A stretch of 64,000 nt of DNA, taken from NCBI GenBank assembly GCA_963669155.1, contig OZ022588.1:4316606-4380605 (forward strand), in the 5' to 3' direction. Positions 1-64,000 of this stretch are shown here, piece by piece (the stretch's first letter is position 1; every line of letters starts with the position of its first letter). This DNA is from Arbacia lixula. Lineage: Eukaryota; Echinodermata; Echinoidea; Arbacioida; Arbaciidae. The translations under genes were made by a program, and so were the position numbers. The notes beneath the pieces were generated by a model, which was given only the letters and a program-made list of their open reading frames with translations, was not told the DNA's origin and did not search any database.

Positions 1-158
1 AATTCTTCTCAATATCATTGTAATTCCTTTTCTGAATAGACGCGTTGAACTGACGCGTATAACACATGTATAATAAACTCATTATCTCGGTCGAAATTTC
101 ACTAATTGATGGTACTTTTACGGAGCCCGGGAACGGACATCGTGAAATATTTTTTTTT

Positions 159-240
159 ATCTCGTTTTAATGACATATTATGTTGTTAAATCGAGATGTT
201 TATCTCATTTTAATGACAAACTATGTCGTTAAAACGAGAT
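159..240. repeat. Twin 39-bp palindromes
   Basis: 159-197 and 202-240 are each near-perfect palindromes of the form ATCTCGTTTTAATGACA...GTTGTTAAATCGAGAT. They are tandem copies of each other with a 4-base gap. Confidence 0.85.
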
Positions 241-1099
241 CAAAACATCGATTTCGAATTCTCATTAATTTCGGTGTGTGTAAATTCATCTATTGGTAGT
301 TCTTCACACAGATATTCCTTGCTTCCTCAAGGAAATATTTCTTTTGATAAGTTTTGTCCATATTAGATCGAAAGGCCGTTGCATTTAAAAAGTTTTTGCT
401 TCCTTACGGATTTTTGTCTTCATTTTGTAATGATATTCGCTTGACGTAATTATTGCGTACGTCTGGCTTTTCTCTGCTATCACGACAGAATTTATTTGAA
501 GAAATCATTATCTCTAAACTCATTTGATTGCCGATATTTTGGATATTATACAGCTTGCATGATAATTTGAATGAAATATTTGTACTGCAAATCTCGTAAA
601 ACGGATTCAATGTAATATAAATGATCATAATTCACTATCCTTCTCCCGCGTGTAAAACAAATGACAGATTACCATAAGCAAAGAATCAACTATAGCAGAT
701 CTTCTTTGCGTACCCTGTCACCACAGTAAAATGAAATACTTAGAACAAATTAAATTCGAGAAAAAAAAACCCAGAGAAACAAATTGCCAAATGGAATACA
801 ACTACATGTGTTTCTGAAAGTTTTAGTATTGTCTGAATAGAATTTATTAGTGTATTGGCAAAAATTTGAAATAAATCCTTTTTTGAAGAAAGTTGTGAAT
901 GTTTTTTTTTGTTTTAAGTGATCAGTAGCACAGAATTGTGATCATTAAATTTCACGGGGGACTCCATCGGTCGAAAATGTAGTACCATATGCGTTTGTTG
1001 TTGTTCTCGTGTACCATACATTAATAGTACTAAGCCCAGCACGTCACTTATATTTCTGGGTTCGAAAAGCAGAATTACAGGGCGAATGGGATTACGATA

Positions 1100-1635
1100 T
1101 GTACAGGAATAGTTCACACTGAGTTAATTTCAATACAAGCAGGACAAGTAAGAAACATATTAGTGAAGGTTTGACGAAAATCCCCCACAGGATATAAGTT
1201 ATGATCTTTTAAAGTTTTTTTTTTTATTTTGTGAGGTCACGTGCTAGTTTCTCTTCCATATGATAATGTGAACAATTTCTTTTTTTAAAATGTGAATTGA
1301 AAAGGATGTGTATCATTTTACTTGACCATTTGAACCATCATTAGAATCGCGTTTTTGGACAATACCTTTATGAAAAAAAACTTTATTCATCAAAAACAGA
1401 AAAAGAGCTGTTAAAGGAATTATACGGGACACAACATATGGGAGAGCACCTCGCACGTGACGTCACAAAATTGAAATTTCCAAAGATTTTGTAGACCAGC
1501 TTTAATGGTTAATGGTGACATAACAATATCAAAACTTTGAATTTTCATCAAACCTTCACTTATATGTTTCTCTTATGTGACTGCTTTTTATTAGAATATA
1601 CTTAATTTCAGGGTGAACTGTAGCTTTAAACATAA
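1100..1635. mobile_element. Long foldback (MITE-like) element
   Basis: The left arm (about 1,110-1,260) is an imperfect inverted copy of the right arm (about 1,440-1,630). Matching segments include GTGAAGGTTTGACGAAAAT vs its complement near 1,545 and GGTCACGTGC vs GCACGTGACG near 1,455. Outer ends share AGTTCAC.CTGA. No coding capacity. Confidence 0.7.
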
Positions 1636-2416
1636 ATAATTTCCTTACCATAAGTTGGCTACCACTCAACATTTAAAAATCTGTTTATATGGTTTTAATT
1701 AGACTGTGGTCAATCTGTGTATATGTTTATTGTTTAATTTATTGTTAAAGTGGAACTTCCCTTTTAAGTCGTGTCTTCATTTGTAGGTAAGAAATTAAAT
1801 CGATGAATAACAAGAGTCGCGCCCTCCAACAATACCTTATGCTAGCAGCTGTGTAAGCTATATTGCAAAATGCAAACTCCTATTTGTGAATTCTGTTTTT
1901 TTCTTGAAAATAATCATATAAAATACAAAACAAGGAAATAAATTAAACTCTACCATGAACTACTAACAACAGTTTATGAAGAAGATATTTTTTTCACATC
2001 ATATATAATCTGCAAGGTTAAGAAATAATGATTTTATTATTTTATGCTTGCACTCTTCTTAGTTCTTGTATCGCTTATATATAAATGTTTCAAGAAAAAA
2101 AATAATACATCTGTAAACACTGTTATCGTATATCACATAGTGTCTATATATTGTCATACGGGGTCTAATATTCACAAGCTTTGCTTTCTTTCGGACCCCT
2201 TCACACAAAATATTGTTTCTATGAACAAATTATTTTCACTATGTTTCGTTTGTTTACGTTTAATTTACCTGCATTTATGCATTGCCGTTCCTGGGTAGTT
2301 GTTTTTTTTTGGTGGACAAATTAATTGAATTGTGAATCTCGAATACCATGAATGGTACGATAATTCAAACATGAGTGTGGGTTTTTTTTTAATCAAGAAC
2401 ATGTAAGCATACATAC

Positions 2417-2515
2417 CACTGCTTCCTCCGGGGTATCTATCATGTCGGATGGGTCTGCATTGCTGGACATTGCCATCAGACAGCATACAGCGAGTAAGAA
2501 CACTCCGCACTTCAT
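2417..2515 (-). CDS. First coding exon with signal peptide, secreted protein of unknown type
   Basis: 33 codons from ATG (2,515) to the donor GTATGT (2,411-2,416), phase 0. The peptide starts MKCGVFLLAVCCLMAMSSNA, a textbook signal sequence: short basic n-region, hydrophobic core, small residues with likely cleavage after SNA. An acidic stretch (DPSDMIDTPEEAV) follows, as in propeptides of small secreted peptides. The start has A at -3. A TATA box sits about 185 bases upstream. Later exons were not found in bases 1-2,410 and may lie off the window. Product class unknown; an antimicrobial-type precursor is one possibility, but only by general layout. Confidence 0.6.
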
Positions 2516-2680
2516 CTTCAAACTTCCAGATCTGCTATCCTCTCCAAATATTAAAGCTTGACAGCGCTCCTCTCTCGGTCTACCTTTCCCAGTCACACGC
2601 CAAACCCAAAGGATGGATTTTCTAATCGAGCGCTTGTTTTCTTCCTGCCTCTATGTGAGTTCACAGCCGATTTAGTCTTT
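2516..2680 (-). other. Presumed 5' UTR of the signal-peptide gene
   Basis: Sequence between the likely start site and the ATG. No upstream ATG was seen in it on the minus strand. Extent inferred from the TATA box. Confidence 0.4.
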
Positions 2681-2697
2681 GGACTGATTAACGCGCC

Positions 2698-2705
2698 CTT
2701 ATATA
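2698..2705 (-). promoter_or_regulatory. TATA box of the signal-peptide gene
   Basis: TATATAAG followed by GGGCGCG on the minus strand, with an initiator-like TCAGTCC about 20 bases downstream (around 2,685). Expected start site about 2,670-2,685. Confidence 0.55.
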
Positions 2706-3228
2706 TCTATCTTCGCGATCTTGGTCCAACGTGACCACTTGGTATTAGTAAATGACCAGCAAATTGATTCCCGTGTTTGGATGGGAGGAACCTTGTGGCG
2801 TTCCCGCTAACAGATACCATTATTTCTGACGTCACTACAGGAAGGCCAGTTCGTAAGCGAACATGTGAGGAAACAGATGAATAATTGTAGTTAAAACCGG
2901 ATGTATACATTGCAGTTTTTAAACCTCTGACAAATGTTTTGATTTCAAAGAATGTGGATGTTTCATCAAATCTATGAGCATACATAATGTAATATGATGT
3001 CATAAATTTCGAAATCAATTGCTGATTGTAGTATAGCAATGGCTAGCATTTATAGAGAAAGTATGCAAATAGAACTACATTGATGCCGTCACTTCCAGTA
3101 AAACTGTTTTCCTCCAAAGTGTAAATGGTAACATACCATATATGGTATTGAATCATATGTGTTCTTGCTTCATTATTATGAGTTAATGTTCGGGTTATCT
3201 AGTTTTCCTAGTAAGTCGGTGACATCGC

Positions 3229-3400
3229 CCCCCCCCCCCCCCCTTTCCAAAAAAGAGAGGAGAGGATGAAGAAGAAGAAGAAGAAGAAGAAGAAGAAGAA
3301 GAAGAAGAAGAAGAAGAAGAAGAAGAAAAGGAAGAAGAAGAACAGGCAGGAGGAGGAAGAGGAGGAGGAGAAGAAGAGGAAGGAGAAGAAAGGGAAAGGA
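3229..3400. repeat. C homopolymer and GAA/GGA microsatellite
   Basis: A run of about 15 C (3,229-3,243) is followed by an AAG/GAA trinucleotide tract (3,266-3,330) passing into GGA-rich purine sequence. Open frames through it (poly-Lys, poly-Ser) are artefacts of the repeat. Confidence 0.95.
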
Positions 3401-4086
3401 AACTCGACGAGGAAGGCAAAATCAAGCGGTTTTCAAAGTTTGAGGCTTGGTTTCCTTGATTATTACAATCTGATTGCTTTTCAGACTTTCAAAAATAGAT
3501 GTGAAGGTGTCATGGATGTCGGAATTAAGGATGTATGTTGTCAAGCTGATATTCACCTGGTGACCAAACATGTTAAATAGGAAACGGCCCGTCTACTCTA
3601 TACCATAAATACCTTATCTTAAAGCACACCGCTTTCCCCTGATAAATCTTAGGATTAAGTCAAACATCTGAGATCTTTGCCTTGAAGTACCGGTAATCCT
3701 CTTGCATAATCTGTTGAATCAGGCTAATCTGTTTTATCCCTTTACGAGCTGGTGTTGTGTGGGATCAGAAATATCGAGGAAGACGGTAAGAAGGAAACAC
3801 ATCCGCATGCTTTTTTGTACTTTTATAGTCAGTTATCAAATTATCGATACTTCGTCTTATTACAGAAATGTAATGCTGGTAGCTGGCTTACATTCACTCC
3901 TTATTTGAGCACAATTCATTAGGGGAATTTGTGAAATCTGTGTGCAATACATTCAAACGTTTTCCAATGTGAATGTTCCTTAGCTGGTTTCTGAAGAGAT
4001 AACTATTTTAGTTTTGCTAAATAATTAGATTTGTTGTGTCTTCTTGTTCAATATGTTACTCTGTTGTTCTTATGTTGAGATAGAGT

Positions 4087-4176
4087 GCTGCTCTCGGGTG
4101 CTGCTCTCGGGCAAAGTCTGCTCTCGGGCTGCTCTCGGCCTGCTCTCGGGCTGCTCTCGGGCTGCTCTCGGGCAGC
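4087..4176 (+). repeat. Tandem CTGCTCTCGGG repeat
   Basis: About eight copies of the 11-mer CTGCTCTCGGG with small variations, in a single array. Confidence 0.9.
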
Positions 4177-5676
4177 AATGAACTACTTAACTGTAGTGGA
4201 CCCTGTCTCTTCTAGCTGTCATATGTATTATATTATACTGTGTCCTTTGCTTTTAATGCATGCATGTATATGTTATAATGTTGATAAATGTAATGCTTTG
4301 TTATGGTCAAATGAAACATAAGAAGAAGAAGAGGAGATGGAAATTAGAGAAATTGTAAAGAGTTTTTCTGAGCCTAACCAACAGGAATTGATTGTTTGAC
4401 AGAATGATGTCGGAAGAATGATGTACTCTAAATGCCAGCTGATATAAGTATTTTTCTAAGCTTCACTGTCCCTCCCACTGTTTTCACTCTTGGTAAAATG
4501 CATTTGAATGCTGTGTATGTATGTGTATGTATGTGTATGTTTATCAGTTTGTGTATGCGTGTGATGTAGAGGGGGTTAGATAGGGTAAGAAGTATTTCAT
4601 TTTTTAAATATTGAATGAAGGATTAAGACCGATGTTCATTATTCCTAGGCAATTTATTTGTTATTGAACCTTTTGACTTCAGGCAATCCGGGGTTGGGAG
4701 ATGCAAGTTCTCCCTTCCAAATCGAGGACGATACCGTAAAACATGAAGGTCAGTATTAAACCTTTCTGTGCCAGACAAACTATTGGTGTGTGGAGTTTAT
4801 GTGTATTGCTTGTGCGAAGAATCATAAATTACACTTTATCCCTTAACGTGCCAGGTGTGCATTATTTCTCCATCCATACACACAAATCATATTTGGCATC
4901 ATTTCACCTGGCACACAGAGGGTTAAGGGATGGTATTCCCGATCGCGTCAGTCATATTATTTATTATCCAAAATTTTGATCATATCTCCTAAGAGCGACC
5001 AGCTGACGTGTGAAGGGTCATTTCATACTGATTCACAAGACTTTTTTATCGTAATGAAACCGCGAATCATTTCCTAAATATCACAATAAAACCATCCTAC
5101 ATTCTACTCAACAATGCTCAATAGCTTCTGTTTCCTCTTGGATGTCACTGTGGAACGTGAGTAATTGGTTGGATAATCGACCATTTCCTCCGCCCACATA
5201 AAGCATTTGTGTTGATATTAACTGCAAACGTGAGTTATAGACCTATATCCTACCGTTGACATCTAAACAGCACCGTCACACGGTGACTTCGCAGTTTCGA
5301 GTCTGATACCAACTTCAATTGCAATTAATCATAATAGTTTCAGCTCCAAACGTTTTCCTAATAAAATGAGGTTAATTTGGATTAAGCTAATCACACCAGA
5401 ATATAGCAATGCATTTCAAAATGTGAATATGATTTGACATTAACTTGCTTTTAGAAAAAAAAAACCCATCAGGGACAGAAATCGCTATAATATTATGTTC
5501 GTGTTTCTGTTAAGTTATATGTATTTCTGAGCAACTCATCGAGCTTAGTAAGTAATGTAATCTTAATCATGATACATGTTATATAGTTGTGACCAGGTTA
5601 TGACAACACTTTGTGGATATATACCATGTCGCTGCGTTTGTTGCGGAAGTGTAATATATTATTATTATTAGAAGTT

Positions 5677-5978
5677 GGGGCCCGTATTTACAACGGTGTT
5701 TTACCTTAATACGTGTACTAACATGGACTAACTGTATGATAAAAAGTCAAATAAAACAACATGGATTCAAAATCATTGATTTTGTCTTCGGAATCACTAA
5801 GGTATATTGAGTTTATCCGCATAATAATTTCAGCGACTTATTGATCGTCTACTGATGTGATTCTTTGATGAAAATCAATGGTCTTCTGGCAGCATCAGAT
5901 GATTTATTTGTGCATGCACCCATAAAGTTGGTCTACGTTTAGTATATGATCTAAACCATCGTTGTGGATGGGGGCCTA
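5677..5978. mobile_element. MITE-like element with GGGCCC ends
   Basis: The left end GGGGCCCGTATTTACAACGG is an imperfect inverted match to the right end CCATCGTTGTGGATGGGGGCC. A related, partly duplicated copy lies at 46.55-46.87 kb. Confidence 0.5.
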
Positions 5979-6310
5979 GGTGTTTTCTGTCGATGCTTTG
6001 ATGGATACACGCACACAGAATGTAAGTTCTGTTACTCATGAATGGTAAAGTAATATCCGCCTATATCGGCGTCAGTATGTTCCGTCCTATTGGAGCTATG
6101 AGCAATGCGCTCCTGGTAGAATGATTTAAATGACAAATGCTAATTTTCACTGACGGCTTCGTGGAATATAGTGGTCACCAAACACCAGGATCTGACAGGA
6201 TGTGTTTAGATGGTTTTGTCGGCGATTCAAAAGTGGTTTTACTCATAGATAGGATAGCCCTAAACCTATTTGCGCGTGTGGTAATGAGAGGGTAAAATGA
6301 AACATACGTT

Positions 6311-6355
<45 letters not shown>

Positions 6356-6400
6356 GTGCGTGTACGTGTGTATGTGTGTTTGTGTGTGTTTAGGAGTGAT
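6311..6400. repeat. GT microsatellite
   Basis: An uninterrupted GT tract of about 36-40 bases followed by degenerate GT/GC/AT dinucleotides. Confidence 0.95.
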
Positions 6401-8432
6401 TCGCAATGTGTGCGTGAATGTTAATTGTGTGTTTGTTAGTACACGCACACATGCACACAAATAGACACGAATAACTCAAACTCTCCTTTACCCGCGATTT
6501 AGCGTCGAGAACAAACGTTCATCTGAATCCAAACAAAACATGAAGCATGGGATATTCGACAAGAAAACAAAAGGCCATTTCAAAACACAAATTCGCAGTG
6601 TGCGTACGTGGCAATTTGGACACCCAGACCAGCCGTGCGAAGGCCCATACATCAATTAACACACACCGACGGGGGCATCTTGGGCACGCTTGTTGGGCCC
6701 TCTCAATGAGACTCACAACGGCCATTTTAAGGCGGCCCCTCGGGGAATAAGGCAGGGGCGGATCCAGCTTTTGCCAAGGTGTGGAAGTGTGGAGGGGGGG
6801 GGGGGGTAAACCCATTTTTACCCCCTTTCCAAAGGGGGTGTAACCCCACCTCCTCTCGTAGATCCAAAACTGTAATACCCTTTTCACACTGCAAAAATTG
6901 TCCTTAGCCCCATACTATAGGTGGGAATAAGGGGGGGGGGGGGCATATAGCCCTACCCATATTTCGGTGCTAAGCTGGAGCAAGTTTTTCTGTTTTTCTG
7001 TGTTTTTTTTACCCCATTGGGCTAGATAGTTACATGCATTTGGCCCTGCAAACAAGCAGAGCTATTACAGCAATTACTGTGTTAAGCCATTAAAATCCAG
7101 GGCGAAGTGCCCAAGTGTAAACATAAACAACAATAGACCGGGGCTAAGGAAAAACGGTGCTAAGCTCGCAAGGCGAAAACGCAGATAAGCTAATTATGCA
7201 CGACGGGCGTGATGTGCACGACGTATTCATCGTAGATTTCCTTAGCAGGGTCCAAGTTAAATATTACGGGGCTATTAAGAAAAACCTCAAGAAATAACTC
7301 GGGCCTAATAGTACGGGCCTATAAGGAAGCACATTGTTAAAAAAAAAAAAAAAAAAAAGGGGGGGGGGGTATAGGGCATCGTTCAGGGCTTATAACAGAG
7401 CATTTGACTCTTTGTGCGAAAGTATTTTTTTTTCATCCAAGCGTTTGCCTAAAATTCACTAAATTTTTAACATTTATAATTATCTTAAACTAAAACATAG
7501 GCCTATATATATTACAGTTGCGTTATCTACAGTACAATTGCTAGTGCCTGATTTCATTTGTTCGCATGAGAACGAAAGTACAAGTAGTACACACAAATCA
7601 TATGCTATTTAAAGCATTTTGTCTGGCACAGTAAGTGTTCAATACTCCACGTTATACTAGTGCTTGGCCAGTTTGCTCTGGAGCACATGTTATTGTTGCA
7701 AACGGCACCCAATTTATCTAACCCTCAGTCTCATAGGCAGGAAATTAAGCTGTTAATGATACAAGGCTGTCAGTGCTTGGTACTGACATGGTTAACTCTT
7801 GCCACTGCCAGACAAGACAGCTACTGGATTTGGTTTGGTACCGAGAGGAGAGAAGTTAACTCTCCCAGTCCCGAAGGTGATAAACGGTGTTGTGATTAAC
7901 ATGGGACGTACTACTGTACCTGTTTGTTACTGAAAGGGGAGTAGTTAACCCTCCCAGTGATAAATAGTGTGACTGGTCGTGACTGCACTCTTAAGACACA
8001 ATGTTACGTGAATTTAGATGAGATAGGTGATGAACGGTGCTGTCGTGATTGACATGAGAATATAATTGTTTGGTAAAGAGAGGGTTCACATCTGCATTGT
8101 TTTCACATACCGCTCAAGGTTCAGCACAGATAACGGTCATGACTCGGTACTCTTTAAAACCTTTTCATATACCATTAAATCATGATAATACCGCTATTAC
8201 TACCGATGCACGTAGGTTTCGATCCGCAAAATAGCCGCAAGGTAAGCGGGAAAAAGGAGGGAGTAAATATCGTATTATTTGAGTGATTCCCGTTCATATA
8301 CGCAGCTATCGTTAATGCATCGGCAAAACTGCCGCAAATGTTGCGCTCGTTTTGCTGCTTGGCTGATTTGCTGATTGGCCTATGTAACACGATCGGATGG
8401 GCGTTGTTCTTGGGGGGTTTTTTATCCAGACC

Positions 8433-8574
8433 AGGGGGGCATTTCATCAAAGGACTTGTCGGACGTTTTATCCGACAAACTGTTATAAGCTACTGAAATG
8501 CTTGCATCTTATTGGCCGAGAGCAAACTTGTCGGATAAAATATCCGACAAGTCCTTTGATAAAATGCCCCCCAG
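8433..8574. mobile_element. Palindromic MITE, about 142 bp
   Basis: The left arm begins GGGGGGCATTTCATCAAAGG and continues CTTGTCGGACGTTTTATCCG. The right arm is its near-perfect complement (TTGTCGGATAAAATATCCG, then TCCTTTGATAAAATGCCCCC). The loop is about 50 bases. Confidence 0.85.
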
Positions 8575-9979
8575 ATCAATGCTCGGTCAGTAATCACGGA
8601 TTTCACGGTCCACCGCCATGGCCCATGGCATCGCATCGAGCTGGTTAGATTAGATTATATATTTATGTTTCATCTAAGAATAAACTCATGTAGCTGTTAT
8701 ATGTTATGAAATAAATTATTCTAAATCCCGTCGCGGACGACACAATTCTGCAGTCGGAAGGGCCTTCGACTGTAAATAAATTATGACGTCACATTTCTGT
8801 ACAAATCATTCTAATGGCCGGATCATCCGATTCAGCCAGTCGCTGAGTCGCGTGGCTGATCGGATCGTGTCAACTGTGGTGGTCTTTCAACAATTACATG
8901 TTTATCAGAAACGAGCAAACTTGAATGAGCTGTAAAACAATAATGTGCTTCAAATTGTTTCACACGAGGAAAGTGCAAAGTTCACGCAGTTTTTCGCAGT
9001 GAATCTCGTAGAACAGCTATGTGCATGGCATACAAATGCTTGACAAACAGGCTGGAGTTAGAATGGAACACCACATAATATAATCTACAGACATTTATAG
9101 CAATAATAATTTAATGTGGAAGCAGATATGATACATATCATTATTTCTTTCCTTCAAGTTCCATGTCTTGATGTGCCTTCAATTCGACCTGACCTAACTT
9201 AAAAATAAACTCCAAGTCAAATAAATCTTGAAAATATCATGGAAATAGTAACGTTTTACATCATCACAATAAAGGTTTAAGTCACTCATGAAAAGTCCAA
9301 CAACATACAAACAACTCAAAAATGTTCATGAATCGACTTCTCAGAGTGTCTGTGTGTACGCGTGTCTGTGATTCTTGTTCCCCCAATAACAGCTGATTAA
9401 AGCTGGTTTCAACGTGAGTACTGGCATGTAACTCATGTTGTGAAATGTATGTTTTTTTTAGTTCAATTCAATTCAAGTGTTTTATTCGAAGTTGTAGCCA
9501 AAAAGCTAAATTGCAAGCAAATTTACAAAATAAAACATAGGAAATTACATACATTGAAAGAAACTATACATCAAAATAACAAAAAGAATTATAATCAAGA
9601 ATGCAATCAATTAACATAATGGTAGGTGCTAGTTTCAATTTTCCTATGAATATATGAAGAATAAGTACAAAATTATCAATATGATATGGTATTCTGGGCT
9701 GCGATTAAACTAATTGTAACAGCGTTCAACGCATGAAGATTCTAATATAAAACCCGTTTTTTATGAAACACTTATTCATGTATGAGCAAATTCAAGCAAT
9801 GATCATTAGACTAAAGGAGTGATAATTCGAAGTAAATCAGTAATAGTACACAATCGAGTAAAAAGTTGTACATAATCTGTAACGATACATTGCAAACTAC
9901 ATGTAGAACGTAGTCGTTTTCATACATACCTTGAATTCTCATGACATTTGAACTAGACAATATTCTTGAGTGTAGTCCT

Positions 9980-10057
9980 CGTATTTTCCAGAAATTGGTA
10001 CTGCGTGCAAAAGGGACGCGTATTTTCCAAAAATTGGTACTGCGTGCAAAAGGGACG
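9980..10057. repeat. 39-bp tandem duplication
   Basis: Two copies of a unit starting CGTATTTTCC and containing ATTGGTACTGCGTGCAAAAG, offset 39 bases, one mismatch in the part compared. Confidence 0.9.
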
Positions 10058-10359
10058 CTTGAACTATACTCTCCCAAGCAGTCGCACGATTGTACTTCCT
10101 CTTGTGTAATAGTTCCTGATCAAAACAGCTACCAATAACAGAACAGGAGAGACAATAGTTCAATTATCTACTCTTATCCGTTCAAATTTCCTCTTTTTAG
10201 AGATATTATCGTGAATATAGCATGACTTGAGAGAACTTTCTGGGTTAAGGCTGCATGTGGATCCAGGCTGGAGTGCAGACGTTGCCATTCGGTCTTTTAA
10301 CTCGGCACCAATTTACACACAATTCCCATTGCGTAGCATCTTTATGGAGCTATATGGTG

Positions 10360-10492
10360 TGAGTGCGTGTATGTGTGTGTGTGTGTGTGTGTATGTGTGT
10401 GTGTGCGCGCGCGTGTGTGTTTGTATGTGTGCGTGTGTGTATGTGTGTGCGTATGTGTGTGTGAGCGTGTGTTTGTGTATGTATGTATGTAT
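10360..10492. repeat. Imperfect GT microsatellite
   Basis: GT/GC/AT dinucleotide tract immediately left of the LINE fragment. Confidence 0.95.
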
Positions 10493-10499
10493 GTGAAAA

Positions 10500-10950
10500 A
10501 AAAGAGAATTTCAATTGAAGTTACTGCATGGTGTTATGTACACTAAGGAACATCTTCTGAAGTTTGGGTTTGTGAGGGACAATTTATGCTCCTTTTGTAA
10601 TAAAGAACCTGAAACGTATCCACATTTATTCCTACATCGTGCGAAGGTTAAACAGTTATGGCAATATATTATTGAACATTTTAAATTAGTTGAAATAAGA
10701 AACATGGAGTTGCAAGACATATTTTGGGGGTTGTCAGGTAACTCGAATAAGATCAAATGTGTGAATGCACTCATAATTTTACTGAAATATATCATTTTTA
10801 TGTGTAGAACAAGCAACTTACCTCCCAGGGTTAAGATATGTCAAATCATAAGGGATTTTATAGAGGAAGAGAAGAATTTGGCAATTAAAGCGGGTAGATT
10901 GCAGATCCACCTACAGAAATGTGAAACTTTACAAATTGAGGTCTGATAAC
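10500..10950 (+). mobile_element. LINE 3' fragment, L1/Tx1-like ORF2 C-terminus
   Basis: Open frame after a stop at 10,494-10,496 reading FQLKLLHGVMYTKEHLLKFG, then CSFCNKEPETYPHLFLH and VKQLWQYI, ending at a stop after QIEV. This is the C-x-x-C...E-T-x-x-H-L-F zinc-knuckle-like tail of L1/Tx1-clade LINE ORF2 proteins. It is 5'-truncated, about 145 residues remain, with no frameshift. The usual last cysteine position is histidine. GT tracts flank it on both sides. Confidence 0.75.
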
Positions 10951-11002
10951 ATTGCAGTTCAAATTTGAATGAAATAGAAGAAATAGCACATAGGGTTAGA
11001 GT

Positions 11003-11049
<47 letters not shown>

Positions 11050-11175
11050 CTGTGTATGTGTGTGTATGTGTATGTGTGCGTTTGTGTGTGCGTATGTTTG
11101 TGTATGTGTGTGTGTATGTGTGTGCGTGTGTGTGTGCGTGTGTTTGTGTGTGCGTGTATATATATACATATATAT
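11003..11175. repeat. GT/TA microsatellite
   Basis: Pure GT for about 40 bases, then degenerate GT, then a short TA run. Followed by T-rich and G-rich low-complexity DNA to about 11,470. Confidence 0.95.
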
Positions 11176-11780
11176 AATGCTTTGGTAGGTTATGAAAAGA
11201 TTTTTTTTTTTTTTTTTACTCTGACAGTTGTGAATGCGGGAGTAAAGAGGTGAGCGTGAGCAGGTTGGGGAAGGGAAGGGTGGGGGTTGAGGTGGGAGGG
11301 TTAAAAGGAAGGGGGTATACATGCAGAAGTTAGTGTGTGTGGTTTTTTTTTTTTTTTTTTTTTGGGAGGGGGGGTATATAGCGAATTTAAGGGAAGGGTA
11401 GTTTAAGCGGTTATGTATATGGTTGGGGTGGGGTTGGTGTTAGGGGGTGGGGGGGGGGTGGCTGTCCAGATGGGAGTTAGGAATGGTTAGGACTAATCTT
11501 AGGGGTGTATTATAGGTTGGGTGATTAGTGGACTTGTTTATTTAAAACTTGATTCCGGAAGCTATTCGTTCAGTTTATTTGATTAAACATCGTTACATGA
11601 TTATAATAATTGAGTAATTATATTTAATATTTTCAGCTATTTTATTGTAATTAATTTGTACTTACAAATGCATATATATATAAATTGCATGATTCTTTTG
11701 TTTAATTTGTGTTAATATATTTAAACTGATTATATGAATTTAATTTGTATCATTATGGCATCAGAATAAAGATCATTTAA

Positions 11781-11792
11781 AATATATATATA

Positions 11793-11863
<71 letters not shown>

Positions 11864-11870
11864 GTGTGCC
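11781..11870. repeat. AT/GT microsatellite
   Basis: A short AT run then about 35 GT units. Confidence 0.95.
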
Positions 11871-14200
11871 GGGGAGGGGGCCCACTATGCATTATGTGTA
11901 ACTTAACCTGTCATCCACATATACATATTATGAATGACGAAACATTTGTTAACTTTCATTTATTTTCCGACACGTATTGAGCGCGGAATGAAATCCTAAT
12001 ACTGCATAGAATTCATGCAATGAATACATGTAAAAGGAAAAGAATGAATCCTTAAAATTAAATTTGAAGACACCTTCATTATCGCGTACTGGAAAAAAAC
12101 GTAGCGTTCATGTTTCGGTCTCTAACCTTAAAACATCACTCTAAAGAGAAACTGCCCATGAATGCATTAAATGTAAACAAGGAAATAAAAGTAAATGCTA
12201 AACATACGAAAAAAAAACACTTATATGATTTATACAATTTATATCCAGAAAATTGCCGATACATGTAAAAACTTTCATTTATTACCTGAGACTGAACTGT
12301 TCGTGGGAAGAAACCTGGCTATTGTACAGATTTCATGGAATTGATACATGTCCAAGGGAATCGTTTTTACGGTTAGGATAAAACTAAAAACAGACCACGC
12401 AGTATAGGCTTTACAATTCATGGAACAAATGGTGAGAGCACCATTCGTATATTTGCTGAGACTATGCAATCAATAAAAAGAAACTGTGTCATTGTGCTTC
12501 ATGGAACTGCAATTGTTATTCATGAAAAAAAATCAATGCAGAGGTTGGAAGCAAAACAGTTTATATGATACTGTTAATATTTGGAAACTGTCGATTAATG
12601 ACCTTGGTAAAATCCGATCAATTGCAGGCTAGAGGTTACAGAGTAGGCTAATATGCTAGCCGCGGACAGTTGCAAGCTGACTAATTCAATCCATGCATGC
12701 CATACAGCCTTGCGTACCATGACGCTACAAGTTTGATGTGGCATTATTTTGATCAACTGTTCTTTTCCTGCTCTGTAGATCGAAATCGCACGACATGATT
12801 GTTATCACAATCACTATTCTATACGTGACGAGTTTGGGCAAGCCCCCCCCCCCCCCCCCCCCAACCACCACCACATATTTCAGAACACGCTGATCGAAAT
12901 GCCGGAATGCCCCTCTCTGCTATGTACAGTTGTAAATACGTCCTACTCAATGTATTGTCCGCAGATAGGATCTAGCCCCCCCCCCCCCCCCCTTGAACCA
13001 TTGAAGTGCCTTGTTTTGTGTCATTCTTTCTTGTGTGGATATTGGGGAATAGATTAATATGCTCCTTTTTCATATGTTTACATTTCCTTGCATTTCCTTG
13101 GAATTTATGTATGTATCCACATAAAGACTATGTGAAAATATTAACTTCTTATGTGTGGACATCGTTACAAATTATGCGTTTTCTAAAGGGGTTACACACC
13201 CCATGAGAACACATAAAAATGAGTACACGGTATATACTAAGTGTTTTATTGATCATCAACGGTGCTCGGCATATTAGGCAAATGTTCATCCGCGGCGATC
13301 TAAAAACAATGTTATGACACCTTGATATGATGCTTTATGATAGCATGGTTTTTGAGTCACCTCGTGCCTATTGTAACAACCGTGTCAACCAGAGCAGTCT
13401 ATGTGTATCTATCCCTGAAGAGTGCAGGTGAGTCGATTTGTTTTTTGAGGGTCGACACGTTCTGACACGGATCACATCGGGCTATCGTTTTACACACTTT
13501 CATATTCATTTTTTCCAACATATTTATTTCCTTATGTTTTCCCCAAAATTTCATTGATGGTAATATGCTACACACCTTCGGACATTTAGTATTTCCATTC
13601 ACAATACATGTATTCCCTATTTGTAATAAAAATGTTATATTAAGTCCGGTTTTGTAACATTTTGGTAACATGGCGGAACTATTTGATATTGCCGGCTGCA
13701 TATGAATACACATTAATACCACTAAAAATGGATAGGACATCAGTTGTATGTGTTTTTAAAAACAAGCGCAAATTTAGATTGATCACTGTAGCACCCAAAC
13801 TAATAGCATACAAGTGCGCCTGTGACATCACACACTGGCTGCCGAGTTACAAATTTGCCTGCCACAATTATTCTATTCGTACCATCAAAACATGCATAAC
13901 TTTCTTTAAGTTGTCCGATTTTTTTTTCAACTCGTTTGCTCTGCCCCTCAGATTGCTCTGTTTCGATTCAAAGTAACATATTTGTGCACTGAAATTCCCC
14001 TTCCCGGTACATGTTAAAAGTCACTACTAGAGTTTGCCCGCTGCTTGGTGCATGTATTTGGACTGACTAATATACTAGGATGGACAGTTTTATATGTGAA
14101 GTTCTTGATACCTTATCATGTAGGTATGTGATGTGTCTTGAATGACAAAGACGTTCACATGTGTGCTTACGTAGGACATAGGTCCGTGGAGATTTTGGCG
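11871..14200. other. Intergenic region
   Basis: Nothing gene-like seen. Two long C homopolymers (about 12,844-12,861 and 12,976-12,992). Open frames around 13.4-13.98 kb have no recognisable domain or splice support. Confidence 0.45.
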
Positions 14201-14206
14201 CACAAT

Positions 14207-14847
14207 TTAAAGGGCCCCTGTCGTCAAAATGTATGTTGACTTCTATTGATGCAACTTAAAATGTATATAATAAAATCACTACCTGTTCAATGGAAATATG
14301 TTTCCTTTTTTGTTTCCTTTTTTATTTTTTTTCAGCACTGATAAGCCCCGCCTCCAAAATATCCACCAACTCAAGATTCCCCCTGTGACATCATCAGAGA
14401 TAGAAATTAGCAGGATAATAGACATAGTTTATGCACAAACTAAACATTGCAATGACTACCTGCAGGTGCTTATAAAAGCATCACATAGCTAGCACATTTC
14501 TGACATAAGGAAACAATTATTCCCACATGAAAGGTTGTTATATGGTATTGTATGAAGACATGTGATGCTCTTGTGGGCAGGTGGAGGTAAAGTCATTGCA
14601 ATGTTTAATTTGTGCATAAATTTTGCTTATTATCCTGCTAATTTCTACTTTTGATGATGTCACAGGGGGAATCTTGAGTTGGAGGATATTTTGAAGGCGG
14701 GGCTTATCAGTGCTGAGAAAAAATAAAGAAAAATTATTTCAAAATATAGGACACATATTTCCATCGAACAGTTAGTAATTTTGTTATATACATATTAAGT
14801 TGCATCAACAGAAGTCAACATACATTTTGATGACATAGGCCCTTTAA
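14207..14847. mobile_element. TTAA-flanked palindromic element, 641 bp
   Basis: The left end reads TTAAAGGGCCCCTGTCGTCA and the right end reads GACATAGGCCCTTTAA. Arms of roughly 200 bases or more are imperfect complements (for example ACTGATAAGCCCCGCCTCC at about 14,338 vs GGCGGGGCTTATCAGT at about 14,697). No transposase frame. The ends, TTAA then AGGG, recall piggyBac-type TTAA insertion. Confidence 0.75.
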
Positions 14848-15039
14848 GAGCAAGCGTCGTTATGCAAGAAGTAATATTTTCAGCAAGACATTTTAAGAGG
14901 GAACAAACTGTAAATAAGTGGTGATATATGCGGTAGGAGCGGAAGGTGGGATGTGTGGGCGATGCAGGGACATAAGACCAAATGGCTATTAGACGAAATG
15001 GCATTGGACGAAATGGCAATAAACCGTTGCAGGTGTGTA

Positions 15040-16012
15040 GAGCAAGTTTTAGGCAAGTAGTATGAGTGGTAGGTGTAATGGGAGTTTTATGTGTGGTAGA
15101 GTGGTACCACAGTGCTGGACAGGTGATATGAGTAATATGTGTAGTGGGAGTTGCGGGTTTGGTAGGTGTGGTGGGAGTTGTAGGTGTCGTAGAGTGGTGG
15201 GGTAAGTGGTAGGTGTGGTAGAGTGGTGGGGTAAGTGGTAGGTGTGGTAGAGTGGTGGGGTAAGTTGAAGGTGTGGTAAAGTGGTGGGGTAAGTGGAAGG
15301 TGTGGTGGGGTAAGTGGTAGGTGTGGTAGAGTGGTGGGGTAAATAGTAGATGTGGTAGAGTGGTTGGGTAAGTGGTAGGTGTGGTGGGGTAAGTGGTAGA
15401 GTGGTGGGGTAAATGTTAGGTGTGGTAGAGTGGCCTAGGGTAAGTAGTAGATGTAGTAGATTGTTGGGGTAAGTGGTAGGTGTGATGGGAGTTGCGGGTT
15501 TGGCAAGTTTTGTGGGTGTTTTAGATGTGGTAGAGTGGTGAGGTTAGTGGTAGGCAGGTAGCATGAGTGGTAGGTTTCGTGGATGTTGTAGATGTTGTAG
15601 AGTGGTGAGGTAAGTAGTAGGAAGGTAGTATAGGAGTGGTTGGTGTGGTGGGTGTTGTAGGTGTGGTAGAGTGGTGAGTTAAGTGGTAGGCAGGCGGAGG
15701 AGTGGTTGCTGTGTTGGGAGATGAAGGTGGGGTTAGTGGTAGGCAGTTAGTATGAGTGGTAGGTTTGGTGGGTGTTTTAGATGTGGTAGAGTGGTGGGGT
15801 AAGTGGTAGGCAGGTAGTATGAGTGGTAGGTGTGGTGGATGTTCTAGATGTGGTAGAGTGGTGGGGTTAGTGGTAGACAGGTAGTATGAGTGGCAGGTTT
15901 GGTGGGTGTCTTAGATGTGGTAGAGTGAAGGGTAAGTGGAAGGCAGGTAGTATGAGTGGTAGGTGTGGTGGGTATTGTAGGTGTGGTAGAGTGGTGACTT
16001 AAGTGGTAGCAT
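15040..16012. repeat. G/T-rich minisatellite, block 1
   Basis: Degenerate array of GTGGTAGGTGTGGTAGAGTG / GTGGGGTAAGTGGTAGG units on the plus strand, with a second subtype containing CAGGTAGTATGAGTGG. Strong strand asymmetry: almost no C on the plus strand. Confidence 0.9.
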
Positions 16013-16742
16013 GGACCTATCATGGATGGACTGCGCTCGGATAGACTTCCTTTGATTTATGATGACCGCCGCCTCATAAAAAACACGCTATTCAGGTGTT
16101 TCAAACAATATGCTGTATTTCTAATTAGGCAGTGCCTTCCTCTGAATAACAAACGAAAATCTGGTTTGAGAAATCACCGTTCAGCCTTCGCTGGGAGTTC
16201 ATAGCTGATCTTATTACACACACAGGAAGTCAAATTGGGGGTGAGCGAAGGGAAATTTTGATAAAATTGTAGAAAGAATTTGGTCCGTGACTTTTTCGGA
16301 CATCTCCGCACATGAAATCGAGGTTGTTTCCATGGAAGATGCAAGACCCAATAAACGATTTTCAAGATATTTGCAAGGAAATATGAATGCCCAATGTGCG
16401 ATATAGAGACATTTCTCTGACAAGATTTCGACAGTATTCTCGATTTATAAAAAAAAAAAAAACAAGCAACAATATACCAGTAATCTGAAATTCACAGAAT
16501 CGTATCATTATAAGATGTTCTACTACTGCACATGTACTTCAGTACATGAAGTGGTTCGGAAAACTTCTGCGCATACATAATATATATTCCCCTAAATGCA
16601 TCCAGAATTTGTCTTGCATATTTGGCGGCGGACCTCCCTCGATCAAAGAACCAAATGCGTCAAATATTCTATTGTGCTATGAATGAACGCAACTGGTGTA
16701 TGAATAAATTACTCTTCCTGCCGACTCCAGTTCTAACACCTT
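16013..16742. other. Unique-looking segment splitting the minisatellite
   Basis: About 730 bases without array units, of ordinary composition. No terminal inverted repeats recognised and no convincing coding sequence. Confidence 0.5.
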
Positions 16743-17380
16743 CCTGGTAGTAGGCAGGTGGCAGGAGTGGCTGGTGTGGTGGGTGTTGTAGGTGTGGTAG
16801 AGTGGTGATTTAAGTGGTAGGCAGGTAGTATGAGTGATAGGTGTAGTGGGTGTTGTAGTTGTGGTAGAGTGGTGAGTTAAGTGGTAGGCAGGTAGTATGA
16901 GTGGAAGGTGTGGTGGGTGTTGTAGGTGTGGTAGAGTGGTGAGTTAAGTGGTAGGCAGGTGGTAGGAGTGGTTGGTGTGGTGGGAGATGAAGGTGGGGTA
17001 ATTAAGTGGTAGGCAGTTAGTATGAGTGGTAGGTGTGGCAGAGTGGTGGGAGATGTAGGTGTGGTTGGGGTTGTGGGTGTGGTAGTTAAAGTGGTAGGCA
17101 GGACTGTGGTATATGTGGTTGAAGTTGTAGGTGTGGCAAATAGGATAAGTGGTTGGAGTGGTACATATCGTATGTATGTAGGAGTTGTATGTGAGCTTAA
17201 GTCGTAGGGCAAGAGGTAGGCAGGTGGTAACAATATGTGTTGGAAATTGTAGGTGTGATAGGATATGTGGAAGTTGTGGTGATAGAAATATTGGTACTTT
17301 TGGTTGTAGGATTGGTTAGCTGTGGTGGGAGGGTGGTAATTGGGAATAGTAAAATGGGTGGTAATAGTAGTTGTAGGAGT
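16743..17380. repeat. G/T-rich minisatellite, block 2
   Basis: Continuation of the same unit family (GTGTGGTAGAGTGGTGA, GGCAGGTAGTATGAGTGG), degenerating to the right. Confidence 0.9.
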
Positions 17381-17824
17381 AACGCCAAGGTCTGATATTG
17401 ATAAAACGGCTAAAAATACATAATATACCACATGCTACTAAAAAGAGCAGCAACTTGCGTCATGTCACAACACTCAGCAGAGTTTGGAGAGGTTTAGATA
17501 TGTTCGCAGATATCCAGAGATATTCGGAGGATTGTTAGTTTTCCATTCTTCACTTGATGAATAATCCACACTATGAATCTGCCGAAGCAGGAAATTGTGA
17601 TTATTGAAATCATCATAAGATCCCCTTTGTAATTGTACGAATTTTAATTGTATGTATTAAAGTCAATGAACGTTTACATTAAATTAACCACCTGGCGTCT
17701 CCAGACAGTTAATTTGATTAACCAATTGGATACATCAAGGCAGTGATCGCCCTGTTGAATGGGTATGTGCATGTATTCCAAATAAATGATTTAAGGAAGA
17801 TAATTATGTGTAAAATGATCATGT

Positions 17825-18375
17825 GTTAAAAAGAACTTTTGTTACTTTTTGAAACTTTTGAAAACTGATTAAAAATCAGTTTCAACTCAATTCAAGCTGA
17901 AATTTACACATCACAAAGTCAAGGGATGTCATTTTTTTTAGAGACAGGTTTTGTGACATTTCATCGATTACTTTTCTTGCAACATTCAATGAAAATTCAC
18001 TTTTGGGAAAATTTGGGCCTCAAAATTCGTGCTCACGAGATAATTGACTCAGAATATAACAATGATCTTTGTGTATCACACCTGTTTATCAACTAGCAAT
18101 TTCCATCAAAGTGTTATTAATATGCATGATGCTGCTGGCAGAAAAGAAGTTGCGGGTTGGCATGCGTGATGCACAATGACCATTGTTGTGTTCTGAATTA
18201 ATTATCTGACACGCGAATTTTCAGATCTGAATTTGTCCAAAAATTAAAATCTCATAAAATATTTCCAAGGATTATAACAAGGAAAGTACTCAATGAAAAA
18301 TTTACATCCCTTGACTTTATGATGAGTCAATTTCAGCTTGGTGTGACTTAAAAGTTATCACATTAGTCCATGATT
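17825..18375. mobile_element. MITE-like element, copy 1
   Basis: Imperfect terminal inverted repeats: TTCAAGCTGAAATTTACACA at 17,891, with AAAGTCAAGGGATGT following, is mirrored by ACATCCCTTGACTTTATGA and ATTTCAGCTTGGTG at 18,304-18,345. The interior contains CATGATGCTGCTGGCAGAAA. No coding capacity. Confidence 0.75.
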
Positions 18376-19559
18376 TCAAATCTGAACAAAGCACAAACAA
18401 GTCATTTGATATAAAACGTTTATTCTTTATCATCATTGTTCTCAATGTGGTATAAACTGTGTAAAATATAAAAATGAAAATTGAAAATCTTTAAAATCCA
18501 GTCCATAATAATTTTCTGAACAAATTGTTTCTTGTTATAGGTTTGAAGCAGGACACTCAAATTAAAGTCATCACATTACTGCTGGATGACACGATATATT
18601 CATGCAGTCACGTTAAGGCGTAGTTCCATGTACGCAAACCTGTATTTCTATTGTCACCATTGAATAGTATTCTGACATCATTACAAAAATTAATGATTTC
18701 AATTACCATATGATGAGATAAACTACTTTGGTTTAATGAAGGGGAAATATTTGTAAAGCTTGACGTAAAAAAGCAGAACAGCATTAAAGTACCAATGATA
18801 ATTGTCACAATACAGCAGGTGACAGAGGGTACAGTATGTAACTCTGTAGGACAAATGGAGTTGCCCACAAGGACTTCCCAAGCACGTGATGAGAATTATT
18901 AACAATTTCTGACATTCCTAGGAAGTTTACCAATTTGCGTAAATAAGCATCCATTTTTTCTGCCCAAATTCAAATTATCTTGAGACAAAGAGAGCTATGC
19001 TTCTTTAATGTATAATCATCTCTTGAGGTGCATTAATGAATTCACTTTCATTATCCCCATGTATATTAATACAATCAAATATTCTGCTCACATTTTTTGT
19101 GTCATTCACCCCACTTCCATTTGTTTAATACAATGCATATATTTATATTTACACAAATGAAAAACACATGAACAATAACAAAGAATAATTACAAAGGCTA
19201 CAATAGTGAAAAGTAAATATTCCCAAAGTAGTAGTATAAAGGAAACACCAATATCAAAGATAAGTTGATTTTATTACATAAAACATAAAACATACTAAAA
19301 ACTAGGCACAAATACAAGGTTTGTTATGAAAATTAAAAATAAGACACATATACTCGCATAATATGAAGCAATTGACTGTCACGCTGTATAATATACTTGT
19401 CTATTGTCAAAACAGTAGCTATGGTAACTGTTTGTCATGTTTCTCAATACTCTCCATTTAATACATGATGTTAAAGGAAAACCAGAGAAGAAACAGCATT
19501 GAGACATCTCCTTGGTTCTACTAGATGTTAAAATGACAACTTTGACACATTTAAACAAT
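18376..19559. other. AT-rich spacer between two MITE copies
   Basis: Nothing recognisable. Short open frames only. Confidence 0.5.
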
Positions 19560-20100
19560 TTTTTTAAAAAGTTACAACTTGAATTAAACTGAACTTAACA
19601 CATTTTAAAGTCATAGGATGTCAATTTTTTTAGAAGCAGGTGTTGTGACATTTTATCAATTATCATTCTAGTAGTAATTCTTTAATTAAATTTTGACTTT
19701 TAGACATACATGTATTTGGACCTAAAAATTTGATATGTCCGATAAAAAAGTCAGAACACAACAACACAACATGGTGCATCTCACAAGGCTGCCATCACAG
19801 TTCCATTGATAATGCATGATGCTTTGGGCAGAAAAGACCTTGTGGGTTGACATGTGTGATGCACAATGGTCACTGTTGTGATATGAATTAATAATCTGAT
19901 ACACAAACAAAATTTAGTGGTTCAAATCTGTCCAGAAGTGAACATCTCATTAAATATTCAAGGGATTATTACAATAACAATGATTAATGAAATGTCACAA
20001 AACATTCTTTTAAAAGAATTGATCTCATTTCATTTCACTCAATGTGTAAATTTCAGCTTGATTTGAGTAACATTTCAAAAATAATTTTTCAAAGTTGTCA
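19560..20100. mobile_element. MITE-like element, copy 2
   Basis: Same order and orientation as the 17.8-kb copy: AAAGTCATAGGATGTCAATT, GCATGATGCTTTGGGCAGAA, GTGTGATGCACAATGGTCAC, and an end with AAATTTCAGCTTGATTTGAG. More diverged at its left terminus. Confidence 0.7.
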
Positions 20101-20399
20101 AGTTTTTGTTTAGTATACTGTATTATCACACAAATATTTTTAATCAATCTAGCCATATCACATAATTTCTTCATACATATGTCCCGACCCTGTTCCATAT
20201 TCATAAACATAAGAGGTATACAATATGCTTATACTTTCTTAAAACACATTCTTGTTTTTTAAAGTAAAACGGGTTATATTAGATGCTGAATGCCATAGTT
20301 GTGCTCATAAACATCATGAAATAAATAGAGTAATGTACAGAGAAGTTTGCAGTTTGCAGGAAAAGAGCCATTTCTCTCTCAGAAAACCAGCTCTCTGCA

Positions 20400-20405
20400 T
20401 TTATT
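20400..20405 (-). promoter_or_regulatory. Candidate poly(A) signal of the CUB/TSP1 gene
   Basis: First canonical AATAAA (TTTATT on the plus strand) found downstream of the stop codon, about 730 bases away. Cleavage site not determinable from sequence alone. Confidence 0.35.
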
Positions 20406-21132
20406 TTACATACAGAGATTGGTGATGGTGAGAGTGTCATGCAGATTTATCTTCGAAATTCAGGAATCATAGGTCAATGATCACCATAACATCACTGAAA
20501 TTTATATATATATATTTTGTTAATTATTCAAATTTATAGAAATAAAAAGAAAGAAACGCTTTCCCATAATTGTTGAACTTTAAAGTAATTTTGTGTCGTT
20601 TGATTTGGGAGAGCAACATATATTCCACATAATGCTTGACAATATCTGAGCCAAGGATGAAAGAAAAATGTGTATTGTTCAAGTATCACAACTCATACTC
20701 TCCTACTTATTCATGTATTATCTGCTTACTAGTGCTAAAAAGCAGGAGGGGTAATTGCAATTAGTTTGTGTGGCAGGCACCATTCCATCTCAATTTTTAC
20801 ATAATTTTAGCAAACCGCACAACTAGTGCTGTCTTATCTATTCAATTATTATCTGATTACTAATTGGTGGTATAGAGTAGGGTAGTTAACGTTTGACTGT
20901 AACTATTTGTGTAGCAGGCAGCCATCTCAATTCCCACTGACATTTTTTAGCAAATCGCACTGTTTACCTTTTATCACAACTAATCCCATGCTTAACACTC
21001 ATTGTCATAGAAAACAATAATTATAAAATCCAAGTTGTATTACATATGTTCATCCTTCACTGAAAAAAAAGATGGATAAACATCAGTGTACTGCTATTGG
21101 ATATCATGCTGTGTCTTGCATTAGACACCTTA
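20406..21132 (-). other. Presumed 3' UTR of the CUB/TSP1 gene
   Basis: No open frame of note. It holds a diverged direct repeat of roughly 130-140 bases at 20,700-20,960 (shared cores TAGCAAA.CGCAC and TATTATCTG). The UTR end is inferred from the poly(A) signal only. Confidence 0.35.
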
Positions 21133-21306
21133 TTAGGGTGGGGTTTGGACGAACTGATATGTTCCAGAGTAGCGAGGAGAGTTTGAGTCGTCGCTGTCTG
21201 TTGTGTAGACGAATTGAACCTCGTTGTCACCAGCAAAGGTCAAAGTTATAGGCGCAGCAACATCTCCCTGGCATACAGTTCGCTCCGGCGTTACATTACC
21301 AGTCAG
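21133..21306 (-). CDS. CUB11, second-half and terminal coding exon
   Basis: 57 codons plus TAA, acceptor CTCACAG. RTVCQG carries cysteine 5. The protein stops at YQFVQTPP in the last CUB strand, so the sixth cysteine and any following TSP1 or membrane segment are absent. This is a natural end of the gene, not a break: the frame is open and the CUB core is complete. Confidence 0.92.
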   Translation of the reverse strand: MTGNVTPERTVCQGDVAAPITLTFAGDNEVQFVYTTDSDDSNSPRYSGTYQFVQTPP

Positions 21307-24300
21307 CTGTGAGATACATAGAACACAAAGGCTTTAATCATCAACTCATTTTACAAACATTTATTTCAATCAACCAGGTTTCATGAAATTGCCTCAATGG
21401 TGCAATTTTGTGATTTAATCGTTGCCCTTGCTCTTTTACTTGTTCTGTCATATTTTACCATAAACGATGTCTGATGAAATGTTTCATCTACTATCGCATG
21501 AAATAAATAACCCAGGCAGACAGTAGGACAGACAACCCAAAAACAATGCCACTGACATTTTGTGGTGAGGGCATACAAAGAAAGAACAATATGACATGAT
21601 AAAAATAATTGCCACGTTGTGTGTGTATATTTGTATGTAGATGTATATGCGTGTGTACGTGTGTATGTGTGTGTACGTGTGTATGTGTGTATGTGTGTAT
21701 ATGTGTGTGTATGTGTTTGTGTTTATATTGTATAGGTTTGTGTGTGAGGGTATTTGTAGCAGTACATGTCTACATACTGCTATAAATTCAAATAAAATTG
21801 TTTTAAATGCATCCATTTTGTTTTCTACATGTTGCATTTAACTAAACCGACCCCGACTTTAAGAGGATAATTCTTACCACGACATTCTCAGTGCATGCAG
21901 CATTAAGGTCATACTCGTTGAAGACGATGACGAGAATGTAACTAGAAGGGATCTCGAAGGTGATGGAACACATGACGTTAACCGGGGTCTTGTCAGGATA
22001 GCCAGGGCTTGTGAAGGTCCCACTCCCCACATCTGTCCCACTCACAGTGTAATTGCACTCAGACTGCATCACTATGGACAAAAAGATTAATTCATGAATG
22101 GCAGGGCTTGTGAAGGTCCCACTCCCCACATCTGTCCCACTCACAGTGTAATTGCACTCAGACTGCATAACTATGGACAAAAAGATTAATTCATGAATGG
22201 CAGGGCTTGTGAAGGTCCCACTCCCCACATCTGTCTCACTCACAGTGTAATTGCACTCAGACTGCATAACTATGGACAAAAAGATTAATTCATGAATGGT
22301 TGCAGAGTGCAGAGGACAGGGTAGAGGTTGTGTATCACACTATCCCATGGAAAATCTTTTGTATCTAATAGCATATTAAATTGAATTGAATTAAAATTGA
22401 ATTAAAATTAAATTAAAAATTAAATACAAATCTCTACTGGTAAGTTGAGAAAGTGATACGATTTTCTTTAAACATCACTGGTAATACAAGGAAAACTTGC
22501 CATACTTGCAAGTTGATAGGATGAATAAAGAGGAATCAGGAAAGCAGGTCAGTCAAAGTTTAAGCATAATCTAACAAATTACAAAAAATTATGATTCTTT
22601 TTAATAACTGCAATTAGAAAAGCCTTAAAAACATTCATGGCTTCATGTGTTTAATGGTTTCTTCTGTTAGACAGAGTCACATGTAAATTGCATTGTATGT
22701 CTGCACAGTCCTTTAGGAGTCATTGTGCAGTCTTGCTTTATTTATACAAAAAATAAAAGCACACAGCATCAGCTATGCTGAACATGATTTTGGGTACCGA
22801 TAATGGTTTATATATGTTTAACTTTTATATAATTTATTTCCTTTCAATTTTCCACATGTTAGCATCTATTTGCTTGAAATCAACTTGTGCTTATTATCCA
22901 TTAACCTGAATTTGTTGCATGGCCAAACCAAGATATTCCTAAGAGTGAACATGGTAGAAAGTTAAGTTGTGATGTACAGACAACTCTGACATATTTTCCA
23001 AACTCAAGACAAGTTATTGTACAATGTAGGTCAAAGGCAGATACAATATTAATTGAAAATACACTTCCTAGGGAAGAGAGGAGTCTTGAATTGCACAAAT
23101 TTCATGCTGATTTTTCCTCTTTCAGAAAGCTTCTTTATGCACCGACTGAGCAGCTTTTTTTTAAAAAATCAATTTGCTCTGTGCTGTGTTTGCCTTTATG
23201 CTATGGGCTTCATACCTGGACACTCTATGAATGCACACTCCTCCGTAGCATTAGGGCGATCTGAGGTGCAGAACTTGTCTGATGGTGCATTGCCACCGTT
23301 AACCAGGTCCACACAGGTTACATTGCGTGTGCGAGTCGCATTCCCACAGGTGCTGGAACACTGTATCAAACCGGAAGGTGAAAAACATCAATTCAATTCA
23401 ATGATTACGACAGTGAATATTAACCATGATAGAAATATGTCGAAGCCAGAGAGATCAACAAGTATTTAGATGACTGCGAGTCATCAAAGAACATTTCCAA
23501 TTCATCCTATCAAAGTTTCACTGATATTCTCAAACCGATTCACATACTATTGGATGAACTTATTTCCAGATTGACGTGCAATCTGTTGACCACCATGTTT
23601 TTTTCCCTTCCTCTAGTCCAATAACAGACCAATAGGTGTTACATTCCATATCAATTTGAATACAAGTTATATTTAGTAATAAAGTTTTTCTGGCCAGTTG
23701 TAAAAGATGCTTGACCTTTCAATATCAGAGTAGATCAGCTTGCTGTTTATGTAACGCTGCATCAATTTCTAATCAAATGACAGAGAAATGGAAGCAACAA
23801 GCTACACACAAATGTTCACCCAAATCTTTCACAACAAAACATACCTCAGAAAAGTTGCCTGCAATGAAGTCATAGACGGGGCAATCTGGGAGCGCACACT
23901 CCTCCGTAGCATTAGGGCGATCTGAGGTGCAGAATGTGTCTGATGGTGCATTGCCTCCGTTAACCAGGTCCACACATGTTACATTGCGTGAGCGAGTTGC
24001 ATTCCCACAGGTGCTGGAACACTATTATACAGGAAGATGGAAATGAAAAATGCATAGAACTAAAACTTTTGTTTACAGATGGTGAATATTTATAAATATA
24101 AATACACCATCTATATAGAACACAATATACTTCTATGGCAGTTCTTTAAGAACCTCCATATATTTGTAGCAGGGTTTTCAGTTGATTTAAGCTAGACCTC
24201 TCATCTATCACCTCATATTTGGAAAATAGCAGCCCCTCTCCATGAAAATGTGATCTAATGTCAAATCTCATCCACATCCTTGAGCAGACCAACATATTTT

Positions 24301-27300
24301 AAGACAAAACTATTTCTACATACTATCTTAGTTCTGATGATTCCCCTCGTATAACAAATAACTGCAGTAAATCAATTTAATCTTAACACTGACTCAAGTC
24401 TTTGTGATAAACATAGTGTCTATAAATAATAACATAATACTAATAATAGTAATAATAAAACATTTATATAGTGCATAATATTAACAATCTCTATGCGCTT
24501 TACAATCATTTTAAAGAAAACGAATTACATAAGGAACACATTTTAAATGTCATATCATTGTAAACAACGTTAATATAAACAACACAAATAGACAAAAAAC
24601 TTCTTGGAGAGCATGAATGTTTTGAGAACGCGTTTGAAGTTGTCAACAGATGGGGCATTGCGTATGTGGAGGGGGATAGAGTTCCATAGTCTAGCGGCTA
24701 TGGTGCCAAAGGCACAGTCCCCATAGAAGTTAGTGTTGGTCCTTGATGTCTGGAGAAAGTTCTGGTTATCGGATCGAAGGTTACAGGTTGGGATGTATTC
24801 AAGCAGAACTTGTCAAAAAGGCCAATTACAATTCACTACTTTAATTCAATTTCAATATCATGACAATGTGAAAGCAAAAAACGCAGAGCACTCCACAAAT
24901 GTAGAGATTAAGTGGATCAGGCCCAATGACTGAAGAAAATGGATAGTGTTTTTTTAAGGTAAGAACTGCAATATACTGATAACAATACATACCTCAGAAA
25001 AGTTGCCTGCAATGAAGCCATAGACGGGGCAATCTGGGAGATCACACTCCTCCATATCACTAAGACGTGTTTCTGTGCAGAAGGAATCTGATGTCGCATT
25101 GCCTGGCACTCCATTATCCAGCTCCACACATGTTACATTGCGTGTGCGAGTCGCATTCCCACAGGTGCTGGAACACTGTATCATGCAGACAGATGAGCAA
25201 GATCAATTCGATTCATTGATTACAATAGTGAATACAACTTTGTCTGTATAGTCCAACAATTATATTATTGGCAGTAGTTTTTAAAACTTTTTCAATTACC
25301 ATATGCAAATAAACATGCTAGTCAGTGCATTTCATGAACATTAAGAATGTATTCCACTGTAGATTACATAAGGCTTTGAAATTTAATGGTCAGTCACAGC
25401 TCATATCTGTTTTTGTCAAACTAACACTAATACAATTCTTTGAACTGTCTGAATACATTTGGGATTATGCATATTAGCCTGTTGTAACAAATTTGTTCTT
25501 CTTATCTTTAAAAGTCGATGTACATGTATGCATTCATACAATTTAATTTCCTTGTTCTAGTTGTCTTAGTTATTCTTTCCTGTAACTGCAAAAACAGCTT
25601 AACTCTGGCTCACACTTATACTTGTATCAATACCCCAGTGCATGTTCAGTTCCTTAAAATGTTACTCTTACTCCACTGTCAATAACTGCACCTACTTAAC
25701 TCCATCCACTGCCAGGAAGAGCTGGGATTACTCCTGCAAGGTTCTTTGGATTGCATAATCGAGGCAAGACCATGCGGGTCTCTTTCTCTCAGTACTCACC
25801 TCAGAGAAGTTTCCATAGATGTAACCGTAGTCTGGACATGCAGATTCCAAGATGCTTAGTTGCCATGCATAGGAATCACTCGGTGGAGAGTTGTCAGAGA
25901 CAAACCTTAGGGCCACCTCACTGCTCCTGGAGAGCCATGAATACAAGAACCCGGGACCAGTTCCACAATAGGTACTTGTCAAATGGTCTGAAGAGGGTGC
26001 CAGGTCTTGCAGCTGGAAACACATGGAAGAAAAGAAATGGGAATCAACATACCCTTTCATATGTAAGATATCACAAAATTGATAATGATAGCAAAGACAT
26101 ATAATAACATTTATAAGCAAAACAGTTTGCCACTTATTGCAATTGCATGCCCTGCTAATGCAAAACACTCCTATATTTTCTGGGAGGTATTGCAATAGAT
26201 TGAAATATCTTTATAAGTGAAGAGATGCATCCCAAGATTAAAAAAAATATATCCTAGAGATAAAAGAAAAGGCACCCATCATATGCCCAAAATATATGAA
26301 AAGCTAAAAATAAGAATGAATGTGTTAAACTGCTAGAGCTACTAGACATGGATCTATTAAGAGCTGTAGTCCTGTGAAATATAATGATTTATCATAAATG
26401 AACACTTGAGTACTCATTGCATTTACACAATTCATCTCTCTTATTACCATTAGTATAAAAATGTGTTTTACACTAATGGCATTTTTATGGTCTGGTAATG
26501 TAAGGGTTATTTGTCATACAAAACATTTAGTGAAGAACATTCAACAACTAATTGACAAAACCCTTAGTGCAAGTACTTACCTCCACATAATCAGAGCATT
26601 CACCATCAACCGCTGGGGGTAGGTTGAATATTTGGAACTGGACTCTGACGCAAGAGTCACCCAGATCGATGTTGTACACACAGTCCTGGTTGGGCATGTA
26701 CGACATACCGATGGGGGCTGATTGTAGTATAGTAGTGCTGTTGATGTACTCATCGCACACTAGGAAATCAAACATTGCAGACAGTATAAGCCAAAGTGAT
26801 ATCTCATTCAGATGACTTTCAAAGACAAACTTGCAACACCATACTTCTTACCATACTTCTTTATAGAAATATCACAAACTTCCTATAACAATAGGACTGC
26901 AAGGAGAACAAAACACAACAAAAGAAGCACAACCAAAAAATAATTACTGAGTTTGAGGAAATCAGACATAACAAATCTCGTGAGGTAGTAACACCTGTCA
27001 ATTTTTCTAGTTCACAAATTACTTATTGTGAATTGTCTACTTTGCAGATGTTACACAAGGAACATGATAACTCCTGTATGTAGATTACATAACATTACAA
27101 GCATGCAATTCAGATTTAATAGTGTATAATATAGGTCCCTGTGCTATGCAAATCTCAGGATTCCAATTACACTTCAACGATGTGATTGGAAGAATTTAAC
27201 TGAGTGCAGTCAACTGGCATTTTGCCCTCCAGCGTATAAAGACAAGCATTGCCATGATCCTTCCAAAATACATTTGCTAATCCAATGACTAATACAATGC

Positions 27301-30300
27301 ATGAAGAACCTGGTGTTTAACTATGTATCAGGCTGGATTAAATTTTTTAAAATGTGTTATAAGTTTATAATAAGGCTTTAACTGTGAAATTTCAAAATCT
27401 TACCATGACCACTGCTGACCTTTCGTAAAAATCAAACAATTGTACAAGGTTTTACGACATTATCAGTTACTTTTTTAGTTATTTTGTGAATCAACAGGTA
27501 GATAGACAATACAAGAGCAAAATGCCACTGTCCCCATTGCTGTGGAGCCGTGAACAATTTCAATATGAAAAGTAAGACATAAATGATTTGACACTACGTA
27601 AATATGTCCCAAGTTTTTATCAATGTATCATAATCCGAAATCAATGTTCTGCCTTCATTATCACACAAAATATAGTTTCAAGGACCACTTCTTATGATTT
27701 GATACAAGACATTAGTCAAGGAAAGCAATTAGAACAATATAATAAAACACTGAGAAAGCAAGAATGTCTTTTTGTGCTTTTACCTGGGCATGCAAACTCA
27801 TTGCAAGGCATGGTCTCATCTGGTCTCGTGTCTGTACACAGTGAGTCATTCACAACGGTACCATTAGCCAGGACGGTACAGCTCACATTCCTCACCTGCA
27901 TACCTCCGCCACATGTCACATCACACTGTTCATAAGAAACACAAAGGCTGAGGTTATACATCAAGTTATGAATGATATACATCAGAACCAAGTTTGAGAC
28001 AGATCGGTGAAAAAGTTCTCAAGATATTGCAAAAGTGGATGTGGGGCGGTCAAACGGTTAAAAAAAAGTATGTCTAAATCAGTCTTGAATGAGCACACAT
28101 CATATATGTGAGGTCTACTTCAAAATTAAGAATCATGCTTTGGATATCACAAATGAAAGTAGGAATATTGGTACTTGTAGCAACTGTGACCTTCCACATT
28201 TGATCCTAATCATACATCAATCATGCTTCTATGAAGTACATACTGGTAGATTAATTTTAAGATATTGCATAAACGGGACAGTATGGACAGACAGATGTAC
28301 TGATGGACCGAAAAACATAAACAGACAGACGGAAAAACAGAATTCCCTCTCTAAGTGGAGGCATAAAAAGATTTCTCCACAATTTGCTACTTCACACTAT
28401 TGAAAACCCTTTCCTTTGAAACTTGCTATTTCCATGGCACAGTGCTCTATTGGCTCTGTCATTTATATGCCCAATGGAGATAAATTGTCAGGAAGATATC
28501 TTTGGGAAATCAAAATCCTCATTAGCTCCTTTAAAGAACAAAATGGGTAATTATTACAAACATACCTCAGAAAAGTTGCCTGCAATGAAGCCATAGACTG
28601 GGCATTCTGGGATATCACAGTCCTCCGTATCACTAAGACGTGTTTCTGTGCAGAGAGAATCTGATGTGGCATTGCCTGGGACTCCATTATCCAGCTCCAC
28701 ACATGTTACACTGCGAGTGCGATTCCCACTCCCACAGGTGCTGGAACACTGCATTGTGCAGGAAGGTGAACAACATTGAATTATGGTACTTCCTTTATCA
28801 AACAAGATTTATAAAACTATATTGTCAATATCCCTATGCAATGTACACTTCCATATGAATCACAATACACAGTATATGACTTCTATTGCAGTTGTACGAC
28901 AGCCTTTTCACATGAATATTTGCAGTTGCACATTACTGCATAGGTTACAGCTTACAAACCCTCCATTCCAGATCTGTCAGCTTTTGTTTCAGCCTCTATC
29001 CATGACAATGCAACTTTGTTTGCATTACTCATAAATCAATTTCTATCGCATATACAGGGAAATTGTCCAATTAGGTATTGCGTTATTTACACCTGGATAA
29101 TTTTTCACAACCACACACTTAATTTCAGTAAGAGTAAAGAATTGCCTCTACAATGCGAGAGAAGCATGCCAGGGAAATGGTAATCCATGACAGAAAGCAC
29201 GGCAAGTGGAATATGCTATGAAATATAAACTGACAATATACATAATGTATTTACACTGAGTGCAAACAGCTAAATACATGTCTGCTGGCAAGAATTTCAA
29301 ATCACAGTCCTCAAATGCTACTAGAAGTGTTGACTAATGACTGCACACACTGTACCCATTCACTGATATAGCTACCAGGAAGGGCTGAGATTACTCCTGC
29401 AAGGTTCTATGAGGTGAAAGGTACACATGCAGCTCTGTCCCTCAGTACTCACCTCAGAGAAGTTTCCATAGATGTAACCATAGTCTGGACATGCAGATTC
29501 CAAGATGCTTAGTTGCCATGCATAGGAATCACTCGGTGGAGAGTTGTCAGAGACAAACCGTAAGGACACCTCACTGCTCCTGGAGAGCCATGAATACAAG
29601 AACCCGGGACCAGTTCCACAATAGGTACCTGTCAAATGGTCTGAAGATGGTGCCAGGTCTTGCAGCTGGAATCACATGGAAGAAAGGAGAGGGAATTAAC
29701 TCCTACATGAGACAACTCCCGCTCTGTAGTACTAATAGGTCCAACAATCACTCAAAGACAGGGTAGCACTTTTATAGGTCAAAAAATAAAAATGTTTAAA
29801 AATCATGGACAATGACAGAAAACACTGCAGAAGAACTTTCTTTCCAATGAAAGAACTGGAAGCTGATTTTGAGTGGAATTGTATTGATTACAAGATTTTT
29901 AGTAGGTTTTGGACAATCATATAAAACCAAATGGTTCCTTTAGCCCATAGACTGGAGACAAAATTAGGGCATAGGTTTTTAAACTGCACAGTGATGCGTT
30001 GAGGTGAGAACTCACCACTGAGCGATACACTGAGCATTGCAATACGGTTTAAGAATGGAGACCATTGTCACCACAAAACGGCGTGTTTCAAAACATTAAC
30101 ATGGATAGTTTTTCACTTTTCATGAAAAGGCTCATGAAGCTATGACTGCGTGACTTCATACATGTTATTGTTATGGTACAGTGCTGATACCTGCTGAGTT
30201 TCATAATGTTTGCAAATAGGCTGCTGCCCTGTCTTTCAGACCTTTAGTACTGTAAAATAGCAACGCGGCTAATTCAAACAATGAAATATATAAAGTTATA

Positions 30301-33300
30301 ACGAGCATGGTGTAGTATGTTATCCATTAGTTTTTTCAGAGGTTTTTTAAGACATTTTTACAGGGTAGTCATGTTCAGGGCCAAGAGGCTATTTTATACA
30401 CAAGATAGTGAGAATGATATCACACACAGACATTTCACATTTATATACACAGCAGTTTGTAACTTCCTGCAATTGCACGCCATGCTAATATGCCAAGTGC
30501 TCCTGTACATATATTGAAAACCACACTTTCACAAGCAAGTCATTTAATTGTAACATTTGTGTTTGATTATTAAAATATAGCGATAATTTCAAAAGTAAAA
30601 GATGCTTTACGAGATTCATAAATATATCCCAACGTGGAAAAAGAAAATGCATCTGCTCTAGGCCCATTAGAGTTTTAAGTTAGAAATAGAAGAAATGAAA
30701 GTGTTTCACTGCTACAGCCATTGGACATGATTCTATTAAAAGGTATAAACTAATCCCGTCAAATGTAACTATTCAGACCAAGTTACCACTATTTGCTCAT
30801 TACTTTCAAATATTCATCTCGATCATTCATGCAAAACATTTTGTGAATAGTAAAAATGCCATTAATGCAGTATTTACCTCCACATAATCAGAGCATTCGC
30901 CATCAACCGCTGGGGGTAAGTTGAATATTTGGAACTGGACTTTGACGCAAGAGTCACCCAGATCGATGTTGTACACACAGTCCTGGTTGGGCATGTACGA
31001 CATACCGATGGAAGCTGGTTGTAGTAGAGTCGTTGTATTGATGTACTCACCGCACACTAGGAAAGCAAGCATTGCAGAGAGTATTAAACAAAATATTCTT
31101 TCACTGTGATGACCTTCAAAAACAAACTTGCAACATCAAACTTTTTGATATAAATATCACAAGCCTCCTAAAAAAGTGGACTACAAGTAGAACAAAACAA
31201 ATTATTTCCTGATACAAGAGACACATCAGAAAAAAAAAACAGATGAGAGTGAGAGTTTGATGGAATCAGACATAGATTTAGTAAAGTCTTACAATAGACC
31301 ATTTGCGTTAAGGATGCAAATTATCATTACAAGCAGGCCAGGCAATTCAGAGTTATTAGTGTATAATATATGTCCCTGTAAGATGCAAAACTCAGAGGGT
31401 TCCAATTTCACTTCAATGATGCAATTATAAAACTAAAGAACTTGACTTGAGAGCAGTCACAACTTTCTGCCTTTTGGGTAATAACGCATTATGACATTAA
31501 CCTGGATCTAGTGATTCAGTTTTTAATAGGTGGAATGCACTCTGAATCTACTAGTTGTTGCTAGTCTGACAAATCGTCATTTGGGGGTTACCATAGTCAT
31601 GAATGCAGAAGAATATATCCATAAATAATGAACAGGGTCTATATTGTACCAGATTTTATGATTTCTTGACTTATTGTGTTAACAGGTTGACAGAGAAAGC
31701 AAGAATGTCTTTTTGTGCTTTTACCTGGGCATGCATCCTCATTGCAAGACATGGTATTGTTTGGTCTCTCATCTGTACACAGTGAGTCATTCACAACGGT
31801 ACCATTAGCCAGGACGATACAGCTCACATTCCGCATCTGTGTTCCTCCGCCACATGTCACATCACACTGTTCATAAGAAACACAAAGGCTTTGTTTAAGC
31901 ATCAAGTTCACTACAATTATCATGTGCTGACTGCATGCTTCTATGAACTCAACATACATACTACAGGTTCACAAAAGTTGAAATGCATTGGGCTTTCTCT
32001 ACGCAAGAACTTCCCAAATACTGAAATTTCTTGCCAGCATTTGGATGTACCTAGACAGCAGGAGAGCAAAGCAACTCCATATTTAATCAAGAAACATGTC
32101 TCTTCAATTAATTGTTAGTTGACCTTTGCCCTATGATGGGTTTGACTGAAATGTAATAAATTCCCATGTGATGCTTCATTTCATACAAGGTTTGGCCAAG
32201 GTTAGTTCATTGGGCTATTATGGTATATTTAGTGATACTAGATTTGTTGATAATTTGTAGCATATTTGGAGAAGCTCATTGACAGCTGAACCCAGAGGTA
32301 TTTGACCTGAAATCTCGTCATCTCCATGAGGTTACCATCTCTTTGTCATATATTGCTATAATTTGCTCATTGCATCTATATATGTCCAATGAGATCAATT
32401 TGAGATCATTGACCTCCCATGTAGTGAGCCTCTTTGTACAGTGAAGTACATGTATAACCCAACAAATGGGAAAACAGAATATCTATAATGTGGAGGAATA
32501 AAAGTTACTCCACCACTTGCTGACTTACTTTATTATAAACCCTTAACCGTTCCTTTGAAACTTGCTGTTTCCATGGCACAGTGTTATTTTTTCTTTCTTT
32601 TATTTGCTCGATCTGGGTAATGTAAACGTAGATGGAGATGGACATGGATTCATTGTATAAAACATACCTCAGAAAAGTTGCCTGCAATGAAGCCATAGAC
32701 TGGGCATTCTGGGATATCACAGTCCTCCGTATCACTAAGACGTGTTTCTGTGCAGAGAGAATCTGATGTCGCATTGCCTGGGACTCCATTATCCAGCTCC
32801 ACACATGTTACACTGCGTGTGCGATTCCCACTCCCACAGGTGCTGGAACACTGTAGTGTGCAGGAAGGTGAACAACAGCAATTAATTTCTTTAATTAAGC
32901 AAGATTTATAAAACTATGTTGCCATATACCTAAGCAATGTATGCTTCCATATGAATAACCACACACAGTACATAATTTATATTACAGTGCTTTTGTACGA
33001 GGACCTTTTCACAAGCATGTTTGCATTTGAATATTATTGCATAGGTCACAGCTCACAAGCCTTTGGATCTTTGAGGTTTGTTTCACCCGTTTACCATGAA
33101 AATACATCGTTTGAATGAAATTCAAAATCGTGCATGATATGGAGGAAAATCATACCATCAGACATCAACAAGAACAATGATTTTGCACACATACACATGC
33201 ACGCACACACACTCACTTTCAGTCAAAGTACAGAACAGTCAAGTGCCTACAGTGCGAGAGGAGCGCACCATAGACATGGTAATCAATGACACAAAGCATG

Positions 33301-36300
33301 GCAAATGGAAAATGCCTTGAAAAAACAATAAAAACAAACTGACAACAACAACAAAAGACAATATGCACAATGTATTGGCATTGCACAGCTACATAGACTT
33401 GTTTAGGTTGCATCATCACCAGATTAATTCTTCTCTGTATCTAAAATATATGGCAAACATCTGCTTGCAAGAATTTCAAGACACATTTCAGCAGGCCCAG
33501 CAGTCCTCAAATACTATCAAGTTGTTCTATCCATGGTGATGTACTTGTATCCTTGTTCAAATTGACATTCAAATGTACAGACTGTGCACATGTACACATG
33601 ATTGGAGATTACACATTTTCATTTTATTCCATAAGTATTATCTAGAAGTACAAAGTGTTGGCCAATGATTGCACACACTGTACCCATTCACTGATATAGC
33701 TACCAGGAAGAGCTGGGATTACTCCTGCAAGGTTCTTTGGATTGCATAATCGAGGCAGACCATGCGGGTCTCTTTCTCTCAGTACTCACCTCAGAGAAGT
33801 TTCCATAGATGTAACCGTAGTCTGGACATGCAGATTCCGAGATGCTTAGTTGCCATGCATAGGAATTACTCGGTGGAGAGTCATCAGAGACAAACCTTAG
33901 GGTCACCTCACTGCTCCTGGAGAGCCATGAATACAAGAACCCGGGACCAGTTCCACAATAGGTACCTGTCAAATGGTCTGAAGAGGGTGCCAGGTCTTGC
34001 AGCTGGAAACACATGGAAGAAAAGAGAGGGGATTAATTCCTACACCAAACTCCTGGTATGTAGCACTAGTAGGTCTGACAATCACTCAAAGACACTTAAT
34101 GATAGGGTTGTCTTTAGTGCTTTAAAATGGCATTTGCTCAGGACATGAAGATTGGCATCCCTTACTTCTATATTTAACCATTAGCCATGAACAGTTCTGA
34201 ATTACAGAACTAATGTGTAAGTAATGTGTGCCAATCACAAACTTGCATAGTATATCAATTTATTAATCCCTGTCCCGGTATTCAGCTTTCTTTAAAACAT
34301 ACAGGAACCCTGGGGACTGCTTTTCCTTAAAATTTCTTTCAAAGATAAAATGATGACCCCACTTCAGCCAAAGGCTGTTATATCAGGGAGCCATGATGTT
34401 TATTCTCACCATGCACCATGAACTTAGGAATGTTTGCACAAAAACTTCTCCTCGATGGCATGTGAAAGAAAGAACTTAGCACAAGCACATTTCTAACTCC
34501 TTTGGCAGTTGGACTGGCAATCTGAAGTAAAGCCACACATAACTGTTATAGATAAGAAAACATGTTCAAAACAAACATGTGAGCACTTCCAAGCTACTTA
34601 TGCAAAAAGTAAAGCACAAAACCATGGTAATATGTGTTCAGTGTGATTATTCTTTATAGATTGCAATGAGTTGCTCTTCCACATTACAAAATCTTGCATA
34701 ATATTAATAATGATACATGCATGCAAATTGTGATTAGCTTACCACTATTGTAATTGATCATCATATCTCACAATATTCCTAAGTACAGTGGACATTTTAA
34801 CATAATTTACCTCCACATAATCGGAGCATTCGCCATCAACCGCTGGGGGTAAGTTGAATATTTGGAACTGGACTTTGACGCAAGAGTCACCCAGATCGAT
34901 GTTGTACACACAGTCCTGGTTGGGCATGTACGACATACCGATGGAAGCTGGTTGTAGTAGAGTCGTTGTATTGATGTACTCACTGCACACTAGGAAAGCA
35001 AGCATTGCAGACAGTATTAAACAAAGAAGTATCTCACAGTGATGACCTTCAAAGAGAAACTTGCAACACTACATTTCCTAGTATAAATATCACAAACCTA
35101 CAACAAAAGGACTTGAAGAAAACAAAACAAGTTGCCCATAATTATGAAACCTCCTCATCCAACACCTCAAGATGAACAATGAAAGAGAAACAGATTTGGT
35201 GAGAATTTGCAGAAATTGTACATATCATAAAAAAGAGATGAGCTTGATCATAGCCCTGACAACTTTTGTAGTCAGGTGACTTCATGGGAATTGCTTTGTT
35301 GCACAAAAAACATAATGAGATTAAAGGTAGCGATTACCTTTGCATGCTTGAAATATAAAACTGCAAATACCTCAGTACACAAATCTTCCAGATCTTTGCA
35401 TAGGTTATAGGGAGTAAAAATGACTTTTCATGGAACTGCCCATTACATTTCAAAATTAGTTCATTGTTGGGTCGGTTAAAATTGTAGTCTCTTTCTTGTA
35501 ACATCTTCCTTTTAAAGGAACTCAAATTAATGTCATACACAGAGATTTCTTATCAACTTTGCGATAAGATATGATTCCACAGGCATATGGAAGAAAGCAT
35601 AGTGAATTTCAAGTTCAATTTGCATTTGGGAAAGAAGCTGAGCCTTTTTAATGCATGACTTCATAATTTCAATTCTTTGTCACTTGAGCTTTCACATTTC
35701 ACAAAATGTACTTTTATGTTGCTCTAATAGTTCATGTAAAGTTTTATAGAAAAAGAACATTTCATTTAACCTTGACAAATTACATAGATTTCAACAAACA
35801 AGATTATTCCTGGATCAAAGACAGATTACATACATTCAACATATTTCATGATATAGGGATTAACGATTGAAATTTGAGACCCAGACTTTTAATCTGTCCA
35901 TTGACCTGTTTGGCCCCCAATTGTCCCGTCACACACTATCTATAAAGTCCGGAAACACAATGCCAATGACCACTGCTAGGTGAGCCATAAAATTAAACAA
36001 CTTATCAATTAAAGAGCAGTGAAACATAATGAAAAGCAAGAAAACATACATGTAGCAGCAGGCAAATATGAAAATGAAATGATTTTACACTAAAATATTC
36101 CAAATTGGAGTCACTGTTTCACAATTACCAGATCCTTCAGTCAATATTCCAGCTACTTCATGGCACAAAAATAGAGTTTAAAGATTACTTTCTTGTAATT
36201 AGGTACATCACAAAATTTGTTAAAAAAGAGATTTGGACGATAATGAAAAGAAAGCAATGATTTAAGTGTTTTTACCTGGGCATGTAACCTCATTGCAAGA

Positions 36301-38178
36301 CACTACCTCATCTGGTCTCGTGTCTGTACACAGTGAGTCATTCACAACGGTACCATTAGCCAGGACGATACAGCTCACATTCTGCATCTGTGTTCCTCCA
36401 CCACATGTCACATCACACTGTTCATAAGAAACACAAAGGCTGGGATTATATATGCATCAAGTGTATCATCACACAATTATTTCATATAATCAATTATAAT
36501 ATGGCCACTGCATCCCACAATGAGCTCTATGTGCATACTTGGGGGTTCACACTCGCATATATATACATTCAAAACTCCCTGGGGTTTACTTTACAAGAGA
36601 AACAAATCACTGAATGTTACAAGTCAATTTTCATACAGTGAAACCTGCTTTTGCAACCACATGAATAGTGAAACCACCTGTGTATAAACAGGACATTTCT
36701 TGATGTACCTAGAGCAATTTGACTGCACATAATCAAGTATGGTATGGTTGGCAAAATTTGTTGAAATTACCTTTGACCTTGGATGGGTTTGAACTTCAAG
36801 TGAAGATACATTTTCAGTTGGTCACAATAAGCTTTTTGGAATATAATGCACATGTTGGTATCCAGTTTGAAGTAAAGCATTTTTTACAATATACGGACTG
36901 TGGACAAGTTGACCAAAACCCTGTAAGCATAATTCATCCACTCACTTTGTGGCTAACACATAACAAACATATTTTGGCGGCTCTTAATTCAGCATGCATA
37001 TTTTGGATGGATGCACTATAAGAGCAATACTATACAAGTTATATGCAGACTTGCAAATGTGATATGAAAACAAAATCTGTTTAGTTTCTAGGAGCTGTAG
37101 AACAAGAAGCCTGCTTCTTTGGGTAAATTCTGTAACATCTTCATCTGTCTATCATAACGTAACTTATCGAGTAATCTAAGAAAAAGTTGGAAAAAGTTGG
37201 ATATAACTTATATTTTTTTTCATGTTTTCATGTTTTTCTTTTCTCCTGAGAACTTCTTCAAAAAAAAAAAACACTCCATCTTCACAACTTTTTTGCAAAC
37301 CCTTGACCTTCCACATAAAAGCTGGCTTGTTCCATGGTGATGTTCTCTTCTGTTTCCTTTCCATCATATGCTCAATTTTGGTGGCATTTTTTTGGATACA
37401 TTTTTTTCATAGGTGTAACCTCTGATACTTTGCAAACCATGCGTACCCAATGTCACTTCCACAAGTAAAGCAAATTTGTATGAAATCACACATATATACT
37501 TGTGAAAGAAGTTTTCATTTCTTTTATGCATTTTTAAAGCACAAACATTTTGGTCACATGACCTAGTACCATCACCTGGCTATGTGACTAACTAGCCCCT
37601 AATTTTAAATATTTCAACCTAAATTCGGCTCTACAGGGCTGCCTGGACAATACCTGAATGTTTCTCGTAGTACTGTAGACATTGTTACTATATAGAGTGT
37701 AATTGGTGTGAACTTATTTCAAAGTGCAAACTAGTCATTATGTAATATACCTCAGAAACGCTGTCTACAATGAAGCCATAGATAGGGCAATCTGGGAGAT
37801 CACACTCTTCTGTATCATTAGGACGAGGTCCTGAGCAGAAGGAATCTGATGTCGCATTGCCTGGCACTCCGTTATTCAGCTCCACACATGTTACATTACG
37901 TGTGCGAGTCGCATTCCCACAGGTGCTGGAACACTGTATCACAGAGACAGATGAACAATAGTAATTAACTTCTATTGCGCATATCCATTAAAATATCTTA
38001 TTGCATGATATTTATCAATCATCACTTTTGCCTGAAACATGAGGACAAATTGTGTCATTATTCATTATGCATTACCGGTTTCAACATCCTGGAAATTTTG
38101 TTGAAATGGCCGATGTCACTTCCACAAGTAAAGGAAATTTATATCAAATCATTCATATATATATATATATATATATAT

Positions 38179-38209
<31 letters not shown>

Positions 38210-41200
38210 ATTTAATTGTCTGGAGTGTAACTTCAGCGAGTATATATATTTATATCCCTTCATGAGTATTCTGGGAACGTGATTGGTCAATTGATGCTCG
38301 CAGACTACAAAATAATTTTACTACATCTGCCTCAGCTCCGGATATTTTTCACTATTTTTTCATTAGGACTGCGCATGCTCTGTTTACCATTTTCTTCTTT
38401 GGCACTACTGCGCATGCTCACTACCTGGTAACAAAATTTGTCTTGACTGCGAGCAGTACGCGATATATTTCTTTCCAGCTGCTTTTTTCCTTTTTAGCGG
38501 AAAATCGTTGAACGCGCTAGGGGAACTCGGGCGGTGTTGCAGCCAAGGTGCAACTTGAATTTCTGTTGATTTGCATTTTTAAGGTAAAAACATTTTGGTC
38601 ACATGACCTAGTACCATCACCTGGCTATGTGACTAACTAGCCCCTAATTTTAAATATTTCAACCTAAATTCGGCTCAAGAGGGCTGCCTGGACAATACCT
38701 GAAAGCTACTCGTAGTACTGTACGTAAACATTGTTATTATACAGAGTGTAATTGGTGTGAACTTATTTCAAAGATGCAAAATAGTCATTATGTAACATAC
38801 CTCAGAAAAGTTGCCTGCAATGAAGCCATAGATAGGGCAATCTGGGAGATCACACTCTTCTGTATCATTAGGACGAGGTCCTGAGCAGAAGGAATCTGAT
38901 GTCGCATTGCCTGGCACTCCATTATTCAGCTCCACACATGTTACACTGCGTGTGCGAGTCGCATTCCCACAGGTGCTGGAACACTGTATTACAGAGACAG
39001 ATGAACAATAGTTATTAACTTCGATTGCGCATATCTTCATTAAAATATCTTATTGCATGATATTCATTAATCGTCACTATTGCATGAAACATGAGGACAA
39101 ATTGTGTCATTATGCATTGCTAGTTTCAACATCCTGGAAATTTTGCTGAAATGGCCAGTGTCACTTCCACAAGTACAGCAAATTTGTATCAAATCATACA
39201 TCTATATATATATTTATATACATATATAGACAGAGAGAGAGAGAGAAAAAATCAATTGACTGGAGTATAGATTAAGTGAGTATACATATAAAAAATAAAT
39301 ATTTATTTGTGAAAGAAGTTTGTGAAAGACGTTCTCATTTCATTTATGCATTTTTAAAGCACAAAAATTTTGGTCACATGACCTGGCTACGTGACCAACT
39401 AGCCCCTAATTTTAAATCATTTCAACCTAAATTTGGCTCTAGATGGCTTACTGGATAAGACCTGAAAGCTACTCATAGTACTGTATGTAGACATTGTTTT
39501 ATAAGGAGTGTAATTGGTGTGAACTTATTTCAAAGAAGCAAAATAGTCATTAGGTAACATACCTCAGAAAAGTTGCCTGCAATGAAGCCATAGATAGGGC
39601 AATCTGGGAGATCACACTCTTCTGTATCATTAGGACGAGGTCCTGAGCAGAAGGAATCTGATGTCGCATTGCCTGGGACTCCATTATTCAGCTCCACACA
39701 TGTTACATTGCGTGTGCGAGTCGCATTCCCACAGGTGCTGGAACACTGTATCACAGAGACAGATGAACAATGATAATTAACTTCTATTGCGCATATCCAT
39801 TAAAATATCTTATTGCATGATATTTATTAATCATCACTCTTGCATGAAACATGAGGACAAATTGTGTCATTATACATTGGCAGTTTCAGTATGAAATCCA
39901 CAACTGACGCACAACCGCTGAACATCGCATCACACCTTTTCATGACTTTTTCTGATGCAGTTTCTTGCAACTTTTGACACCAATTTTGAAAAAAATCAGA
40001 TACTCCTTTCAGAGGATACACAACATTATGTAATCGCATGACAGGCCAAAATCTGACAAAAAATTTTGCATAGATTTGTGTTCAAAACACTGCTATTCCT
40101 AAACTACTTTATATCAGTGTCAATTGTTCCTTCTAGGCCTTTTGCTTGATCACATTGCTCTTGAAATTTATCAAAATGCATATCAGAAGCAAAAAAAATC
40201 ATAAACATCGAGAAAAAAAGGGAAAAAATAGAATACATAAGAATTGATTTTTAATTTCGAAGATTTTTAACATGAAATTATTGATTATGCTACTCGGCAT
40301 ATCAAGAGAAAGTTTGACTTTGATGCCATCTTTTTTCAATTAGAAATAAAGAAATTTGTAAAATATGCATCTAATTTGCATAAATCATAATTTATAAAAT
40401 ATTTAACACTTTTTTCCTAAAACAAAATATGCAGCCACGCTCTTAACATGTTCCTTTATCACCATGCAAAATTCTGACCCCTCCCCCCCCCCCCCCCCCA
40501 CCCCTCCAGTCAAAACCTGCTCTCAAAATGCCCAGTCAGAATAGGATCTTCAAGGTGCAAAGTCCACACCAGAACCATGCAGACAGATCTTTCTCTCAGT
40601 ACTTACCTCAGAGAAGTTTCCAGAGACGTAACGGTAGCGTGGGCAGGCGTCCTCATTGCAAGGCCTGGCCGCATTTGGTCTTAGGTCAGTACACAGTGAG
40701 TCATTCACAACGGTACCATTAGCCACGACGACACAGCTCACATTCCGCATCTGCATTCCTCTGCCACACGTCACATCACACTGTTCATAAGAAGCATGAA
40801 AGCCAGGTTAAAGGTAGCTCTATTATAATTCTGAAAGTTCCCTGACTTTGTCATTATTTGAGAGAGAGTGGCAATATCACCTTTCCCTGGGATTTATAAA
40901 GCATAATATTTGGTTTTGAGGAAATAGTCTTCGATAATTGATCAAGCTTTCTTTTTGTGTACCATGAAAAGAGTCAATTCTCAGTGGAAACTAGTTAGAT
41001 TTTCATTTATTCTGCAGGAGTTACATGCATAGTACCTCTGACCTTAAAATTGCAGAGTTGGTATCCCAAAGATATGTGCTAAATATGTGCAAACTTTCAT
41101 GAAGTTTGCATATATTTGTAAAAGGGACGGGCCATCTTTAATGCATCAAGCATTATAATACTTATGTCATTTTGCATTCATTTCATATATTTATACTGCA

Positions 41201-44200
41201 CAAACACAAATACAAAAACTGCATGGTGCAATAAGTTCAAATGACCCTTGTTTAACACTAGAACACAATCAAAGGATTTATAACATACTGCATTTTATGT
41301 GTTGTGGTTTTTGAAATATCAAACTGAATTGTGAATCTTCAATTAAAATCTGAAATTTGCAAATCTACAGTGATTCGCGAAAAAAACCCAGAAAATTATA
41401 TCTCATACAGTAATTCTTTAAAGTCTGCTGAATGCGAAGCATGCGGTGTATGTCTGAAGGGAACTCACCTCTCCGTACGGACCAGGGATGTAGCCATATT
41501 GTGAGCACGGCACAGTCTGGATATTGGAGTTGAAGATTGCCCTTCTGTCTCTGCCAGAGGAAAAGGTGATACGCACAGAGCCGGAGAGCGTTGTGAAGTC
41601 GGAAGTACGGTTTCCACACACCCTCACACTGGTCTCGTAGGTCAGGTCTTCCACCTAGATAGAGACATTGCATTGAATCAATCACATTACAGAATGAACA
41701 GGTGCAATGTATCTTTTGGGCCTTAACTACTTCCACAGGTTATCACAATTACTACATTGAAAATGATTACAATGTACATTGTACATACATTTGCTCCATA
41801 AAAGAATCCATAAATCCATAAAAGAAGGTCATGCCCAATTTTCTCAGTTAAACCAGCTGATGTCCGTGTAGTGCAGCTTAACATTTCAACCAACATACTT
41901 CTAGCTTCAAGATTAATGTTTGAATATTGACAGGTGTCTCAGTATAATATTTACAGATTTGTCATCAACCACTTGCAAGCCAAACTCTTCACAAATTGAA
42001 ATTGTCTGTCTTTTTTATGTGCACATTGAAGTTTTCATGTCCAACTTTTATCAAAGTTGTCCTTTTAACCCTTTGCATGCCAGGCAAATTGCTGGTTTAC
42101 GGACTTTGAGTGAAAAGCTTCTGCATAACTGCATCAATGGTGCACAAACGGTTTGGTTAATGATGGTTATAAAATAAAGAATAGATCAGTGGCTACTCAC
42201 TAGCAATCCACCACGTCTGCATTCCCTGTCCATTGCAAAGCCAATGTCATTGGAAGTCAGCAGCCAACAGAGACCCTGGCTATTCTGTAGCTCATACACA
42301 CAGGTGGAATTGCGCGGAGCCGGGGCAGGGTAGCCCGGCGACGTGACAGTCGTTGTTTCATTGATGAATTGGTTGCATTCTAGGAGAGAAAGAAGTCATG
42401 AAAATACCATTTAAAACCTTTCTTAATTACTTCTCATGTTCCATTGATAGTATTTTCTTATAGAACATGTAGTATCATTCATGGATGGCACTATCTTTGT
42501 AAAAGTCAAAGTTGATGAATTGGTCGTATTCTCAAAGAGCAGGATGAAGGAATGAAAACAACTATTTACAGCCTATCTTGATTACATCTTCACGCTCCTT
42601 GATTTTGTTCTATAAAATATATCATATAAAATATAATTAAAAAAATATATATAAAATATATTATATAAAATATTATTTATGGATGGCACTATTCTTTCTG
42701 AAGTCATACATTTAGGAATTGAACAAAAATATGACTTTATAATAATACACTGCATAATTCATTACATGACTCTCGAATAGTTAATGTAAAGCGTTTATAG
42801 GTTATACTCGATAAAAAACTATTAATATCGGTATATTGGTGTAATGTACAAGCTGCGGTCATTTGTCTCACTTCGTGTTTTGCTTATTATTTACAATTCT
42901 TTTATTCATTCTCGCATCTCTTACTGTAACATAGAGTGGGCAAATTGCAAAGCAAATACTGATACTTTTTTAAGACTACAAAAGAGAGCCGTACGGCTCT
43001 GTACTGGGTCTGGATACTTCGATCATACTGATCCGTTATTTTCTAGACTAAAAACATTGAAAATTACTGATATTCATTTCATGCAAATTGCAGTGTTCAT
43101 GCACCGCTTAAACAAAAAAGAATTGCCTGTATCATTTTGTGACGATTTTACTTTAAATAGAGACATTCATAACTATCCAACTAGACATTCTTCTGATTTC
43201 CATTTGTTTACACCAAGAACTGCTTTAGCACATAAATCAATTAGATATGTAGGACCTGACATTTGGAATGTATTACCATCTCATATACGAAATTGTAGCA
43301 CTATTATATCATTTAAAGAATTTTAAATTTATTAATTTAATAAATTAAAGAAAGAATTACTCCTCTCCAAATATTCATAATAGCTTTTGAGGTACACTTA
43401 AGTGTTTCTGTCCTTTTATGACAGGGTAAGGAGGTATAGTACGATAAGAGGGCACGATTAACATTTTTTTTCTCATTTTATTTGTTTTTATTTCTGTCGA
43501 TTAAACGAAATTATGAATGTTTTATTTCAAGCCATGTTTTACGAAACGAATTTATGACCTACTATGTTATTGTAGGGACTCTGCGCTTCAAACATATATG
43601 TTTATGCTTTGTTCCTACTATGTATTCTATTTTGATGTAATACGCTGTTCTTGTCAATGTGATTGTATATTATGCATGGTGAAATAAAAATAAACAAATA
43701 TAAAGACGTGAGTAATGCCACAGGCCAATTTGTGGCGGAGGCATATTAATATAGCACCCAAAGTGTTGTTTTTGTTCTATATTTAGCCCTCTATGGACCA
43801 TTTTGTGAAGCAAATCAATGAAAATATTTTACACAACATCAACGATACATAAATACCCAGAGTATTTTGTCCCTCGCTTTTGATAGCCATTTGCAAGAAA
43901 GCATCACAGCGATAAGTAGGGTCACAGATCGGTTCAGATAAGCTTACCCAGTGGGCAATCTCCAGCATAGCACGGTCTGGTTGGCACTGGGCCAACATCA
44001 TTCTCACAGAAGGAGTCATTCACCACAGTGTAGTTGTTGGCTCCATCTACGCAGCCCACAAGACGAGTTTGAGTTCCCCAGCCGCAGCTCACAGAGCACT
44101 GGTGTCAAACATCAAAGCGAATTGGTGTAAATTATTCAAGTTTCTTTCAGTTGATCATGTATATGCACATAATGCAGTATCTATCCTTTCAAGGGCCTCA

Positions 44201-47200
44201 TAGATAACTACAACAACAAAATCAAGAACACTCAGTGTTAAGTACTGTAAATCCTGAAATTTCTGCGCTTTATTTTTCAAGCTTTTTGCACAACACAGAG
44301 CAAACGCAAATTCAACATCACCACAAATTTAAAATCACCTTGCTATCTTTGGCAGGCTATAGAAGTGCATGTCTAATGGGGATTCTGGAGTTACCAGTAC
44401 CGATATTGAACTTGTGAGCCTGTTGCATGCTGTGACATGTTGCACAGCAAACCATCGCTCTTTTGAGGCGTCAATGTTCATGATAATGCTTTGTTGATAA
44501 TTTTAATGCACAGTGTGTATATTTTTGTAGTGACGAGTATTTCTTGTGCACAAAAATTACTTCCCGCGAATGTGATGAAGGTGTACGGTACCTCTAAAAT
44601 TTTAACGTGGGAAAATTACCAGTTTTACAGTGTACCCCGTTTAATGTCCTACATACATAAATAAAATCAATCGCAACTCATTATCAAATGGGGCCAAGGG
44701 CCAAGGGGAACATTGGCAGACTTGGCAAAGATAATGTTTTTCTTTGAAAAATAGGGACATTCTTTCCAGCATAGAAATTAAAAGCCATTAAAACAGACTA
44801 AAATCAAGCAAACCTCTCCAAATGGTGTAGTTCCATAGAAGTAGCGTTCACAAGCAGAGAAGGTGGAGTAGATCTGGTAGTAGCCCGATGAGCCCTCAGA
44901 GTTGGACGTAAACTGCAGGAGAGCACTCCGGGAAACTGAGGTCCACAGGAAGTCTTCCACAGATCCGCAGAAAGTCTGGTCCATCTCCAGGAAGGGTTCT
45001 TCAGACAGTAAGTACTCCAACAGCTGACAACATAGACACATAAGGACACATTTAACTCTCTCATTACCATTGGCATTAACCTGTTGCTCATGGTTAGATT
45101 TGTGTTAGCTTTGTGAACCCAAGTCCAGTTGGGATGTCGAAATTTACCATGGAATTGCAGTGACCAAACGGGTGAGGGCTTGATCGCACTCTGTAAGGAA
45201 TTTGAAGTTTATTCATAGATTATTAATACCAAAAAGCCACAATATTGGGGATTCTATTCATGACTGAGATAAACGAAATGAAAGCATTCACAAGGCTGTT
45301 TTCTGATGACCATGTTTTGGGCAAGTAGGTTTGACTATTCCTTGGCTCAGTGCTTACAGATCAGCATATGGTTGGTACTACCCATGAATGCAAATGATAT
45401 GCTTCCTATGTATCTATAGAGTACTGAAGTGATGTAGGCATATCCATTGTTATGCAGCTTCTTTGTTCTAAACAACTCGCGTGAAAGTTTCACTGGTCTG
45501 ACTAGTTTAGAACCAGTTGTCTCGAAAACATGCTCACACTTTGACACTCTATAAAGCTTGCCATACACTCACCTGCAAGTTATCTGAGGTCAGACAGCCA
45601 GCCTCTGGCTCAGGTCCCTCAAGCTCCAGAGAGATGATGTAGAGGTTGACGCACATTCCTTCTGGGGCCACTACTTGGACTTGGCAAACCTTGTCATTCT
45701 CGTACTCGTCCGGATAGTTAGGGGGATAGATATATTGATTGTCCTCGAAGACATACTCTAAACATGCTGCATACAAAATGGCAAATCAAAACAAGAAGGA
45801 GTTATTATTTGCCACTTAGGCATGCTCGCACTGGTTATCCATAAAACAATTTGCCAGCAAAGAAAAGAGGTAAAGGATGTGTGCACACAGTGTATATGCT
45901 TGTATTCTTGGTAACAGCCCCAATCGTGAAAATGATATAGTGTAAATATATCACAATAAAATGATAAAAAAATAAAATAATTGCCTATGTACACAATAGC
46001 ATATATTCAGGGATGGACTGACTGCAAATCTAGTCAATAGCACAATAGTCTGAATTGGTGAAAATATCTGTACCAGGCCAAAAAATGTATACAGTATTAT
46101 ATATCTCAACTTGATAATCCCGTTCCCTGAATGGTTGACAGTCATAAAATAGATTTAACCATCCAAGCAAAAGTACCCGATTTTGGGGGAACGAATATCT
46201 TGAGACTGCCTTGAAAATGTACAAATATGGCTAGTAAAGTCGTATGCATGCATGAGGTCTATTTAGGGACGTTTACATACGTGGACACTCTCCCTCATTG
46301 CAAGGTTCAATCAGGCGGGGGATATCATCAGCATCACAGTTTGCCAAGTCTGTGCGCTCTCCTGTTGACAGGCGTACGCACTCGACTTTGCGACGACGGA
46401 CACCAAGTCCACAAGTTGCAGAGCACTGTGTGAAAGTTTAAAGCAATTTTCATTTGGGCTGTATCAAAAATGTGCAGTTACATCGGCTTACATTCGGAAC
46501 AGAGGTTTATCGCAAAGAGTGTATTTAAGACTAACATAACGGAACGCCAAATAAAACATGAAACATTATTTAGTTGATATAATTGCTTTTGTCCTTGGAA
46601 TCACTATTGTATATATTAAGTTTGTCCACATAACAATTACAATGAATAATTGAAATCACCCACTGTTGTGATTCTGGAATGATTTAAACCACTGTTGTGA
46701 ATCTGGGCGATTAAAAATCATGAAGCATACAATGTAAGAGAGTTATTCTTACATAATAATTACAATGAATAATTGAAATCACCCACTGTTGTGATTCTGG
46801 AATGATTTAAATCACTGTTGTGAATCTGGGCCATTAAAAATCATGAAACATACAATGTAAGAGAGTTATTCTTACATGTGGCATATTTGTACATTTGTAC
46901 AAATGTAACTGTAGCAAAAGAGGTGTAGTAAATGGGGAAGGAAAGGGAAGATACATAGATACTATTTCACATAGGGAGGATGGTTTGTACCCATTTCCTC
47001 ACTTTTTCCCTTCATACCAAATATTGTGTATGTAATTAAACATTTTCCATAAAAACTTTAAAATCAAATTACATTTTGTAAGATTGTTGATCACATTTTA
47101 AAGATATATTTTGCAAATTGGCTTAAAATTTTATGTCATGGTGAACCATCCTTTAATGTCAATTACCTTATGCTCATAAACATTATCTCACAATTGCATA

Positions 47201-50200
47201 GATCACATGTGTAATTGGAATGCACGCATATAAATAAACAAAAACTGCTTCTTCCTAAATTAAGCTTCATTATGTTTGAATCAATATTCCATGCTCATAA
47301 AAATGAATGGATTGTTTGTGAATAGATTAAATACTTTCCAACTGAATGTCTATGCTTGAAATAAAACCTTAAACTAGATGAATCCTGAATGTGATTTTCT
47401 TTTTCTTTTTTTGTGGCCGCATTTAGATCAGTCTTACTTAAAGCAGAAAGATCAGAGGAGCAAAGACAAATCAGAGAAGCAAATTTTTCAAGGAAATTCA
47501 AACAAATCAGAAAGTTATGTTCGTAACTAAGCCTTATCAAATCCTTAAATCTCATTTTGCCAATTGCAATATGAATGACTCACAAGTGCTAGCTGTTGTT
47601 TTGTTAAGGTATTGTGCAATAGGATTTTAAAAATAGACAAATTCATATCAATTTTTCCACATTGAAAAAAAAGTGTGCACTGCAAGTAATAAGAATTCAA
47701 GTCTAAAACTGTTCAGATTCTAAGATCGAAAGAAGGCCACTTACCGCTCCGAATTCATCAAGCTTGATTCCAAACCTTGGACATTCTACAAATTTAGTAG
47801 TATAGTTAAAAATTCCCCTTGCACTTTCATCTTCAAGCTCAACAGATAGCAGAAGAGTAGAATTAAAAGTGGTCCAACTAAAGTCCTCAACGCTACAAAG
47901 CTCAATCTCTCGTTCAGGGAAGCCAGCATCCATCAACTGAGGAAAGACAGAACACGAGGAAATCATTCCAACATTTTAAAAAAGGAAAATGGTAAACACT
48001 GAAAGATAATCAAAGATTTGTTAATATAAGCAAATTACATTATAATGGAAGTAATTTTCCCCCAAGCATTTTGCTGTAAAATTCTACTCAATGATGATTT
48101 CCAATCCAGTGTGCATAACCCAATTACTGCTTGCCTATAATAATGCATTAAAAAAAAACAGATGTGCTGCAATTCCACAAACCTTTTGCTTACAGTAATG
48201 TGTTATCCGTTTATAGCATACATTGAAAAGACACATAAAAGCTCTACACATATTTAAACATTCCAAATGTCTAAATAGAGAATGAGGGCAAGACATTTGG
48301 CTTTGAATAAATCTTTTAGAGTCAGAGTTTCCATCAATATAATTGGAATATCTAGCCCAAAAAAGGACTGAGTGAGAGTAGTTCAATGGGAATATTGTTA
48401 CAGATTACCATATCTTGTATGATACCTCATTTCAATTATGTTACTTTCAGAGCTGACATGTTAAGCTTTGTGGTGATAGTTGTGGTTAAAACATCAATGA
48501 AGATATTTAAACAATAAATTTTCCGGGGGGGGGGGGGGGTATTATAATATTTTATCTCTTTTGTTCATATCAATTATCTATTATCTATGAATTAACCACC
48601 ATTAAAGTGATAACAAAAACAAATTATATCTGGGAAGGGAAAATTCATCTGTGATACTTACAGTAAGAGAGGGTTCATCACACGTGTCATTTTCCTGTTC
48701 AGAAAGGAGTTGATAAGAGAGCTCAATCTCGACGCAGAGATCATCCAATGATGTCACACTGAACACACAGTCATATGGGGCTTCGAAACTGAGAGAAACC
48801 TCTGTTTCATTGAAGGATTCCTCGTAACAAGCTGTTCCATAAAAAGAAATGACAAAAATTATATCATTATAACATCATTGCTATTGCACAGCAGGGAAAA
48901 AATTAATTCAAAATTGGGGGGGGGGGCGGTGGGCTTCTTTTGGAGCTCAATGGCCATTTGGCTACAATTTTACATTGTGTCTATAGGAATTTTGTGGGCT
49001 CTTTTAATATTTTCCTGGGCTCTTTTAAGCATTTCGGGGGTTAAATCACCCAGAGCCCCCATGTATTTTTTTTCCCTGTTGCACATCATACAGGAATTTG
49101 AACATGGTCCCTATCTAGCCAGTTCGTCATGACACCATGCATCATTGTGTCCACTGAGCTGCATGCTGCTAGAATGCATATTGAAATTTCTTCATGAAGC
49201 CGTCTTGGATGATGATGTGTGTAAAAATGTACAACAATTCAAGCAGCAGACCATAATAGACTGTTCTTTCACAATCTTGATTCTGAACATATCTCAATCA
49301 TGCTATTATATGGTAACAACACAGTTGACTATCAATATACAAATTACCCATGGTTAAAGACAGCCCGACCCTTTTTCAGATCACGACAAAACCATCGCAA
49401 CATTGGCAAAACATATAGAGAAGTGCTAGCAAGCTGTATATTCATAATTTGAAACTGATACGTAGTGTAGAATTCAAATAATGCACGTAAACAACGTCTG
49501 ATTAATAGTCTTTACCTCAGGCTCTTAGCATTTTGTGTTGAAATATCTGCTTTATTGATTAATCTGTTTATTAAATTATAAAACGATTTATGAAAAAAAA
49601 TTGTTTTATAGAAGGAATCATCGCCAAAGTTTGGTAATAACTCATAAAATTAGGATTTCACACATACATAATAACCACATAGATACTGTAACAAAGACTA
49701 ATACTTTTTTCGTAGTACGAAAAAAGTCGGTTTGAAATTTAACGACTGAAATTTTTACATATACAGAAAGCTTCAACATGCTATATTCTTAGAAATGGTC
49801 TTGAATCACACTTTCTTCAATTTACGATCGTGATAGACGATTTCAAATTTTAAGCTTGCAAAAGGGACGGACAATCTTTAAGTGTACAAGCACTGATCTG
49901 CTCATGAACATTTTCAAATGATCCAGCATGTTGCTGGTTAGAAAAGTTGTCAATTACAATTGTAAACATACAAGGAAAGACAGTTTGGTTCTTCACCAAG
50001 GAGTGAGCTGCTCATATACTTTTTTTTCTTCTCATATACATTATAGGAATCTATTGGCACCCACAGGATAATCATCCACGTTACCGGTGATTGGATGAAT
50101 GTTAAATGTTACAGATATACTACCTCTGCTTTCTATTTCATGCAAAAAAAAAAAAAAAAAATCCATTTAAAATTTGGTAAACACAAAATAACATATTTAG

Positions 50201-53200
50201 ACAATGATGATTTTTATCATGACAGAAAGTACACCACTAAAATATGAGCTGCCTGCTCCCACCTAAACAAACAATTAAAAACTGCTCTGTTGCTATGGAA
50301 ATGCATGTACTTTTCATTGATGTGTTGACTTACGTTCACACTCTTCCTCAAAACATCGTTCTACCATTGAAGGTGGATCCTCGCCAGTGCAGTTGCCTGA
50401 GGCAACAATCTCGTTTGTTTCCAGCCGTATGCAAGCAACATCTCGGGTGCGCACCCCTTCACCACAAGTCTCAGAGCACTTTTTGGAAGATGAAGAGAGA
50501 GAGATTTTAGACACTTCTTTCATTGACAATTTCAGGAATTTAGTGAGGAATTAAATGAATTACACAACTAGGTTTCTGCCTTCCATCACAAAATCAGCAA
50601 ACAATATAATAAGCCAGTTAATGCTTACATCATGGTCACATAATGGACACTCCACTAAATCAAGAACGACTAGGGATTTGATCATGAAGCTGTGTAGGTG
50701 TGTTATTTTACAGCGTTCCCATACCAACAATAGAAGCAGGTGCACATGGTGGAATGTTCTTTCACTACCTTCTCAGAGCTCAATCGCTGTTGTCATATCT
50801 GCATTATAATGGGTATAAACGTGGTCCACTATCTATGGAATTTCCATTTTATTCTGTGAGTGGTACAATTAGCCCGATATCATTCGTACCAGGAATATGC
50901 TCATGGCCACATTGCAACGATGAACTTGCTTATTGCAATTCGTTATCACTGCATTATTGGTTCATCTGACATAGCTAAACCAGATATTGACGTCTGAGCT
51001 TGCCCTTCTTAAGGCTAGGTAATCATTCTGGAGAACAAATTACTAGACATCAATGTGTTAGTGCTCTGTTAAGTGAACTGACCTTTGATATTTGAATTAC
51101 CTCATGGTATCAAAACAGTTAAAGGTAATATTCATAGAAAATCCCTAAATATGAAGATGTTCATCTACAGAAAGCTTATAAGCCATACAATGAGCTTGGA
51201 TGACATTCAAACAATATATCACTTCCGAAAAAAGCAAAATTAGGATGAAAACAATCACCCTATTCTCTAGGACACATTTGCCCTACTGTCATCCGAAATG
51301 GCCTTTAGGTTTGACATAAGAAAAGGGAGGCGTTATTGTGCATCACACATGCAAATCCGCAGCTTCTTTTCAGCAGGGATGTGTTATGGAAGGATATGAA
51401 GCAACTTTCTTCCTTTGAACCCATGTGCCAAGCCGCTGAAAAGTTATGTGTTCTCAACAGGTGCTGTTCAGGTGTTTGAGCAATTATGAACATGATTGTG
51501 TGGCAACGGCTTCTCAGAGAGAACAAAAGAAATGTACAGTCTCATTTCGCTTGTCCCGTTCTGTCAATGGCATTAATACTTCCATGAGCATAACAGGTAT
51601 CAGCAAACACAAATAAACAAGTTTTTCAAGTGAAATATCTATGTTTCACGCAAACACACACAAACGCCGTTAATGATAATACACAGCTTAATATATCATT
51701 TTGAGAGTGGTTGAATCCCCCAAATGCACAAATTGTCGGAAAGTGAAGAAATTTGTCGATTTTGTAAGTAATACAAATAGCTTATATGTCCGCTTTTTTA
51801 ATGATTCCTCAATACTTATCGAAACAAAAGCAGAGTATTAGGATCTATCATTATCTGCCGTTAACTTCCTTATAGTTTGCAAACGAATTTGTCAAAAACA
51901 AAACGTTTACAGATAAATGGGAAATTAAAGAAATTTCTGTTCAAGTTGACATCAGCTAAATGTCGGCTCGGCACATGGAACATCAAAGCATTGTCATGAT
52001 TATGGAATGCTTTTGACATTCATGAGCACGCTTTAGAACACATACAGATGTTTGAATATATTATGCTTGGGTTTCTACTCCTTCGTAACACCTCCCTGTT
52101 TTCAGCCAGAAGCATCATGCATTATTAATGAAACTGTGATGGCACTTGCTGGTGGATTAACAGGTGTGATACACAATGGTCATTGTGAACATTTTGTGTG
52201 TAGATTGCAATTAGTCTCTATAGCTGCGTGAAGTATATCCCAGCTATGACGTACACACAAAGCCACTTTCCCTTAGGCGATTTCGTACGTCAGGAGAGAG
52301 TCAATTTAGTGAAATTTGATTTTCATGAAACACGAAACTGAACACTTTTATGGCATGTTAGCTACATAAATTACTTTAATAACTCATTCAACTATATTTA
52401 TTTGATTTTATTTCCTTAAATAGAAGCACTTCTTGAGATACTGCATACATGGACAGAATACAGCAATAGATATCCTGGAAACAAGTCCCTGGCTTGTTTG
52501 TGCTGGAGACAGCGTAACAGCTTGAAATGCATCTATGTAAAATGGTGGGTAAATAAGGTTCGTTTAATTTCTAGTTATTTTGAACAAGGTGTTATTCTTT
52601 GGTCATTTTTTGCTGATTTTGCAAAGAGTACTGACCTTTGGCTAACTTTTACAGTCCACTGGTTCCACAAACTACCACAAAATCTCTTGCCTCTTGGAAG
52701 TTTCTTCAGAAATTGTATGAATGGAGTCAAGACGGGGGAAAAAACAATGCCTCTCGCCACTTAAAGAGTGGAAAAGGGATAAAAGGTCTTCAACACATTA
52801 TACATGTGAATACATTTTAGACGCAGGGAAATGCTTGGCAAGTGAAATATAAGCGGCTGACTTACTGGTCCAAAATCATCCACGCGGTAACCATACTCAG
52901 GACATTCAGTGAACTGAACAAGGAATTGGAAACTGCCTGCGTAGTCCACACCATTGCGCGTGAAGTATGCCAGACCGTTAGAGCCATATGTGGAGACTTG
53001 TGTATTGGCATTGTCGCTCTCACCGCAAAACTGCTGTACTCGATATGGGTAGTAAGGATCAACAAACTACAGAAGTGTGGAAAATAAGCAAAAAAAAACA
53101 AATTCATACATCACCTGACTATAACAAAGAATGCAATGACTGTGATTACAACTAGAGATATTCAACTGTGCACAGTCGTCTGGTATGCCTCTGTCCTCAT

Positions 53201-56200
53201 GCTCAGACACTGAAGTATTGCCATAATCTCTCAGTAAAAGATCCTCATGCAATGCCTGGAAAACTAGTTATGTGGCTATGATAAACAACTTAATTGAGAG
53301 AAACCTGTCATGAATCATCATTCTTTTAAGTTTTCTAAAATAATGTTAAAGTACTTCTTGATTTGGTGAATAAATGAGATTCGGACAGAGGGATGGACAG
53401 CCAGGAAATATAATGCCTTCAGGCCACTTCATGGCTGAGGCACAAATATTGTGGAGTTAAATATTATACAAATATTCACTGCTCTGAGCCTATGAATAAA
53501 ACTATAGGCCCAAGGCTCAAGACCTTAAAAACATGTATGATCCAGAGACACATAGCCAAGGGTCATGGCATGATTTATAAATTCCTTGAATGTCAGGTGC
53601 CATACTAATGACTGGCTTTAAAAGAAGATTTATAATGATAGATTACTACAAGCAATACTAGAACCCCATCTTAAACAGTATCACATGTAAAGCTTGTGGT
53701 GCCCAAAATGTTCAAGGTCCAGTTAACTAACCATGAGGAAAGTAACACTTAAGTCATATTTACATACTGGTATAAAGGTAAAGAATGAGGCCAATGAACT
53801 TTTACTATTGATAGGACATGTATACATAAAGGAAAAAACATTGACAATCAAAGGAGGATAAAATGCAAAATGACTGATCAGGTTTTAACCAAGAGCAGGC
53901 ACAGCAGAAAAAGGACCAGTACTCACAGTTAGAGACTGCCCAAGGCATGCTCCAGTTTCATTCTGTGGTGGTGGGCTGAGATCGTAACTCGTCACTAATA
54001 CCGTCAGGCAGTCACCATCCAGTGACGTCACATTGTAGATACAGTCCACCTCCAGATCAGCAGTCTCGCGATTGACCACCGTGTTTCCCACTGTGATCTC
54101 CTCATAGCATACTGCCCGGGGAGAGAGAGAGGAAGAGGTTCACTTTATATCGCTGGCATATTTTAGCTTCAGCTTTCTATACACATGTCCAACAATGCAG
54201 TTCTCAATTAACTTGTTACAATTTCTCCAATATACATGTAATTCATTACATACTCAACTGCATGTCAACTATAACACGCTGCACTATGCAAGCTACCAAT
54301 GTCATGTTATATTTAGATCCAGCTTCAAACCTATATCCCATTAATTGCCTTCTAATACACTACATATTCAACATGTATAAATATGTGATTCTTAATCATT
54401 CCTTTATCTTCCTCCCTTTGACCCTTGACCCTCCGCAATATTGTACAGTTTTCCTCCTGGCACCCTAATCCCACCCCACCCCACCCTCCTTCACCATTTA
54501 AAGGTACATCATCAACAAACTTACCTGGGCATGGGTCATTTCCACACTCTTGGACTTCATTTGGTCGTGGGTCAGTACACAAGCCATCATCCACTGCTGT
54601 GCCCAAGCTCAGGTCAGAGCAGACCACAGATCGTTGCTGCACTCCACTCCCACATGTCACATCGCACTGCCATGAAAAATATTTTGGAAACGTTACATAT
54701 ACAGCGCCATCAGAACAAGCTACGTTCATCTTTAAATCAATTCTTATACACTTTACACCAAGAATAGCCACAATTTTTTTTTCACAGATGTGAACTATTA
54801 AAAATGGGGGCTCCAATGTAAATATGTTTTTCTTACCTGTCATTTAACGCTGTACCAAAATGTCAGGTCATGTGGAAAGTATCAAAGGTCAAAATTGTTT
54901 CTTTTGCCAATTATAGCCCTATAATGTGACATAATCTTGGAACTTTTTTAATACCTTCATTTCCACCTTTCACAAACAGATCCTACTTTTTGCTAGGGAG
55001 TTTAGTCATGAAGATCAAATTACAGTGAAATCACACTTTCATTCCTCTACAGCTGCAAGGAAAAGGAATCCCAAATAACTCACACGGTGGAAAGGAAAAG
55101 CAGGATTGTTATTGGGGGACACACCTAGCAGCTTAGCTCTTTTATTACCATTGGTATGAATATGTGTAGTAAGCCAATAGGGTTTTTAACCCTGTGTTTG
55201 CCACATGTGACTTTATCCACACTTAATACACACAATTCCCATAGAATCGCAGTCTATCTGGCACACAAATGGTAAAGGCCTGGTAATGAAAGGGTTAAGG
55301 AGTGACCCTGCCACCAGCCAACGTGACATCTGCACACCCTACAGTGGGTCTCACCTGTGAAAAATCGCCCACTTCATAGCCATACTGAGGGCACTCCACG
55401 ATGGCGAAGTATGCAGTGAAGCCTTTGAATGTATCCTCCTCATTAGAACGGAATGTCAGCGATGACTCGTTAGTCCTTGAGCGCCAAATGGGTGGCCTGG
55501 TGTTGCCGCAGTAGGTAACACCAATATACTCCCAGTTCTCATCTTCAAGCTGCAAGTGAAATAAAACAAATCAACTGGGTGAACATCATGCAGTCACCTT
55601 GTTTTTATAATTGCCTCTGCTCTCTGATCACCAAGTGTCACCATTTTCTTTCCAACTGATAATGCACGCTTCAATTTTATGATTAAATCCAGTTTTTGAG
55701 AAGACAGCGCTGCCAATTGGACAGCCAAAATAATTGTTGCTTTAAAAATGCCCTGATCATGTAAAAACCCCTTATGACTTGACCCTTAAAAATAGCCATT
55801 AGTAATATAATACATTGAGTCCTTGAACCATTCATAATGCAGGTCTCTGTAGAGACATTCAAGAACTGATACTGAAGTAAGTGTTGTGACCCCACAAACC
55901 AGATTTGGTCACATACCATTACAAAATTCATTAAAGGGAGTATATTGTACTGGGAAGGCAAAAAGCCATCAAAAACGAGATCATGATCAATCTTCTTACC
56001 AATGGTCTTACATTCATGTATTGTCCATTTTATAAACTTGCTGAAAGTTATTTGCCCTCAAATGATCCAAATTTGGAGTAATTAGTGATTAAATCACAAA
56101 TCCACAAACTGTTCGGGCCGAACATTTTGAAAATTTCACTAGTAATCATTAATCACTCCAAATGTGGATCATTTGAGGGCAAATAACTTTCAGCAAGTTT

Positions 56201-59200
56201 ATAAAATGGACAATACATGAATTCAAGACCATTGGTAAGAAGATTGTTCACGATCACCCTTTTGAAGGTTTTTTGCCTTCCCAGTACAATATACTCCCTT
56301 TAAAGCTACAACATTAGTTTATCCTGGACCCAGTTCAGTACTTCCATGTACAATCTTCTGTGTAAAGGCCCACATAGAAACAAGAGCATGTAATGACTTA
56401 TGAACTTCATCTGGACAATGTAATCATAAGTGAGTTACCTCAACAGAATCAACATTCTCGCAAGGATCCTCCCCTACTCCCTCTTCTCCGAGAGCGAAGG
56501 TGCCAATGAATGTGATGCGGGCACACTGGTCGTTAGCAAGGAAAGAGTAGGTACACTCCTGGTTGTTGTCATAGGCTGCTGGAGAGTTGGGACTAGTAAA
56601 GATTCCCTCCTCTGTCAGCACTCTGTCACAGGCTATAGGGTAACAACCACACAAAGAAATGCACAGTCAGCATTAATAAATATTACTATACCCCCCCCCC
56701 CAAAAAAAAAAAAAAAAAAAAATGATAATAATAATAATAATAATAATAAATGTTATACAAATATCAATGTATTGTTAAAATCATAGGTACAAGGGGACTC
56801 TAAATCGTGCATGACCCCAGGTGTATATTTTAGAGATGACTGCTGGCCTATGATAGTGCAACTAAGGATCATGACATATTTTAGAGAGCCCCATTTACTG
56901 GTAACCATGAATAAATCAATTCTCTCTGCTTTGTACAGCCACTGAATTATGGTAAAAGGTGTAAAATGATGCAAGATAATATTGATAGATTACGAATATA
57001 TATTGAGCCTGCATCCATTCAATATGATTTCTTCCAAAGCAAATTGTCACCCTATTTTTTTTTAGAATGGCAATGGTGTGTACCAAGCATATTTGATGTG
57101 TAGTAAAAGGTCACAGCCGAAGCAGATCAAGACGTTGTGTGACAAGCTGAACTAGTGCAAAATGGCAGTCATGGCAGTTGCACATTTAATAATGTAAAAA
57201 TGTGAAACACATTTCACCACACATGGTGTTGTGCCAATAATATATTTTAAGTGCTAAACAAAGTTCTTTGCTCAAGGGCATAGTTGATTTAAATTTTCCC
57301 AACAAATCATATGGCAGGATGCTTTAAAGTTATATAAACACAAGGACTACCCATCTAAATACTCATACAGAGCCTTAAAAAGAAAGACCATTCTACTGAC
57401 TCTTTTACCACCTAAAACTGACAATTGTTTTAGATATCAACTACATTATTTTTAGATTTTTCCTTAACATGATCCTGAATTCATGATTCATGAGAATAAG
57501 ACCAATGATCTGCATAACACATTGAATCATGAATGAATGAATACAGAAGTGGTAAGTGATAGTACTGAGAACAAAGGAAAATGCATCTTCACTTAATACA
57601 TAGAAACTATAAGTGTGATGTACATGTTCATAGGCAACTGTACACTACAGTCATGTAGCACTAATAAATAAGTACTTGCATGGGCAGGAATAGAGTAAAA
57701 AGAATAACTCACATGGGCAGGGCTCTTCATTGCATGGCATAGTGGTGGGGGGTTTGACATCTTGGCATACTATGTCTGCCACGAGCTGGCCATTGGAGAA
57801 ACGTGTGCACCTAACCTCACGAATCTTGATACCTCCACCACACGTCGCGGAGCACTGACAAAACCAGAACATTAATGAACTTGTTAACCACCCACATGCA
57901 TAGGTTTATATTTTTATTCATTTATTATTATAATATACCCGGTGTATCCCCTTCACTGGTTAAACACTGTTTTAACAGAAGGCCTGGCTTTTATATGTTG
58001 ACATTTAACTCAACATGGTATACATACATACAAACAAATAACATGTACAGTTCAGTGACAACTGACATATATACATATATACATCATTATGGAATTTGTA
58101 TTATTTGAGCAAAAATGATAACAAAACTCTATCGGGTAGACCCATATATATGCATTAGGCCTATTTCATTTTGGCCCACATTGTAACTAAATAGCAGGAT
58201 TAAGTCTGTATTAAGGATTCTCATACACACAAATGTGATAAAGATCATTGTAATACATTTGTGTTTACCATATGTTCCTCATATTGACCAATATGTTCAA
58301 AATTGATAGAAAAAAAACAATACAGTGGGGTATTCAGAATCAATAATAAACAAGGAGCACATGCAACCTATTTTTAAGCATGTGGTGAATTATTAAAAAC
58401 AACTATCACAAAGTTTTCCTCACTACTCCATTTAATAGCCTGTCAGGATTTTCAGGTCAGTGACTTATACAGTACTCGTACAGCAATAAAGCGACTGGAA
58501 ACAAATGAAATAGAGAAAAGGGGAAAAGTGCTTTCTTTTTTCATGAATTGATCAAATTCACTATAATATTCCTGTTCTTTCTTTTTGTAGAAGGAAAGTC
58601 CTTTGACAAGATTCTTGCTTGATATTGGTTATGTCAAATAGTAATTATATCAAATAGTAATTAGTGTGTAATTTTCCTCCAGTAATGCACATAAATCCCA
58701 TTCAGGAACATAAAAAAATGCCACAGGCAGGGTTCCCCTGTGAAGAAAACGCGCTGTGCAAACACCACGCATCGAGTCCAGAAGGGCCATTCCACGGAAA
58801 TGTTATGCGAGTCACACGTTTCATGTCACACAATTTGCAAACAAGGGTCTAGATCAAAACTGAGAAAATATTGGAGGTGAATCCATTACTCGATCAAGTA
58901 AATCGATCATCTATACCGACATGTGACTCGTATCACACAGCATGCGTGACTAGCATGACACTTATATGGAATGGCCCAGGAAGTGACTATGAGCCACAAA
59001 TAAATTTACTGCACCATCCGTAAAATCAGTATCAGTCGTATTATTCTGATTGTTTTGGCTTTCTTTGAGCCACGCGTTCCATGAATGTGTACCATGTGTC
59101 CAGCACAGATATCTGATAAGTGACATTCTGCCAGCGTAGAAGATTTTCTGGTGACCATGCTGATCACAGGAAGGGTTGATTGATAAGTAAAACTAATAAT

Positions 59201-62200
59201 CTGCAAGGCCTGCTCCTTACCACACTGAAGGGTCCTGCAATGAAGCCAAAGTCTGGACACGCATCAAAGTTGACCAATGCTTCATATCCCCTGCCCGTGC
59301 CTTCCTCGTTTGTTTGGAAAACAAAGTCGATGTTTGAAGAGCGGGAGTAGAATACGGGAGCTGTGTCATTGACTGGTAGAGGACAGTAACGCAGGCTCAC
59401 TCCACCATCTTCATCAGTGATCTACAGAAGGAAATTAGGTTTGTGTAAGATTCAACATTGCTATTTTGATTAACAGTAACAGCAAAAATTTATATTTCCT
59501 TGTAACCTAACAAGACCAGCATTGCCAGACAATTCAGACTACGATCCCCCTAATAATGTGTGAGAGCTGTATCCCCAGAATCCTGTAATCTGTGAAGCCT
59601 CTGATTGCCACAAGTACTGTAAATGAATACATCCTCTACATATATTTGGCCAGCATATATGAAGATCATCCTTCATTAACAGTGGACATTTCATCTAAAA
59701 TATGTCCCACTGCATCTTTCTAATCTTCCCATTTAACATCATGACAGATATTCCAAGACAATGTTAGACGAGGAATATACCAGGTTATTATTTGATCTCA
59801 ACTACTTTACGGAAATGTTTCATTATTTATTGCTAACCATGCCATCAAACAACATCATAGATATGACCTTCTATGACCAGTTATACTGGCAATTACGCCA
59901 TTTAATGAAGTTTTTTCACTGAACATCTGCACTAAAACCACCAATTGTATCATCAGCTTCATTATCACCACCACCAACATTATAACCATCATCACTATCA
60001 GAAAGTGACTTTTAATGCCAAGTCAAGAATAACTATTTCTTTTTATTATGTATGTTATGTACGTGGTGAAAAGGCCTCCTTATTGTATGTCGTGTATGAC
60101 TATTGTTGAAGTTATGTGATGCAATGAATTGAAATCAATTATATTTGGAAGCCAATCAAATATGCTACAACAAACAGACAAAACTAGAGCAATTTGACTG
60201 CCATGCAGTCGATAAATATGCTTCCACCTCTTTGCTAGCTCTATTTAGATATATTCTCAGGAAGTGTGCATGCTTTGTGAGCAATGTACCATTGACCTCT
60301 GACCTTCCAGCAATTTCACCAAAAATGTCACCAGTCTACCCCCAAGTAGTGATCCATTTTCTCACTATGTTTGGTTGGAATTGCGCCATTGGATTTGGAT
60401 TTATTGTGAAAAATATTAAGCTTGTGGTAGTTTTTAGCCAATTTTGGCAAAGTTCACTGACCTTTCACCTCTGACCTTTCAGAAATTTTACCGAAAATGT
60501 CACCAGTCTATCCCAAGTAATGGTCGATCTGTGTGCCATGTTTAATGAGAATTGCTTCCTTAGATTTGGATTTATTATGAAAAAGGTAAATTTTTTACAA
60601 TTTTTCACAAAGTTCATTGACTTTGACCTCTGAACTTTCAGGATTTTTACCAAAAATGTCACGTCTAACCCCAAATAGTGATCAATCTTTGTACCATGTT
60701 TAACGAGAATTTTATCCATGGATTTGGATTTAGAGTGAAAACTGAATTTTTTTTCACTAAGTCCATCAACCTTTGAGCTGTGACATCAATCAGGTTTGGC
60801 CCCAATTTTACACTCTTCATTACTTTCATGCAATACACATTCAAGACAGACGGACGGACAGACGGACGGACAGACGGACAACCCGGCAACATAATGCCTC
60901 CAGCCACTTCGAGGCAGAGGCATAAAAACATAACTTCCATGTTTCTTACCAGGATATAATCTGGGCACTCATCATCATCATCATCATCCTCATCATCCTC
61001 ATCATCAACAGGCTCTCCCAGGTCAAATATGTCAAAGGAGACTGTGATGCACTGGTCGCTGTTGGGGTTGGAGATGGTGGTAAGGCAGTCAAGGTTATTG
61101 TAGTATTCGCCCCTCTCAAATCCAGGGCTGACCAACACTCCGGGGCTGGTCACGTTCTCGGAGCAGACTGAGGACCAGAAATACAGAAAGAGCACAATTA
61201 TAATATGATCCCAGTAAATAATTCCTGTATGATAAAAGCATCTAAACTTGACTTGAATATAATAACTTGCAATTATCAATCTTGACAGAATCATTATGAC
61301 AAAGATAATAATTTGACTGCACATAGAAATATGCCTCTGCATATTTGTTGGACAAAATTTGTTGACCTTAGATCTCTAGGTGTTACTCAACTCTATTTTT
61401 GCCAAAATTTGTGGATATATTACCTAAAATCTTGTTCCTTTAAGTAGTTAGTCTATCTTGCTTTCCAACAAATCATGTTGGTTAAACTTAGGTCGTTGAA
61501 TTGTATTCATTGTGATAAAAACTTTTTAGCTATTTGGAGGCAAAACTCACCACTTCATCTGCATGAGGTGAGCCACTGTTACATGTTTGGTTGAAGTAAT
61601 TTTTGGTTGTTTTTTTACCTATTAGCTTGAAAATGAGTGACTACTTCCCAGGATACATGAGCACAGAAATCTGTGTAATCCCCAATATGAATCAACCAAA
61701 CTGCAGACAATCAAATTACACTTTCAAAATTCCTGAACTCTCTGAGCAAATTAGTGTCAATTAGAGCTACATATCCTTGTTGGAAATTTCCTAAGATATA
61801 TAAATAATCGTTGTTTTGACCATGAAATTATATAGATACGGAGAGTTTTAAAAACAAACATAAATTGCATAACAGTGTATCTGATGTATGTTTATTCATT
61901 TAGAACAGAAAAGGAGGCGGGTTGTTTATTTTGTAAAGTAGAGTAAGACATATCGCAGTAATTCTCAGAATACGGCATGAGGGGAGTTTTCCTTTGTGAC
62001 TACATGTATATACCTGGGCACTCCTCTGTGTTGCAGGCCTCAATGGATTCGTAGATGTTGTCGTCCTCGTCACAGTCACTAGACATCTGCATGGTTGCTG
62101 GGTTTATACAAACCACATCCCTGGTCCTGTTCCCACCTCCACATGACACTGTGCACTGAGGTATGACATAGATGTACAGCATGTTAAAGGCAATGGCATG

Positions 62201-64000
62201 CTTTTTTTGGTGCATATTTTGTATATATACGGTCCACAAGGACCGTACCCAGGGAAACAGAAAGAGTGATCTTTATGGAGATATTGTCAGAAATTACAAG
62301 CGAACTACTTTGAGGGGATTCACGTTGTGTTGCCTGTACACACAGGTGGTCTTTATAGACAGATTTGATTGTACTGACAAATCACATCTGATTTGTGTTA
62401 CACAGTAAGAACACTAAGTTTACAAATACAAAGCATACTCCATGGCATTCACACACATGCAGAAACATATTGAAGATGAAGAAAAACAGGAAGGGTCAAG
62501 TCAGATATATCTACAAGCAATCTACACAGCCACAGTTGCCATTATGGAAACAAAGATTATTTATGACAATTGTCCATGAGAAACATCAATTCTATTTGCT
62601 GTGATTAACATATACCTGTTAGCACAATTAAAATAAAATACACATAATTGTCTTCATTATCTTGTGCTCTTATGTTCGTAATTGCCCCTCCGTCCCTACA
62701 TACCTCACTCCAAGGCCCAGGCCTGTACGCGGTCGTGGGGCAGGGGCCAAAGGAGGGGAACACCTCCACGCTCTTGTAACGGTTCGAGTCAAATGCACTC
62801 AGCGTGACCTCCACAGTGTCTCCAAGTGACTGGTACATCAAGGAGTTTGTCACTGGTTCGCAGAATGGCTCGTTAGCATACATGTTCCTGGGGTCAAACA
62901 GCTGTATGCAAGAGAATGATTAGGAGAAATTAGGGAATCTTGTCATAACTAATGAAATCAATACTGCATTGTCCACATCCATGGGTTTGCTTGTATTATA
63001 CGAACAAAATTATATTTCCTTTCCTTTGTTATTTGATCTTGTTTTATTTTGTCTCATTTGAAAAAATGACCTATTGAAGAATGTCTTTGATATGCTTTTT
63101 CCTCGTTCTCCCCTCTCTCCATACCCCTTTTCCTTATCTTTTCTCTGTCTGCTCCATACTCGCTCTCTATCCTTCATGTTTACTTCTTCCTTCCTCATTC
63201 TCTCCTCATTCTCTCCTCTCAACATCTTCCACTAATCCCCATCAATCCCTAGCCTCACCTGAATGTAATCCGGTTCACACCGGCCTTCCACTCCAAAGCT
63301 GATGTCGAGAGCCAAAATGAAGAGTGTGATGCAACCAGCATCATTGGTGATAGTCAGTCTGCACTCATCATTGTACAGATAAAACTCAGATTCAAATGGA
63401 AACTCAGATACTTGGTTTCCTGTTGTGATGCGAGCATTGCAGCCTGAAAAAGACACAAGGAAAAAAAAGAGCTACTGACACAAAACCATACCAGTACCAC
63501 TTTTGGCGAGGCAACATCTACCCCATCAGGATGGAGTTTGCACATCCACAGTAATGATTTGTCTTTGCATGAATCAATGACATGTCAAATTTTTGTAAGC
63601 AGAACTTTTCACGCATTTCACATCATTTCAGCACTGTTCAATTTGATGTATTTGAAATATTTGAAATACACAGGAACAAAATCAAATCAACGTTATAATG
63701 GTGAATATATAACGAGATAATGTCAATACAATATTAGCGGAAGAAGAAAACAGACATAGGGGAAGAAGAAAAATAATAACTGGAAAATAATGTAGGGAAA
63801 AATGACACAGATCTTGAGTAGAAAATGCAGACAATAAAGATATTGAAGAAAATGGGTAAAGAAAAATGAGAAGGGGGAGCAGTACAACAAAAATAGTAGC
63901 TTACCAGGGCAGGCCTCCAAAAAGCAAGGCTCAGTAGTGCGAGGTATCTCATCTGGACATTCTGATGGGTCAGTCAGTTCGAAAGTCAGTGCCGTCCTGC
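21133..64000 (-). CDS. Giant secreted CUB/TSP1 multidomain protein gene, 3' part (41 exons; 5' end off window)
   Basis: Forty-one exons, listed separately below, join in one open frame and end in TAA at 21,133-21,135. They encode 11 CUB domains and 19 TSP1 repeats (the first partial), roughly 2,410 residues. CUB first-half exons start with two bases completing a codon and end in phase 0; CUB second-half exons are phase 0-0; TSP1 exons are phase 0-1 before a CUB and 0-0 before another TSP1. Every junction obeys this rule, which strongly supports the model. CUB and TSP1 are extracellular, disulfide-bonded modules used in protein-protein and glycan binding. No protease, EGF, lectin or membrane-spanning segment is visible, so I infer a secreted matrix, coelomic-fluid or egg/embryo-coat protein. 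The family resembles no named gene I can assign. ADAMTS13 also combines TSP1 and CUB, but it has a metalloprotease and not this alternation. Confidence 0.93.
21620..21745. repeat. Imperfect GT microsatellite in the last intron
   Basis: GTGTATGT/GTGTACGT dinucleotide tract between the two CUB11 exons. Confidence 0.9.
21878..22071 (-). CDS. CUB11, first-half exon (proximal acceptor form)
   Basis: Using the acceptor GTCCATAG next to base 22,071 gives 2 + 64 codons, from VMQSECNYT to TENVV, donor GTAAGA. TSPGYPDKTP is the CUB strand-2 signature. Cysteines 1, 2 and 4 are present; the extra third cysteine is replaced (SSYILV). Two upstream in-frame acceptors exist, at 22,170 and 22,269, in a 99-bp tandem repeat and would add 33 or 66 residues. 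Confidence 0.88.
22003..22299 (-). repeat. 99-bp tandem repeat x3 carrying the CUB11 splice acceptor and exon start
   Basis: Three copies start at 22,003, 22,102 and 22,201 and differ at only a few bases. Each contains a pyrimidine tract, CATAG acceptor and the first part of the CUB11 exon. The unit is 33 codons, has no stop, and stays in frame across all copies. Confidence 0.95.
22300..23215. other. Intron between T19 and CUB11
   Basis: Contains a short TTGAAT/TTAAAT simple repeat at about 22,378-22,425. Otherwise nothing recognised. Confidence 0.5.
23216..23360 (-). CDS. TSP1 repeat T19
   Basis: Same family as T18 (VNGGNAPSDKFC) but phase 0-1, ending FIECP plus one base, then donor GTATGA. 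It hands over to the last CUB. It lacks the GNFSE tail of T18, as expected for a TSP1 exon before a CUB. Confidence 0.93.
23845..24021 (-). CDS. TSP1 repeat T18
   Basis: CSSTCGNA type, 59 codons, phase 0-0. Differs from T17 in the middle loop (VNGGNAPSDTFC) and in DFIAGNFSE. Acceptor ATAATAG, donor GTATGT. Confidence 0.94.
24430..24800. repeat. Dispersed repeat fragment in the T18/T17 intron
   Basis: An AAT-repeat, then CATTTATATAGTGCATAATA, GCGCTTTACAATCATTTTAA and a GATAGAGTTCCATAGTCTAG block. The 'tatatagcgctttacaa' layout is typical of high-copy repeats in marine invertebrates. Family not identified. Confidence 0.5.
24993..25175 (-). CDS. TSP1 repeat T17
   Basis: CSSTCGNA type: the O-fucosylation glycine is lost and an NAT sequon gained. 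61 codons, phase 0-0, ends FIAGNFSE. Acceptor GATACAG, donor GTATGT. Confidence 0.95.
25800..26012 (-). CDS. CUB10, second-half exon plus first strand of T17
   Basis: 71 codons, phase 0-0, acceptor TTTCCAG, donor GTGAGT. Same module as the CUB8/CUB9 second halves; ends YGNFSE. Confidence 0.95.
26581..26759 (-). CDS. CUB10, first-half exon
   Basis: 2 + 59 codons. Begins VCDEYINST, a little diverged from CUB8 and CUB9, then near-identical from MSYMPNQDC onward. Acceptor TTCCTAG, donor GTAAGT. Confidence 0.95.
27784..27925 (-). CDS. TSP1 repeat T16
   Basis: CDVTCGGG type, phase 0-1, donor GTAAAA. Ends EFACP plus one base. Joins CUB10. Confidence 0.95.
28566..28748 (-). CDS. TSP1 repeat T15
   Basis: CSSTCGSG type, 61 codons, phase 0-0, near copy of T13. 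Acceptor AATGCAG, donor GTATGT. Confidence 0.95.
29453..29665 (-). CDS. CUB9, second-half exon plus first strand of T15
   Basis: 71 codons, phase 0-0, acceptor ATTCCAG, donor GTGAGT. Near-identical to the CUB8 and CUB10 second halves. Cysteines 5 and 6 present; ends YGNFSE. Confidence 0.95.
30878..31056 (-). CDS. CUB9, first-half exon
   Basis: 2 + 59 codons. Differs from CUB8 in the first residues (CGEY for CSEY). Cysteines 1-4 present, including the extra DSCV. Acceptor TTCCTAG, donor GTAAAT. Confidence 0.95.
31725..31866 (-). CDS. TSP1 repeat T14
   Basis: CDVTCGGG type, phase 0-1, donor GTAAAA. Sequons NVS, NGT, NDS and NNT. Near copy of T12 and T16. Confidence 0.95.
32668..32850 (-). CDS. 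TSP1 repeat T13
   Basis: CSSTCGSG type with an intact O-fucosylation motif, 61 codons, phase 0-0. Ends FIAGNFSE. Near copy of T15. Donor GTATGT. Confidence 0.95.
33790..34002 (-). CDS. CUB8, second-half exon plus first strand of T13
   Basis: 71 codons, phase 0-0, acceptor TTTCCAG, donor GTGAGT. GTYCGTGP carries cysteine 5 and SACPDY cysteine 6. Ends YGNFSE. The flanking intron on the 3' side matches that of CUB10 better than that of CUB9. Confidence 0.95.
34811..34989 (-). CDS. CUB8, first-half exon
   Basis: 2 + 59 codons. Cysteines CSEY, QDCV, DSCV and GECSDY. Near-identical to CUB9 and CUB10 first halves. Acceptor TTCCTAG, donor GTAAAT. Confidence 0.95.
34990..36275. other. Intron between T12 and CUB8
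   Basis: 1.3 kb of AT-rich sequence; nothing recognised. Confidence 0.5.
36276..36417 (-). CDS. TSP1 repeat T12
   Basis: CDVTCGGG type, phase 0-1, ends EVTCP plus one base, donor GTAAAA. Sequons NVS, NGT and NDS. Near copy of T14 and T16. It closes the run of five TSP1 repeats and joins CUB8. Confidence 0.93.
37751..37933 (-). CDS. TSP1 repeat T11 (tandem copy, diverged C-terminus)
   Basis: Same as T9 up to the sixth cysteine, but the linker strand reads FIVDSVSE instead of FIAGNFSE. The NFS sequon and the aromatic residue at the second tryptophan position of the next repeat are therefore lost. 61 codons, phase 0-0, donor GTATAT. Confidence 0.93.
38156..38210. repeat. AT/AG microsatellite
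   Basis: AT dinucleotides followed by AG dinucleotides. A shorter version occurs in the next copy at about 39,203-39,247. Confidence 0.95.
38254..38570. mobile_element. Insertion in the second copy of the TSP1 triplication
   Basis: About 320 bases present only in this copy of the triplicated intron. It contains GATTGGTC, two TGCGCATGCTC motifs (38,370 and 38,409) and an imperfect inverted pair around GCTCGCAG...CTGCGAGC. It may be a short non-autonomous element; no coding capacity. Confidence 0.5.
38801..38983 (-). CDS. TSP1 repeat T10 (tandem copy)
   Basis: Near-identical to T9, with one clear change (RSVTC for RNVTC) that removes a sequon. 61 codons, phase 0-0, donor GTATGT. Confidence 0.95.
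39563..39745 (-). CDS. TSP1 repeat T9 (tandem copy)
   Basis: 61 codons, phase 0-0, CSSTCGNA type. The repeat has five N-glycosylation sequons (NAT, NVT, NAT, NDT, NFS). It is one of three near-identical copies (T9-T11) that also share intron sequence on both sides. Donor GTATGT. Confidence 0.95.
39746..40606. other. Intron between T8 and T9
   Basis: The first part belongs to the triplicated unit. The rest is AT-rich with a C homopolymer at about 40,481-40,499. The last 40 bases before the T8 donor resemble the intron beside the CUB8/CUB10 second-half exons. Confidence 0.55.
40607..40780 (-). CDS. TSP1 repeat T8, chimeric exon
   Basis: Begins like the CDVTCG-type exons (T12, T14, T16). Unlike them it does not stop after the last cysteine but runs on through RYRYVSGNFSE in phase 0. 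Its 3' end and the adjoining intron closely resemble the 3' end of the CUB8 and CUB10 second-half exons, so it looks like a recombinant exon. It starts a run of five TSP1 repeats without a CUB between them. Confidence 0.92.
41469..41654 (-). CDS. CUB7, second-half exon plus first strand of T8
   Basis: 62 codons, phase 0-0, acceptor TATCTAG, donor GTGAGT. VRVCGN carries cysteine 5 and TVPCSQ cysteine 6; the RITFSSG strand is typical. Ends PGPYGE. Confidence 0.92.
42201..42379 (-). CDS. CUB7, first-half exon
   Basis: 2 + 59 codons. SPGYPAPAP is the CUB strand-2 signature. Cysteines CNQF, STCV, GLCW and RECR. No aspartate follows cysteine 4 (CRRGGLL). Acceptor CTCCTAG, donor GTGAGT. Confidence 0.9.
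42820..43700 (+). mobile_element. LINE 3' fragment, CR1/Jockey-like reverse transcriptase C-terminus
   Basis: An open frame from 42,844 to 43,326 reads YNSFIHSRISYCNIEWANC, LQKRAVRLCTG, HTDPLF.RLK..KI.DI and GPDIWNVLPSHIR.C...ISFKEF. This is the conserved C-terminal domain of CR1/L2/Jockey-type LINE reverse transcriptases. The frame starts just after an in-frame stop, so the element is 5'-truncated; the catalytic RT and endonuclease parts are missing. It ends in an A-rich tail near 43,690. It lies antisense in the intron between CUB7 and T7. Confidence 0.85.
43948..44098 (-). CDS. TSP1 repeat T7
   Basis: Begins CSVSCGWG and ends AGDCPL plus one base (151 bp, longest phase 0-1 TSP1 exon here). 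Six cysteines; O-fucosylation motif intact. Acceptor ACACCAG, donor GTAAGC. The following intron contains a LINE fragment. Confidence 0.9.
44814..45023 (-). CDS. CUB6, second-half exon plus first strand of T7
   Basis: 70 codons, phase 0-0. QTFCGS carries cysteine 5 and FSACER cysteine 6. Ends TTPFGE. The donor GTTTGC departs from the GTAAGT/GTGAGT/GTATGT used elsewhere, but reading frame and phase support it. Confidence 0.9.
45573..45766 (-). CDS. CUB6, first-half exon
   Basis: 2 + 64 codons. PPNYPDEYEND is an excellent CUB strand-2 signature. Cysteines CLEY, KVCQ, GMCV and AGCL. Acceptor TATGCAG, donor GTGAGT. Confidence 0.94.
46281..46425 (-). CDS. TSP1 repeat T6
   Basis: Begins CSATCGLG, is basic (VRRRKVEC), has six cysteines and ends EGECP plus one base. 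Acceptor CACACAG, donor GTATGT. Confidence 0.92.
46540..46876. repeat. 123-bp tandem duplication inside a dispersed repeat
   Basis: Two copies start at 46,628 and 46,751 (ACATAA.AATTACAATGAATA ... GAGAGTTATTCTT), differing at a few bases. The left flank and unit resemble the 5.68-5.98 kb element (CAAATAAAACA..., GTTGTG.AT.TGGG). Confidence 0.85.
47745..47936 (-). CDS. CUB5, second-half exon plus first strand of T6
   Basis: 64 codons, phase 0-0, acceptor TCCTCAG, donor GTAAGT. IELCSV carries cysteine 5 and FVECPRF cysteine 6. Ends LDEFGA. Confidence 0.91.
48662..48831 (-). CDS. CUB5, first-half exon
   Basis: 2 + 56 codons, the shortest first-half exon here. Cysteines CYEE, YDCV, DLCV and DTCD. 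Acceptor GGAACAG, donor GTAAGT. The reading frame is confirmed by the T5 phase-1 donor (completed codon Pro). Confidence 0.9.
48832..50333. other. Intron between T5 and CUB5
   Basis: G homopolymer near 48,918, A homopolymer near 50,143, and a perfect 12-base hairpin at 49,703-49,727. No gene-like content. Confidence 0.5.
50334..50478 (-). CDS. TSP1 repeat T5
   Basis: Begins CSETCGEG and ends EEECE plus one base (phase 1). Six cysteines and an intact O-fucosylation motif. The acceptor is a purine-rich CCAAAAAG, weaker than its neighbours. The frame and phase fit the model. Confidence 0.9.
50479..52865. other. Intron between CUB4 and T5 (2.4 kb)
   Basis: Mostly unremarkable. A fragment at about 52,103-52,190 shares GCATCATGCATTATTAATG and GGTGTGATACACAATGGTCA with the 17.8/19.6-kb MITE family, with the first part inverted. 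Confidence 0.45.
52866..53066 (-). CDS. CUB4, second-half exon plus first strand of T5
   Basis: 67 codons, phase 0-0. QQFCGES holds cysteine 5 and FTECPEY cysteine 6; GSFQFLVQF is the last strand. Ends VDDFGP, then donor GTAAGT. Acceptor TCTGTAG. Confidence 0.92.
53927..54111 (-). CDS. CUB4, first-half exon
   Basis: 2 + 61 codons with cysteines CYEE, VDCI, GDCL and GACL. The aspartate that normally follows cysteine 4 in calcium-binding CUBs is not seen (CLGQSLT). Acceptor CGGGCAG, donor GTGAGT. Confidence 0.91.
54525..54666 (-). CDS. TSP1 repeat T4
   Basis: Begins CDVTCGSG and ends NDPCP plus one base (phase 1). It has six cysteines and an intact O-fucosylation motif. Acceptor ATGGCAG, donor GTAAGT. 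Confidence 0.93.
55355..55549 (-). CDS. CUB3, second-half exon plus first strand of T4
   Basis: 65 codons, phase 0-0, acceptor CTTGCAG, donor GTGAGA. VTYCGNT carries cysteine 5 and IVECPQY cysteine 6; GFTAYF is the classic last CUB strand. Ends VGDFSQ. Confidence 0.93.
55931..56303. mobile_element. TTAA-flanked palindromic element, 373 bp
   Basis: Ends are TTAA then AGGGAGTATATTGTACTG and the exact complement before the right TTAA. Arms of about 160 bases match almost throughout (for example GCTGAAAGTTATTTGCCCTC and its complement). Lies in the intron between CUB3 halves. Confidence 0.9.
56439..56632 (-). CDS. CUB3, first-half exon
   Basis: 2 + 64 codons, acceptor CCTATAG, donor GTAACT. Cysteines in CDRV, QECT, DQCA and DPCE. 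SPNSPAAYDNN matches the 'sPnyP..Y..n' signature of CUB strand 2. Confidence 0.93.
57713..57854 (-). CDS. TSP1 repeat T3
   Basis: Begins CSATCGGG with an intact O-fucosylation motif. It has six cysteines and ends EEPCP plus T (phase 1), with donor GTGAGT. The frame continues into CUB3. Confidence 0.92.
57855..59220. other. Intron between CUB2 and T3
   Basis: Contains the GGGCCATTCCA palindromic element at 58,784-58,977; nothing else recognised. Confidence 0.5.
58784..58977. mobile_element. MITE-like element with GGGCCATTCCA ends, 194 bp
   Basis: The left end GGGCCATTCCACGGAAATGT (then ATGCGAGTCAC) is an imperfect inverted match to the right end GTGACTAGCAT...ATATGGAATGGCCC. Confidence 0.75.
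59221..59421 (-). CDS. CUB2, second-half exon plus first strand of T3
   Basis: 67 codons, phase 0-0, acceptor TCTGTAG, donor GTAAGG. Contains RYCPLP and DACPDF (cysteines 5 and 6) and ends AGPFSV. The TSP1 tryptophan is replaced by Phe. Confidence 0.91.
60270..60930. repeat. Dispersed repeat with three internal direct subrepeats and GACGGACA tail
   Basis: Three diverged units near 60,290, 60,470 and 60,630 share TGACCTCTGA.CTT.CAG, TTTTACC.AAAATGTCAC and GATTTGGATTTA. The block ends in a GACGGACG/GACGGACA tetranucleotide tract (60,850-60,880), then GGCAACATAATGCCTCCAGC...GGCAGAGGCATAA. Related ends occur at 43.71 and 53.39 kb. Confidence 0.75.
60950..61167 (-). CDS. CUB2, first-half exon with acidic insertion
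   Basis: 2 + 72 codons, longer than its sister exons because of an Asp/Glu run (VDDEDDEDDDDDDEC) just before cysteine 4. The run is encoded by a near-perfect ATC/GAT trinucleotide repeat at about 60,970-61,009. Cysteines: CSEN, LDCL, DQCI, DECPDY. The donor GTAAGA follows DYIL. Confidence 0.92.
61168..62013. other. Intron between T2 and CUB2
   Basis: The stretch at about 61,320-61,480 resembles the 60.3-kb dispersed repeat (GACAAAATTTGTTGACCTT). Otherwise nothing recognised. Confidence 0.4.
62014..62155 (-). CDS. TSP1 repeat T2
   Basis: Begins CTVSCGGG and ends in NTEECP plus one base (phase 1). All six TSP1 cysteines are present. The O-fucosylation consensus C-x-x-S/T-C-x-x-G is intact. 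Donor GTATAT. Confidence 0.93.
62704..62901 (-). CDS. CUB1, second-half exon plus first strand of T2
   Basis: Acceptor CATACAG, 66 codons, donor GTATGT. It holds cysteines 5 and 6 (PFCE, GPCP) and ends in RPGPWSE. That is the only tryptophan in the whole window at the TSP1 W-x-x-W position. Phase 0-0. Confidence 0.92.
63259..63443 (-). CDS. CUB1, first-half exon
   Basis: Acceptor TTTTTCAG, then 2 + 61 codons, then donor GTGAGG. It carries cysteines 1-4 of the CUB (CNAR, DECR, AGCI, GRCEPD). AGCI is the extra cysteine seen in most CUBs of this protein. The strand pattern CITLFILALDISF is typical of CUB. Confidence 0.92.
63905..64000 (-). CDS. TSP1 repeat T1, partial exon
   Basis: This exon is cut by the right edge of the window. 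The visible part gives the C-terminal half of a TSP1 repeat: cysteines in SECPDE, EPCF and EACP, then a donor GTAAGC after CCTG (phase 1). It joins CUB1. The first three cysteines of the repeat lie outside the window. Confidence 0.85.

Follow-up and report, generated by a model that had tools for sequence, protein, structure and literature searches.

A probable EBR1-type ADAMTS gene with a long TSP1/CUB tail in the sea urchin Arbacia lixula

Results

The window, by which we mean the whole 64,000-base stretch of DNA analyzed here, lies at positions 4316606-4380605 of contig 13 in the Arbacia lixula genome (606,990,701 bases, 590 contigs). Series of TSP1 and CUB exons were visible in its minus-strand stop-to-stop frames. 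We applied a chain finder that matches exon phases, weighs splice sites generically, and scores codons with a model trained on confident exons; its raw minus-strand output held 43 exons. Upon reading the DNA, we removed two of these (22269-22229 and 22162-22130) as pieces of a 99-bp tandem repeat and let the first CUB11 exon begin at an in-phase acceptor at 22071, leaving a single exon of 194 bases. The final model runs on the minus strand from 64000 to 21133 and consists of 41 exons encoding 2,410 residues, joined by 40 GT-AG introns of 357-2,387 bases with agreeing phases; its one stop codon stands at the end of the chain, and an AATAAA is found at 20405, ~730 bases past this stop.

This gene model is real and well supported. 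Phase agreement at 40/40 junctions of the final model is enforced by the finder; when this rule was lifted, the chain had 43 exons, with 37 of the 41 model exons recovered identically and phase-compatible junctions in 38 of 42 cases, compared with about one third expected by chance. The best minus-strand chains scored 1139.5 (phase-free) and 1135.7 (phase-enforced), against 20.7 for the plus strand and 24.3 for the reversed sequence. Finders trained on one half of the exons exactly recovered 17/20 and 18/21 exons of the other half. An initial annotation of this DNA had described an extracellular repeat protein with at least 11 CUB and 19 TSP1 domains in one frame, a consistent chain of 41 exons, and seven TSP1-CUB repeats followed by multi-TSP1 blocks. 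Our model has the same domain counts, the same end point at 21133, and the same layout, and its domains are those of secreted proteins.

The window part of the gene comprises 11 CUB domains, each encoded by two exons, and 19 TSP1 domains, the first of which is truncated at the window edge. Across exons 1 to 21, a single TSP1 alternates with a single CUB seven times; five TSP1, a CUB, two TSP1, a CUB, two TSP1, a CUB, three TSP1, and a final CUB follow. Two classes of TSP1 exon can be distinguished. Linking-type exons (174-183 bases) run from phase 0 to phase 0 and also encode the beginning of the following TSP1, and end-type exons (142-151 bases) lead into a CUB. Together with its two CUB exons, an end-type exon forms a unit that is also in phase 0 at both ends, so that duplication of either this unit or the linking exon would leave the reading frame intact.

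All exons are on the minus strand and were placed by the chain model, with the domain evidence given here for each. Exon 1 (63905-64000) encodes the C-terminal part of the TSP1 cut by the window edge and ends in CFLEACP. It is followed by CUB1 in exons 2 (63259-63443) and 3 (62704-62901), the latter also holding the start of the next TSP1. TSP1 domains recognized by Pfam occupy exons 4 (62014-62155), 7 (57713-57854), 10 (54525-54666), 13 (50334-50478), 16 (46281-46425), and 19 (43948-44098). Between them lie CUB2 in exons 5 (60950-61167) and 6 (59221-59421), CUB3 in exons 8 (56439-56632) and 9 (55355-55549), CUB4 in exons 11 (53927-54111) and 12 (52866-53066), CUB5 in exons 14 (48662-48831) and 15 (47745-47936, with a coding score of 1.3, the lowest of the 41), and CUB6 in exons 17 (45573-45766) and 18 (44814-45023), and this half closes with CUB7 in exons 20 (42201-42379) and 21 (41469-41654). 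Pfam recognized CUB2 (25.0 bits), CUB3 (49.2 bits), CUB6 (40.5 bits), and CUB7 (30.2 bits), while CUB1, CUB4, and CUB5 were identified with an HMM built from the gene's other CUBs (38.1, 45.6, and 35.0 bits, leave-one-out). CUB2 contains an acidic run, DDEDDEDDDDDDE, within exon 5, and a 123-bp unit occurs twice in tandem, with 96% matches, in one intron of the gene (46628-46877).

The C-terminal half begins with a linking-type TSP1 exon, exon 22 (40607-40780, phase 0 to 0), followed by the TSP1 exons 23 (39563-39745), 24 (38801-38983), 25 (37751-37933), and 26 (36276-36417), all recognized by Pfam. CUB8 (exons 27, 34811-34989, and 28, 33790-34002; Pfam 45.1 bits) leads to TSP1 exons 29 (32668-32850) and 30 (31725-31866), again found by Pfam, and CUB9 (exons 31, 30878-31056, and 32, 29453-29665; Pfam 43.6 bits) to TSP1 exons 33 (28566-28748) and 34 (27784-27925). 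CUB10 spans exons 35 (26581-26759) and 36 (25800-26012) and was identified by the gene-derived HMM at 159.7 bits (leave-one-out). TSP1 exons 37 (24993-25175), 38 (23845-24021), and 39 (23216-23360) come next; along with exons 33 and 34, these share 77-99% DNA identity with exons covered by the Pfam scan. CUB11 (Pfam 23.7 bits), whose exons were set by reading the DNA, occupies exon 40 (21878-22071) and the terminal exon 41 (21133-21306), which includes the stop codon; the chain ends with this domain and has no further tail. The beginning of the first CUB11 exon is repeated in tandem as three 99-bp copies at 22003-22299, two of them 5' of the exon. As each copy has its own in-phase acceptor, alternative or extended use of this exon is possible.

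To assess these domain assignments, we combined Pfam with HMMs built from the gene itself. Scanned singly, 7 of 10 CUBs (all except CUB10 were covered) exceeded the Pfam cut-off, namely CUB2, 3, 6, 7, 8, 9, and 11, and the single CUB1, CUB4, and CUB5 gave no match. The HMM from the gene's other CUBs recognized 11/11 at 20.4-166.7 bits, compared with 4.6-9.9 bits for the best of 200 shuffles of each; CUB1, CUB4, and CUB5 were kept out of all training of this HMM. The CUBs have diverged from one another, with an identity to CUB2 of 15-35% for the other eight in an alignment of nine. For TSP1, two long pieces spanning exons 1-30 contained 4 and 9 stretches of the Pfam family TSP1_ADAMTS. By eye, most of the TSP1 domains have tyrosine or phenylalanine in place of the first tryptophan of the usual motif, and WxxW is absent from all 2,410 residues of the window part. 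This part has a computed mass of 262 kDa and a pI of 4.05, with 68 N-glycosylation sequons and 18 CxxS/TCG O-fucosylation motifs; a stretch of 19 residues within CUB11 has a mean hydropathy of 1.84.

We then followed the gene 5' for another 80 kb, counting coordinates on past 64000. The first 5,000 bases (64001-69000), between the window and the last upstream exon, are N. At 5.5-27 kb 5' of the window, the minus strand encodes a reprolysin propeptide (90.3-90.6 kb), a zinc-protease exon (~83.5 kb), an ADAMTS cysteine-rich domain, and ten TSP1 domains (~70.7-80.2 kb, ten TSP1_ADAMTS stretches in Pfam). The zinc site, HEMGHSLGMYHDD, has an intact HExxHxxGxxHD. Pfam scored the propeptide at 34.3 bits, Reprolysin at 49.1 bits, and ADAMTS_CR_2 at 60.6 bits, and a genome-wide Reprolysin search, which is independent of the gene model, included this protease exon among its 7 matches. 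Among solved structures, the protease and cysteine-rich part best matched ADAMTS13 (85.1 bits), followed by ADAMTS-5 (81 bits). The Reprolysin match is limited to profile positions 105-196 of 200 and leaves the first catalytic half unmatched; a pattern search for the first catalytic exon gave no match. Exons modeled 5' of the propeptide were not credible. A first-half frame at 69979-70134, with 26.8 bits in the gene-derived HMM, probably belongs to a twelfth CUB, although the piece modeled there scores 13.8 bits in Pfam, under the cut-off of 21.4. Since propeptide, protease exon, cysteine-rich domain, and TSP1 domains all stand 5' on the same strand, and the TSP1 domains are themselves of the ADAMTS type where scanned, the most likely reading of the protein is an ADAMTS that carries at least 11 CUBs and ~29 TSP1. 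The 2,410 residues from the window and ~1,106 from upstream give ~3,516 modeled residues; the gene's 5' end, its first catalytic exon, and any sequence in the N stretch would come on top of this figure.

Since 5,000 N separate head and tail, a protease gene adjacent to one or more CUB/TSP1 genes could mimic a single gene. This arrangement seems very improbable. Across 144 kb, three HMMs trained on exons of this same gene returned 31 TSP1, 15 CUB-first-half, and 15 CUB-second-half rows, all on the minus strand and none on the plus strand; junction phases agree at all 40 junctions with enforcement and at 38 of 42 without, and there is a single, terminal stop. Moreover, the first exon in the window is a cut TSP1, the beginning of which has to fall in the N stretch. 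The repeats by themselves also match other kinds of protein: a TSP1 pair hit chains of thrombospondin-1 and of properdin (10 distinct sequences at E ≤ 0.01, best 7.8 × 10−6), and a single CUB used as query hit cubilin, PCPE-1, and neuropilin. These matches would suit a complement-like protein or one for humoral recognition, and also a lineage-specific matrix protein whose role is not known. However, TSP1_ADAMTS (PF19030) outscored TSP_1 (PF00090) in Pfam scans of the three long pieces, an ADAMTS head lies 5', and we know of no complement protein with an ADAMTS-type head; we give a humoral, complement-like, or lineage-specific matrix protein almost no chance.

An Rfam search returned 0 matches, NCBIfam returned one match that was far under its cut-off, and Pfam gave none above cut-off in ten window frames outside the gene (eight at 1-19 kb, one at 42.8 kb, and one at 55.7 kb). 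By eye, an open frame on the plus strand at 42826-43323 resembles the end of a LINE reverse transcriptase, with no Pfam family assigned. A minus-strand frame at 2396-2650 has a signal-peptide-like start, MKCGVFLLAVCCLMAMSSNADPSD, and no Pfam match, and could be the opening exon of a gene for a small secreted protein. At 15139-17083 there are arrays of a GTGGTAGAGTGGTGGGGTAA-like unit, whose periods (29, 58, 67, and 134 bases) are nested.

Next, we compared the repeats of the C-terminal half. Within 23216-39888, identity between several of the repeat exons far exceeds that between their introns. Exon pairs 23/24, 27/31, and 29/33 share 99% identity, 28/36 and 32/36 share 97%, and 28/32 shares 96%, with a synonymous divergence of 0.02-0.11 over these six pairs. 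Pooled pN/pS was 0.31-0.33 for CUB exons and 0.59-0.65 for TSP1 exons; the highest value for a single pair, 1.51 in exons 28/36, reflects five changes beside a single synonymous one. In end-to-end comparisons, 8 of 13 intron pairs showed 48-56% identity, against 44-47% for unrelated pairs (n = 4), and five showed 65-86% (31/35, 23/25, 30/34, 28/32, and 23/24). This measure understates some pairs: the introns after exons 24 and 25 gave 56% end to end, and BLAST around the same exons aligned 730 columns at 90% identity. Around exons 29/33, BLAST aligned 941 columns at 73%. In the 13 flank profiles used (exons 38/39 were left out), identity dropped to noise level no more than 150 bases from the exon in 10, and it extended to 200 bases or more in three (29/33, 23/24, and 24/25).

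To determine how surprising this contrast is, we calculated the probability of so few synonymous changes had the exons diverged as far as the introns. At an intron-like divergence of 45-50%, it was 1 × 10−9 to 1 × 10−12 for pairs 27/31, 28/36, 29/33, and 32/36, and at half that divergence it was 2 × 10−4, 3 × 10−5, 1 × 10−3, and 3 × 10−3, respectively. The similarity was not clearly improbable for 28/32 (3 × 10−3, or 0.32 when halved) and 23/24 (0.014, or 0.20 when halved). Exons that are 96-99% identical beside introns of which many can barely be aligned suggest exon-limited homogenization. Such a contrast might also arise from constraint on synonymous changes or from insertions that turn over the introns. 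Our best reading is that conversion tracts around exons have acted in part of the array and that exons 23-25 arose by ordinary recent tandem duplication.

Finally, we asked which known protein this gene resembles. The founding paper on EBR1 (egg bindin receptor 1), the receptor on sea urchin eggs for sperm bindin, is reportedly that of Kamei and Glabe in 2003. EBR1 is described as an ADAMTS-family protein of ~350 kDa with repeated CUB domains and TSP1 repeats (PMC9265791), as including an ADAMTS domain (PMC6353882), and, under the name Ebr1, as having multiple CUBs contiguous with a TSP domain and HYR repeats and no predicted transmembrane domains (PMC8403831). Ebr1 mRNA is reported as abundant in eggs of Strongylocentrotus intermedius (PMC9202947). 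We assign a probability of roughly 0.75 to the reading that about the C-terminal two thirds of a sea urchin gene for a secreted ADAMTS of the EBR1 type, with a giant TSP1/CUB tail, lie in the window. This filing is by architecture, as we compared EBR1 through its published descriptions rather than by sequence. The initial annotation had seen only CUB and TSP1 domains and knew of no named protein with this alternation. Reading past 64000 added the ADAMTS head and ten further TSP1 on the same strand, and the repeated CUB and TSP1 domains are those of the published descriptions (PMC9265791, PMC8403831). The domain architecture as such is therefore not new, being that of the known EBR1, and we rejected the idea of an unknown architecture. 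Of the three roles that the annotation had guessed at (a lineage-specific matrix, egg-coat, or humoral recognition protein), an egg-coat protein fits best, and judging from its architecture the gene most likely represents another example of a known egg-coat protein rather than an unknown kind. The literature passages on EBR1 or related terms that we drew upon contain no description of an Arbacia EBR1, and Arbacia lixula is probably a new species for a gene of this type.

One described feature was not found here, the hyalin (HYR) repeats that one paper ascribes to Ebr1. An HMM built from two HYR frames of the same genome, which finds 10 frames in its two source loci (the two training frames included), gave 0 matches at E ≤ 1 in frames of at least 25 residues across the 144 kb, the 5,000 N included, and Pfam found no HYR on exons 1-30, CUB9, CUB11, or the scanned 5' pieces. 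Because HYR repeats are named in one description and missing from that in PMC9265791, we did not take them as defining EBR1. The lack of matches in the 144 kb would also suit a matrix-remodeling ADAMTS that is not a bindin receptor, in which the protease is the working part and the TSP1/CUB tail only docks it in a matrix. An intact zinc site and a best solved match to ADAMTS13, itself a carrier of CUBs (PMC8051872), point the same way.

We also searched the genome for related genes. A CUB query gave 6 matches, all of them CUB8-10 of the present gene; it missed the gene's own CUB1-7 and CUB11, so a diverged second gene could not have shown, and a diverged EBR1 elsewhere is possible. The genome is rich in CUB exons (558 candidates, with none from the window among the 150 listed). 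A TSP1 query gave 25 matches, of which 17 fall within the gene or its 5' part and the other 8, at other loci, show 31-53% identity. Against a matrix-remodeling role, the best of these outside matches, on contig 18, had no CUB in the 10 kb read there, the one outside locus covered by our reading, and an ADAMTS protein with repeated CUB and TSP1 domains is how the published accounts portray EBR1. We consider a matrix-remodeling ADAMTS unlikely and favor the EBR1-type gene.

Bindin is known from echinoderms. A search for the bindin family matched 2/2 candidates, with a best E value of 2.2 × 10−65; both lie on the minus strand of contig 14, ~9 kb apart (4921897-4931782), and probably belong as two exons to a single bindin gene, short and glycine-rich. 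By eye, their sequence resembles sea urchin bindin. Three published bindin primers of the sea star Patiria miniata aligned to the surrounding 20 kb with 6-9 mismatches, compared with 7-10 for shuffled primers, and thus do not match the locus. None of the 14 control genomes of our family searches had a bindin match (0/14), though CUB and Reprolysin were absent from them too, so this count says nothing about animals.

Discussion

If the gene is of the EBR1 type, the protease exons and the CUB/TSP1 exons would be joined in one transcript across the 5,000-base N stretch, and the protein, as expected from its family, would be made by the oocyte and placed in the vitelline layer. Its tail may form a long, glycosylated, and very acidic rod. 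Such a rod could present many similar CUB and TSP1 surfaces to sperm bindin and thereby allow multivalent adhesion, again by analogy with the family. The C-terminal repeats would turn over through duplication of units and probably homogenization, a possible origin of differences between species.

EBR1 and bindin are described as being among the few known pairs for recognition between egg and sperm, with a disputed role as speciation genes (PMC10451471). A published selection study concerns the strongylocentrotids (PMC5521101), and Arbacia lixula is a sea urchin probably outside that group. An EBR1-type locus with its introns and a bindin locus in one genome would permit tests of coevolution and of repeat homogenization. 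The part that we consider worth following is the homogenization limited to exons. We tentatively propose, as a possibility that we ourselves regard as doubtful, that the tail undergoes exon-limited concerted evolution beside a protease head with an intact zinc site. Conversion tracts would be confined to an exon and at most ~150 bases of flank and would hold units at 96-99% identity while introns drift, and a change in one unit would spread through the array. If true, the spread of such a single-unit change could alter the whole surface of the receptor.

Several known proteins share parts of this design. CSMD proteins are likewise giant and extracellular, with CUBs alternating with another small module; they differ from the present gene in that this module is sushi and that they have no protease head. 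ADAMTS13 resembles it in its ADAMTS head, TSP1 repeats, and CUB domains, though ADAMTS13 has a tandem CUB1 and CUB2 (PMC8051872), whereas here 11 CUBs and a probable twelfth are dispersed among TSP1 domains. VERL, the abalone egg receptor for sperm lysin, is also an egg-coat receptor of many repeats, described as 22 repeats of 153 residues (PMC9265791); it is a mollusc protein with ZP-type repeats (PMC8830517) and has no domains in common with the present gene. EBR1 is the closest in design. Its ~350 kDa stand beside 262 kDa for 2,410 of ~3,516 modeled residues in a still incomplete gene model. The likeness lies in an ADAMTS domain at the same locus, with 5,000 N between head and tail, in repeated CUB and TSP1 domains, in large size, and in an echinoderm genome that carries bindin.
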